Source: Edaphochlamys debaryana (taxonomy: Eukaryota; Chlorophyta; Chlorophyceae; Chlamydomonadales). From it: 64,000 nucleotides of DNA. A model generated the notes under the pieces. It saw nothing but the letters and a program-made list of their open reading frames with translations. It did not search any database and was not told where the DNA came from. Location: contig JAEHOE010000184.1 in NCBI GenBank assembly GCA_016858145.1, positions 62,001-126,000 on the forward strand, in the 5' to 3' direction. The translations under genes were made by a program, and so were the position numbers. How positions within the stretch are numbered: the stretch's first letter is position 1; each line of letters starts with the position of its first letter. Shown one piece after another: positions 1 through 64,000 of this stretch.

Positions 1-273
1 CATGCGGGGAGGAAAGTCAGGGTTTGGGGTCCAGCGGTTTTGCGAGCTCTTTGGAGGACCGTGTCCTCTGGTGCAAGGGCGCATTGCATGCTCTGACATC
101 TGCAGGATCTGAGCCTCCGAGCAGCTGCGCGGCCCGCTTGGCCTCGCTGCTGCCCAGACCTCGAATGCACTGCCGCTGGGCCTCCAAACCCAAGCCGGCC
201 CTTGCCCACCACAGGACTCCGCTGACCCGGCCTTGTGCTCGCACCCTGCCCTTCCCGTCCCTCCCCTCCTCAG

Positions 274-3200
274 CCCATCTTTTACGACCGCCACGGCACC
301 TTCCACAACCTCACACACCACCTCATGGGCTCACGGGGCTCCGGCAACCTCAATGACGGCTCCCCCTCCGCCGCCGAGGCCGAGGCTCAGCAGGTGGCCG
401 ACGGCGCCGCCGCGGCGGCGGTGGCAGGCGCACTGGCGACGGACGCTGCCGCCGACGCCGCCTCTGCCTCCGCCGCCGCCGCCGCTTCCACCGCCTTCAC
501 CGCCGCCGCCGCCGAGCTGACGGTGGCGGCGGTGGCGAGCGCTGTGGTGGACGCGCCCGCGCCCGCGGCCGCAGGCGCCAGCACGTCTGGGGCCGTCGCG
601 GCGAACTTTGACCTCACGCCCTTCCTGCCGTCCTGGAGCATTGCCAAGTGGGTTGTCGGGGGTTTCCGGGGGTTGCCGTGGGTTTCGTGGTCGGTGGGCG
701 TGTCAATGATCCAATCTTGCTGTGCCTTCTTGGCCCAGCTCTAACTTGCATTCCTGGGCCCACCCCACCTCGCACAAACACTCACCCCCACCCTGCCCTT
801 TCCTCCTCCTTCCTCTACCGCTCTCCCCTGGGTCCCCAGGAGCCACGTGTGGGCGCTGGCGGAGGAGGGCCTGCTCCGGGCCATGCAGGCGGAGGCGGCG
901 GCGCGGGTGCACCTGCGGGCGGCCCTGGAGCCACACATGCCGGGCATCGCCGAGGACGCGGAGGACGACGACCCCGCCAACCCCACCCCCACCAACCTCA
1001 CCCGCCCCACCACCAACCCGGGAGCTGCTGGGGTTGCAGCCGCAGCCGCAGCCGCCGGGGCCGGGGCCGAGGCCAGGGCCGGAAGTGGGGCCGGGGCCGA
1101 GGCGGCAGCTACGGCCCTGGCGTTCTCGACTGTCACCCCCGCCACGACCCCGGCTGATGCGGCCTTCAGCCCGGAACGGTTGGCCTTCGCACGCCTGCCC
1201 ACGGGCCCCCGCATGAGCTCCAACCCCGCCTCACCCAACGCCTCCTACGAGGCCTACTCGCCCGCGTATCCAGGATCCTCGATCCACACGCCTTCGTCCT
1301 TGATCCACACGCCTTCGTCCTCGATCCACACGCCGTCCTCGATGCAGCAATCGTTCAGCGCGCGGTTTCCTGCGCGTCGCATGTCGCGATTCGAGCGATG
1401 CCGCAGCATGGACAGGTCGGAGGGCGGCGCGGGATCGCCGCTGGCCATCCCCGCTACGCCTCGCGGCCTGGCTGGATCACACGGGCTGTCGCGTACGACT
1501 TCGTTCAAATCCGTCGCGACCAGCCTCGCGTCCATGATCGTCCCTGGATCCACGGCGGATACGGTGAATCACGCCCGCGCGGATCTCATGCACCACCTGG
1601 CCTACGCGGCGGGCGTGGCGGCGGCGGGCGCCGCCGGATCGGCCATGGGGGCGGTTGGTGACGTGGCGGTTGGGGCGGTGACGGCGGCGGCGTCATCGGC
1701 GGCGGCGCTAGCGCACGTGGGCGTGCAGGGTGCGCTGGAGCTGGGGGCGGGTACGGCAGCGGACCTGTCCATCGGCCGCATCCAGGTGGGCCCGGGCGGG
1801 GCCTGCGGTGGGCCTGGGCGGGGCCTGGGTGGGCGGGGGTCTCGCTGGGCGCGGCCGCCTCGCAACTAATGGAACGGACAGGGTTGGGGCGTCGTGGGGG
1901 CTGTGAGGGCCCCCCGTGGCATCAGCGGTAGTTGCCGCAAGTTCTGGCTTGATCGCCTTATCAGCAAGGATAGGGGCTAGGGCCCGGGGCTAGGGGCTAG
2001 GGGCATTGGCGACGGGGCAAGGGGTGGGTGGAGCAAGGGTGCGGTGCCCAAGGCTGGCACCGACGCCGGCGCCTCCAGCCACGGAACCTGCACCGCCACC
2101 ACAACCACAACCCACCAGCGTCTTCACCCCCTTCCCCACCCACCCACCCACCCCCTCCCCACCCCCAGAGCATCCTGGTAAAGCGCGCCACGCACGCCGC
2201 TGCCGACCACGTGCTCGGCCCCGGCGCCCCGGAGCACGCGCGCGAGGCGCTGCAGCACCGGCTGAGGGCGACACTCTGCGGAGCGTCCATCCTGTTCTTC
2301 CTGCTCAACACGGTGAGGCCGCGCGGGAGGGGCGGGGCAAGCTGGATCCAGCTGGATCCAGCAGGGATCCAGCTGGGTCCGGATGGATCCTGTACGGCAG
2401 GGGGAGCGTGCTGTGGGCGTGCTGTGTGTGTGAGGGGGTTGGGTGTTTGGGGTTAGGGGAGCCGCATGGCATGGTCTGGGAGTCCACTCTCTTCCTCCTA
2501 CTCAACGCGATGAGGCCGCGGGGGAGGGGTGGGGCTGGATCCAGCTGGATCCACCGGCCTGGATCTGGTACGGCAGGGGGGCTGCTCTTCCTGATCACAC
2601 AGTGAGGATCTAAATGGGCATGTTTGTTCAGGATGCGTAGGGTGGGCGCATCGTGTGTTTGTGGGGGCTGGGGGGCAAGGGGCTGTACGGCAGGGGACTC
2701 TTAGGGGGGCGGGAGGGGGGCGGGGGGGCTATGGGGGAGGGGCTTAGGCCTGGGGGCCAGCGGCTCCGGCGGGGCTCTATCGCGAGATCGAGCCCGGCCA
2801 AGCCGGCACGGTCCCACCACGTCTTTGCCCCCCCCCCCCCAACCCCGGGCTCGCTGGCCGCCGCTCAATCTCCCCCTCCGCTCTCTGCCCCCTCCATGCT
2901 CCTCCCCCCCCAAACTCCCCGAAAACCTGAAAATCTCGCCCCTAACCCCCAACCTCCAACTACCCCCCCCCAGCACTCCATGACCGACACGCTCATGCAC
3001 ATCAACTGGCACGACGACCTGGCCACCACCGCCAAGATGGTGGGTGCAGGGGGGGGGGGAGGGAAGAGGTCCAGAAGAGAAAGGGAGAGGGAAAGGGGGA
3101 GGGGGAGGGAAGAGCGAAGGCGGTGGGGGGGCGAAGCGGTGGGCGACGTAGCCCCCCGCTGATGACCTGGTGGTGGGGCGAGGGGGTGGAGTGGGGGAGG

Positions 3201-3449
3201 GCACGTAGGGAAGCATTCTAAGTTTGTCGCCGCCACAACTTGAGAGTGCTTAAACAGAAGGGTTTCAGCCTTACCTGAGACTAGCCTCTCACCCTCCCCC
3301 TACTTTCCTCTCTTCCCCTCCCTTCTCTTCCTCCCCCCCAGGTCCTGCAGATGCTCAAGGACGGCCCCCAGGCGGTGGAGAACGCCCTGGAGCTCATGGA
3401 GATGGGCGCGGCCGCCATGTTGGGCGTGGCGCAGCGCACGCAGCAGTAA
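274..3449 (+). CDS. Unknown Ala-rich protein, 3' part of gene (5' end outside window)
   Basis: Five exons join in phase with GT-AG borders: 274-647, 840-1785, 2169-2312, 2974-3039 and 3342-3449, ending in TAA. They give 545 residues plus the stop. No start codon was found, and the first exon follows a good acceptor (CCTCCTCAG), so the gene probably begins before the window. Exon 1 opens with PIFYDRHGTFHN and then a long Ala stretch. Exon 2 is Ala/Gly/Thr-rich and contains three tandem copies of an SSIHTP-like unit (1275-1341). The last three exons look helical and amphipathic (for example the stretch starting SILVKRATHAAADHV, then VLQMLKDGPQAVENALE). I do not recognise a domain and assign no function. 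The exon joins are well supported by phase; the protein identity is unknown. Confidence 0.6.
2313..2610 (+). repeat. Intronic echo of an exon end plus GGATCC-rich tandem units
   Basis: After the donor at 2313 the intron has several CTGGATCCAG-like units. At 2482-2560 it repeats the end of the previous exon, its donor region and the following GGATCC units in degenerate form. The donor GT is AT in this copy (CGATGAGG). A weaker third copy of the exon end (CTGCTCTTCCTGATCACAC) lies near 2581. Confidence 0.6.
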
Positions 3450-3740
3450 AGACTGGAGGCGCAGCACACGCAGCACTGACAGCAATGAGCAGTGCACGCA
3501 GAACTACTGAGCGGCGGCCGCGGTGGCGCAGCACACGCAGCACACACAGCACACGCAGCACTGAGCAGCAGCGGTGCACGCAGCACGGATGGGCGGTCGC
3601 AGGGAAGCAAGGGCACGCAGCGCACGCAGCACTGAGCGGCCGCAGCAGAGGCGCAGCGCAAGGAGGCATCATCGGCGGGGGGGGGGGTTGCGGGTGCAGT
3701 GCGCAGCGCGGCATTGAGCGGCAGCGGAGGGGCAGTGCGG
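3428..3740 (+). repeat. Degenerate CGCAGCAC(A/G)-type tandem repeat at gene end
   Basis: From the last codons of the upstream gene (QRTQQ-stop) into its 3' UTR, the sequence is built from loosely repeated units such as CGCAGCACACGCAGCACTGA. The repeat therefore straddles the stop codon, and the protein C-terminus is part of the repeat. Confidence 0.65.
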
Positions 3741-4168
3741 CGCGGATGGAGACGCGGGGGTAGAGCAGGGGGGTGGCTTAGCCGGGGCCGGACGAGGGCG
3801 ACGGAGAGAAGCGCTGCGGGGGCTGCAGTGAGGGAGGTGGGGTCGCCCGGGTTAAGTGGCGAGGGGGGGGGGGGCAAGAGTGGGGAGGCGAGGGGGGGGA
3901 GGCGAGGGCGGAGGCGCGACGAACCCCTCCCCGGGGTGGCGGCGGGGGGGCACGCGCTGGCGGAGCGTAGGGGGCAAGGATGTGGGCACTTGGGCTGGCA
4001 TTGCAAAGCAACGTCAGAGGGGAAGCCTTGCCCTGCAGGGCTCCAGCACTGCCTGAAGATTCGGTGCCTGGCTCGAGCTTTTTCCTACGGTGGCCGACGG
4101 TGCTTTCGTTTTTGGTCCTTTTCATAGGTTTTATGTCCTCATCGCATTGGTTGCCGGCGCCCGGGCAG

Positions 4169-4173
4169 TGTAA
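4169..4173 (+). other. Putative poly(A) signal TGTAA
   Basis: TGTAA is the common nuclear polyadenylation signal of chlamydomonadalean algae. This one lies about 720 bases after the TAA at 3447-3449, a normal 3' UTR length for the group. Confidence 0.4.
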
Positions 4174-7074
4174 TCGGTGCCCGGCAGTCTGCGGACGGCT
4201 TATTCTGGGAATCAACGCGTGATGACTAAGGGTCCGTACAAGGGCCCTGCATCAGTGCTTAAACAAGTTATCGGCCCGGAGTGTGGGCGCATCAAAGGTG
4301 TTGCAGGGCTGCTGAGGACGATCAATGCGGCAATCAAGTTTGCCTCTTACTCTCCCTCCGGGTCAGGGTTGGCGCACGGAGCAGTAATAAGCTTGCTCTT
4401 AGGCGGAGCGTGAAGACCTCTTTTGCACTTTGGTACGGCCCCCCGACTCTCTTGTCCGGGGAGTGGGCAGGCCGTTGCAGGATGTGGCTGGCGTCTTTGT
4501 CATGACACCCTGGGTTGAGGGTTAGTTGTCGTTGTTCTCAGGGAAAGCAGGGCGCTCCGCTCATCTTGCTGAGTATTACTGTACCTCATGGCGAGAAACA
4601 GCGGGTGCCCTGAAGGCATAGGGCTTTCAACGCAACACTGCAGTTCTGTACGTAGTTGCAACCGCTTCTGCAGTAAGGGCCCTGGTGCCCGACAGTTGGT
4701 AAAAGGCATTGTCAGCTGTGTAAACTCTCTCTCTCTCTGTGTTCGGCTTTCATCAGCATCATAATATACTTTGCCACACCGCGCCCAGCGCGGACGGAAC
4801 TGAGGGCGGAACACGCGCAGGATGACTGGGTGACTGCGGCTGGCGACGGTTGTGTTAGGAAACGAGGAAACCGTAAGCAAGCGGCTGTGTGTGCCCTGAC
4901 TTGCTTGCCGCTGTGGATGTGCCCTCCTCCTGTCTCCAGTCCTCCTCCTCCTTGTCGCTTGTCCTGCGCGAAGAGGCCACGAGCAAGGCAACAACTCGCG
5001 AGGGGCCTCCCGGACACGCCCGAAAGCCGAAACCTCCTTCTCGGTAGGTGGTGGTGGTGGCGGCAAGTGGCGGCAAAACTACCGGTACGCTGACTCGGGT
5101 GATGCGGGGGCCCACGGCGCCGCTGGCCTCCGCCGGTGAAGGAGGTGCCGAACGGCCGATACAATGCACTCCGTCTGTTCCTTCCTGGATGAACATTAGT
5201 ATGGACAGAGCGACAGACTCGCTTCGTCATGCGCGCATCCTCTATCGACGATTGGCTTGCCCCATCCTCCGCCGGGGCGGAGCAGGGGCTAAACCTATGC
5301 GGTGACGTCGCAGCTGGCCCCGTTGGTGAGTCATGGCGTTGCTGAGAATGCTGACCCGCTCAGAGTTGCTGCGACGAGAGGCGCGTGCCACGCGTTCTCC
5401 CATCCCCCCGCGGCCGTCCGCGACCCACCGGGACCCCCCGGGAATGCATGCATGCCACCGTGCGCAGCTCAGTGGTTTATTGTGGATCTTCCCCTTGGAC
5501 ACCTCCGGCCTTTATTAATCCCTTTCGCCCCTTCCTCCTTTCCCCCCCGCCTTCTTTCCGCGCCAAATACATCCACCCTTTTCGGCCTTTCCTCCCTTTC
5601 GCCCCATCCTCCTCACCAGTGCTGAAGGCTAGGATTGCACTTTGCTGGCCTTGCTCATCGTGTAAGCTGACTAACCTCGTCCCCGTTTCCCTCCTGGTTT
5701 CCCATTCCCCCTCCGAGGGAGTCCCCCCCCGCACCCTCCACGTCTGCTTTGCCACGGCCGTGAGGTGACTGGCGGTCCGGAGCCAAGCGTGCCATCGTGC
5801 ACTGCGCTGCATTGCGCTTTGCTTCAAACCCTCCACGTCCTGTCCGCATCCGTCCTGTCTCGCGCCTCCCTTACTTTCCGGCCTTTTCCCCCTTGTCCGC
5901 TCATACCGCACGCATTCCCAAGCCACGCCGTTGATGACATTATCTGTTCATAGCGCGTGTGTCCTTATCAGCACCCCCGAAGCGACACTGGTGTGCTGGC
6001 GACCGAGCAGACGAGCAGTCGCCCCCATGTCGAAGTCGTACCGTGCACTACTGGCGTGCTTGCTCTCTCTCGCTCCATTGTCTACGCGGCCGTGTGATGC
6101 GGTTCGTGCGAAGCTTCGGGGGAGCAGGGCCGGCCGAGGCCATCGAGGCCATCTGGCCACCCGCCGCGACGAAGTGCTGAGACTACCTCCATGACCGAGG
6201 TTCTAAGTTGTAGAAGGGTCTCAGAAGGGACGATAGCGACATTGCCGGCTGGCGGGTCCGGCGGGCTTGAGCGGGCAAATTCTGATGACGAAAATCGTTG
6301 GTGCACATCCTCGCGGCAAACGTTGCTTACTCCAGCAGCATCGGTATGCTTATGGTGTGCCCATCCTCGTCCCCTTCCCGCCGTGACATGAGCCTCGTCG
6401 CGGCGGACACTTTCCTACGCTACCGCGCGCTCTACCGTGGAGCGCTTGGTCTCGCCCGTGTTTACATCTGAGCCCTGTTCTGTCTACCCGCGTCATCTCG
6501 TTCAGGCTGAAATGGAGGCTGAAATGGAGCGTTCCCGGCGGGGGAAATGTCCAGTACGTTAGTTGGTGTGGGCTTGCAGAGCGATCGAGTTCAGAAGCGC
6601 TAAGCTGTAACGCCAACATGGAGGGGACCTCTTCCTTGGAGGTGCCGGAGTCGGTCCAGGCCTGTTCAGGCGCGTGCAGAGGCGCAATCAAGGAACACGT
6701 CGAAGGAAGGCCCGCCGAACCCGCCAGCGACGCACGCCCCTCAGACCGCAGCGGCATAGCATGCACATTAAGGCGCTGGACGCACGAAAGCCTCAGGCGT
6801 AAGGTGCAAGAGGGGCACACTTCGGAAACAGGTCTCTGCTAAAAGCTTGGAAACAACCAGCTAAGTAATCGAAGCGCGAGTGGACGTAGTGAAGCACTAG
6901 TTGAAGGGGTGGAGTGTCCTAAATAAACCCCCGCACCGGGCCCTGACGACCCCGTCGTCCGGCCTGTAACCGGCCTGCCCGACCGCAACTCCGCACCTCG
7001 TCGCAGGCACACCCAAAGAAACTCAGCTAGCTGTTTCCCTGATCCTGTGTCACTGCAAGGATACTGCTGCAAGA
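4174..7074. other. Intergenic region, no supported gene
   Basis: No frame here shows exon-like composition with fitting splice sites; the longer open frames are low-complexity or change character within a few codons. The stretch 5500-5900 is rich in CCCTTTC/CCTCC pyrimidine runs. An A/T-rich string CCTAAATAAACC near 6919 lies about 150 bases before the next gene and could be part of its promoter; this is weak. Confidence 0.4.
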
Positions 7075-10000
7075 ATGAACTTGAGGCTTACCCTTGCGAC
7101 CTTAGCCCTGCTATTCGGGTTCGGCTTGTTGTTTCACCACCAAACAACGCAGAGCTCCAGGAGCAGCGTCTTCGCAGCAGCCGCGGCGGGGCCAACGGAG
7201 CCCGCGAAGCCGAGCACCGAGCTGTGGCAGGAGTTGGAGCGATTGGCCGCAGTTGCGCGGGCCAATGTCACTCACGATACATCGCATATTGTGGGTCGTG
7301 GTCAAGTTCGCAGGATTTCAGACGCCTTTAGCGGGTTCCACATGTCGGGTGAGTAGCGAAGTGGAGATCCGCGCGCCTTTTCCGTCGATCGGCCCACGGC
7401 GCGCCTATCTAGAGCCCGACCTCCTGGCGCGAAGCGTGCTGATGAGATAAAATGTTGATGGAGTGCGATCCCCCATTAGCAGCGTTGAAGACACGCACGT
7501 ATCCCACACGTTCGGACCTCGCCGGCTAGCTACCCAGGCCCTCGCGCGCCCCTCCGTTACGATGCACAGGTTACTTCGACAAGTCCCCCTGGAGCGGAGA
7601 CAGCAGCAAGCTGCTGATGCAGAAGACGCCGCAGTACACGCAGGGCATGACGTCCAGCGAGGCGCTGCTCATAGGCGTGCTCACGCTCAACGACCCCAAC
7701 GGCCCGCAGCTGGAGTATGTCACCAACACCACCGCCTGGAACCACCAGCAGGTGAGCTAGCCGTCGGGACGGGCCCCGCCATGCAACGGGTGCCTGTGCC
7801 GGTCTGCTGTGCAGCGGATGCCTGCGGCGCTTACGGTGCCCGCATGCATGATCAGGGTGCGCCGCGCGGCTGGGCTGGGCGCTGGCGCGCGCCTTCGTTT
7901 CTTGCCACCGCCCGCCGCCGTGTGCCAGCGCACCACCGTCCTCCTACCCTGTGGCCCCCAGGGGACCATGCTGCAGTGGCTGGGCTGGAGCAGCAACCTC
8001 ATCGTGTACAACGCCCGCACGGGGCCAGGCAGCTTCCGCGGTGCGTGCCGGCCGGCCCTGCCCCGCGCGTGATGCGACAAGCGTGCACCAGATTTTGCGT
8101 TGCAAGCGTGCTGCGCGCGCCCAGCCACACGCAACTTCGTTCACGTACGCAGCAGCTGCTGAGCTACACACCCGTGGTCAGCGGCATTCGTTTCCCAACT
8201 GCAGGCGTTATCTTTGACACCGAGACGCGCAAGGAGGTGGCCACTCTGCCCATGCCTGTGTACAGCATGGATGCCATGGGCACGATCGCCACCAGCCTGT
8301 CCTTTGCGCGCCTCTACATCGCACGCCGTGACGTGAGTGCTATGCGGTCGCCCCCTGTACATCGCACGCCGTGACGTGAGTGCTACCGGTATGCGGTCGC
8401 CCCCCTGTACATTGCACGCCGTGACGTGAGTGCAATGCATTCGCACCACAATCAACCTGTGTTGCGCCGCCATGCCTGGTTTTGGGGCTTTCATTTGCGG
8501 GGCGATGGGTGGCGCGGAGGCCCTCCGCAGGGGCGGGGGCCACGGCGCGGGCAGGCCATTGGGAGGGAAACGGAAAGCCGGCGGAGCAGGCTGGGAGATC
8601 TTCATAACCCAGAAGTGCCGGCGCGAGCCCTGGGCATGCCGCCTAGTCTGCTGTGCACATCCATGCGCATGCATGGTTGTTGCGAAGAATGAAGGCTGGG
8701 TCGAAGAGGGGTGGCGGATGATCCGAAGTCGGTGAAGATGGGTTCGTGCCCAACGTACCGCGAGCACGGTGGTCTCGGCAGCTTTCCTTGCAATTGAAAG
8801 GCCACACGGCCCATTCGGTCTGGTGCCCCTTGCCGCCTCGCATGCAAGCAATGCACCCACTCACCACTCGCTCCCGCACTTCTTTCCCTTGCTCCACCAA
8901 CCCTTTCTCTGCCCAGTACGGCTACGTGGTCGACTCGGAGGCCACCAGCCGCGAGGTCAGCCGCAAGTGCCCCGACGACGACGGCATCTGGCTGCTGGAG
9001 GGCTTGCAGGGGGCCGTGCAGGGCAAGGTGGGGCGGGGCGAGGGGAGGGGCAAGGGGCGGGGCGAGGGGCGGGGCAAGGTACGGGGGGCAAGGGGACGGG
9101 CAAGGTGTGGTGGGGCAAGGGGGGCTAAGGGGGTGACGAGGAAGTACCGGCAGGGCAGGGGCACTCCTCACCTGCTGCGCGCGTGCCGGCGGGAGTGCGC
9201 CCGCCCCGCCCCACTCACCGCGCCGCTGCTGTTCGTAACCTCACACTTCCCCTCACCCTCACCCGCCCCTGCCCGCCCTCCCTCCCCGCCGCCCTCCCCC
9301 GGCCGTTCCTCCCCCGGCCTGCCGTTCCGCCCCCGCCACCTTACGCTCCCCCGCCCTCGCCCTCCCTCCCTTCCCCGCCCTGCCGGTCCTCCCCCGCCCT
9401 GCCGCTCCTCCCGCGTCCCGCAGCCCGTCAAGCCCCGCCTGCTGCTGACGGTGAAGCAGGCCTTCCAGGCGGTGGCCGCCCTGCCAGAGTTCGACCCGGT
9501 GACCAAGCAGCCCTACGGCACCAAGGTTAGTGGGCACACCTGACCCCGGGGACATCACAGTGAATCATAACAACACGCTACGCCGGGAATCATAGGTTTG
9601 CGGGTCTAGGGTGAGGGTTTAAGGGCACCGCGGGTGTGATCGTGTCAGTTGGGGGGGGGGTAAGGCAGATGTTCTGCGTCCTGTGACCTTGGGGCTTGGG
9701 GGAGGTGGTAGACTGCACCGTAGCGGTTGCAGCCGCAGCCAAGGCAGGGGCTGACCTGACTGTCCTTGCTCGTCACGGCCTGCTGTACCGTTCTGCCGTA
9801 CCCGCCAGTCGCACCTGTGGAACTTCACGGCGGTGGAGCACAACTGCCTCCACTGGATCAACCACGGTACGGCGCAGCGGGCATGGGGCCGGCGGGCGTG
9901 GAGTGTTGCTGGCGCGCACACCGCTGCCATCGCCGCTGTCGCTGTGGGCCGCGTGGCTGAGGGGCCGAGGGGCCCGGATTGTTGTTGCCGTTGTCGCTGT

Positions 10001-13000
10001 GGGCCGCTTGGCCCCTGTTGCGCGCTCCTCGGTTGTGGCCGTGTCGCTGACCCTTGCCCCTCGGCCCCGTCGCATGCGCAGCCCAACTCAACCGCGAGGG
10101 CACCAAGGTGTGCCGGGGCAGCTGCGTGGGGGAAGATCGGATTGAGGCGGGTGGGGGGAGCGCTGACGGGCGCCGTTCGTGGGTCTGCCCCGCACGTACG
10201 ACACCCCCGCGACCATCCTCCCCACACCGTCACGCTTTCCCTCCCCTCCGTCCGCCACCTCAGATCCTGTTCCTGTACCGTGTTGGCCACTGCGCGCACT
10301 TCCGCGGCTGGGCCACCATCCCCATGACCGTGGACATTGCCAGCGGCGCCGTGTGGCGCCTGCCGCTGGCCTTTGGCTCCCACCACGACTACGGCTGGAG
10401 CGACGAGCTCATCAGCTGCGACATCTCGGGCTACTACTTTGCCAAGGTGGGTGGGTGGCCTGCTCAGTCGCGAAGCGACGGGCGGCGGGGAGGGGGAGGG
10501 GGGCTGACGCGGGGCGAGGGGGGGCCCCGGTGCGGGCCGTTGGGGCAGAAGTGGAAGCTGGAAAGCCATGGGGGCATAAAGGGAGGCACCAGGAGGTCGT
10601 CGTAACCCTAGAAGTGCCGGCGCGAGCCCAAGGGGTGCCGCCCGGGCCGCTGGACGCTTCATGCGTATGCATGGCCGTTGCCAGGAAGGCTGAGTCAAAG
10701 AGGGGCAGCGGAAGGTCCGAAGTCGGTTGATGGGTTCGTGTCCTTTGTCGTCGGCCCACAACGGGTTCGTGTCCTACGCCCCCTCATCCCCCTCCATCCC
10801 CCCTCATCCCCCTCTTCCCCGCCCCCGCAGCCCGCCAGGTACAACGTGCGGCTGGGCAAGCCCGCCGAGGTGGCGGCCGGCGGCGACGGGCACTGCAGCT
10901 TCCCGCCCACCTCCAACGAGTTCCTGCTGTCCGACACCTACCCCACCAAGTCGGCGCACTTCCCCATGCCCACGCGCACGCTGTTCACATGGGACCTGGG
11001 TAAGCCCCGCGGCAGGGTTGCCGATACGTATCAGTCACCGCATTGATACGGATACGTATTAATTGGATACGGCCTCTCGCTGCCGTATTAATACGGCATG
11101 CGGCGCCGGGTACCGCGCACGCTGTTCACATGGGACCTGGGTGAGCCCCCTGAGGGTACCGGTACAGTACAGGTTTTGTAGGGGTGAAGGGCTTCGGGGT
11201 GCATGCGGCAGGTCTCGGGGGCTGGTGAACGCCTGTCGCCGACCCACAACGCTTAAGCTCAATCCTGCGCGCCCCTGCTGCCACGCCCGCCCGCCCGCCC
11301 GCCCGCTCCTGCCCCAGTCCGCAACCGCACCTCCATCATCGGCCACTATGCGCCCGTCAAGGAGGGCCCTAACGGCATCTCGCGCGTGGACCTGCACCCA
11401 CGGTAGGGGGCGGCTGGCTGCGGGCAGCCGTGGTGCGGCTAGCTGGAACGGAAAAGCAAGGGCGGGCAGCCGGGCACGGGCCGGTGGTTACACGGACAAG
11501 GGCATCAGGCGTGAACTCCCACACGGGCCGTGGGCCCCAAAGGGACGTAGGTGCGTCCAGTGTGGGCAGCCTCGGTGCGGCTAGCTGAAACGTGGAAGAA
11601 GAACACACGGAAGAGCAAGGGCGGGCAGGCGGGCGCGGGCTACCCCCCATCATGCCGGAGCTGACCCTCCCGACCCGCCCACCCACGCGCATCTGCCTCA
11701 AACCCGTCCGCCCCCGCCACCACCCCACCCAACAAGCCATTCCCGCCGCCCCGCCCGCCCCCGCCACCACCCCACCCAACCGCCCCCGCCGTCCCCCCCG
11801 CCCCGCCTGCCCCCGCAGCTGGTCGCGCGACGGCCGCTACGTGTCCTTCGACTCGACGCACGAGGGACTGGGCCGCCAGGTGTACCTGGCCAAGGTGTAC
11901 AACCGAGCGCTCATGCGCCCCGGCGTGGACGGCGCGCCCACGCGCGCACCGCGCAAGTACTACATGGACCTGGGGGGCCGCAGCGGTGGGTCGAGGCCGG
12001 GTGGTGGTTTGGGGTCGAAGGCCCCGCCACGTGGCGGCTGGTGCCCCACAAGATGACTCCGGCGGGTTGTCCTGGGTTGGGCGTGCGTTCGTCAGGCGGG
12101 GCGCGCCTGGTCTTCCGCGGGTGTTATTGAGCCGACACAACTTGCTTGTCACTACATGGTTTGGTGGAGAGCGGTTCGGCCTGGCGCCAACTCAACATGT
12201 TGGGATCGCGGTCGCACCACCTCGCACACATAGCCCGCCGAGCGGCGCACGGTTATCGGTTTCAAAAGTGCCCTTACTCTGTCAAGCTGAGAGTGAGGTA
12301 GTTAAGACAAGTTTGCGCGCAGCTGATCTAGGATGTTGCGGTGCCGACTTCGGTCAACCTCGCTGCTCAAGCCCGGACCGAATGCGATGTTGGCTACCGA
12401 ACCTTAGCAACTCAAATCCGTCGAGGGGGAAGTAGTTGCAACACCTTCTCGCCGGTTGGCGTGCAAATGTGTGTTTCGCCCCGCGTCCATCCTGGGGCCC
12501 CCGGTCCCTCCCAAGCTTCGCGCGGAGCGCGCCGCACGACGTCCCCAGCGCTTTGCAACGTGCCAGGGTTCGGCCGTTATTTCCAGCTTTTATGCCAGGT
12601 CCATGGGCGGATGTGAAGGAAGCTCAAGCTGCCGGGCGATGCTGCGGGGAGGGCGGTGGGGGACGAGGGGCCAAGATCAGGCAAGCAAGCTCGCCGCTCG
12701 GCCGACGCCCTTTCGCCCCTGCCACGCTCAAGCTCATCACACTCAACCCCCCCGCCGACGCTACGCTGCCGCTTCCCCTCCTCACGCCCCCTCACGCCCC
12801 CTCACGCCGTGGCGTCGGCGCGTTCCCGCTCAGCAACAAACACCCCCTCACGCCCCCTCGCAGGCGACTCCATCGTTAAGTTCCTCAAGGAGAAGCCCGA
12901 CGCGCGCGACTACTCATTCCACAGCTTCGAGTGCAACCCCGAGAACATGCCGATCATTCGCGCCAACATGGATAAGCTGGCGGAGGCGTACGGCATGAAA

Positions 13001-13986
13001 TCGGAGCAGATGGTGCTGGTGGAGTCGGCGGCGTGGATCACGGACGGCACGCTGTCGTTCCACATGGACACGCGGCCCGTAGGCGCCGACGGGCAGCCCG
13101 GCAAGACGGGCGGCTCGCTGTTCGACTCGCCGCACGCCAAGGGCACACTAGTCACGGTGCCGGCCATGGACTTTGCGGCCTACCTGGATCGCACGGTACG
13201 GCGGTACGGCAGTACGGGCGGGGGTGCATGTGGTGGGGGCCAGCAGCGGCAGCGCCCGTGGGGCGGGCGGGGGGAGGGAAGGAGGGCTGCGCGGCGCGGG
13301 CGGCGTGTCCTGCTCTTGGGAGCAGCGCCTGCGCCTGAGCCTGCGCCACATCACATCACCCTGTCACGCCTCCGTGACCTCTCTCTCCGCCTCGTTTCCT
13401 GGCGGTTCCTGCCGATCCCCTGTCTCCCATACGGTTACACCCCGGCCCCGGCCCCGCCTCCCCCGCAGGTGACGTACATCGACCACGTGGTGTGTAAGAT
13501 CGACATCGAGGGCGCCGAGTACGAAGGCAAGCAGTTGGCCAGCAGTGGCGGGCGGGCGGGTGACCGGGGCCGCGCGGGAGCGCCTACCTGGGCTGACTCT
13601 CGCTCAAGTACCACGGAGCGGGATGGGGGCGTGCGGGTGCCTACGCACGGTGGTGGGGCCGACGGCCAAGCCTGGGCTCGGTGGGGTCAGGCCCGGGCTG
13701 TGAGTTGATGGGCCATACGGTACGCAGATGCACCTTGCCCTCACCTGGGCTCTTGCCCTCTGACCATGACGCTTTTTTTCTGTCTGCCCGCACGCCCTCC
13801 TCCCCCCCTCCCCCCCACCCCGGCCTTGCAGTCCTGGTGCACCTGTTCCGCACGGGCAGCATCGTGCTGTGCGACGTGCTGTACGTGGAGTGGCACGGCC
13901 GCTTCCGGCCCGAGTGGGCGGGCTGGGAGACGCGCTTCGAGACGCTGATGGACCGCCTCGACGTGCCGGTCATCCGCATCGCGTAA
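7075..13986 (+). CDS. Signal-anchored TolB-like beta-propeller fused to FkbM-type methyltransferase
   Basis: Fifteen exons join in phase (702 residues): 7075-7348, 7570-7751, 7962-8040, 8205-8332, 8917-9027, 9424-9525, 9809-9866, 10082-10107 (26-nt microexon), 10264-10446, 10831-10999, 11318-11402, 11819-11985, 12864-13195, 13469-13526, 13832-13986. Residues 4-20 are hydrophobic (TLATLALLFGFGLLF), fitting a signal peptide or type II anchor. Residues 92 to about 500 resemble bacterial TolB-like/oligogalacturonate-lyase-like propellers: NHQQGTMLQWLGW, FARLYIARRDYGY, DGHCSFPPTSNEFLLSDTYP and WSRDGRYVSFDSTHEG. From about residue 510 follows an FkbM-like methyltransferase with SAM motif YYMDLGGRSGDS, split by the 11986-12863 intron, then SFECNPENM, CKIDIEGAEYE and a C-terminal strand region. 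FkbM enzymes O-methylate sugars or related groups, so a secretory-pathway glycan role is inferred. The intron at 13527 uses a GC donor (AAG|gcaagc). A canonical GT alternative at about 13545 would add six residues, and the family pattern EYEVLxHL favours GC. Confidence 0.85.
8314..8433 (+). repeat. Three tandem copies of an exon end plus its donor
   Basis: The end of exon 4 and its donor (CGCACGCCGTGACGTGAGTG at about 8321-8339) recurs at 8356-8383 and 8406-8433 as parts of a unit of about 50 bases that also holds TATGCGGTCGCCCCC. All three copies keep an intact GTGAGT. Confidence 0.85.
8525..8756 (+). repeat. Dispersed repeat copy A inside intron
   Basis: Aligns with 10525-10750 in a later intron of the same gene. 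Shared landmarks in order: GAAGTGCCGGCGCGAGCCC, GCATGCATGG or GTATGCATGG, GTCGAAGAGGGG or GTCAAAGAGGGG, then CCGAAGTCGGT and GGGTTCGTG. Similarity is diverged (estimated by eye) with indels. Confidence 0.7.
10525..10750 (+). repeat. Dispersed repeat copy B inside intron
   Basis: Partner of 8525-8756; see that entry for shared landmarks. Both copies lie in the same orientation in introns of the propeller-FkbM gene. Confidence 0.7.
11000..11150 (+). repeat. Exon/donor echo separated by AT-rich palindromes
   Basis: The exon-10 end and donor (CTGTTCACATGGGACCTGGG before TAAGCC) reappears at 11114-11149 followed by TGAGCCCC. Between the copies lie a 10-bp palindrome GATACGTATC (11023-11032) and a perfect 16-bp palindrome GCCGTATTAATACGGC (11082-11097), embedded in GATACG-rich sequence. 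Confidence 0.8.
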
Positions 13987-14426
13987 AGCGCCGCTCGCGC
14001 GCGAGCTTCAAGCGAGCTCCTAGCTTCTAGCTTCTAGTGAGCTTCTAGCGAGCGGCACTCCGCGATTGTGGAGTGGCGTGAGAAGCATACATAGCGGTAG
14101 GGGGCCCGTGGCGAAAGGCGTTGACGGGTAGTAGCTGCGTGTCGGGTGTGGGCTGGTGTGCCTGACATGGCTTGTAGTGGAGGAGCCAACGAGAGGTGCA
14201 TCATGTGCTTACTCTCGCCAGGAGTAGCGGGCGTACGTAGAGAATAAGCTGACGCCCCTTTCGCCCACGAGAATCAGATACCGAGGTCGTTCAGTGCGTG
14301 TCGGATCTTCAGGAAGAAGGCAGATGGCAGACCGTAGTATGGTGTTTTGGCGGTTCTCTGGACCCTTTTACAACGAGGGTCCGTGTTGGCTCAAGGTCTG
14401 TTCGTGTCACAATCAGATAGCGCTTT

Positions 14427-14431
14427 TGTAA
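14427..14431 (+). other. Putative poly(A) signal TGTAA
   Basis: Lies about 440 bases after the TAA at 13984-13986 of the propeller-FkbM gene, a plausible 3' end. Confidence 0.4.
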
Positions 14432-14659
14432 AACGGTTATATTGGTGTCTGTACGGTAGCATTTGGTCAATGTACGGCAACGATGCGGGCGGTCAAAGAT
14501 TGGGTCAACGGGCGTGGGGTGGTCCGGCCGGCCTGTTGCTCTCCGTTCAACCCCCATGCCTCCCTGTCAGCTAAGCTGCCCAGGGCGCAAGGCATACCGT
14601 TGGATAGCCCATCACACAAGCTGTCCGCCGGTGCCCTTTCGATAGCTTTGCATTTGTGT

Positions 14660-14770
14660 GTAGCCATGACCCAGGGGTGTTGCAGGATGATGAGGAGATT
14701 TCCGTAGTTGTGATCCGGCCGGTTATGTCCAGGCCGAGGCGGTTCGACGCCTGACGAGCGCACTACCCCG
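14660..14770 (+). pseudogene. Degenerate fragment related to 47638-47830 (minus strand)
   Basis: The stretch with GTGTTGCAGGATGATGAGGA, then TATGTCCAGGCCGAG and GACGCCTGACGAGCGCA matches the minus-strand reading of 47640-47760 (GTGTTGCACAATGAGGAGGA, TATGTCCAGGCCGAG, GACGCCTGACAAGCGCA). One frame reads GYVQAEAVRRLTSAL against GYVQAEGLTTPDKRITL in the other copy. It is too short and too altered to be a gene here; a relic of a dispersed element or duplicated gene is likely. Confidence 0.5.
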
Positions 14771-14902
14771 TATAGTGCGGGGTTACAACGTATTAGTGGC
14801 CGGGTGCGAGACCGTGTGCCGTGGCACGTGCGTGCGTGCTGGTGGTGGAAAGGGTGTAACGTCGTCTTCGTCTCCTGGCCCAGCCTGGCCCACTACGGCC
14901 AC

Positions 14903-14940
14903 AGCACTGCTCCTTGGCAGTGCTGACCACGAAAGGTCAG
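14903..14940 (+). repeat. 38-bp dispersed repeat, copy 1
   Basis: Begins AGCACTGCTCCTTGGC and ends CCACGAAAGGTCAG. It matches 15503-15539 with only a few differences. Other ACGAAAG and CTTTCGT pieces lie between the two. Confidence 0.75.
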
Positions 14941-15502
14941 TCTATCTTCTTTTCGTTCTCGTGCAAGTTTCGATTCTGAGGGCTCTGCACCAAAGCGTTT
15001 TGGCAACTTTCGTGCAGGGGTCACGAAGGATTTTCCCCTGGGGACCCATGTTTCGTGCCCAAGGATTTGGCCCCTGCTGACCCCCTTACGTGCGTCTGGG
15101 CCAAGCTGGGGAACACTTTCTGACAAGGTCTACCCGGCACAAAGGTTCACGGTCTCAGTTGCACGCTCCCGGAGCGCTGGCACGCCAAGGAGACAGGGGT
15201 TTGCTCGGCGGGGAACACTTCCCGCCGACAACTCAGAAGGCAATCACGCTGACGCCGCACCGCACGGTGCTTCCTGTGTACCCTCAGCGACACGGATCAG
15301 GGTTCCCTGTAGCGGGGACACCTTCCTGCCGAGGGGCCCTAGCGCAGGGCACGCCAGTGCCAGCTGCAAGACGCCCCCCCAACCCCTTGTACCGAAACCG
15401 AACGCCTGCGAAAGCCAACTTTCATGCACTTGTACCGAAAGCCACGGCCCCCGCAGGGGGTACTTTCGGTCACAGCCAAGAGCCAAGCCCCAGGCAGATA
15501 GC

Positions 15503-15539
15503 AGCACTGCTCCTTGGCGTGCTGCCCACGAAAGGCCAG
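15503..15539 (+). repeat. 38-bp dispersed repeat, copy 2
   Basis: Begins AGCACTGCTCCTTGGC and ends CCACGAAAGGCCAG; partner of 14903-14940 in direct orientation. Confidence 0.75.
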
Positions 15540-16058
15540 CTAGGCAGCGGATACACAGTGGCAGCAGCGAGGTGGCCGGTTGGCTGGGCGCCCTGCCCAG
15601 GAGGGCCCAGGAGGGCCCTGTGACCCCAGGGGGGTCCTTCATTGTAAACACCGAGGACTGGGGTGTGCGAACCCGTGCGAATGTCCCAAGCCGGGCCCTC
15701 GCGCGCTCGCTTGCGCTGCTTTCTTCCCCAGGAGGACATCCAGTTCGGGGGTCTAGTCGATAGGCGTGTCCACCTGTGTCCACCAGGGCCAACACCCCGA
15801 TGTATTCCCACGCAGGTGGATCCGGGCCACTGGGCAACACAGGGCAACACGATATGGCAGATCACGGCGCTCGTACGATATCGGTGCGTCATTCTGCTTG
15901 CACCGCACGCTTCACCCCTTCCTACAGGACAAAGCCTCCATTCTATCGTCTGCCCCAAGGCGCGCAGGCGCTCGCGTCAGTCGCATGGCGCATGGCATAC
16001 TCCAAACCGTGCTCCGCCGCCTGCCACGACTGGCCCTTTTGCTCGTAGCGTACGCTCT

Positions 16059-17144
16059 ATGTCTGCTACGATGACTCCAGATGCTAGCTCGGGCGGCTTC
16101 CTTGTGCCAGTCGAGGTCCGGCCATGCACGGATAATCCTGCTGAAGGCCACGGCGTCTTCTGCTTGAGTCCAATAGCTAAGGGCGCAGTGATATGGTAGC
16201 CCGGGCTGGTGACGAAGCTGTCGCCCGTGGAGGCCGCGACACACCTTCGCCGCTTGTCGCGGGACGAGACGCACGTCTTCCTTCGCCAGGCGAGTGGGGC
16301 ATGGCCGGGTATGGCCCCTTCCGCCATGACCCAGACTTCTGTGGGCAGCAGCAGGAGGCTCTGCTGAACTCAAGGGTTACTATAGACAACGGGGCGTAGT
16401 GCCGCGGAGTCGTGGCGAAGTCAAGGGGGAGGAGGGGAGGGGGCCCTCGTGGAAGGTGTTGGGCTAGTTGGGCAAGCGGGGCAGGGGGGATGGGGCGTGC
16501 TTAGTCAGCTTGGTGAGGTAGGAGCAGCAAGCTCAGCAAGGGCGGAGGCAAGGGCAGAGGGCTGCCTGGCCCTGGGCCAACCCAGCAGCAGCGGCCGGCC
16601 CAGCAGCAGCGGCCGTTGCTGGACGCAAGAGACCTTCCCCCACCCCACCCCGCCTCCCACCTGCATCATCACCCCACACCCCACCCCACCCCCGAGCCCC
16701 ACCCCTCCTCCCAACCCCCGCCCCTCTCACCCCACCCCACCCCCCACCTTCAGGCCTTCGTCAACCCCGAGGACCCCCGCGCCCTCTGCGTCAACCCCAC
16801 CGACCCGGGCCGCTTCGTCAACCACTCCCCCGCCCCCAACCTGCTGCCGGGCTTGACCGGGGGCGTGGCCGTACGCGACATCGCACCCGGGGAGGAGCTA
16901 ACGTGCGACTACGGCGGCCTGGCCAGCCCCCCTTGGTACCAGGTGGGCTGCACCTGGGCTGGATCTTGGCTGGATCTTGGCTGGATTTCGCAGGGTGGAT
17001 TTGGGAAGGAGCAATGTGGCGTGGTTCCTACAACTGACGGCATAGACCCCGCCACGCCGCCACCCCGCTGGGCCCCAGGCGCTGTGTGACGAGTACGGCG
17101 TGCTGTCCACCGCTGACGTGGTCACCAAGTACGGCAGCACGTGA
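16059..17144 (+). CDS. Small SET-domain protein, interrupted by an in-frame TAG (possible pseudogene)
   Basis: Proposed exons 16059-16289, 16754-16942 and 17079-17144 (TGA) give about 161 codons in one frame. Features of a compact bacterial-type SET domain: GHGVFCLSPIAKGAVIW at the start, then RFVNHSPAPN (the NHS motif that helps bind S-adenosylmethionine) and ELTCDYGG (the catalytic-Tyr region), followed by WYQALCDEYGVLS. SET proteins methylate protein lysines; the substrate cannot be told. Directly after the VIW codons stands TAG (16197-16199). The same frame then continues with SET-like sequence (LVTKLSPVEAATHLRRLSRDETHVFLRQ), so the stop breaks the domain. No splice choice I can see removes it without losing conserved sequence. 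The donor at 16290 is GC (CAG|gcgagt). Either a nonsense mutation or a base error is possible. The start at 16059 is the first Met before the domain. Confidence 0.6.
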
Positions 17145-19271
17145 TGTACGTCTCCATCCAGCCCTGCCTGAGCAGCCCTGCCTGTGGAGGCCGCGGCAAA
17201 TCGCCCAACGCAGCGCAGGGAGGTGTATAGAGTGCCAGTGCGTATAGTAAGCGGCGGTGTGTTTCGGGGGGGCGGAGAAGGGGGGCGCAGCGCAGGAAGG
17301 TGTGTGGGAGGTGTGTGTGTGGGGGGGGCACAGCGTAAGGGCGTGGGGGGCTCAAAGGCAAGGGGGCGTAGTGCCGCGGCGTGCTGGCGTCGGATTGGGC
17401 GTGGGGAGCAATGCGTTTGAGACTGTGGGTGGAGGTGAACGGCCCGGCGCTGATGGGGTGATGGGGTGTGGCTTAGAACGTCTTTGGCGGGCCAACGGGG
17501 TCGGCACCGCGGCGGCGGCGAGCGGTGGGGCCAAGGCGAATGCGCAGCACATCGGGACACTGGTGGCGTGGCGGGGGCCATTGGGGCGGTGCCCGCCAGT
17601 GCCTTCCGGTGCCTTCCTTTCGTGAGCGGCGTGAGAGTACTGGGCACAGCCGGATCACACGGATAACGGTCCTTCGCCATCAACCGCCGAGGTCTGGGAC
17701 TTTTTGGGTACCGGAGATCAAGGCAGGACGCAAGAGCAGCGGCGGGAGATTGGGGGAAGGGGGAGGGGCGGGGGGGTGCAGGGAGTGTGGCGAGGGGTAT
17801 GCGGCGCTGTCCGCTGCCGCTGCCCCGACGTTGAGGTGATGGATGGTCTCAGGTATGTAGACCTTGTATATCTGGAGCCCGGGTTAGGGGCCTTGCCATC
17901 CAAGCTAAGGGGCGGGGTGCTGGCTTGCAGGAGGCAAGTCCGTGAGGTTACCAAGCCACGGCGAGACGGCGTTCAGCTGCCGTGCATCCCGCTGGGATCC
18001 CTCATTTTAACCACTGAGCTACGCATCAGCAAACGACCCTCAACATGCAATCCGCAACCCTCATGAGACCCGTGAGACCCGTGCTTGCGTCCCTGGCTGT
18101 GGTAGCTCGGCCGCTGACTCATGTGCCGTACGCTTCCGTACACTGCACGGGCCGACACTCTGCGGTACCAGAGCAGTGTTGCTATCTTAGTGCGGAAGTG
18201 CGGGGGAGTGAGGCCATCCCGCACTTTCGGTGACGGAAAGAGCCTCATGTGCGGAAGCTCCCGCACTTTTGTAGCAAAGTTTGGTTGCGAGTGCGGCCCG
18301 CGCCGGCACATTTTTGAGCCTTCTGGCGGCTCAGGTGCGGGGGCCCCTCAACCCCTGGGGGGCCCACCGAACGGGCGCGGCCAGCCGGGCAGGCAGTCCC
18401 CTTCCCACCCCCACCGTCCAGCCCGCATCACATGCACTTGCAGCATACACTACGGGGTTGCTGCTGGAATTCAAGACCCCCAGTTGCCCGCCTACATCAG
18501 CTCATGCACTAGGGCGAGAGCCAGGCAGACTCATCCGCTTGAAACAGGCCTCCAGAACGCCGCGCCCTCCGCTACACTCCACCGCACTCTCCCGCACTTC
18601 TGGGAGGCAAGCGCTTGCCAAGTGCGGTCGCACGTTTTGGGCCGCCAAGGGCCACGAAGTGCGGCCCGCTTTCGCACTCTTGGGCTTGGACCCGAGGTCC
18701 GAGTGCGGGACCTCCCGCACTTCGGCCCAGGGAAGATAGCAACGCTGTACCAGAGGCGGGTGTAGAAGACGTCAACGAACCGACGCGCTTGGTGGTGGCG
18801 TAGGGCGTGTTCCGCGGACTACGCAGAGGCTTTGGCTTGCATGTCATGAGCTGATAAGACGAGACGCATGTTCAGGCCCCGGCAGGCCCCGACACGTGCA
18901 TCGTCATGTACGCCAACAGAAGGAGAAGGCCCTCAGTCGCAGCTCGCAGGTTCGAAGGGGTTCCTGGCGTTTCTCTGGCGGCGGTTCCGCGCGGCGGCGG
19001 CTCCGCGGCCCGGGTCCCCCCCCCGCCGGCCCCCCGCCGGCCCAAGCCTCCCGGAGCACGCCGCTCTCGCCAAACCGCCTTCCCGCCCCGCCCAAGCCTT
19101 TTGAACCCTTTGTGATAGTCATATAGACTCTTGCAAGGCTGATGGCAGGCTCGGAACCTTCGGGAGAAGCGCGCCTCCCCGGGGCCTCCTCAGGCTCTCA
19201 TCAGAGAGCCCCGCTCGCACTTCAAGCGCCCCGCCTCCCCTCGCTAACGCTCCACCGCTACGCCGCTAACC
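17145..19271. other. Intergenic region with hairpin-rich repeat cluster
   Basis: No gene is supported. The first part is G-rich. At 17920-17948 lies a 29-bp sequence also found at 59318-59346. The part 18190-18728 is a cluster of GTGCGG/CCGCAC motifs (separate entry). The last few hundred bases before 19272 may hold the promoter of the ABC transporter, but no clear element is visible. Confidence 0.4.
18189..18728. repeat. Cluster of GTGCGG / CCGCAC inverted motifs forming hairpins
   Basis: About a dozen GTGCGG or CCGCAC hexamers lie within 540 bases, often as inverted pairs. Examples: AGTGCGGGACCTCCCGCACT at 18702-18721 (a perfect 9-bp stem with a 2-base loop) and GTGCGGAAGCTCCCGCAC at 18249-18266. 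No open frame explains the pattern. Confidence 0.7.
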
Positions 19272-19354
19272 ATGACGCTGATCACTTTTGCCAAACAGCC
19301 GGTGGCCCTGGACGCCAAGAAGGTCAAGGATTTCCTCCCGGGCTGCTGGACTTG

Positions 19355-22300
19355 ATGAACGCGCTGGGGTTCCACCTGTTGGTCATATTTCTGCCGCTCT
19401 ACATGCAGGCGAGTGGCGGGGGCGGGGTGCAGAGAGGCTGAAGAGAGGCGTGGCAGGAGGTCAAGGGAGGACGGCAACTTCCGACCCCGTCCTTCCCTAC
19501 CCCCATCCTTCCCTACCCCGACATGCAGGGCCCTCGCCCCAGGCATGCAACGGGGAGCCCCGGGCAACTCGGGCAGGGTTACTGCCTGGGCTCAGCACGT
19601 TGCGTTCCCGCCTGAACGGGCTGCCGCTCGGTCTGTCCTGCACGAACCCCAACCCTTCCAACCCGCCCGCGTGGCTTCCCCGTGCCGACGGACGTAAAGG
19701 AATCTCCGCGCCGCATGTCGTGTACGCATACATGGCTGCGAACAGCTGGAGACACATAAACATAGCAAGCGCCTGCATTCGGAGCCTCACATCGCGACGA
19801 CATAGGGTTTGGGGCGCTGCACATGCACAGGCGCTCTGTCGCGCGCGCTGCTGTAGATGTCGACTGCTTACTCTCTATAGCCTGCCGTGGCAAAGCGCAT
19901 ACACTGCGTTGAGCTCAACGTTGCCGCTTTCGTTACGAGAAGCCATCTCTCGAGTTCGAGCGCGAAGGGCGCTAGCTCTAACAACACCATCAGCCTGATC
20001 TGCTGTCTGGACTGTTCGCACTCGGACAGGTTCCTACGACCGCTCTCTGGCCGCTGGGCGCAAAGCTTCGGAATGGCGGAATGGTGCGCGCGTTCTTGTC
20101 TGCTGACCTCTCGACAGCATCCGATCACTTCGGGACGCAAATTGCATCGTTTCAACATGCTGAAGCCCTGAGCGTCGTCCTTCGGCGCCGGTGTCTCGAC
20201 ACCGCATGGCTGCGTGCCGTCACCGCGCCAGAACTTCCCTCGAATCCCCCCCACAAAACTCGTGTCCGCGACCTCCCTTCCCCTGGCCACAGGTGTGGTC
20301 CCCTCGAGGACTTCTACGTCCTCGGGCCGATTACAATATGCGAGCTAGAAACGGTCGCGTCGGCGGTGCTGCTGTCGATCTCGCTGATGGCCATCCTGGC
20401 CCAGGTGCGGTCCGGCAGCCAAAAGCCTTCCTCTCGGAAACAGCGTCGGGATTACGCAGCAACCAAGACAGCCCTTTAGCCAAAGCTGTTTGAACTTGGC
20501 ATTGTCTCCAGCCCATCTCATAGCCCTCCCCGCCATTCACCAGCCGTCCCACCTGCACCCCGCTCCGCCCCCCCCACCCCCCCAGCTCCCACCCCCCACC
20601 TTCCCCCTCTCCAACCCCCCTCTCCCCTCCCCCCCCCCCCCCCCCTCCCCCCCTCACCCCCTCCCCCCCCCTCCCCCCCTCTCAGGGCACGCGCATCGCC
20701 CTCCTCCACCAGCTGCGGCTGCAGGGCCGGCTGCGGCGGGGCGTGTCGGGGCTGGACGGCGCCTTCACGGCCGCGGCGCTGTTCCTGGCGGGTTCACACC
20801 TCATCCACCTGGGGGTGGGGCTGCTGGGGCTGCACGCGCAGGTGAGGGGGGGGGGCAGAAAGGGAGGGGGAGGGGGGGATGATTTTGTATGAGTTGGAGT
20901 TTGGGGTGCGAGTGGAGAGCGAAGAGAGAGAGGGAGCGGCAGCCAGCGAGGCCTATGCAAGGGGGGGGGGAAGGGGAGGGGAGAGGCAAGGGGAGGGGAG
21001 GGGAGAGGCAAGGGGAGTGGGAAAGGTGAGACGTAGAGAGGGGGAAAAGGCAGGAAAGGGGGGTTGGGGCTGCTGGGGCTGCACGCGCAGGTGGGGGGAA
21101 GGGATGGAATTGGGGGAGGGGGTAGGCTGGTAACAGGAGGGGGAGCCGGTTGGGGCAGGCTGGGCGCGCCAGGGCGGCGGCGGCGGCGCGGAGCAGGGAG
21201 GTGGGAGCAAGCGGGAATGGAGGGCGGGGGACAGAGCCAAAGAGCCGGGGGGGGGGCGTCTACAAGTCTAGGCCCTCCACCCACCCCGCTGCCGAGCACT
21301 AAACCCTACGCTTCGCCCCCTTTCCCCTCTTCCCTCCCCTCTATCCCCCCCCCCAGCTCCCCTTCAACCTGGTATACCACGGGGCCCTGGCGGTGTTATG
21401 GGGTACCGTGTCGGGGTTCGCTGTGTGGTCGGGTCGCCTGGTGGGGGGGGTGGACTTCAGGGCGGTGGCGGCGCCCGCGGCGGCCGTGTACGCAATCAGG
21501 TGTGTGTGTGTGTGGTGGGGGGATGGGGTTTGGGGTTGGGGTAGTTGGGGATTAGGGTTGGGGGGTTGGGGTGGGGGGCGGGGGGGAGGGGGCGGGGGAG
21601 GGGGCGGGTGGGGCGGGGGGTGGGGGGCGTCGGGGGTGGGGGTGGGGGGTGGCGGGGTGGCAGGGCGGGGGGAGGGGAGGGCTGGGAGGAGAGGGGGGCT
21701 TGGGGAGGGGGCGGACGGAGCCGGGCATAAGGGGGTTCTTTCTGACCTTTCTAAAGAGGCCCCAACCCCTTCCTCACCCCCTCCCTCTCCTTCCGGCGAC
21801 GGCAATCCCGCTCAGCAACAAACACGCCCTCTCCTCCCCCCCGTTCCCCTTAGCCTGACGTACCTGTACAAGCTGTACTTCGATCCCCACGGCGTACCGC
21901 TGCCGTACATCAAGGCGTCCATCTGGACCGCCATGCTGCAGGCAGGTGGCGGGCGGGGGGCGGGGGTGGGGGCCAAGGGCTTCGCCGAGCGTCAGTGGGT
22001 TGCGGCGCCGTAGTCTCATGAGCGCTTAACACGCGGATGTGGCTCTCTGAACAGGCAGGTTCTGCCGCTCTTGGCATCTAATTGGACCCGCTTGCTGGGA
22101 CCCCTTGCCTCGCCCCTCTCAACCTGTTGCCTGCCCGTACCCCCTCCCCCCTATGCCCCTAACCCCCCAAAGGCAGTGACCGCTATCCTTGCCACGTGGA
22201 TGGAGTTCAAGCGGGTGGCCAAGAGCCCCACCACGGAGACCCTGCAGGTGGGGGGCTTGTTTTGGGGGGGGGAGGAGGGGAGGGGTGGGGGGGCACCTGC

Positions 22301-24909
22301 CACGGAGACCCCGGGGGGAGCGGTAACCAGCGAGCCCAATGCGCACCGAGATCCGGAGCGAGACGGTGGGGGGGGGGAACGGGGTGCTGCTGAAGTATTG
22401 CGTCGAGCCGGTTTCCCGCTTGCCTCCCTTCCCCCTTGCCTCCCTTCCCCCTAACCCGCCCCCGCGCCCCCCCCTTAGGCCACCGTTGGCTTCGGCTACG
22501 ATTCCATCCCCGACGTGTCGTACGAGGGCCGCAGATCCGGATCTGGATCCGCATCTGGATCTGGCGGCGGCGCCCACAAGCCCCGCCCCAATGGCACCGC
22601 CCACGGCGGCGCCTCGGGATCCGCCGCAGGTGCGCCGCAAGGGGGCGGGGGGCAGGGGATGATTTTCGCGGAGCATTGGAGAGCGAAGGAAGAGATAGAG
22701 CGGCAGCCAGCGAGCTCTGTGTGCACCGAGATCCCGGGGGGCGGGGGGCGGGGGTTGGGAGGGCACGTGCTGGGCGTGCTGCGTGCTGCGGCAGCCCTCC
22801 TGGCATCGCATGCGTTGTGGGTCGGTCGGGTGCCGGGCATGCTGCGTGCGGGGCGTGCGGGGCGTGCTGCGTGATGTCGATGCGGAGGAGGGCGACGAGC
22901 GCCCGTGTCCATCGGCCTCACACCTCCCTAACCCTACCCCCCTGTCTGCTTCCTTTTCCCTCCCCCCAACAGCCCCTGGCGGAGGCGGTGATGGCGACGG
23001 CGAGGAGGGCGACGAGCGCACCTGGCTGTCGCTGTTTGGCGACGCCTGCACCTACGTCTGGCCGGAGGAGCGGGGGCTGCAGGCGCGGGCGCTGGGATGC
23101 CTGGGCCTGCTGGTGTGCATGCGCGTGGTCAACCTGGTGAGATCTGAGATCCAGATCTAGATCTAGATATGTATGGATAGTACGGGCGTGATCTCGGGGG
23201 AGATGTCTGCATGGGGCTCGATGGGGCTCGCATGGGGGCTGCTAGGAGGGCTGGCCGCGAGGGCACACGAGACGAGACGAGAGCCTGCGTGAGAGCCCAT
23301 GCGTGTCTCCGAGGACCTTTGATGCCTCCGGCCACGGCTTGCAAATGCTCGTTATTTTGGGTCGCAGTCATATCGCCTTCGGTATGGATGGTGTTGCTCT
23401 TAGGTTGGGGCACTTGGAGTGGTGTGGGGGAGGCCCGGGGAGGCCCGGCTCGCCCTCGTGACACCTGCTTGGCGCTCACCTCCCGACTTGTACTTGTCGT
23501 ACCCACCAGGCCGTACCCATCCTGTACAAGCACGTGGTTGACATACTGGCGCGGGCAACCGCCGCCGCCGCCGCCTCGCACTCGTCCCACGCCGCCACCG
23601 GGGGCGGGGCCCTCCCCGGGCCCAAGCCCCATCACGGCGCCCACCCCGGGCCCGGATCCCGGCCCCTGCTGGACCTGATGCAGGCCTTTGGTTGGATGCA
23701 GGGGAGCTCGGACCCGGCGCAGGTGAGGCGGTTGAGATGGGGTGGGCCTGGAAGGGGGCCCGGCCTGGGACTGGCTGGGGCCATCCACATCTGGCAGAGA
23801 CCTACTTGCCGTACTTCACGGGGCCCGCCAGGATCCACGTGCCTCGCTGGACCCATGCGGCACGTCACAGGCAGCCCGCACGCGCCCTGGCCCCGCGCCG
23901 CCCTCCCCAGCCGGCCAACTGCTCCCCTCTCCCCCCGTCCTCCCTTGCCCTCTCCCCCCTCCCCCCCTGTCAGGGCCTCCTGACTGCCGACCCCGACCCC
24001 GCCGGCCCTGCCTCTGGATACACCCTGGGCCAGCTGGTGTGGCCCTGGATCGCGCTCTACCTGGTGGGTACCGGATGGGTTGTACCGGATGGGTTGTACC
24101 GGATGGGTGTACAGGATGGGTATACGTGAGTGTACCGGATGGTTTGTAAGGGCAACTGGTCTCAGCCCACCACTACCGGTAACTGCCGCCTAACCGCCCA
24201 ACCATTCCCTCCTCCTCCAGACGGCCGTGTTCTTCCAGGGTGGCGCGGGGGGCGGCATCGTGGGTTTCATCAACAACGTCAGGTGGGGGCGGGGTGAGGG
24301 CGGGGTGGAGGTGGCGGGTTTGGTTGTGGGGTTGTGGTGGGATTGGGGGTTTGGGCGAGTCCGGTGGAGGTCAGGAGAGGGCGCAGTAGAGGGTGGGGTA
24401 CCTAGTGGGTGTGTTCAATGCGTGGAGGTCGAGATCCTAAGAACAGCTGCGGATTGCATAATGCAAGATTAGGGGGCAGATGGGGGGTGGGAAATGCGTG
24501 GGGTAAGAGGGCCAATCGCAACGTCAGGTGGGGTGGTGCGGGGGGCAGGGCGGCGCGCTCACATGACATGAGGCTCTGAGGCTCTGGTGCCTCCATTCGG
24601 ACACCCTATGAGGCTCGCTCGTCCGCTCCGGAACCATTTGGGCCGCAAGCCGGGGACCCAGGGGCGGGGGGGCGCCTGCCAACGGGTTCGCAGCGTACGG
24701 GCTCGGTTGGACCAGCAGCATCCTCAAGCTCCGCTTGAACAAGCACGAACCGCGCGTCAGCGCGGGCTGGACGGGGCACCGGTGGCCGTGGGGTGTGGGG
24801 GGCTGCCGGGCACGCGTGCGCAACCCCCCCATCATCACCTCTACTCCCCCCCCTCCCCGCCCCCTTCAGGTCCTTCCTATGGATTCCGGTGACCCAGGAC
24901 GCGTACAGG

Positions 24910-24953
<44 letters not shown>

Positions 24954-27900
24954 TACGGATGTACGGATGGGAGGCGCACGGAGGAAGGGGGGGGGCGGGA
25001 TGTAGGCAGGACCTTCCCCACCCACGGTGCTCCCCCCAACGCTTCGTAGCCCCGGGCTCCTGAGGGCCCTGAGGGCCTCGGCGTAGGGCGCTCCCCCCCA
25101 CCCTTTGGAGTCCTTTTGCCGGCGCCGTTCGAAGCGATCAATTTGTCTCCGCGCCCCTTCTCAACGCCCATCCCCCTTGCCAACCCCCAACCCGTGTCCT
25201 CCCTACCTCCACCTTACCTCTCCCTGGCCTCCCCTCTTCCCCCCCCAGGCGCATCTCGCTCCGCGTGTTTGATCACGTGATGGACATGGACCTGTCCTTC
25301 CACCTGCGCAAGAAGACGGGGGAGGTGACCAAGGTGCGGATGAGGGGCGAGGGCGGGGGCGAGGGCCGGGGCCGGGGGATCTGGTGTGGTTGTACGGCGG
25401 TGGTGAAGCGGAGCCCTACATCCTCCCCCCCCCTCCCCCCCCTGTCAGGTCGTGGACAGGGGAACCAATGCCATGCAGAACATCCTGTCGACCATCCTCT
25501 TCAGCATCCTGCCGCAGGTGCGGGGCGGGGGCGACCGGGCGCAAAGTGGGCTAGGCAGGCCGTATCTACTCCACGCATACCTACCCAAACGTTTGCATTA
25601 CCTCGCATTCCGGCATGCTTAGTGCGAAGGCCCGAGAGCAGGCTGGCGTGCTTGGTGGGATTGGTGTCGGGGCCTTAAAACCAATGCCCACTGCCCCGAA
25701 GCCCCGGATGAGTAAGGTTCTCACAACGTGATCTTAACCGACGTCCAACCGACGTCCAACCGCCATCCGCCACAGATCTTCGACGTGCTGGCCGCCGCCA
25801 CGTACCTGGCCCAGGCCCTGGAGCCCACCATCGCCATCATCGTCTTCGTAACCGTCGGGTCGTACATCCCACTCACCATCATCATCACCGAGTGGCGCGG
25901 CAAGCTGCGGCGGGAGATGAACCAGACGGATCAGGCAAGGCATGGGGGGGGCGGGGGATAAGGGGGGGGGCAGTGGGGATTTGGGGGGGGGGTAGGGCGG
26001 TGTAGGGGCGGCGGGGAGATGAAAACAGACGGACCAGGCAAGGGAGAAGGGGTTGGGGGCAAAGGGGGGGGGTTGGCAGTGGCGGTGATTCTCGGAGTAC
26101 GGGAGCGAGGAAGGAGAGGGGGCAGTGGGGGTGGGTTTCGGGGTGGGGGGGTGGAGGGGCGGCGGGAGATGAAGCAGACCTACCAAGCGAGGCCGGGGGG
26201 TGGGGGGCAAAGAGGGGGGGCTTGGGGGGGGGCGGGAGGGTAACAGGACGGACCAGGCAAGGCATAGGGGGGGAAGGGGTAAAGGGGGGTGGGGCAGTGG
26301 GGGTGGGGATGGGGGTGGGGGTTCGAGGGGCGGCAGGGAATGTACTAGACAGACCAGGCAAGGCATGGGGGGGTAAGGCGGGGGGAGGGGGAGTACAGGG
26401 GGATCGTGAGGAGGGGAAGCGGTAAATGAAGGGAGCAGCGGACCATGCGAAGCCATCAGGTCATGTGAAGGGGTGCAGAGGGGCGGGGGCTGGGGAGCGC
26501 TGCGTAAAAGCGCAGGGGTGGGGGTGGAGGTGTGAGCTACGGGGCGGCGAAGCGCTGCCCGTGGCTCGCCTCCTATGCCTCCGCCATCCCCTCCCTCCCC
26601 CTTCGCACCCCCCCCCCCAGGTCAAGAGCGCCCGTGCCACGGACGCGCTGCTCAACTACGAGACCGTCAAGTACTTCACCAACGAAAAGTGGGTGATGGG
26701 TTGTCGGGGCGAACCGCTGCCCCGCCCTGATACCCTCCGGGCACGCTCCTCCCTTGCGCCCTTCCACCCCTCCCTACCTCTGCTCGAGTCCGACCACTAC
26801 ACCTTTTTTCCAGGGCAAAATCTAAAGGGCGAAACATTCCTTCCCCCTTTTCCGCCCGCCTTCCCACCCCCCTCCCACCCCCTCCCACCCCCTCCCACCC
26901 CAGGCACGAGTCCTGCCAGTACGCTGCCGCCATCGCCGCCTACCAGTCGGCAGAGTTCCGCTCGCAGTCCTCCATCAACGTGCTCAACGTGGTGCAGGTA
27001 TGAGAACGCATGCCCCTAGTCACTATTACCTAATCAGTAGCATCAAGGTTGCTGAGGTTGGTGCAGGTGTGGCAGTCCTTTGTGCAAGGGCTTCCCTCAA
27101 AGCCTGGGCCGCGGACCATACATCTCACACTCTAGCTCGTGTTAGGGCCTGCGCTCTTTTCCACTTCCTCCACCTCCCCCTCCCCCCCAGTCCGCCATCA
27201 TGTTCTGCGGCATCTCCTCAGGACTGGTGGTGTGCGCAGGTGGGCGAGGGAGGGTGTCCTGGGGCAACCTATGAACGGGGGGCGGAAATGGCCCAACCCT
27301 CAGCGCCCAACCAGGCGTGTCTGCTGACTACACATCCCCGCTGCCGAGCGCCGGTCGGGATGTCGGGACGTCACGCGTGGTCAAACTTACACATTCCGCT
27401 GCCCCTCCCCCTCCCGCACCGCAGCTGGTGTGTCGGCCGGCTCCCTGACCGTTGGAGATGCCGTACTGTTCCTGTCGCTCATGGCCCAGCTGTACGGCCC
27501 GCTCAACTTCTTCGGGTCGTACTACCGTACCATCCAGCAGTACATGGTGCGTGTGCGCAGGCAGGGCGGGACTCCGTGGGGGGGGGGGGCGCTCGCTGGG
27601 GGGGCTCACGAGACCGGGGCCAAACGTGTGAACGGAGAGACAAGCGGCATGGGCGTTACCAGACGTAGCAAGGGTTGACCGATAGGTCGCGCCAGCCACC
27701 AACCGTCAACTCCCAACCGCCAACCGCCAACCCTCCCTGGATCCAGATCGACATGGAGAACCTGCTGGAGCTGCTCAACCGCCGCCCGGGGGTCACCGAC
27801 AGCCCCACGGCCCGCGAGCTTGTGGTTGGCAAGGGTGCGTGGGGTGGGGATGGGATGGGGGGTCGGGAATCGGGGGTGCAACTAAGCGGGGCTGCGTCGT

Positions 27901-30900
27901 CGTGGGATTTGGGGTTGGGGCATGGAAGGCGTTTGGGGGAAGATGCTTGGGGGATGGGGGTTTGGAGGGGAGGCGGTTCCGGGTTCGTGTATGCGTGTGT
28001 GGTGGCGGCCCTTCTCGCGACCCTTCCTGCGATCTCCCGCGACCCCTCCCGCCCCGCAGGCGAGGTGTCGTTCGATGACGTGTCTTTCCAGTACGAGGAG
28101 GCGGGGCAGGTGGGGGGGCGAACATGGGGAGGGGGGGGGGGCGTTGGGAGGCGCGGGTTTGTGCATGGCCGGCCGGCGAACTCCCATCCGCGAGGACCAC
28201 GAGCCGCGACCTTCCAAGCACCGTTACCCCTTGGCCCATACCCCATCGCCGCCCCCACGCATCTCTCCCATCTCGCTCGGTGCAGGTACACCCCAGCCCC
28301 CCTCGTCTACCCACGCAGCACTGCAGCTCATCTCCCTCCCTCAACCCCCCTCCCCCCCCCCCATGCCCGCCCCCAGGTGGTCCTCCGCGGCGTGTCCTTC
28401 CGTGTGACTGGCGGCAAGACCCTGGCGCTGGTTGGGGCCACGGGCAGCGGCAAGAGCACCATCACTCGCCTGGTGTTCAGGTCTGTGTGTGGGGAGGGGA
28501 GGTGGCAAGGGTGGCAAGAGGGGAGGGGGGAGGGGGGGAGGAGGGGGGGAGGAGGGGGGGGAGGAGGGGGGGGAGGAGGGGGGGGAGGCAGCGGCAAGAG
28601 CACCATCACTCGCCTCGCCTGGTGCTTAGGTGGGGGGGGGGGGAGGGAGGCAAGGGGGATGGGGGAAAGGTGTAGAGGCAAGGGGGCTAGAGCATCATCA
28701 CTCGCCCAGGGCATTCGCCTCCTATGCCCTCCACCCCTACAGCCGTGCCGTGCTGTGCGCTCACCCTCTTCCGTGCTGTGCGCTCACCCTCTTCCATGCT
28801 GTGCGCTCACCCTCTTCCGTGCTGTGCCCCCCCCCCTATCTGCCCCCCCCAGGTTCTACGACGTTGCCTCTGGGGCGGTGCGGGTGGACGGGCAGGACGT
28901 GCGGTCGGTGACGCAGGCCAGCCTGCGGAGGGCGGTGGGCATGGTGCCCGCAGGTGAGGGGGGGGAGGGGAGGGGACAGTGGGGGGGAGGGAAGGAGGGG
29001 AGGGATGCGAGAGGGAGGGGGGGAGTGGACGTAGGGAAGAGGGAGGGGGGAGGGGAATTGGAGGGACGGGGGAGGGAGGGCGGTGGGCATGGTGCCGCAG
29101 GTGGGGGGGGGGAAAGGGGAGGGGAATGAGGCGGAGGTTGGGGTCGTAAACCCTACCATATAATTATACGAGCATACCATACTACTATAAGAGCAGAACC
29201 CCAAACTCCGAAGCCTCACCTCTCTCCCCCCTTACCCCCCAACCCTCCCCCCCCTCAGGACACTGTGCTGTTCAACGACACGATCCTGCACAACATCCGG
29301 TACGGCAATCTGGCGGCAACGGACGAGCAGGTGGGACGCGCAGATGGGGAGGGGAGAGGGGCCGCCGACGTCAATGGGTAAACCCGACAAGGGGCGAAGG
29401 GAGGGCTGTCGGGCGGGGGGCAACGGATGTCCTCGCCCTCGTCCGACCTCCCTTGTCCTGTCGCGACAGTTTTAGGCGGCAGCGATGGGGGCAGCGTGAG
29501 GGCTGCAAGCATAGAGGAGGCAAACGGACGTTCGGCACCCGCGCGGATTCAGACGCCCATGCCAGCTGTCTCAAGACGCTACCTCAGCTCGACCCCGTAC
29601 AGTTCCGCTCTCATGCCCCTCCCCACCCCCCCCCCCCCCCCCCCCCCACCCCCGACCCCACCCCGGCAGGTGTTCGAAGTGGCCCGCCTGGCCTGCATCC
29701 ACGACACCATCGTCAACCGCTTCCCCAAGGCAGGTGGTTGGTGGTTGGTTAGCAGTTGACGGTTGGTTAGCTGGTAGTTGACGGTTGGGGAACCAGTTGG
29801 TGGTTGCCGCTCGTACGCGTTGCCGGCACGAGGAGGCTTGAAGACACCACGTGTTGGCACCAGTCTGCGGGGCTGGGGGCCTCACCGCAGGCCCCCCAGC
29901 CCCCGATGATGCGAACGCTTCGGCTGCCTGACCTCCCCCGCACACGCACGCACGCACGCGCGTTGGCCTGTAGCCCTCCCGTGGAACTGCATCGGAGGTT
30001 GCTGCAGCGTCGGTACACCGGCTTGCAGTCTCCTGTGGTCCGCATTGCGCGAAGGCTACTGCGGCGTTGAGATGCCGCCAAGCGGGCCGCCCATCCGCCC
30101 GCCCCCAGAACTCCCGCCCTCTTGCCCTTACCCTCTCCCCCCGTCCCAGGGCTAGGACTCCCTTTTGGGCGAGCGCCTTTGTCCTTTCCTCCGTATTCCC
30201 TCAACCTTCCTCTCATCTTCCCCCAACCTTCCTCCCATCTTCCCTCCCCTCCTTTCCCCACCCCACCCCACACCTCAAGGGCTACGACACGATCGTGGGC
30301 GAGCGGGGACTGCGCCTGAGCGGCGGCGAGAAGCAGCGGGTGGCCTTCGCCCGGGCCCTGCTCAAGAACCCGGCGATCCTGGTGCTGGGTGGGTAGGGAC
30401 GAGGGGGACGCGGGGTGGACGAGGTAGGGGAGGTGGATAAGGTAGGTCGGGGGGCTAGGAGGTCGGGGGTTGGGGACGCCGCTCAAGGACCCGGCGCTCC
30501 TGGTGCTTGGTGAGCTGGCTGGGTTATGCAGGGGCGAGGTTGATGGGTCTGGGAGGTGGGGGCCAAAACTGACTGCCTTTTGGAGAGGGGGGGGGGCGAC
30601 CATGCTCTTCTCCCACCCGCCGAACAGCAGGGCCCCCGCCAACCCCCATCCCACCCGCCTGACCTTGTGCCTGCTGTTCACCCTTAATCACTCCCCCCCC
30701 CCCCCCCAGATGAGGCCACCTCTGCGCTCGACACAATCACCGAGAAGAAGATCCAGGTGGGAGAGGAGGGGGCAGAGGGAGGGGCGAGGTGGCCCGACCT
30801 GGTTCGCTTGCTCCCCACCTCCCTCCGTTGCCGTGCTTGGGGCTGCTCCGCATGTGGCCCCACCCCGGACCTCGCCCTCAAAGCCTGGCCACCAGCCGGC

Positions 30901-32588
30901 CTCGCTTGCCTCGCGGCCCACTCGTCCAGCATCTTCCCTCCACACAGAACCCTCCCTCCCCACCACCCCCACCCCCCTCCCCGTCAGACTGCCCTGGCCG
31001 AGCTACGGTCCGAGCGGACCACCATCATAGTGGCGCACAGGTGGGTGGGAGGTGGGGGGTGCCTCAATACTGGTACTCGTGTACGGTGCCGTACGTTACC
31101 GGTATGCAAGCACATGTATGATGGCATGCCTTGAGTTAGCTGTGGGTCCTGTGCCCGCCGGTGTTGTGGCCGACCGACGGACTCTCCCCCGCCCTCCCCC
31201 CACCCCCCTGCCCCCCAGGCTGTCCACAATTGCGGATGCGGACCTGATTGTGGTCATGGCAGGGGGCAAGGTGGCCCAGGTGAGGGTGAGGGTGAGGGGT
31301 GGGAGGGGGGGAAAAGGGGGGAGGGCGAGGACGAGATTGATGGCGGAGGGGCAAGCGGAAGGGGCAAGGGGAAGGGGCAAGGGGAAGGGGCATGGGGCAA
31401 GGGAAAGGGGCAAGGGGAGAGGGCAAGGGGAAGGGGCAAGGGGGAGGGGGCAGAGGGCAAGGTGGCGCAGGTTTAGGGGTCTTCGTGTGCGCACAAGTGC
31501 GAGGGGCAAGCGGAAGGGGCAAGGGGAAGGGGCAAGGGGAAGGGGCAAGGGGAAGGGGCAAGGGAGTTGGCCGGCGGCAAGCTCGTCTAGGTGGGGGGCC
31601 TGCGTGGGAGTTCCCGACGTGGTTACTGGGCGGGGGCACCAGCGGCAGTGGTGGGAAGGGGGCACCCATGAGGCAGAGCGGCCTTCCTCGAAACCTTCTT
31701 GTATCGCCCTACTCAAGGCCCCCCCTTCATTCCTCCCACCCACCCCGGACCCCGCCCCCCCTCCCCCCTCTCAACCCCCCGCAGTCCGGCAGCCACTCGG
31801 GCCTGCTGGCGGAGGGGGGGCTGTACGCGGACATGTGGGCGCGCCAGGCGGCAGCGGCGGAGAAGGTGGGGGCAGGGGGCTTGAGGGTCGGGTTTTGAGC
31901 GGTATTTATGGTACGGCAATGCTGGTACGGCGGTGTTGTCGGTGAGTGCAGCGGCCGCCGAGTGGGGCTGAGGCACGAATTGCGTAGTGCCCAAGATAAG
32001 CAGTAGGCCGGCGCCTGATCTTGTCCCGTGCATGACGTACCTGCCGTACGCGTACCGCAGGGCGAGCCGCTGAGCTCCGGCGGCGCCGGCTCCCGCATCG
32101 GCAGCACCGCCGACCTCACCCGCCTCGCCGCCACCCCGCCCGCCACCGACGACGACGCTGGCGGCGGCGGCAGCGGCTGCCCCTTCAGCGGCGCCGGCGG
32201 CGGCGCCGGCGGTGGTCACGTGCGCGACGCGCCGCCTGCCCACAGGCACGCGCCGACGGCTGCTGGCGGCGGCGGTGGGTGCCCGCATCACGCGGCGGCT
32301 CGGGAGGCGGCGGCGGCGGTGCCTGCAGTGCCGGCGGCGGCCGCGGGCAGCTCTGGGTCTGACGCTGGCGGGGTGGCGGCCAGTGAGGCTGCATCGGCGG
32401 TTAGCAGCGGCGCGACGGGCTTGGCGGCCCCTGCAGAGGCGCAGCCGCCGTCACAGCCGGCGGAGGCTGCGGCAGAGCCGGCGGCGACGGCGGGCGGGGC
32501 CGATGGCAGCAAGGGCGGCGGCAGCAGCAGCACCGGCGGCGGCGGCGGGGGTGGAGGCAAGAAGGGCAAGAAGGGTAAGGGCAAGTGA
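19355..32588 (+). CDS. Half-size ABC transporter, HMT1/ABCB6 type (copy 1, Q-loop frameshift)
   Basis: Thirty-one exons, about 1,110 residues. E1 to 19408 (start uncertain: in-frame ATG 19355; ATG 19272 is in another frame), then 20309-20404, 20686-20841, 21357-21499, 21854-21945, 22177-22247, 22479-22629, 22973-23136, 23510-23722, 23974-24063, 24221-24282, 24870-24908, 25249-25333, 25449-25517, 25776-25934, 26621-26688, 26904-26997, 27191-27239, 27425-27546, 27747-27834, 28060-28109, 28377-28480, 28853-28953, 29259-29330, 29670-29729, 30280-30388, 30710-30756, 30988-31040, 31219-31279, 31785-31865, 32061-32588. E1-E6 encode an extra N-terminal membrane domain (about five spans), E8-E19 the six-helix core ([24 protein letters not shown]), E20-E30 the ATPase: [34 protein letters not shown]. 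The tail is Ala/Gly-rich and ends [10 protein letters not shown]. Relatives move heavy metals, phytochelatins or porphyrins across vacuolar or mitochondrial membranes. E23 has an extra C (VPQ codons become GTGCCCGCAG), shifting the frame. GC donors are needed at 19409, 25935 and 29730. Confidence 0.85.
20818..21100 (+). repeat. Echo of exon 3 end and donor in ABC copy 1
   Basis: The exon end GGGCTGCACGCGCAG plus GTGAGG (to about 20847) recurs at 21066-21097 as GGGCTGCACGCGCAG plus GTGGGG. It lies inside the following intron, which is otherwise G-rich purine sequence. Confidence 0.8.
21500..21720 (+). repeat. G-rich low-complexity intron sequence
   Basis: After the donor at 21500 comes a short (TG)n run, then about 170 bases of nearly pure G with scattered T/C/A (GGGGTTGGGGTGGGG-like). 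Many closely spaced G-runs could form G-quadruplexes on the coding strand or its RNA. Confidence 0.6.
24064..24150 (+). repeat. Tandem TGTACCGGATGGGT units at a splice donor
   Basis: Beginning at the donor itself (GTGGGTACCGGATGGGT), units like TGTACCGGATGGGT are repeated about five to six times. The equivalent intron of copy 2 (38412-38497) has the same array with small differences. Confidence 0.75.
24909..24955 (+). repeat. (GTGC)n microsatellite that includes the splice donor
   Basis: The donor of the 39-nt exon 24870-24908 is the first unit of a perfect tetranucleotide run of about 11 GTGC units. Every unit reads as another GTGCGT donor. The corresponding run in copy 2 (39284-39306) is about half as long. 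Confidence 0.9.
25913..26460 (+). repeat. Multiple echoes of exon 15 end with its GC donor (ABC copy 1)
   Basis: The exon end GAGATGAACCAGACGGATCAG plus gcaagg is followed by degenerate copies near 26016, 26168, 26243, 26341 and 26426, such as ACAGACGGACCAGGCAAGG and TAGACAGACCAGGCAAGGC. They are spaced by G-rich sequence. Most keep CAG|GCAAGG or CAAGCGAGG, so the GC donor was copied too. Confidence 0.8.
28481..28700 (+). repeat. Echo of Walker A exon end in a (GGGGGGA)n-rich intron
   Basis: GGCAGCGGCAAGAGCACCAT from the Walker A exon recurs at about 28587-28632 with a modified donor (GCTTAGGTGG). A weaker trace is at 28685 (AGAGCATCATCACTCGCC). The linking sequence is repeated GGGGGGGAGGA. 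Confidence 0.8.
31348..31565 (+). repeat. GGGGCAAGGGGAAG minisatellite
   Basis: Two blocks (about 31348-31470 and 31500-31565) are built from GGGGCAAGGGGAAGGGGCAA-like units. Between them lies an echo of the previous exon end (GGCAAGGTGGCGCAGGT near 31457-31473). The array is absent from the same intron of copy 2. Confidence 0.75.
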
Positions 32589-32995
32589 GGCCCGAGCTTG
32601 CTGGGCGCGAGTGCACAGGGGCCGGACGGGAGCCGGGGTTGCGGCAGGGCTCAACGTTGGGAGTAGGAGCGGACCCCGCAGAGCCGCAGCCGCCGTCACA
32701 GGGCTGGGAGGCAGCGCACATGGGGCCACGGGCAATACGAGTGATATACCGGCAGGCGTGGGAAGGGGTCGGGGATTGAAGGGCGGGTTGTGTCTTGTGT
32801 GCGTTGTATAGTGTGTTTCCGTGCGTGGATTGGGCGTGGGTGTTGTGAGGATGTGAGGCGGCGGGTGCTAAAGCAGATTTGCAAGGCGAGCGAGGCAGGG
32901 TGTAGGACTATGCCACGGTCGGGGGCCTGGCAGCGCAGGGCACAGCCGCCGGCTGAGTGCGGACGCCCCTGCCCAGGGTTTTCAGGCACGGCGTA

Positions 32996-33000
32996 TGTAA
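32996..33000 (+). other. Putative poly(A) signal TGTAA of ABC copy 1
   Basis: About 410 bases after the TGA at 32586-32588. The matching TGTAA in copy 2 is at 47446-47450, inside otherwise conserved 3' UTR sequence, which supports its function. Confidence 0.55.
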
Positions 33001-33731
33001 TCGCACATGGAGGGGGCCTGCGTCCTTGCCACTCTTTCTTCACCCCCCACCAGCACGCAGCTGCGGTGCGTGAAGCTGTCGTGGCGGCAGTGCAGATTGT
33101 GCAGGAGCAGGTAGGGAGAGTGAGTGCCCTGGTCTGCTGGTCAGCAGGCCTGCTCTTAAGACTGTGAGTGCCGGGCCGAGAGCCTGAGGCCCTGGACATC
33201 CTGGCATGCCGTGTCTCACCGCACACACTGAGGCCTGCAGACTGGCCTCCCAGCAGCGCACTTCGAGGTCGGTGCCTGGCTGGCCGACGTACAGGCCAGG
33301 CTCGACTGACCAGGTTGTCAGTGCTCAGGGGCGCAGCCCAACAAGGAAGCTCGAGCAACGCTTACAGCGGAGCTTTGCCAAATCAGCGCCCACACACCTG
33401 TGCTTGCATCAGCAAACGGACGCGCACTTCCATCCCTGAATGGGCTGAGCAAACCCCTATCTTTTCGACCAACCTTCCCCATGGGCCGACTTTCACCCCC
33501 GGCACCAACCTTGACCGCCGCGAGAGCCCCTCCCCCGCACAATCACCTCCTCCAACAGCCTCCCCAGCATTGGACAACCACAGACTCACCCCGGATCCAC
33601 CTCTGCCCCGCCTCCGCGGCGACACAACACCCTCCATACCGACTGTGTTCGCCCTGCACGAGTCCATTCCACTCACGCCCTGCCCACGCGTCTTCCAGCC
33701 CCAGCCCCGACATACACGCAACCCTGGGGGT
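33001..33731. other. Interval between ABC copy 1 and the inverted-repeat gene
   Basis: No gene is supported on either strand. It holds the end of duplication block 1, about 220 bases of unique sequence, and from 33274 the outer part of the left arm of the inverted repeat. Confidence 0.4.
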
Positions 33732-34386
33732 CTAGGCTTCTGCGGTGGCCGCGGGAGGGACCGGACGCAGAATCCAGCCCTCGCCCTGCTGCAGCGGCTG
33801 GACGGCTAACCAGTACGCTAGCTTGAAGCAATCCTGATTGAACTTGAACGCAAACATGTCAAGGCCCAGGTCCTTCGCCACGTCGCGCACCTCGTTCTTC
33901 AACAAGGTGTAGCTGAAGGTGGCGACGTCAAGCACCCGCCTGGCGGCCTCCAGAGGAGACAGGTTGCGCCAATCCAGGGCGATCAGGACACACATGGCCG
34001 TTTGCAGGACCACACCCCAGAACATGGTGGCGCGGTAGCACACCGAGACCTCCGACAGCGCCGCCGCCATGAACGCGCACAGCCCACCGGCCCACATCGC
34101 CATCGGGATAGACCCAGCGGCGAGGAGCGCAAGCGGCGTGTACGAACCGCCGATGCCCCACACCTGGGACACGAAGGCCAGCAGCAGAAGCGCCAGGCCC
34201 CCGAGGCGGAGGGCCGCGATGACCGCCTCGCGCGCCACTGCAAAATCAAGCCATCTTCTTCTCCTGTGGCGTGACCTGCGGGGCATGCAACAGGAGGGCA
34301 AGGTGTCACCCGTAGAGGCAAGAGTCCGTCACAGCGGAGGTCCCCACAGGCCAGGCCCCAGCACAACGTGCAGGAGCCGTCACCCA
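33274..34386 (+). repeat. Inverted repeat, left arm
   Basis: Reverse complement of 34677-35790 over about 1.11 kb. I found only three or four differences by eye (one is a single-base indel in the CACCCCC/GGGGGGTG tract near 33498). The arms are separated by 290 bases (34387-34676). Confidence 0.95.
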
Positions 34387-34695
34387 CCAGCGCCGGGCCG
34401 TGTTGGCCCCCGCCGGCAGGGCGATTGCCTCACCAGCCCACCCACCCAGCCCAAGCGAAGCGGCTTTCAAGCCCCGAAACGTGTGTGCTGTACCGTGATC
34501 AGCGTCGGGCCTATTGACCCAACCCTCCGTGACACACACCACCAAACCCTCCCCCGAGCGGCTGAGGGTGCTCACCGGCTTGGGCGCGCGCGGCTTCTTG
34601 GCCTTGCGGGTGAGGTCGCGCTTGATGTCGTCTGCCGTCGGCTTCTTCGGGACAGCAGCCCGCGCGGCGTCTGCAGTGGGTGACGGCTCCTGCAC
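33732..34695 (-). CDS. Unknown multi-pass membrane protein, left-arm copy
   Basis: The well-supported part is 33732-34275 (TAG at 33734-33732), which follows an acceptor CCCCGCAG. It encodes about 180 residues with hydrophobic segments LGGLALLLLAFVSQVWG, LALLAAGSIPMAMWAGG and TMFWGVVLQTAMCVLIAL, then a soluble tail (KNEVRDVAKDLGLDMFAFK) ending PPAATAEA. A second exon-like stretch is 34576-34695 (MQEPSPTADAARAAV to RAPKP, then a GTGAGC donor). It lies in the spacer and runs 19 bases into the right arm. Joining the two directly is out of phase: the join reads VTPQEKKMA and stops. An exon is therefore missing, or the two belong to different transcripts. I recognise no family and give no function. 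Confidence refers to the 33732-34275 exon being coding. Confidence 0.55.
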
Positions 34696-35790
34696 GTTGT
34701 GCTGGGGCCTGGCCTGTGGGGACCTCCGCTGTGACGGACTCTTGCCTCTACGGGTGACACCTTGCCCTCCTGTTGCATGCCCCGCAGGTCACGCCACAGG
34801 AGAAGAAGATGGCTTGATTTTGCAGTGGCGCGCGAGGCGGTCATCGCGGCCCTCCGCCTCGGGGGCCTGGCGCTTCTGCTGCTGGCCTTCGTGTCCCAGG
34901 TGTGGGGCATCGGCGGTTCGTACACGCCGCTTGCGCTCCTCGCCGCTGGGTCTATCCCGATGGCGATGTGGGCCGGTGGGCTGTGCGTGTTCATGGCGGC
35001 GGCGCTGTCGGAGGTCTCGGTGTGCTACCGCGCCACCATGTTCTGGGGTGTGGTCCTGCAAACGGCCATGTGTGTCCTGATCGCCCTGGATTGGCGCAAC
35101 CTGTCTCCTCTGGAGGCCGCCAGGCGGGTGCTTGACGTCGCCACCTTCAGCTACACCTTGTTGAAGAACGAGGTGCGCGACGTGGCGAAGGACCTGGGCC
35201 TTGACATGTTTGCGTTCAAGTTCAATCAGGATTGCTTCAAGCTAGCGTACTGGTTAGCCGTCCAGCCGCTGCGGCAGGGCGAGGGCTGGATTCTGCGTCC
35301 GGTCCCTCCCGCGGCCACCGCAGAAGCCTAGACCCCCAGGGTTGCGTGTATGTCGGGGCTGGGGCTGGAAGACGCGTGGGCAGGGCGTGAGTGGAATGGA
35401 CTCGTGCAGGGCGAACACAGTCGGTATGGAGGGTGTTGTGTCGCCGCGGAGGCGGGGCAGAGGTGGATCCGGGGTGAGTCTGTGGTTGTCCAATGCTGGG
35501 GAGGCTGTTGGAGGAGGTGATTGTGCGGGGGAGGGGCTCTCGCGGCGGTCAAGGTTGGTGCCGGGGGGTGAAAGTCGGCCCATGGGGAAGGTTGGTCGAA
35601 AAGATAGGGGTTTGCTCAGCCCATTCAGGGATGGAAGTGCGCGTCCGTTTGCTGATGCAAGCACAGGTGTGTGGGCGCTGATTTGGCAAAGCTCCGCTGT
35701 AAGCGTTGCTCGAGCTTCCTTGTTGGGCTGCGCCCCTGAGCACTGACAACCTGGTCAGTCGAGCCTGGCCTGTACGTCGGCCAGCCAGGC
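34677..35790 (-). repeat. Inverted repeat, right arm
   Basis: Partner of 33274-34386. The outer ends stop at GCCTGGC (33274) and GCCAGGC (35790). The right arm ends about 130 bases before the start of ABC duplication block 2. Confidence 0.95.
34788..35331 (+). CDS. Unknown multi-pass membrane protein, right-arm copy (5' end lacking)
   Basis: Same 544-base exon as the left-arm copy, on the opposite strand, opening after CCCCGCAG and ending TAG (35329-35331). It differs from the left copy by two substitutions that I can see in the protein (Val for Ala in GGLC(V/A)FMAA, Arg for Gln in VQPL(R/Q)QGEG). The exon-like spacer sequence 34576-34695 is in the wrong orientation for this copy, so it has no recognisable 5' exon. 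It may be a truncated duplicate, or it may be transcribed from within the palindrome. The two copies point away from each other. Confidence 0.5.
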
Positions 35791-35998
35791 AGCAGGGATG
35801 CATGCGTGCGTGGGGCCTGAAGCAGTTGCGACGCGTCGAGGCATTCAGGGCCGGCAGTCACCACGGCGGGGGCATTGTCTCTTGGCCCCGTGCCGGGACT
35901 GCGGGGCCCTCTCGCCCTCATGGGCCACTGTTGGCTTCGGCTACAACTCCATCCTCCGACTGTCCGCCCTTCCCCCATCACCCCCACTCCACCCCCAG

Positions 35999-38900
35999 GC
36001 CGTGACTGCCGTCCTGGCCAAGTGGATGGAGTTTCAAGCGGGTGGCCAAGAGCCCCACCACGGAGACCCTGCAGGTGGGGGGCGGGAGAGGAGAGGGGAG
36101 GGGCGGGGCAGGGCGGGGAGGACTGGTGATCCACCGCGGAAACCTTGCAGGTGGGGGGGGGGGGGCAGGGCGGGGAATGAGGGGAGGGGCGAAGGCGGGC
36201 AGAGGGGCGGCCCATCACGGAAACCCTGCAGGAGGGAACTGTGGGGGGCGGGGGCGAGGCGAGGGGAGGGAGGAGGAGCGGCAGCCAGCGAGTTCGATGC
36301 ACTTGAGCCGGCTTCCCCGTTTGCCTCCGCTTCCTCCTCACCTTCGTCCCCCCACAGGCCACCGTGGGCTTCGGCTACGACTCCATCCCCGACACGTTGT
36401 ACGAGGGCCGCAGATCCCGATCTGGATACGCATCTGGATCCGGCGGCGGCGCCCACAAGGCCCACCCCAACGGCACCGCTCACGGCGGCGCCTCGGGATC
36501 CGCCGCAGGTGCGCCGCAGGGGGCGGGGGGCGGGGGATGATCTTCGGGGCATTGGAGAGCGAAGGAAGAGATAGGGCGGCAGCCAGCGAGCCCGATGCGC
36601 ACCGAGGTCCCAGGGGGCGGGGGGCAGGGGGCCTCGTGCTGGGCGTGCTGCGTGCTGTGGCAGCCCTCCTGGCCTCGCATGCGTTGTGGGTCGGCCGGGT
36701 GCGCTGCGGGGGCAGGGCCACGCGTGCTGGGCGTGCTGCGCGCTAGATGTGCTGCGGCAGCCTAAATGGAGTTATCGGTACTCAGGCTCAGAGCCTTGCC
36801 TCCTTTGCCGCCCCAATTCAAGAACCAAGCCCATGCTGGGGTTACTGGTGCTCAGGCGTAGAGTCTTGCCTCCTTTTCTGCCCCTCCCTCTCTGCCCCTC
36901 CTCTTCTGCTCCTCCTCCTCTGCCCCGACCCAACTGAGCTCCTGGCGGCGGTGGGCCCAGGCACCGGTGGCCAGGACCCCCCAAGCCGACGAGCGCACGT
37001 GGCTGCCGGCCTCGCACCTCCCTAACCATCCTCCCCCTCCCGCCTCCCTTTCCCCTCTCCCCCACAGCCCCTGGCGGAGGCGGCGATGGCGACGGCGAGG
37101 AGGGCGACGAGCGCACATGGCTGTTGGCCCCTGAACCTACACCCCGTTCCCCCCCTTGCCCCTTTCCCTTTCCCCTGTCCCCCACAGCCCCTGGAGGTGG
37201 TGATGGCGATGACCGACTCAACCGAGCTCCCGGCGGCGGTGATCCCGGCGCCGGTGGCAAGGAACCCCAAGCCGACCCTCCCCCCCCCTCCCTTTCGACT
37301 GTTCCGCAGCCCCTGGCGGAGGCGGTGATGGCGACGGTGAGGAGGGCGACGAGCGCACCTGGCTGTCGCTGTTTGGCGACGCCTGCGCCTATGTGTGGCC
37401 GGAGGAGCGGGGGCTGCAGGCGCGGGCGCTGGGGTGCCTGGGCCTGCTGGTGTGCATGCGCGTGGTCAACCTGGTGAGATCTGAGATCCAGATCTAGATC
37501 TAGATATGTATGGATAGTACGGGCGTGATCTCGGGGGAGATGTCTGCATGGGGCTCGATGGGGCTCGCATGGGGGCTGCTAGGAGGGCTGGCCGCGAGGG
37601 CACACGAGACGAGACGAGAGCTTGCGTGAGAGCCCATGCGTGTCTCCGAGGACCTTTGATGCCTCCGGCCACGGCTTGGAAATGCTCGTGATTTTGGGTC
37701 GCAGTCATATCGCCTTCGGTATGGATGGTGTTTGCTCTTAGGTTGGGGCACTTGGAGTGGTGTGGGGGAGGCCCGGGGAGGCCCGGGGAGGCCCGGTTCG
37801 CCCTCGTGACACCTGCTTGGCGCTCACCTTCCGACTTGTACTTGTCGTACCCACCAGGCCGTACCCATCCTGTACAAGCACGTGGTTGACATACTGGCGC
37901 GGGCAACCGCCGCCGCCGCCGCCTTGCACTCGTCCCACGCCGCCACCGGGGGCGGGGCCCTCCCCGGGCCCAAGCCCCATCACGGGGCCCACCCCGGGCC
38001 CGGATCCCGGCCCCTGCTGGACCTGATGCAGGCCTTTGGTTGGATGCAGGGGAGCTCGGACCCGGCGCAGGTGAGGCGGTTGAGATGGGGTGGGCCTGGA
38101 AGGGGGCCCGGCCTGGGACTGGCTGGGGCCATCCACATCTGGCAGAGACCTACTTGCCGTACTTCACGGGGCTCGCCAGGATCCACGTGCCTCGCTGGAC
38201 CCATGCGGCACGTCACAGGCAGCCCGCACGCGCCCTGGCCCCGCGCCGCCCTCCCCAGCCGGCCAACTGCTCCCCTCTCCCCCCGTCCTCCCTTGCCCTC
38301 TCCCCCCTCCCCCCCCGTCAGGGCCTCCTGACTGCCGACCCCGACCCCGCCGGCCCCGCCTCTGGATACACCCTGGGCCAGCTGGTGTGGCCCTGGATCG
38401 CGCTCTACCTGGTGGGTACCGGATGGGTTGTACCGGGTGGGTTGTACCGGATGGGTGGACAGGATGGGCATACGTGAGTGTACCGGATGGGTTGTAAGGG
38501 CAACTGGTCTCAGCCCACCACTACCGGTAACTGCCACCTAACCGCCCAACTGCCAACCGCTTCCCTCCCCCAGACGGCCGTGTTCTTCCAGGGTGGCGCG
38601 GGGGGCGGCATCGTGGGTTTCATCAACAACGTCAGGTGGGGGCGGGGTGAGGGCGGGGTGGAGGTGGCGGGTTTGGTTGTGGGGTTGTGGTGGGATTCGG
38701 GGTTGGGGCGGGTCAAGTGAGGGTCGGGTGAGGGCGCAGTAGAGGGTGGGGTACCTAGTGGGTGTGTTCAATGCGTGGGAGTCGAGATCCTAAGAACAGC
38801 TGCGGATTGCATAATGCAAGATTAGGGGGCAGATGGGGGGTGGGGAATGCGTGGGGCAAGAGGGCCAATCACAACGTCAGGTGGGTGGTGCGGGGGGCAG

Positions 38901-41900
38901 GACGGCGCGTTCACATGACATGAGGCTCTGCGGCTCTGGCGCCTTTATTCGGACACCCTATGAGGCTCGCCCGTCCGCTCCGGAACCATCTGGGCCGCAA
39001 GCCGGGGACCCAGGGGCGGGGGGGGGGGGGGCGCCTTCCAAAGGGTTCGCAGCGTACGGGCTCGGTTGGGCCAGCAGCATCCTCAAGCTCCGCTCGTCCA
39101 ATTGAACAAGCACGAACCGCACGAACCGCGCGTCAGCGCGGGCTGGACGGGGCGCCGGTGGCCGTGGGGTGTGGGGGGCTGCCGGGCACGCGTGCGTAAC
39201 CCCCCCATCATCACCTCTACTTCCCCCCCCCCCCGCCCCTTCAGGTCCTTCCTATGGATTCCGGTGACCCAGGACGCGTACAGGTGCGTGCGTGCGTGCG
39301 TGCGTACGGATGTACGGATGGGAGCATGGACGAAGGGGGGGGCGGGATGTAGGCAGGACCTTCCCCACCCACGGTGCTCCCCCCAATGCTTCTTGGCCCC
39401 GGGCTCCCGAGGGCCATGAGGGCCTCGGCGTAGGGCGCCCCCCCCCCCACCCTTGAGAGTCCTTTTGCCGGCGCCGTTCGAAGCAATCAATTATGTCTCC
39501 TCGCCCCTTCTCGACGCCCATCCCCCTTGCCAACCCTCTGCCCGTGTCCCCCCCTTTATCCCTTCACTCCCCCCTTACCTCCCCCTTACCTCCCCTCTTC
39601 CCCCACCCAAGGCGCATCTCGCTCCGCGTGTTTGATCACGTGATGGACATGGATCTGTCCTTCCACCTGCGCAAGAAGACGGGGGAGGTGACCAAGGTGC
39701 GGATGAGGGGCGAGGGCGGGGGCGAGGGCCGGGGCCGGGGGATCTGGTGTGGTTGTACGGCGGTGGTGAAGCGGAGCCCTACATCCTCCCCCCCCCCTCC
39801 CCCCCCTGTCAGGTCGTGGACAGGGGAACCAATGCCATGCAGAACATACTGTCGACCATCCTCTTCAGCATCCTGCCGCAGGTGTGGGTGTGGGGCGGGG
39901 GCGACCGCGCGCAAAGTGGGCTGGGCAGGCCGTAGCTACTCCACGCCGGCCTATCCAAACGTTTGCATTACCTCGCATTCCGGCATGCTTAGTGCGAAGG
40001 CCCGAGAGCAGGCTGGCGTGCTTGGTGGGATTGGTGTCGGGGCCTTAAAACCAATGCCCACTGCCCCGAAGCCCCGGATGAGTAAGGTTCTCACAACGTG
40101 ATCTTAACCGACATCCAACCGCCAACCGCCACAGATCTTCGACGTGCTGGCCGCCGCCACGTACCTGGCCCAGGCCCTGGAGCCCACCATCGCCATCATC
40201 GTCTTCGTAACCGTCGGGTCGTACATCCCACTCACCATCATCATCACCGAGTGGCGCGGCAAGCTGCGGCGGGAGATGAACCAGACGGATCAGGCAAGGC
40301 ATGGGGGGGGCGGGGGATAAGGGGGGGGGCAGTGGGGATTTGGGGGGGGGGTAGGGCGGTGTAGGGGCTGCGGGAGATGAACCAGACGGACCAGGCAAGG
40401 GATAGGCGGATGGGGGCAAAGGGGTGGTGGTGGCAGTGGCCGTGATTCTCGTAGTACGGGAGCGAGGAAGGAGAGGGGGCAGTGGGGGTGGGTTTCGGGG
40501 TGTGGGGGTGGAGGGGCGGCGGGAGATGAAGCAGACCTACCAGGCGAGGCCGGGGGGTGGGGGGCAAAGAGGGGCGGCTTGGGGGGGGGGGGGGCGGGAA
40601 GGTAACGGGACGGACCAGGCAAGGCAGACGGGGGTGAGGGGTAAAGGGGGTGGGGCAGTGGGGGTGGGGGGTGGGGGTGGAGGGGCGGCAGGGGATGTAC
40701 TAGACAGACCTGGCAAGGCAGGGGGGGGTAAGGCGGGGGAAGGGGGAGTACAGGGGGATTGTGAGGAGGGGAAGCGGTAAATGAAGGGAGCAGCGGACCA
40801 GGCAAAGCCATCAGGTCATGTGAAGGGGTGCAGAGGGGCGGGGGGTGGGTAGCGCTGCGTAAAAGCGCAGGGGTGGGGGTGGAGGTGTGAGCTGCGGGGG
40901 GCAGCGGAGCGCTGCCCGTAGCTCACACCTCCCATGCCTCTGCCCTCCCCCTCCCTCCCCCTTCACCCCCCCCCCCAGGTCAAGAGCGCACGTGCCACGG
41001 ACGCGCTGCTCAACTACGAAACCGTCAAGTACTTCACCAACGAAAAGTGGGTTTCTGGGTGTCGGGGCGAACGACTGCCCAGCCCTGATCTCCTCCGGGC
41101 ACGCTCCTCCCTTGCGCCCTTCCCTCCCTCTCTACCTCTGCTCGAGTCCGACCACTACGCCGTTTCTCGGGGCAAAATCTGAAGGGCGAAACATTCCTTC
41201 CCCCTTTTCCGCCCGCCTTCCCACCCCCTCCCACCCCCTCCCACCCCCTCCCACCCCCTCCCACCCCAGGCATGAGTCCTGCCAGTACGCTGCCGCCATC
41301 GCCGCCTACCAGTCGGCAGAGTTCCGCTCCCAGTCCTCCATCAACGTGCTCAACGTGGTGCAGGTATGGGGGAAACATGTATGATACATGCGTATGTGAA
41401 GATACCAAGATCGAGGCGTGATACGTTAGGATGCATGAGGCTGGGAGCGACGGTGAGGGGCTGTCCTCCATTATCGTGCTCAACGTGGTGCAGGTAGGGG
41501 CGGCAGTTGGAACTAAGATAGCAAAGGATACTTGGCACGGCACGGCATAGCGAGGTTTAGATCGGGGCATGGTGCCAACGGGGTGGGGCAGCCTTCCATC
41601 AACGTCAAGGTGGTGCAGGTGGGTATGGTGTCTGGCACTGAAGCATTGTGGGACTGGTCGGTGCGAGGATAGCGGCGCTGGCTAGCGGTGAAGGGCGGCT
41701 CTTCGCTGTTGACCTCCTCGACCTCGAATAACTCCCCTGACGCCTCCCCCCGTCCCCCCTCGCCCTTCCCCCCCCCCCCCAGTCCGCCATTATGTTCTGC
41801 GGCATCTCCCTTCCCCCTCCCCCTTGCCCTTACCCTACTCATCCCTCTCCTTTCCTCCCCCCTCCCCCTTACCTCCCTTGCCTCCCCCCCCCCCCCCCCC

Positions 41901-44900
41901 CCCCCCAGTCCGCCATTATGTTCTGCGGCATCTCCCCTCCCCTCTCCTTGCCTCCCCCCTCCCCCTGACTTCCCTCCCCCCCGTCCTCCCCCCTCCCCCT
42001 TACCTCCCTTGCCTCCCCCCTCCCCCCCAGTCCGCCATCATGTTCTGTGGCATCTCCTCAGGACTGGTGGTGTGCGCAGGTGGGCGAGGGAGGGTGTCCT
42101 GGGGCAACCTATGAACGGGGGCCGGAAAGGGCCCAACCCTCCGCGCTGCCCCCCTCCCCCCGGACTTGGGAACGTGCCGCTCGTCCCTGCTCCCACTAGG
42201 CGCGCCTGCTGACTACCCGTCCTCGTTGCCCCTCCCCCTCCCTCACCGCAGCTGGCGTGTCGGCCGGCTCCCTGACGGTTGGAGATGCCGTACTGTTCCT
42301 GTCGCTCATGGCCCAGCTGTACGGCCCGCTCAACTTCTTCGGGTCGTACTACCGTACCATCCAGCAGTACATGGTGCGTGCGCGCAGGCGGGGCAGGACT
42401 CCGTGGGGGGGGGGGGCGCTCGCTGGGCGGGCTCACGAGACCAGGGTCATACGTGCGAACGGAGAGACAAGCGGCATGGGCGCTACCAGATGTAGCGACG
42501 ATTGCTCGAAAGGTCGCGCCAGCCGTCAACTCCCAACCACCAACCGTCAACCGCCAATTGCCGACCCAGATCGACATGGAGAACCTGCTGGAGCTGCTCA
42601 ACCGCCGCCCGGGGGTCACCGACAGCCCCACGGCCCGCGAGCTGGTGGTTGGCAAGGGTGCGTGGGGTGGGGTGGGGGGTGGGGGGTCGGGAATCGGGGG
42701 TGCAACTAAGCGGGGCTGCGTCGTGGGGTGGGGCGGGGGGTGGGGTTTAGGGGGTAGCTGGTGCGTAGTGCTGGGCCAAGGGAGAGGGCGGGGGAGCGGG
42801 GATTGGAGTGCCGACGGAGACGCTATGCGGTGCGGTGCGGTGCGGAGAAGGTGTGGGGTGCGTACGAGCCATGATGGTTGGGCGAGGGACGGCCACGCTA
42901 TGTCCCTATGTCCCTATGACCCTCTATGCCCTGCAAGGGCAGTCCTCCGCTCTGGGGGGCCGTGGGGCTGGGCGCTCGCGTGCTCACCACATGTACACCT
43001 CCCCCCATTGTGTTGGTCTTCCCGTTCCCCGCGGATTTATCCTCCCCGCAGGCGAGGTGTCGTTCGATGACGTGTCTTTCCAGTACGAGGAGGCGGGGCA
43101 GGTGGGGGAATGGGTGTGAACGGCTGCGCGTGTCAGCCGGGGAAGCGTGTGGGGGGGGGGGGGAGGGGGGGCGTTGGGAGGCGCGGGTTTGTGCCATGGC
43201 CGGCCGTCGAATGCCCATCCGCGAGGACCACGAGCCCATCCGCGAGGACCGCAAGCCCCGATATTCGGATCACCGTTACCCCTTGGCCCATACCCCATCG
43301 CCGCCCCCACGCAAGTCTCCCGTCTCGCTCGGTGCAGGTGCACCCCAGCCCCCCTCGTCTAGCACACGCAGCACTGCAGCTCATCTCCCTCCCCCCTTCA
43401 GCCCCCCAATCCCCCCCTTAGGTGGTCCTCCGCGGCGTGTCATTCCGTGTGACTGGCGGCAAGACCCTGGCGCTGGTTGGGGCCACGGGCAGCGGCAAGA
43501 GCACCATCACTCGCCTGGTGTTCAGGTGGGTGGGGGGAGGGGAGGTGGCAAGGGTGGCAAGAGGGGAGGGGGGAGGAGGGGGGGGAGGCAGCGGCAAGAG
43601 CACCATCACGCGCCTGGTTTGCAGGTGTGTGTGTGGGGGGGGGGGGGGTGGGGGTGCAAAGGCAAGGGGCTAGAGCATCATCACTTGCCCGGGGCATTCG
43701 CCTCGTGTGCCCTCCACCCCTACAGCCGTGCCGTGCTGTGCTCTCTCCTCATGCTGTGCTGTGCGCTCACCCTCTTCCGTGCTGTGCCCCCCCTCTTCCC
43801 CCAGGTTCTACGACGTTGCCTCCGGGGCGGTGCGGGTGGACGGGCAAGACGTGCGGTCGGTCACCCAGGCCAGCCTGCGGAGGGCGGTGGGCATGGTGCC
43901 GCAGGTGGGGGGGTGGTAGGGGTGTAGGGGAGGGGGGGAAAAAGGGGGGGGGGTCGTGAGGGAGAGGGAGAAGGGGGAGGGAGGGGGGGGGTCGTGAGGG
44001 AGAGGGAGAAGGGGGGCGGTGGGCATGGTGCTGCAGGTGGGGGCAAGAGCACCATTACTCGCCTGGTGTTCAGATGGGGGGGGAAGGGGAGGGGAGGGAT
44101 GCGAGAGGGAGGGAGGGGGGAGAGGATTTGGAGGGACGGGGGAGGGAGGGCGGCGGGCATGGTGCCGCAGGTGGTGGGGAGGGGAGGGAAGGGTAATGAG
44201 GTGGAGGATGATGTCATAAAGCCTACCCCCTCTCCCTCCCTTCCATCTCCCCCTCTCCCTCTCCCTCCCTTCCCCCTCCCCCTCAGGACACTGTGCTGTT
44301 CAACGACACGATCCTGCACAACATCCGGTACGGCAATTTGGCGGCCACGGACGAGCAGGTGGGACAAGCAGATGGGGGTGGGGCTGGGCGACGTCGTAGG
44401 GCTGTTGGTAAAGCCAGGCATATGTGACAGACGGGCCGGGAGTTGCGCGGCCGAGCGTTCAGCTTGTTGGCAAGCAAGGCGAGCTCCGGCCCTCACATTC
44501 CCTTCGCATGCAACCCTTCGCCCCGCGTCACCTTCCGCCTTAACCCCCCCACCCCGGCAGGTGTTCGAGGTGGCCCGCCTGGCCTGCATCCACGACACCA
44601 TCGTCAACCGCTTCCCCAAGGCAGGTGGTTGGCGGTCGGTTAGCGGTTGTCAGTTGGCGGTCGGCAGTTGGTAGTTGACGGCACACGGAGGCGTGATGAC
44701 ACCACATGTTGGCACCAGTCTGCGGGGCCCGGGCCTGCACACTGCAGGTCCGCAAACCCCAGTGATGCGAACCCTTTGGCTGCCTGACCTCCCCCGAGCG
44801 CGCACGCACGCCTCTGCCGATCTCTCCACCTAAACCCCGCTGCCTGCTCCTCTCCCCCGCACCTTCCATCCCCCCCTCGATCGTGGGCGAAGCCCTGCCT

Positions 44901-46923
44901 CCTACGGTATCCTGCCCCCTCCCCTCAACCCTTCCCTCTCGCCCCTCCTTTCCCCACCCCACCCCACACCTCAAGGGCTACGACACGATCGTGGGCGAGC
45001 GGGGACTGCGCCTGAGCGGCGGCGAGAAGCAGCGGGTGGCATTCGCCCGGGCCCTGCTCAAGAACCCGGCAATCCTGGTGCTGGGTGGGTCGGGACGGGG
45101 TGGGGTGTGTTGTGTAGCGAGGAAGTGTTGTGTGGCGACAAGGGCCTACGGAAATCCCCTTCTCCCACCCGCCCAATAGGATGGCCCCCGCCTAGTGCGC
45201 CAACCCCCATCCCAACCTCCTGGCCTCATGCCTGTTCTTCACCCTTATCTACCCGGTCCCCCAGATGAGGCCACCTCTGCTCTGGACACAATCACAGAGA
45301 AAAAGATCCAGGTGGGAGGGGAGGGGGCAGAGGGAAGGTGTTGGGCACCGTCCGGGGCGCTCCGCAGGCAAGCTTTGAGCTTTCCGACATGCGATGAAGT
45401 GGCACGCGGCGAGCTTGCACCCGCATGCCTCCCTGCTTGCTTGCCCCCGTCAGACTGCCCTCGCTGAGCTCCGGTCCGAGCGGACCACCATCATCGTGGC
45501 ACACAGGTGAGATCGGATCTTCATCTTACAGGGCGTGGGGGCATGCCTGATTTTGTCTGGAGCAATCAGATAGTTCTTCAGGATAGGTTATGGATCCTGT
45601 GTCCACCATCATCGTGGCTCACAGGTGGGGCTGGGGGCCGGGGGGGTGCGGGGGCATTGAGGAACGTGTATTGCGTTCATCAAGTAGGGATGGAGAGTGG
45701 GGCCTGGAGAGGTAGCTCTCGCCGTGCGGCCGCAAGACTGTAGCTCCCTCCTCCCCACCCCCCCGCCCCCCAGGCTGTCCACCATTGCGGATGCGGACCT
45801 GATTGTGGTCATGGCCGGGGGGAAGGTGGCGCAGGTGAGGGTGATGGGGGGAGACCTGCGAGTTCTAAGGGGGGGGGGAAATCGGGAAATGTGTCTGAAA
45901 GGAGGGGGGACTGGAAAAATGGCGCAGGTGAGGCGGGGACGGGGCAGGGCCCGCAGGGGAAAGGGGGTGGGCCGGCGGCAAGGTGGCGAGGGTGGGGGAC
46001 CTGCGTGGGGGTGGCAGAGGGTTTGGCCGAGGAGGTGGTCTGCTTGACCGCGTCCTGAAGCCTTTCCTTTCTAACGCCACCCACCCCGACCCCACCGCGA
46101 CCCCACCCCCCTCTAACCCCACCCCAGACCGGCAGCCACTCGGCCCTGCTGGCGGAGGGGGGGCTGTACGCGGACATGTGGGCGCGCCAGGCGGCAGCGG
46201 CGGAGAAGGTGGGAAGGGGGGCATGCGGAGTATGTTTGGTGCGGCAATGCTGGTACGGCAGTGCCGTCGGCGAGAGCAGCGGCCGCCAAGTGCGTGGGGT
46301 TGAGGCACGGCTTGCGTAGTGCCAAAGATAACCAGTAGGTCGGCGCCTGATCTAGTCCCGTACATGACGTACCTGCCGCACACGTACTGCAGGGCGAGCC
46401 GCTGAGCTCTGGCGGCGCCGGCTCCCGCATCGGCAGCGCCGCCGACCTCACCCGCCTCGCCGCCACCCCGCCCGCCACCGACGACGACGCTGGCGGCGGC
46501 GCCGGCGGCTGCCCCTTCAGCGGCGCTGGCGGCGGCGGCGGCGGTGGTCACGTGCGCGACGCGCCGCCTGCCCACAGGCACGCGCCGACGGCTGCTGGCG
46601 GCGGCGGCGGGTGCCCGCATCACGCGGCGGCTCGGGAGGCAGCGGCGGCAGTACCTGCAGTGCCGGCGGCGGCCGCGGGCAGCTCTTGCTCTGACGCTGG
46701 CGGGGTGGCGGCCAGTGAGGCTGCATCGGCGGTCAGCAGCGGCGCAACGGGCTCGGCGGCCCCTGCAGAGCCGCAGCCGCCGTCACAGCCGGCGGAGGCC
46801 GCGGCAGAGCCGGCGGCGACGGGCGGGGCCGATGGTAGCAAGGGCGCCGGCAGCAGCAGCACCGGCGGCGGCGGCGGGGGCGGAGGCGGAGGCAAGAAGG
46901 GCAAGAAGGGTAGGGGAAAGTGA
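35999..46923 (+). CDS. Half-size ABC transporter, HMT1/ABCB6 type (copy 2, N-terminally truncated, frameshift in first exon)
   Basis: Exons equivalent to E6-E31 of copy 1: 35999-36074, 36358-36508, 37310-37473, 37858-38070, 38322-38411, 38574-38635, 39245-39283, 39612-39696, 39813-39881, 40135-40293, 40979-41046, 41270-41363, 42031-42079, 42252-42373, 42570-42657, 43052-43101, 43422-43525, 43805-43904, 44287-44358, 44561-44620, 44976-45084, 45265-45311, 45454-45506, 45774-45834, 46128-46208, 46393-46923. The six-helix core and ATPase are intact, including Walker A (GATGSGKST), Q-loop (GMVPQDTVLF, lost in copy 1), [16 protein letters not shown] and VAHRLST. Exons for the extra N-terminal membrane domain are absent. 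The first exon has one extra T (GAGTTTCAAG against GAGTTCAAG), breaking its frame. From the second exon on, the frame stays open to the TGA. Any product would need a later start or an unknown 5' exon; no promoter was recognised. It could be a pseudogene still kept nearly intact, or a short core-only transporter. Confidence 0.75.
37062..37240 (+). repeat. Acceptor-side echoes of ABC exon 8 in copy 2
   Basis: Before the real exon 8 (37310) the intron holds two partial copies of its acceptor and first codons: CACAGCCCCTGGCGGAGGCG near 37066 and CACAGCCCCTGGAGGTGGTG near 37185. The first continues in exon-like fashion for about 60 bases. Copy 1 lacks them. Confidence 0.8.
41462..41625 (+). repeat. 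Two echoes of exon 17 end in copy 2
   Basis: The exon end AACGTGCTCAACGTGGTGCAG plus gta recurs near 41474-41497 (GTGCTCAACGTGGTGCAGGTA) and near 41596-41623 (ATCAACGTCAAGGTGGTGCAG). Copy 1 has one degenerate version at about 27040-27070 (ATCAAGGTTGCTGAGGTTGG). Confidence 0.75.
41778..41940 (+). repeat. Two acceptor-side echoes of exon 18 in copy 2
   Basis: The acceptor and exon start CAGTCCGCCATTATGTTCTG is present at about 41780 and 41908 before the real exon at 42031. Each is preceded by a long C-rich tract, so each resembles a complete 3' splice site. Copy 1 has only the real exon. Confidence 0.85.
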
Positions 46924-47445
46924 GGCCCGAGCTTGCAGGGAGCGAGTGCACAGGGCTCGGCAGAGCCCGGGGTTGCGGCAGCGCTCAACGTTGGGAGTAC
47001 GAGCGGGGCTGGGGGGCAGCGCACATGGGGCCACGGGCACTACGAGTTATACACCCGCAGGTGTGGATAGAGGTCGGGGATGTAGGGCGGGTTCTTGTGA
47101 GGGGTTGGGAGGGAGGTCGTCTGTTCTTGGCGCTACGCGAGCATGAGTTCGTGCGTGCAGTAGGTCTTTTGGTGTCGTGTGAATTGTGGTGGGGTATGGG
47201 GGCCTGGCAAGGTCGGGGGTCCCAGCATGGGACAGCCGCTGGCCGCCAGTCTGCCCAAGGATGCGGGAGGGTTGCACTGTGTGCCGCAGTCTGGGCTGCG
47301 CTCGGTGAGCCCAAACCCACGACAGCGCGCGCGGGGATGCGGCTGCCGGTGGCAGTGGACGCGTGTGCAGGGCCGGAGCTGAGCGCGACCGTCCGCCTCG
47401 GACAGTCCCTCCCTCCAGTCGGGCAGGGATTACAGGCAGGCTGTA

Positions 47446-47450
47446 TGTAA
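47446..47450 (+). other. Putative poly(A) signal TGTAA of ABC copy 2
   Basis: Matches 32996-33000 of copy 1 in position and context (GTATGTAA). Confidence 0.55.
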
Positions 47451-47637
47451 GCCCACACGGAGGGGTCCAGGGTCCTCGCCACTCGTTAGTCATGCCCCCG
47501 AGCCGCGCGTACCGCTCCGTGTAGTGCTAGAGAGCTTTGTTGCTTGTGTGCTACACGGCGGGTTCATCGATCATTACAACACTGCCCTCAACTACATAAG
47601 ATTAGCGGTAAGTAGCAGAGCCTCATTGCATCATGAT

Positions 47638-47830
47638 TCATGAACCCGCACTACCCAAGGTAATGCGCTTGTCAGGCGTCGTCAACCCCTCGGCCTGGAC
47701 ATAGCCGGCTGCACGAACCTCCTCCTCATTGTGCAACACCGCCCCCACTGCTGCCTCTGCCCACGCCTCCGCCCGCATGCAGCTCCGCTGCCCCGCCCGA
47801 GCCTCCGCCACAGGGGTGGGGAGGTATTGG
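47638..47830 (-). pseudogene. Coding-like fragment of unknown gene or element
   Basis: The minus strand reads an acidic, well-composed stretch (RAEAWAEAAVGAVLHNEEEV, then AAGYVQAEGLTTPDKRITLG) ending in TGA (47640-47638). The frame remains open upstream to about 48219, but that part looks like non-coding sequence. No partner exon was identified. A degenerate relative is at 14660-14770. It may be the last exon of a real gene or a relic of a dispersed element; I do not recognise the family. Confidence 0.35.
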
Positions 47831-48896
47831 GTGTGAGACTGAAGGGACGTGTGCCAGTTTCGCCACCTCCCGCTAAGGTCCCGCACTCCCGGTCCCCCAT
47901 TCCGCCCGTAAGAGTTGCAACTACCGCACCAACTAAAGGAACCGAGATGCATGAAAACGTATGGCATCGCGGGCTGGGCGTGACATGGCGAAATCAACGG
48001 CCAAACCAGGACGGCGGAGGCGGAGGAGATCATGAAATGTGCTTCGCGTGGGTGACCTGGGTTGTTACATGATGGCGCAGACACCTGGGATAGGAGCTCT
48101 GCATCACCGGATTCGCCGCTTAGGACTGACTTAATCATACGGGCTTGCCGCCTTGCCCCCGCCCTGCCAGACGACAAGCAGTGTCCTGACAGAGGGTAGC
48201 GGAGTTGTGTGCACACCATTTGCGGGCGTCTGAGAGGACGAGGCGTTGTCGTGCATACGGGCTCGATCGGGATTGATGAGTTGGTGTTGAGCTAGGGCAG
48301 TGGCCGGATCACTGGCCTGTGGGCTGCGCAGGGGGTACGCCCGCGCAGGGGAACCACCAGCCGCAGTGGCCGAATCCCCACGGGCTGCGCGTGTGACCTG
48401 GCGACGCGAGGGGCACGCAGCAGGAGGCAGGCGGGGAACCCAGGGGGGGATTACGTGGTGGCAGCGTGACCCTGGTCGTAGTCCGGAGGAGTTGCGCCGC
48501 CGCCGTCAAAGCCAGCTCGTTTGGGTAATGGTGGGGGAGTTGCCGCCGTGTGCTGTCGGTTGGCGTGCATACTGGCGGCCGTTCGTGCAAGTTCGTGCAC
48601 GCGGATCGCCCGCGCACTGCACGCCGTTCTCCACCCGGTCTCCACTTCCCAGTCCAAGTGTCACCGCTGTCTCATCGCACTGGTAATCAAAGATCAGGCA
48701 TAACGGGGCGCTCAGAGGCGTGGCTGTGCGAGTCCGTGTCTACGATTTCATACTAGTGTGGCCGTGTGGCGCTTGGTCCGACCTCCACACCAGACTCGTA
48801 GCCTGGAGTACGCTCAACATTATGGACACGCTGATGGCTTCGAGTTCGAGCCGAGCTGCAATTACGAGTCCTCCTCAGGGCCCTCACGCCTTTTAG
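47831..48896. other. Intergenic region, no supported gene
   Basis: No exon-like frames with matching splice sites. The last few hundred bases are the likely promoter and 5' UTR of the lectin gene, without a recognisable element. Confidence 0.4.
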
Positions 48897-51800
48897 ATGA
48901 CGCTTGGGTTTGGCATCCTAGCGACTCTACTGCTGGTGTCATCCGCCCAAGGTGCGTTTGCGTGTGGTGCGTGTGAGCGCCCGGACCTGACGCCATTATT
49001 GCGCCTTTTCTGCAGGCCGCGTCCACATTCGTGATGGGTCGGCGTTTCAGTATGAACTACACTTCAACGCGGCTTCATATCCAGCGGCGCTGGCCAGCTG
49101 CCAAGTGAGTCGCAGTCATGGCCGGGTGGTCCTCACCTTCCAAGCCGCCACACCTCACCACGACTCCGGTTTAGGAACCTATGTTGTTCCCACTATCCCC
49201 ATACGTCGTCGTGGATACGGCCCGGCTCGCAAAGCTGCTTGGCCCGCCTCCGCCCGCCCCCCGAAGCTGTCCTCCCCGCCGCAAACGGCCTCCCAGCTGG
49301 ACAGGTTTTAGGGATACATGGGGGTGGGTTTTTGCCGTTCATGCCGACTTCACCAATTCCAGCACTCCACGCCCCTCCGTCTCCGCATGAGTCCAGCACC
49401 ACTCACGCACCATATCATGACGCCACCGGGCCCCGCCCGCCGTCCCGGGTCAGCACCTCCCGCATCACCACCGCCTCCTCCCTTCTCCTCCTGCACCACA
49501 ACCTCGTCGTCCCGGCTCTCCCTGGCACGACCTCCCCGTGCAGGCCCCCCTTTGCACGACCCCCCATGCAAATTAGACCCCTTGCACGACCCCCCGTGCA
49601 GGCCCGTGCTGGAGGCCAGGGCGTCCTCACGCCGCTAGCTAGCGCTGAGGAAGCGACTGCGGTGGCGGCACTGGTGGCCGGCGGCTGCCTTGCGCAGAGC
49701 GGCTGGACGGATGAGTAAGTGCATGCCTGTCTGACAACGAGCAGGTTCGCCCAGCTTCCTTTCCCCGTCCAACCCACATCACGCCGCGGCCTCCCGTCCC
49801 TCCCCCGACAAACGTTTTTAGGCCTGGGCCCCAACAAGGCCGCCCGGCGTCCCTGTGTCGTGGCCACACACAGCCGCCCGCTGCGCCAACCACCCCACCC
49901 TAGCCCCGCCCACACGCGGCATCCAACACTCCCGTAGCCACTGCTTACCGGCTCCCGTGCCCCCCTCCCTCCTCCCCTCCCTCTCTCCTTGACCACCACC
50001 ATCCAGATATTTCTACATCGGCCTCACCAGCCTCGCCCAGCACCGCTTCGACTCCCCGCTCCTCCCCCTCCTGGGCTTCCTCGATCGGCCCCGCCCCGGG
50101 AGCAGCACCACCTACCTCCGCACCGCGGCCCTGACGGCGCCCGGCGGCGGCTTCCGGCCAGGCCCCAGCGGCGCCGCCGCCTGGCCCGACGGCACCCAGG
50201 CGGTGGCGGAGCTGACGGCCAGCGGCGCCACTGACGGTCCGCCGGCGCCGCTCTGCGCCGCCGTCAGGGTGCTGGTGACGCCGCCTGGCGGCGGCGCGCC
50301 GGCGGCGGCATGCAGCCTCGGGCAGCGGCTGCGGGACCGCTTTCCGCCGCCGCCGCAGCGGCCGCCGCCGTCGACGGCGGCGCCGCCAGCGGCTGTGCAG
50401 CAGACCCCGGCGGCTTCGGTGTCGTACCAACTGGAGCTGCACCTGTTGGGATGTGATGGGTTCGCGGGTAGCCGGGGGATCCCGGATGGCCCCAGCCGCC
50501 ACGCCTACGTGTGCCGTGTGCCGCTGGGCACGACCCGCTCCCCGCCGCCGCCGCCCCTGCCGCCGCCGCCGCCGCCGTCGCCGCCTCCGCCGCCACTACC
50601 GGCGCCGCTGCCCTCGCCGCCGGCACCGGTGAACCGGCCCCCGGGAACGGTCCGGCACCTCCTCAGCGAAAGGGAAGCAGCCGCCGTGGCAGGGGTGGCG
50701 CGGGAGAGGAGGTCACTAGCTGAAGTGGCGGCGCCCCAGCCGCCGCCAGGGCGCGTTCCGCCGCTGCCCGTCGCAGCCGAAACGTGGCCCCTGCCGCCGC
50801 CGGCCCCGCGGCCTCCGCTGCCGCAGCCGCCTGCGCCGCCTGCGCCGCCGCCGACGCCGCCGCCAGCGAGGCCCTGGGCGCAGCCGGCGGCGCCGCCGGC
50901 GCCGCCGCGGGCGCCGCTGGCTCCGCCGTTCCCTCCGCCGGCCGCCGCCGTCCTGGAAGCAAGCGCCTCATGTGCGTGGCTGCCGAGTGCTGCTGGGCTC
51001 ACACAAATATACCTTGCCCCCTACCTTGGCTACGCCGTATCCAGCCCGGTATGCCGCTGAACCTTCACTCTGACGCATCGTCCCAACGGCCCGCAGGCGA
51101 CTTCGTTACTCTGGGGATGGCTGGCGGGGGCGCGCGGGCGATGCGGTACGCCGCCTGCTACTCGGGCGCCTCGTGGGCTGAGGCGCAGGAGACGTGCGAG
51201 GCCGTCCTGGAGGGGGGCGTGCTGGCGGCGTTCGAGGAGCAGGTGGGGGGCAGGGAGGAAGCGAGGAGGCGAGGAAGAGGAAGGGTCGTGGGCAGGTGGG
51301 TGCGTGGGTGCGTACCACCGGGGGCTTGTTGTATGGCCGAGGCTCAGGAGCGGACGCCACGTGTGAAGGGGTGCGGGTGTCGCTTGGGCCCGAGCTCTGG
51401 GACTCTTGGTAGCCATGAGCGGGCGGCGGGCATTTCTGTCAGGGCCAGAGCCTTGTGCTGGAATGGTCGCCTGGGCGGTAACGGCTGGGGCACAAGCTCC
51501 GAGCGGACAGGAAGTGCACGCGTGGGTAGCAGACGGCGCGAGCGAGCCCAGCCCCCTCAAGGCAGGCGGGTACAGGGCCCCGAATCCCAGGCCACCACCA
51601 CTCAAAAGCTGACCTATCGTCCACTGCATCCTCGCCTCTCCTTCCCCAGGCCCAACTGGATGCCGTGAGGTACCTGCTGGCAGGAGCCGATGCCTCCACT
51701 CCACGCCTCTCGAGCGATTGGCCCTCGGAGTTCTGGTTCGGTCTGGCCTCGGGCTCAGACCCCGCCAACACCGCCGCCCTGGGCCGAGCGGGCGTGCCGC

Positions 51801-54507
51801 TCGAGTTCCCCCTGACCTCCACCCGCGCAGCCCCGGTCTACATCTCATCGCTCTGGGCGAACGGAACCCTGGGCGTGCACGCAAGCTGCCAAGCAGGAGG
51901 GTCAACGAGTGCAGCAGCGGGGGTTGCGTTGCCGGACCCTGGGGGCTGCTGTGGCACTTTGGCACCGCCAGGGGTGTCATGGGACGGCTCCACCCCCCTG
52001 GCGCTGTCGCTGCGGCGCTGCTGGGAGCGGCGGTACTTCGTGTGTCAGGCGCCGTACGGGTCTAGTACGGCAGATCCCGGCGGCGGGACGAGCGGCCCGT
52101 CCACGGTGGAGGCGTCCTCGCTGACGGCGGCCATGTTCGTCGACGCTTCGTCGCCGCTGTACACGTAGGCAGGGGTGTGTTGAGCATGCAAACGGGTTGA
52201 ACAGGTCTTGCCGGGCCAGGACCGTAGCCGGTTCGTGTGAGCCAAAAGCATGGCCTGCTTCCTTCAGTACTACGCATCCTGAGCACGATACGGTTTTGGT
52301 TCCACTGCACACCACCACGCAGGGGCCCCACCAAGACCTTCCGCGCGCTTGCCGAGCTGGTCTTCAGCATGGCTTGGGACTCGATAGCGGACCGGGACGC
52401 GCAGTTCAGGAGCGAGTGAGTGGGGAGCGGTGGGGGTCCAAAGGCTGGAAAGCCCCCAAAGAGGCCGTGGCTTTGTGGGGGCTGTCCACGCCCTTACACA
52501 GCTGCTGGGACCTGAGGCCTGGGTCCGCACGCCTGCAGCACGCCCCACGATCACGTCCGCCACTTCGCATTCCCTTCTAACCCCCAAAGCCTGTGCTGAC
52601 ACCCAACGTGTTGCTGCAAACGCAGCGTCACGGCCCAGCTGGCCCGCTCCACGCGGCTGCCCTCCTCCTGCTTCGCCGTCACCCGCCTGGCCCCGGGGTC
52701 CGTGGTGGCGGGGCTGAACGCTACGGTGCGCGGACTGCCGCGCGCCAACCTGTCGGACTTCCGGGGGTTTATCGGAGGCGCGTTCAGCAGCGGCGCGCGG
52801 CTGTTTGACGGCGGCTTCACGGGCACCTGGGGCGTGTCGGTGAGTGAGGGCTGTGGCTTGGTTGGTTAGGGTTACGGATGGGGGTTGGGGTAAGGGATGG
52901 AGGCGTGTGGCGTGTGGGGGTTCATCCGGACAGTGGTGCGGAGGCACGGGGCGGGGGGTGTCGGTGAGAGAGGGCGGTGGGGCGGGTAGGCCTTTACCTT
53001 TTGGGTTCACGGATCTCCTGTCCAGTGTTTGGGGTCGCTTGGTTGGGGGAACGCGTACAGGATGGAGGCGTGTGACGTGTCGGGCTCCCTCTGGACATGT
53101 CTGTGCACACACGGGGCGGGGCGTTTGGGACGATCCCCTGTCCAATGCTTAGCCCCTGTCCAGATCTTCTCTGCTTGGGTCAACGGCCCTCGTCCCTACT
53201 TATGGAGACGGATCAACTGCTCTTACCTTGAACCTGATTGGACCCGTCACTCTTGCTCTTGCTCCCAGGATGTGTCAATCAATGTCATTGACACCACGGT
53301 GCTTGTGGCGCCCAGCCCGCCGCTGGTGAGCACGACGCCCGACGGCACCGGCGGCGACGACGACGGCGGCGGAGACAGGGGCAACTCGGCCGCACGAACC
53401 GCCATCATATCGGTTTCCTGCGTAGCCGGCGTGCTGCTCCTTGTGGGGCTCGTGTTTGGTGTCATGGCGCTCGTGAGGAGAAGGAGCCGCGGCACCGTGC
53501 ACGCGAGCGTTGGCGGCGGCGTTTGGGGCGGCGGCGGGGGATACAATGCCGCGGCAGCGGGAGGCTACGGCGGCGGCGTGGGCAATGCACTGTCTGGGGG
53601 CTACGGCGGCGCCGCTGGCGGCGGCGTCGGCGGGGCAAGCGGCAAGGCGCCGGGCTGGTCGCCGCCGCCGCCGCTGATTCTGCCGCCGCTGACGCCCACG
53701 GGTCTGCCGTACAGGCCGGCGTCAAACACGCCCCAGCCGCCGTCCGGTAGCCGGCCCCGGTCAGCGGTGCGAGCAGCATCCGGGGCGGGGTCTCCCACGC
53801 TCGGGCCCTCCCACTCGCCCACGCTAGCGCCGTCCCCGACGCTTCAGGCGGGGGTGTCGCGTGGGAGCTCGCAAGCCCCCACGCCGCTCCTGTCCCCCAG
53901 CTCAGTCAACGGCGTCTCCGGGCTGCTGTCGCCGCCCCTTTCCGGGCCGGGCGCCGGAGGGGGAGCAGGGCTGGTGTCCCGCCCGGGTTCGCACACGTCC
54001 CCCGGGCAACTGCCACCCCTCTCCTCCCCGGGGGCGCTGCCGTCACCCCACGCCCTCGTCTCGCCGTCCGAGGGGCTGCGCCTGCCGCCGCCGCCTCTAG
54101 CCGCCCCCTCGCCCCACCCACGGACCTCTTTGGCGGGTGGTGGGGTGAGCGTCCCCCGCGCCCGCATCAGCGGCTCGGGTGGCGGCGAGCCAGGCGAGGA
54201 GCCCTACCCGGCCCTGCCCTCGCCGCCCATGCCACGACCGTCTTGGGCCGGTGGGCCATCGGGCAGGATGCGGACGAGCTACTCGGGGGGCGGGCTGGTG
54301 CCCGCCGGGTACGGCGGATCTGGCGGCGGGGCCGGCGAGGAAGCGGCGGGTGTACGGCAGTCGCTGAACGGGCAGGATGCGATGCGAGCAATGCTGCGGG
54401 GGCCGTCGAGCCGGGGACTGCCCCCGCCGCCGGTCTTCTCACTCGCAGGGGGCCCGGCAGGGAACCGGCTTGTGCAGGAGGGCGCAGCGGGCTCTGCTGA
54501 GCCGTAG
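48897..54507 (+). CDS. Type I membrane protein with two C-type lectin-like domains
   Basis: Nine exons join in phase (1,142 residues): 48897-48951, 49016-49104, 49602-49714, 50007-50971, 51097-51242, 51650-52164, 52323-52415, 52626-52839, 53269-54507 (TAG). Residues 1-18 form a signal peptide (TLGFGILATLLLVSSAQ). The first lectin-like domain, about 25-200, shows SYPAALASCQARAGG, WTDEYFYIGLTSL (a WIGL-like motif) and YVCRVPLG. A Pro-rich linker with (S)PPPPP runs follows, to about 400. The second domain, about 408-615, shows ASWAEAQETCEAVL, SEFWFGLAS and RRCWERRYFVCQ. Residues about 630-745 form a compact extracellular module resembling a membrane-proximal SEA-like domain (resemblance only). 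One membrane span lies at 775-799 (AIISVSCVAGVLLLVGLVFG), then RRRSR and a 340-residue Gly/Ser/Pro-rich cytoplasmic tail. Such proteins bind carbohydrates or proteins at the cell surface; ligand unknown. The donor at 50972 (GTGCGT) is inferred from phase. Confidence 0.8.
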
Positions 54508-57500
54508 TAACATGATGAGGTTTTGGACGATGCAGCACGATTGCACGCATGCGAGAGAAGCTGATCAGGGAGTGGGTTGTCTGCACATAAGCATTATGCG
54601 CCTAGCTCCGGGCCGCGAGGACGGCTAGGCGATAGATAGACGAGCCCAGGGCGAGACTGTGTCTTGGAAGCTTTGATGCCAGCCCTAGCCGCAAAGCTGT
54701 GGCAAGATAGGCTTGCTTTCTGCGGTGCACCAGTCGGCATGCTACCAATGTAGCCGCAGGATGACGGGGGCTGAACTAAAGTCGGTCTGCGCTCTCGGCG
54801 CGCTGTGATTATTCCATTGTTAGTCGGCACGTACCAGTCCGGCTGCTGGCCGACGGCTCTGCTATTCTTGGTGCACATGACCACCCAGACCGAGGCGGGG
54901 CCATAGTTTGTTGGATGTCCTTGAAAGGTGTGGGAGAGCCCATGCATGCGTCAAGGGGGGCCACGTCCCTATCCGCTGCCCCCCACGTCGGAGCCATTAT
55001 TGTTTACGACGGGGTCGTGGGTGGGGAGTTCTGTCTTGTGGGGTTCGTGACCTGGTTTGGTGCATGGGCATTGATCACGGAGGCAGGCAAAGGCGGCTGA
55101 CCATTCGGGTGTGAGACAGTGACAGAGGGTACCAGTAATAGGGCAAGGGGGATGCAGGTTAGATCCATGCTGTCACGCGCGCTAGCATGTATAGTAAGCC
55201 AAGGTTCCTTATGTCCAGATGCAGGGTTTGTATGGTGGCGGAAGTAGGCCCGCCTTAGTCCTCTGCAGATGAGGGTCGCACAAAGTGCATGCCGTGGTGC
55301 TGCCAGAGTTGTTGGTGGACAAGGTTGCATGCATAACGAGGGCACATCCAGCGCAAAGCGTTTATGTCCTCTATGTGGTGGTATTGCATGGGATGGGCCC
55401 GAAACGCAACGTAGCTAAGTGCACATGCAAGTCGGCGGCGGGGCTTTGGAAAGCTCGTGCGGTTATGGACGGCACGAAAGAGGCGTGGCACTTTGATACA
55501 ATACGTCTCATGCAGCGCACTGTGTGCCTGGTCCCAATGATGTTTCTGGCTGATGGATGCCGAGGAATGAGGGCCCCAGGGGAATCAGGGCTCTACGTTA
55601 GGGGCAATGCCGGTATGTATGAAAGGCAGGGGCGGACGGCGGCGCTTTAAAAGCTTCTAGGGGGCCCACGATTATCAGTGCAGTGCCGCGCTGAGCTTAT
55701 GTGTTTGCACCCGGGTCTAACGTCGGTCAGAGATACTCTCGATCGGAGCTTTACATCATCGGCTGGGGCCATGACTAGCAGGCCGCTGCCTTCTTTACGG
55801 GGGCTAGTTTATCACAAAGAGATGCTTGCCTGGCGGGATGCCATCGGCGGCGCCTACCTCCTGCGCCGCCCAGCCCCTAGGCCCCCGTGACCGCCCCCAC
55901 CCCCATCTGTCCCCATCAGCCTGCGTAGAGTCTCGCTCTCTCTGCGTCCGCCCCTCCTGCCCCCCCCCCCCTCCCGATGAGTCAGGGTTACGAGAGAACA
56001 ACGGAGAGCCCGAGTCAGGGTGCGTGGCGGCAAGAACACGAACACGTGCTAAGCATGGGGGACGTGGGGCGTGCTCGCTCCGCGCGCGCGGAGTTTCAGG
56101 GCACCGCAGCATCCTCGCTCGCAACAGCCAAATTTGTCGGAACTGCCTCGCTGTTAGCTTGAACGCGTAAGGTAACTATTGAATCCAATTTACGAGTTGT
56201 TACTTGGGCTATGGATGCGAGGCGGTGCGACTGCCTTCCCAACATCTTGAGATTGATAAGTTTCCCTGCTCTCAACCACAAACGAGAGGGATGAAATTAT
56301 TAAAGCGTGTGGCATCGCGGGATGGGCTTGAATCGCAAGTTTGTGCGTTGCTCCATAACACTCGCGGAAGACCACGACGCCCAACGCGGGGTACGTAACC
56401 CGGGGCGCACGTAGACGGCGGGGACGTAGACCAATACACACACACACACACACCACGGCAACCACGCTTTACTCGTTACTGATTCCTAGGGTTGGCACAC
56501 ACGCCACGGCAGGGGCTCAGCCCCAAGTCGCTACCATGACGCCGCCCGCAGAGCCTGACGGCGGAGCTCAACCCAAAAACTCCCTCGGCGAGGGTCTTCC
56601 AAGGGTAGAGAGATGGCCTAGGGTTGGAAGACCTCCTGCCAGGCTGTGCCGTTAGGCCCTGTTTCTGGCCGGTGCCATACCCATTCAGGGTCCCCCTGCT
56701 TGGCTTGTGCGAGGTAAGTCATCGCCGGCCGGAGCTGTGGCACAGCAAACATCTTTCATCCGTCTGTAGGCGGCCGCAGGCATCGAGCTAGGTTGGCGAC
56801 ATGCAGACCGAGAAGGCCTTCTCGGGGGACCTACCTCCCACGGCAGCAGGCATGCATGCATGGTCTAACCCCCATCCCCTGCGTTCTGCAGGTGAGCGGT
56901 GCTTGCGTCGGTCAGCTGGGTCCCAACTTGATTGCCCGCCCAACGGCTCCGCTCGGGCGATGGCCGCACATAACTACCAACCAAACGAGCCTCTTAGTTA
57001 GATCCTTGATTAGATCCTGCAGGGCGGGTTTATCTTGCTGCTAACGTCTTCGCTGCTGGGACTCACGGCATACCTAGGCGGTAAGGCCCTGGGCCTAGGA
57101 CCCAACGCTAAGCTTACAAGCACGAGCGCACCGGCTTAGACCAGTCCATCCTCCAACACTATCAATGTCCCGGTATGCCCTGCTTGACTGGGTTCAGGTC
57201 CAGCTTCTTCCAGCTGAGTGACCCAGTCGGAATAACTTGTTCGACCCGGCACCTAACACAGCGCCCCGAGTGACCCTAACGGAGCGCCTGGCTTTCGCCC
57301 AGACTGGATCAGCGCCAAGGCCTTGTTGCAGACCCAAAAAAGTATCATCGATCGGACGGCAACATAACCCTTATCCATCCCCGCATCCCTGCGCACCGGA
57401 TAGGCAGGCGTCAAGCCTTATTATGGAATGAACGACGGACACGTAACCACATCCCTCCCCGATTCCCTCGACCTGACTAGTAGTGATACACCAGCCCCTG

Positions 57501-57583
57501 CTGGTCTGCCTGTGCTAAAGCCCCCGCTGCTCCTGCATCCGCTCCTGCATCCCTGCATTCCCAGCCGTCTGGCGGTTCCCTGG
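54508..57583. other. Intergenic region, no supported gene
   Basis: About 3 kb of lower-complexity and lower-GC sequence. Open frames exist (for example 55285-55650, +), but their composition and codon use do not match the genes here. A (CA)n run lies at 56436-56453. A 10-bp inverted pair GGTCTTCCAA / TTGGAAGACC (56593-56602 and 56624-56633) could form a stem-loop. A minus-strand TGTAA (plus TTACA, 57114-57118) may end the gene at 57584. Confidence 0.4.
56436..56453 (+). repeat. (CA)n microsatellite
   Basis: About nine CA units in a row. Confidence 0.8.
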
Positions 57584-59979
57584 CTACGCGCGCGGCGGCG
57601 CCGAGGCGAACCCCGACCAGTCCTCCTCAACGGCGGCGCCCGCTGCGCACGTGGCTGCGGGGGCGCCCTCTGTGAATGGCGCCCACTGCTTGACCGCCTC
57701 CTCCACCGGCTTGGCCTCTGTGGGAAGGGGGCGAAGGGCGAAGGTGGCAGGAAGGGGTGAGAGACGTGAGCTGCTGCGAGAGGCCGGTCCCTTGGCGGCG
57801 CGGAAGCGCTGAACTGACCTGCTGAGGGCATCCCACGTGTAAACAGACTTCACCCCCGCGTTAGGTTCGTTCCATCCGCGCTCGTGCGCTAGGGCTCAGC
57901 ACACTCAAGTTTAGCGACGCCGCGTCCCTCGCTCCCCTTTCATCCTCCCCCCCATACTCCTGCCCACGGCACAGACCACCCCGCCCAACCCTGCCCGTCC
58001 CGACCCCGCCGACCCTGCTGCCCACCTTCCGCGGCCTTGGCCTCGCCGCCGTCGAAGATGGACCCGTACCGGCAGCCGCCCGCCACGCCGAACTGCGGTG
58101 TGAAGCCGCCGCCCATGACCCGCTCGCCCTTGCGCACCGCCCCCGCCTCGTCCGCCGCCTTCTCGGCCTGCTGGTTCAGGATGCCGGCATCCATGCGGGC
58201 CCACCTGGGTTGGGGCGAAAGAGGGAGGGTGGGGTGTGGGCGTGGGGAGAGATGAAGGGCATGCGCCGTCGGGAGGAGGGACAGGGACTGGGGTGGGGAG
58301 CTGGTCAGGACGGGACAAGGGCATGGGGACCGCCCGACACGCGGTGCACGTCAAGGGGACGGGCTGAATGTCATCAAGGGCGTGAATTGGTTGAACTACT
58401 TGCCCCGCAAATACAGGATCCACAGTGCAACACCCACCAGCCCTTGTCATCGGGGCCCTTGAGGCCGGAGGGCGAGCCAACGCCGGGGGAGCCGGCGGCC
58501 GCCGCCTCCGCCGCAACCGACAAGACCGCGGCCGGGACAGCGACCGGCGCCGACGCCTCTGCCGCAGCCGCAGCGGGCGCTGCAGCCGCTGCTATGGAGC
58601 CCGCTGCAGGCGGTGCGGGGACGTCTGCCGCCTTCTCCTCGTCTGTGGCAAGGGAGCAGCCAACATGTCGGTATGGTGAGGAGGGGAAGAGCGCGTTGTC
58701 ACCGCGGCTGACTGGTCTTGTGCTGCCCGATCGACCCAAATCCCGCCGGCGGCGCCCAGGCTCACGAGCTGATGTTTCCTTCCTTATCTACCTCACCCCA
58801 TCGCTCAACCAACAAACCCTGCCCGAGTTCCCGAGCCCCAACACTTTGTACCCCTGCCCCTTTGGCCGTCTGTGTGCGCACCTGCCCACAGGTTCTGGCG
58901 CTGGCCCGTGATGGCGGTCTGAGGCACGAAAGCCACGGCCTTGGTCGCCTTGGTGTCATCGAGCGGGGGCTCGTTGGTGGCGGCGTGGTCCTGTGGTGCG
59001 GAGAGAGAGTGGTTCAGACGTGCTGGTGGTGGTCGCCGGGCCAAGCAAGGCTAGAATGTAGCAAGGTTAGAACCTGCACGGCTAAGGACTGAGGGGAATT
59101 CTCCCGTTGGAACGCGGGGCCGTCTTCAAAGCCTTCAGCAGCAGCTCGAGCTATGGCTACGGCTCCCTCGCCCCTAGTGCAGCACGCTGGGCTCACCATG
59201 TGGTGCCACCTGTAGTTCGCGGATGGAGGCAGGGGCGGGGATGGGGATGCGCAGGGGGGGTAGGCAGGGTCAGGCCAGGCTTTTATGTCAGTGCAAGTTA
59301 TGACAGGGACTTGCGTTCTGGCTTGCAGGGGGCAAGCCCGTGAGGTGGGTCGCTTGGCCCCAGCGTTCAGCGCTGTGACCCCAAGGGACACCGAGGACTT
59401 GGCGGGACATGGCGGGTTTTTGCACACAGCGGGTGACGAACCGTCCGGTGCCCTCACACCCACCAGCCTTCCGAGCCGATGGTGCCCTCCGCCGCTTGAG
59501 CGGGTCCGCGCAGCAGGCTGGTGGCCTTGGGCAGGCTGCCCGCTGGCGAGGCCGGGTCCATACTCCGGCGCATGCTGCCGCCCGAGCTGCCAGCGCGGTC
59601 GGGCATCGTGAGCCCGGGCCTGCGCGACACGGACGATTTGTAAGGTTTGGCAACGCCGGGTAATGCTGAGGAAGCCGCTGCAGCTGTGGCGTGCAACGGG
59701 GTGGCACCGCGGGTTCGCAAATGCGAGACATGCCCACCCGGTCTCACCGCGTCAAGGAGCCCGTGCGTTGCGTGGGTGAGCCCTCTGCATCAAACCAAGG
59801 AAGAAGGGGTAAGCACGGTCGCGGAAGCTACTGGCACAGCACCTCTTCCCCGACGCTGACGAGGCGCGGGACCCCGGACAAGTCCAGCCTCCTGCATCGC
59901 GCCCATAGTGCGGCGAGCTCAGTTGTGAAGACTTACTCTTGCCCGAGAGCAGGGCTTCCTCGTCCTTCCAGGACAGCAT
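57584..59979 (-). CDS. Unknown acidic Ala-rich protein with two GWW-MD motifs
   Basis: Seven minus-strand exons join in phase: 59937-59979, 59464-59665 (or from 59677), 59197-59209 (13-nt microexon), 58882-58990, 58438-58642, 58026-58204, 57584-57717 (TAG at 57586-57584). The product has 294 or 298 residues and starts MLSWKDEEALLSGK. Parts in order: a Ser/Arg-rich basic stretch (SSVSRRPGLTMPDRAGSSGG); EGWWHHMDHAATNEPPLDD; KAVAFVPQTAITGQRQNLWA; a long Ala-rich linker; DDKGWWARMDAGILNQQ; GGGFTPQFGVAGGCRYGSIF; and an acidic C-terminus ending FASAPPRA. Two introns split the second Trp of the GWW motif at the same phase (TG|G TGG), so the halves may come from an internal duplication. No family recognised. 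It is divergent from the ArsS-like gene, with about 0.9 kb between starts. Confidence 0.6.
59318..59346 (+). repeat. 29-bp dispersed repeat, also at 17920-17948
   Basis: CTGGCTTGCAG followed by GGGGCAAGCCCGTGAGGT here and by GAGGCAAGTCCGTGAGGT at 17920-17948; two mismatches. CTTGC and GCAAG within it can pair into a short hairpin. Here it lies in an intron of the minus-strand gene. Confidence 0.65.
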
Positions 59980-60895
59980 GGTTGCTGAATCGCAGAGACG
60001 GTTCGGGTATCGGGTACGCAGGTGTTGCTGCTGTGGGCACAGGTGCAAGCTTATGTAGTGTAAGTTGCTTCGCAGAGCTTTGTGGCGTGTCGGAGCGCTC
60101 GGCGGCCTTAAATAGCGAGTCGCCCATGCGTACAGCTTCCCAAAAGTGCCCCATGTCCACAGCGCCCCGGTAAGGGTCATACAAGCTGACAAGACCAACA
60201 TATGCTTTACCTTGGCAGTGGCCTGCAGCGCAGCGGAGGACGCCGGCATGCCACCTCCACATGCCGCCCGAGGGCGCACCAAGTAACCCCCTTGCGCAAC
60301 CTATGCCCAAGACACATCACTGAAGCTGGGGTGGAATTCGATGCTGGGCGCCCTGCAAGCGCCTGGGCCAACCACCTCAGGGTTTCTGCCCCGGTTTTCC
60401 GGTACTCACCTCCCTCGCGCTGGGGACCTCGGCGGACCCCGCAAACACCTCCTACTGACCTTCGCTGAAAGGTTATGCTGGTGCGAAAGCGCGCGCAACT
60501 GGCGACCGCTGCCGCGACTCGCGAGTCGGCCTGCGAGTCGGCGGGAATGCCATGTGCCTCCGCGCGGTGCACACCACACTTGCGTGCACCCGTAACCACT
60601 CACTTGCATCAGCAAACACGCCGCAACCATGCGTGGCACTCTAGGGCGTCCGGCCACGCTAGGCCATGGCCGGGTTGGTAGAGCGTGCTCAGCGTTGGCC
60701 GCATCAAGGCAAGTCGCTAGACTGATAAGTAATTGGCCAGAGAGGCCGCAGGGCAGCGGCTGTCACTCTGCACTGCGTGTGGACAAAGCAGCTTGGCGAA
60801 GCACCTCCGCACCATGCCAGCACTTTGAGCTTTCTTGGATCGCTCTAAGCGTCTTGACTGGGCTCGCCAGGGACGCAACGTGTAGCGCACACCAG
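59980..60895. other. Divergent promoter region
   Basis: Lies between the start of the minus-strand gene and the first plausible codon of the ArsS-like gene. Apart from the TATA-like string I see no defined element. Confidence 0.4.
60106..60116 (-). promoter_or_regulatory. TATA-like element GCTATTTAAGG (minus)
   Basis: About 130 bases before the ATG at 59979 of the minus-strand gene, in otherwise GC-rich DNA. Position and sequence fit a TATA box, but the region is also an open frame, so this is tentative. Confidence 0.35.
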
Positions 60896-63800
60896 ATGCT
60901 CCAATGCTCGGGCGTTCACCAAGCGTTTGCCTCCTCTTCAAGCGAAACACGCACAGCTACGGTCTTAGAACGCTCCCGCGGAGGCCATGGACGCCGGGAC
61001 CACGCCGACCTTCTCGCCATCCCATCCCCACCACCGTGGCCGCATCCCCCGCCCACACCCCCGCCCCGCCACCGCTCCCCTCCCCAACCCCCCAACTCCC
61101 CCCGCTTCCCCCGCACCAGGCCCCGCCGCGGCGCCCTGGCCGTTCGCGCCAGCGCCAGCGCCCCGCAGCGCTCCTCGCTCATCCCGGACACGCTGCAGGG
61201 CCTGGAGGAGGACGCCGAGTACAAGGAGTACCTTGCAGCCCTGGCGGCCTCGGGGCAGCAGGCGCAGACGCGCGAGGAGCGTCGCAAGCGGCAGCGGTCT
61301 CTGGACGCACTGGGGGCGCCGGACTTCATCGCCACGTGCAAGGTGAGGGGTGGGGGGCGGGGTCGGACTCGAGGGCTAGAAGGTTGGGGCGGGGAGAGGT
61401 GGCTGGATGCGCTTAGCCTGAGGCCGCCGCCCCCACCCACGACTCACGGGGTGGGAGGACGAGCCCCCTACCTGATCGACCACCATGCCCTCCTCGCCCA
61501 CCCACACCACACCCTGCCCCCTCCCCCCTCCCCCCTCCCCCCGCCCCCCCCCCTCCCCTCCCCCAGGCCAACGGCGTAGCTCCCCTGCGCCGCGACCCCG
61601 CCCGCATCCTGCAGCTCAACATCGGGCTCTACTGCAACCAGGCCTGCAGGTGTGTGGTGGTTGTGGGGGTGGGGGTGTGGTAGGGGGTGGGCGGGGAGGG
61701 GGCTCGGGGGTGCAGGTTGGCCTGCAGGTGTGTTTGAATGCTTGGGTTGATGCGCGATAACCAGGTGCCAGTGCGGTAGTAAGCGGCGAGCAAGGCGAAC
61801 CCGGAACCGCAAAACAAAGCAATCGTGTGCAGGCCTGCTGGTGTGTGTGTGGGGTGGGGGGTGGGGTGGGGTGGGGGGGGATAACGGTAGGGAGGGTGGC
61901 TGGGGGGGTGCAGGATGAGGGGTACCGGTAGATCACGGGCCGTGGGTCAGGCTTGGAGGGCCTCCGAACCGCGCCACCACCTCTCCACTTCCTCCCCACT
62001 CCTCACTCACTGCCCAGCCCCACCGACCACACCCCTCCCAACCCCTCCCAACTCGGTGCGCATCGGGCTCGCCGGCCGCCGCCTTATCGTTTCCCGCTCG
62101 AAAACATACCCCTCCCAACCCCCACCATCCCTCCCTCTTCCCCTCAAACCCCCCAGCCACTGCCACGTGGAGTCCTCCCCCTTGCGCAAGGCCGAGCAGG
62201 CCTCACGTGCCACCGTGGACCGCGTGCTGAGCCTGCTGCGGGCGGAGCGGGCCAAGCCGGGGGGCGGGGGGGTGGCCACGCTGGACATCACGGGGGGGGC
62301 GCCGGAGCTGAACGAGAACTTCAGGTGGGGGGGATGGGGGCGGGAGGAGTGAGGGGAAGAGGAGGGGGAGGGGGAGGGGAGGGCGGGGAGGGGGAGGGGC
62401 AAGGGAAGGGAGACATGGGGGCGGGGTAGGGGTAACTGCTGGACGGATTGGGAGGGTGGGAAAGGAGAGGGAGAGGCGCAGCCACAACTCACGTGCCGTT
62501 CGTGCCTCAGGGACTCGGGGCTGGGGTTGCGGAGCGCATGCCCCTGCCCCCACCGGCCCGTCCACCCAGCCATCTTAAGTCCCCGTCCCCCCTCCCCCCC
62601 CTGTCAGGTACCTGGTGGAGCAGGCCTCCCCCCTGGGGGTTGAGATCATCGACCGCTGCAATCTCACGGTGCTGCTGGAGCCGGGGCAGGAGGACACAGT
62701 GGCGTTCCTGGCCAAGCACAAGGCGAGCATGGGAAGGGGGAGGGGGCAGGGGTTGGAGGGGGGGTGGGGGAGGACGGGTAAGGCAGAGGGTAGATGGGGC
62801 TATAGGGGGAGTGCTGGTGGGGGCAGGAGGACACCGTGGCCTTCCTGGCAAAGCGCAAGGCGTGGGGGGGGGGGGAACAGGAGGGACAGGCGGCAACAAA
62901 TGGGAGGCGGGTGGGGAGCTTGTGCGATGACAGATAGTGTGACACTCCTCCTCAACCCCCCTCCTCAACCCCCCTCCTCCCTAAACCCCCCAGGTCCGCG
63001 TGCTGGCCTCCCTGCCCTGCTACTCGGAGGGCAACGTGGACGCCCAGCGCGGGCGGGGCGTGTTCGACCGCTCCATAGCGGCGCTCAAGGCGCTGAACGC
63101 GGCAGGGTACGGGGTGCCGGGCAGCGGCCTCACGCTGGACCTCATCTACAACCCGGGTGGGTGGAGAGTGGGGGAGGGGAGGGGGGCAAGAGTGCTTTTG
63201 GGGTGGGGCAGGGAGGCAGGCTCGGGGGGATGACGCAGCACACACGTTGCATTCATCGTTGCAAGGTCTCAAGACGAGCCCGTAGAGTCACCTCTCGCCT
63301 CCTATCACGCGCCCCCCACACGCCCCCACCCCTCGTCCTTGGCTGGTCCAGGCGGTGCGTTCCTGGCCCCCTCCCAGGCCAAGCTGGAGCCCGCCTACAG
63401 ATCCGAGCTGGGATCCGTGTACGGCATCTCGTTCTCCAGCCTCCTGGCGCTGAACAACATGCCGATCAAGCGCTTCGCGGACTGGCTGCTGCGGAACGGC
63501 AAGATGGAGGTGGGGCCTTGGGGAGATGAACGATGGGAGAGGGGGGTGATTTTGGAGGGCGTGGGGGGCTGGTCTGCGAGGTGGGTGCACGAGGTCGAAG
63601 TGTGCAGCGTTCGACGAGGGTCGTGAGCCAGGGGCTTGAGCCAGGGGCCAGGGGCAAAGAGGTTTGCTAGGCAGACGAAGGGGGAGCGATCCGCGAACGC
63701 AGCCTCTGGACCGTTGACACCCGCAACCTTGACCCCCGCCCTCCTATCCCCCCCTCCAACCCTCTTTACCCCCCCCTCCAACCCTCCGCCCCCCCTGCTC

Positions 63801-64000
63801 ACCCAGGAGTACATGGGTCTGCTGGTCAACGCCTTCAACCCCTCGGCGGGCGCAGCGCTCATGTGCAGGTAGGGGTGCGGTGCGGGTGGGGGGTACGGGC
63901 GAGGGGTACGGGGGTGGGGGCGCAGCTGGCCTCAGCACCGAGCCTCAGCACTGCCCTCCACTGCACACGCACCTTTAGACCACGCGCACGCTGGGGCACA
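60896..64000 (+). CDS. arsS: Radical-SAM arsenosugar biosynthesis protein, ArsS-like (3' end outside window)
   Basis: Exons: about 60896-61342 (start uncertain), 61567-61649, 62157-62324, 62608-62722, 62994-63156, 63352-63509, 63807-63868, and probably one beginning near 63979. The N-terminus is Pro/Arg/Ser-rich and ends ALAVRASASA, suggesting a chloroplast transit peptide. The core begins RILQLNIGLYCNQACSHCHVE, where CxxxCxxC is the iron-sulphur cluster motif of radical-SAM enzymes; its Ser codon is split by an intron. Then come LDITGGAPELNENFRYLVE, RCNLTVLLEPGQEDTVAFL, ASLPCYSEGNVDAQRG, LDLIYNPGGAFLAPSQAKLE and NAFNPSAGAALMCR, all in family order. ArsS joins a 5'-deoxyadenosyl group to dimethylarsenite, an early step to arsenosugars common in algae. 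The intron at 62723 needs a GC donor (AAG|gcgagc). The symbol is by family resemblance. Confidence 0.85.
62691..62868 (+). repeat. Echo of exon end in the ArsS-like gene
   Basis: The exon stretch CAGGAGGACACAGTGGCGTT through AAGCACAAG|gcgagc recurs at about 62825-62866 as CAGGAGGACACCGTGGCCTT through AAGCGCAAG|gcgtgg. The echo preserves the open frame and the GC donor context. Confidence 0.85.

What the first reader, a model, noticed from the sequence alone, without database searches (positions are those of the whole stretch)
2281..62868. Window-wide 'splice-donor echoes': exon ends and their donors are tandemly repeated inside the following intron
In at least four unrelated genes the last 15-45 bases of an exon plus its donor recur, degenerate, a short way into the next intron. 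Examples: unknown gene 2482-2560; propeller-FkbM gene 8356-8433 and 11114-11149; ABC genes 21066-21097, 24512-24535, 26016-26440, 28587-28632, 29069-29105, 30480-30514, 41462-41623, 43587-43625, 44015-44175, 45602-45630; ArsS-like gene 62825-62866. Many echoes keep a usable donor, so they could act as decoys, create alternative exons, or seed intron growth. Because the echo is always next to its own source exon, local tandem duplication across the exon/intron border fits better than insertion of a mobile element.
Basis: seen in the sequence. Interest (0 to 1): 0.85.

Follow-up and report, generated by a model that had tools for sequence, protein, structure and literature searches.

The report
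Exon-border scraps duplicated inside algal introns
In this green-alga DNA, short pieces covering the end (or start) of an exon have been copied into the neighbouring intron, most likely as scars of sloppy local DNA repair that lengthen introns; the copies are real, but they look like debris rather than switches.

Summary
Of the 14 listed intervals, 13 hold a copy of the adjacent exon end plus donor at SW>=90; 24512-24535 is weak. With a self-trained gene finder on the window plus 20 sampled 10-kb stretches of the same 141.9-Mb genome, 25 of 389 introns carry a donor-side copy against about 1.3 expected: window 18 of 102, elsewhere 7 of 287. The window was chosen for this feature and overstates it.

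Outside the window the donor is not special: acceptor-side copies are as common (8 of 287) and the exon-end excess is no higher than inside introns. No sequence sign of use as alternative exons: spacing ignores frame, stops intervene in 14 of 20, donor letters are kept about as expected.

Anatomy favours template-switching or patch repair over simple slippage. Many copies are short and separated from the source by unrelated filler. One filler is a truncated piece of a hAT-like MITE whose fuller copies mostly have 8-bp target duplications. One copy is a chimera with the previous exon's end. Direct local repeats outnumber inverted 91 to 6. ABC paralogues with 4% exon divergence differ in these copies and in intron length. 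Closest known: patch-type break-repair insertions described in rice.

The parts
2275..2584 (+). gene at 1-4056: exon end 2275-2312 with donor 2313; degenerate copy 2475-2584, spacing about 197
   Evidence: alignment, 75% over 119; own score 130; filler 2330-2480 single copy
8311..8438 (+). true tandem array across donor 8333: unit 43-50 nt, 2.8 copies
   Evidence: TRF (spacing 43); one search score 152
10973..11008 (+). source: exon end -27 to +9 around donor 11000
   Evidence: 36 nt, 97% to 11114-11149
11013..11114 (+). filler: left about 100 bp of a dispersed hAT-like MITE, truncated
11114..11149 (+). copy of 10973-11008, 97% over 36 nt
21066..21097 (+). ABC1: copy of exon end before donor 20842, spacing 249
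   Evidence: score 177
24512..24535 (+). ABC1: weak copy of exon end before donor 24283; same sequence in the ABC2 intron
   Evidence: score 75, p 0.057
25907..26412 (+). ABC1: five-copy degenerate array of exon end + GC donor (25935); matching array in ABC2 at 40266-40767
   Evidence: families D6/D7
28587..28632 (+). ABC1: copy of exon end before donor 28481; ABC2 has one at 43587
29069..29105 (+). ABC1: copy of exon end ending about 28957; ABC2 has one at 44139-44175
30480..30514 (+). ABC1: copy of exon end before donor 30389, spacing 121; partner intron in ABC2 (45085-45264) scores under 90; filler single copy
36040..36231 (+). ABC2: array across donor 36075, three copies, spacing about 76; partner intron in ABC1 has only a partial look-alike
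37030..37336 (+). ABC2: acceptor-side repeat (acceptor + exon start), copies about 37068 and 37188, exon start 37310; my model makes a 9-nt exon of 37188-37196
   Evidence: family D20
41331..41623 (+). ABC2: donor-side triplication (41364, 41494, 41619); same intron in ABC1 is 193 bp and scores under 90; my model makes a 9-nt exon of 41610-41618
41768..42059 (+). ABC2: acceptor-side triplication in the same intron, unit about 122-131
   Evidence: TRF (131 x 2.0)
43587..43625 (+). ABC2: copy of exon end before donor 43526, spacing 99
   Evidence: score 190
44011..44093 (+). ABC2: chimeric copy: own exon end (source 43879-43911) fused to the previous exon's end (source 43478-43545)
44139..44177 (+). 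ABC2: second copy of own exon end before donor 43905, spacing 266
45601..45629 (+). ABC2: copy of exon end before donor 45507, spacing 118; partner intron in ABC1 (31041-31218) scores under 90; filler single copy
62820..62875 (+). radical-SAM gene: copy of exon end (modelled donor 62699; by eye the true donor may be a GC site about 24 nt further on), spacing 137
   Evidence: gene identity

Best explanation
These are mostly neutral scars of error-prone local DNA repair. A break or stalled fork near an exon-intron border is repaired by re-priming tens of bases back (or by filling in staggered ends), with or without extra 'filler' copied from nearby or from elsewhere. A segment of a few tens of bases is thereby duplicated, either head to tail or separated by filler. 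When the segment spans a donor, the upstream donor still yields the correct exon; when it spans an acceptor, the downstream acceptor does. The mutation is tolerated and the intron grows. Because selection freezes the exon copy, old border duplications stay recognisable longer than ones lying wholly inside introns. Shown: the copies, their adjacency, orientation, fillers, paralogue differences and longer host introns. Inferred: the repair pathway, neutrality, and that splicing ignores the copies.
For: Adjacency: 25 of 389 against about 1.3 expected. Direct orientation: 91 direct and 6 inverted intron-associated local repeats. Outside the window donor and acceptor copies are equally frequent and no commoner than repeats inside introns, at 81-100% detection power. 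Blocks mostly begin -18 to -38 in the exon and end +3 to +20, unrelated to spacings of 43-593 (read by eye); in the annotation-free scan 2 of 21 donor-intron pairs are full tandems against 18 of 56 intron-intron pairs. Filler at 11013-11114 is a truncated piece of a dispersed element; 7 of 10 fuller copies have an exact 8-bp target duplication (read), so the 36-nt repeat is not its target duplication. Chimeric copy joining two exon ends. At SW>=90, 4 ABC intron pairs carry copies in both genes and 4 in one gene only, with lengths 193/667, 321/180, 178/267 and 231/283 bp in the latter, while exons outside a homogenised block differ by 4.2%. Echo introns longer, 372 against 198.5 bp.
Against: In the window donor-side copies outnumber acceptor-side ones 18 to 3 (Fisher p=8e-4), and exon-end windows show 15-24% against 6-12% inside the intron, which preservation of the exon copy may not fully explain. 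Paralogue introns without scored border copies also differ in length (225/394, 339/202, 532/337). Only 1 of 8 fillers is an identifiable foreign piece; 5 are single copy, 1 has only itself and two local partial copies, 1 gives G-rich low-complexity matches. Which copy is older is resolved in 1 of 4 paralogue introns. My gene finder itself used two copies as 9-nt exons (37188-37196, 41610-41618), so some copies carry usable splice signals. Microhomology at junctions was not tested.
Confidence: 0.66

Rival explanations
1. Replication slippage: minisatellite growth of units straddling the border. The gaps between source and copy are simply decayed repeat units.
For: Clear arrays at 8311-8438, 25907-26412/40266-40767, 36040-36231, 41768-42059 and L017.
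Against: At 11000 a 97% copy stops abruptly and the gap is MITE sequence. The chimeric copy needs a jump of 548 nt across an exon.
Confidence: 0.17
2. Donor-linked fragility: the G-rich start of introns (R-loops or G-quadruplexes) breaks more often just behind the donor, so donors are true hot spots in some genes.
For: Introns are 48% G just after the donor. G4-type motifs in the first 150 nt: 18 of 25 echo introns against 121 of 364 others, p=1.6e-4. Window donor excess.
Against: No donor excess over intron interior or acceptor outside the window. The G4 test is not length-matched and 13 of its 25 cases are in two paralogous genes.
Confidence: 0.1
3. Regulatory decoys or alternative exons kept by selection.
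For: The two donor letters match the source in 21 and 22 of 25 copies; several copy donors score like real ones; the gene finder took two copies as 9-nt exons.
Against: No frame preference (6/8/6), stops intervene in 14 of 20, donor retention as expected from overall identity, 4 of 8 paralogue intron pairs with a copy have it in one gene only.
Confidence: 0.04
4. Target-site duplications of mobile introns (introners) or MITEs.
For: MITE piece between source and copy at 11000.
Against: Fuller copies have 8-bp target duplications (7 of 10 exact), not 36 nt. 7 of 8 fillers are not an identifiable dispersed element.
Confidence: 0.03

Closest known systems
Patch-mediated double-strand-break insertions in rice (Vaughn & Bennetzen 2014; paper not held; seen only as summarised in PMC7407515 passages)
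   Different: There a genome-wide insertion class in a plant; here seen at exon borders in an alga, as degenerate fossils with one copy held in an exon
Small tandem duplications at breaks with long 3' overhangs, CST/Pol alpha-primase or Pol theta (PMC8355091, passages)
   Same: Duplication size tied to overhangs of about 43-50 bp, same order as the blocks here
   Different: Mouse and human cells; the passages I saw do not speak of filler; enzymes not examined here
[quoted passage not shown] also listed in PMC3296678, passages)
   Same: Duplication that includes splice-site sequence and is tolerated because of splicing
   Different: That creates a new intron inside an exon; here an existing intron is lengthened
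Introners (PMC9860276, one passage)
   Same: Short elements in introns, some families with 3-9 bp target duplications or inverted repeats
   Different: Introners are sequence families that create introns; here fillers are mostly unrelated single-copy DNA in existing introns

Membership tests
Patch/DSB-repair insertion with local duplication | Duplicated source lies close to the copy and in direct orientation | tested here: met
   Adjacent intron 20 of 389; next 1 of 339; two or three on 0 of 543; four or more on 2 of 1549. 91 direct, 6 inverted
Patch/DSB-repair insertion with local duplication | Filler from ectopic or multiple donors at some events | tested here: met
   MITE piece and two-exon chimera; but 7 of 8 fillers searched gave no identifiable ectopic donor
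Patch/DSB-repair insertion with local duplication | Seen as a mutation with pre- and post-event states | tested here: inconclusive
   Paralogue introns with and without copies; polarity resolved in 1 of 4
Minisatellite / slippage array | Whole unit repeated head to tail | tested here: inconclusive
   Met at some sites; only 2 of 21 donor-intron pairs have block/spacing >=0.8
Introner | One sequence family shared by many introns with defined ends | tested here: not met
   8 fillers searched genome-wide: 1 dispersed element (a truncated piece), 5 single copy, 1 itself plus two local partial copies, 1 G-rich only
hAT-type MITE insertion (as cause of the 36-nt repeat) | Target duplication equals the element's own (8 bp) | tested here: not met
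   Fuller copies 8 bp (7 of 10 exact, 1 with 7 of 8 letters, 2 without); repeat here 36 nt and element truncated
Alternative/mutually exclusive exon | Copy used in RNA | not testable with these tools
   No RNA data available; frame and stop tests give no support

The most novel reading that the evidence does not exclude
In volvocine algae, G-rich post-donor DNA provokes transcription-linked breaks whose template-switch repair keeps copying exon ends into introns. This ratchet could help explain why these algae have unusually long introns, with exon copies serving as a datable fossil record of each growth step.
Probability: 0.15. Interest if true: 0.75.

Novelty: new variant of a known kind. 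Interest (0 to 1): 0.42.

Why it matters
It gives a way to see intron growth event by event: the exon copy is held nearly constant by selection, so the intronic copy's divergence could date the event. The published comparison of these algae (PMC8226300, passages) calls the advantage of their long introns unknown and suggests that double-strand-break repair may be an underappreciated force; border duplications are candidate traces of it. In this sample they touch 35 of 389 introns (donor or acceptor side, SW>=90).

Tried and rejected
Donor hot spot as a general rule: rejected outside the window. Selective upkeep of copy donors: no support. Echo as target duplication of the MITE: rejected. My early reading that in the intron after 45506 the copy is the older of the two (note) did not survive a shuffle test (p 0.10 and 0.37) and is withdrawn. 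Backward lag -1 hits (13 of 339) were set aside: 12 of 13 come from exons under 40 nt whose query overlaps the intron before; with exons >=40 nt it is 1 of 315. The annotation-free scan dropped pairs with 30% or more low-complexity letters, merged near-duplicate pairs, and also shows 60 exon-exon and 6 exon-intron pairs away from borders, which I did not follow. No Rfam match in the window at gathering score. That border copies are not in print as such rests on searches only. Dating, microhomology statistics and other species were not done.
Full report
WHAT THE WINDOW IS. The window lies on contig C184 of an unnamed 141.9-Mb, 502-contig assembly. Window GC is 66.6%. Size, GC and intron length (median 210 in my models) fit the contig assembly of Edaphochlamys debaryana (142.14 Mb, 527 contigs, 67.1% GC, median intron 198; PMC8226300, passages). 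The species name is my inference. The window holds two tandem ABC half-transporter genes (ABC1 20.4-33.1 kb, ABC2 35.0-47.5 kb; ABC_membrane and ABC_tran found in ABC1, the one scanned) and a radical-SAM/DUF3641 gene at 60.7-64 kb, whose Radical_SAM score is just under the curated cut-off.

GENE MODELS. No annotation was available, so I wrote a small HMM gene finder and trained it on the window plus 20 stretches of 10 kb from the same genome. It settled at 388 introns. GC donors were then allowed: 389 introns, 11 of them GC. Models contain errors: the border at 28935 should be about 28958, and two copies were taken as 9-nt exons (37188-37196, 41610-41618), which splits two introns. Counts are approximate.

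THE COPIES ARE REAL. For each intron the last 40 exon bases plus 10 intron bases were aligned to the intron body and compared with exon ends of other genes on the same intron. At SW>=90, 25 of 389 introns qualify; expected about 1.3. Window 18 of 102, outside 7 of 287. Thirteen of the 14 listed intervals qualify. Other queries at the same threshold: exon middles into the next intron 0 of 243, next-exon middles into the upstream intron 3 of 244, exon starts into the downstream intron 0 of 315, exon ends into the upstream intron 2 of 312, reverse complement 4 of 389; the first intron bases recur in the rest of the intron in 33 of 343. At SW>=100 the adjacent intron gives 20 of 389, the next 1 of 339, the two after that 0 of 543, further ones 2 of 1549. 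Many copies are degenerate, which speaks against assembly artefact; raw reads were not available.

DONORS ARE NOT SPECIAL OUTSIDE THE WINDOW. Acceptor plus exon start is copied upstream into the intron in 8 of 287 outside introns and 3 of 102 in the window. Of the 8, three are in L017 (one of them the same array counted on the donor side) and one (L012) lies in a repetitive coding-like stretch. Sliding 30-nt windows show an excess on the exon side only close to the border (1.4% at -45, 0.3% at -60, 1.0% at -75 over the whole sample, though 3 of 64 at -75 in the window), and an excess throughout introns. Planted copies are detected with power 0.98-1.0 at 10% and 0.81-0.97 at 20% divergence. Outside, estimates above null are 0.4-1.7% across the donor, 0.8-2.3% in the following intron, 0.2-1.3% in the intron before the acceptor, 1.2-1.7% at exon starts. 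In the window: 15-24% at the donor, 6-12% in the following intron, 3-7% before the acceptor, 10-12% right at it, 0-4% at exon starts. Of the window's 18 donor hits 13 are in the ABC pair; the other genes give 5 of 43 against 7 of 287 outside (Fisher p=0.012), but the window was picked for this feature.

ANATOMY. Diagonal plots of 25 donor copies show mostly sharp blocks, by eye beginning -18 to -38 in the exon and ending +3 to +20 in the intron, at spacings of 43-593. An annotation-free scan found 194 local direct pairs after filtering; 21 join a donor to an intron, of which 2 are full tandems (block/spacing >=0.8), against 18 of 56 intron-intron pairs. So two forms coexist: true arrays (8311-8438; the GC-donor array 25907-26412 with its ABC2 counterpart; 36040-36231; 41768-42059; L017) and isolated short copies with unrelated DNA between. 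Intron-associated local repeats are 91 direct and 6 inverted.

A FILLER CAUGHT. Between donor 11000 and its 97%-identical 36-nt copy lies 11013-11114, the left about 100 bp of an element with 154 first-look candidates in the genome; 40 were scored, and the 39 other than itself are 93-96% identical. Ten places were read at greater length: the element is about 410 bp with ends CAGGGTTGC...GCAACCCTG; 7 of 10 have an exact 8-bp target duplication, 1 has 7 of 8 letters, 2 (L043, L047) have none that I could see. That is hAT-like (superfamily named from recalled hallmarks). The 36-nt repeat is therefore not the element's target duplication; the element piece is truncated and sits as filler. Of 8 fillers searched, 1 is this element, 5 are single copy, 1 (L022) shows only itself and two local partial copies, and 1 (20860-21060) has only G-rich low-complexity matches.

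A CHIMERA. At 44011-44093 a copy of the intron's own exon end (source 43879-43911, 94%) runs straight into a copy of the previous exon's end (source 43478-43545, 78% over 68, 548 nt away across an exon). Slippage alone does not make this; template switching or patch insertion does.

PARALOGUES. Over 25 exon pairs, ABC1 and ABC2 differ by 52 of 1238 sites (4.2%) outside, and 14 of 1043 (1.3%) inside, a block that looks recently homogenised (22970-27002). At SW>=90, donor copies occur in both genes at 4 intron pairs (25935/40294, 28481/43526, 28935/43905, 31280/45835) and in one gene only at 4 (30389; 36075, whose ABC1 partner has a partial look-alike; 41364; 45507). Lengths at the latter are 321/180, 231/283, 193/667 and 178/267 bp (ABC1/ABC2), but introns without scored border copies also differ (225/394, 339/202, 532/337). 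Polarity could be resolved only for 30389: the donor there is the older, p=0.005; the other three were not significant.

FUNCTION. Of 20 copies with SW>=95, spacing mod 3 is 0/1/2 in 6/8/6; 14 have an in-frame stop before the copy's donor, and 3 (43526, 28481, 31280) are both in frame and open. The donor letters match the source in 21 and 22 of 25, about what the 0.8 identity around the donor predicts. Nothing here calls for a role in splicing; RNA data would decide.

WHY BORDERS STAND OUT. A duplication inside an intron decays on both copies; one that spans a border decays mainly on one. Border copies are therefore visible longer (inference). Introns with a donor or acceptor copy are longer (all 372 against 198.5 bp; outside 375 against 191; window 372 against 251), consistent with growth by such events. 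G-quadruplex-type motifs are more common in the first 150 nt of echo introns (18 of 25 against 121 of 364); not length-matched and half from two paralogues, so only a lead.

VERDICT. Observation confirmed; interpretation partly supported. The most likely process is patch-like, template-switching repair of local breaks, known from rice insertions (as summarised in PMC7407515, passages) and from break repair in mammalian cells (PMC8355091, passages). New here, as far as my searches show, is its record at exon borders and its possible use as a clock of intron growth.

Noticed in passing
window 33496-34387 and 34676-35567: A near-perfect 892-bp inverted repeat (score 4442 of a possible 4460) around a 288-bp centre, between ABC1 and ABC2; a 501-bp piece of the arm was found only at these two places in the genome.
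   Followed up: partly
window 11013-11114; L043-L052: Dispersed hAT-like MITE of about 410 bp, 154 first-look candidates, scored copies 93-96% alike, suggesting recent activity. L047 holds two copies in a 491-bp tandem that includes the left flank.
   Followed up: partly
introns of the window and L003-L022: Introns are strongly asymmetric: 48% G / 22% C just after the donor, 16% G / 52% C before the acceptor (295 introns >=160 bp).
   Followed up: partly
window 22970-27002 vs 37307-41368: Block of ABC1/ABC2 with exon divergence 1.3% against 4.2% elsewhere and mostly very similar introns: likely recent gene conversion.
   Followed up: partly
window 28941-28957: ABC1 exon end has one more base in a C run than the same exon in ABC2: sequencing error or a disabled reading frame; not resolved.
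   Followed up: no
window 25935 and 40294: Modelled GC-AG intron whose GC donor recurs in the degenerate arrays of both paralogues.
   Followed up: no
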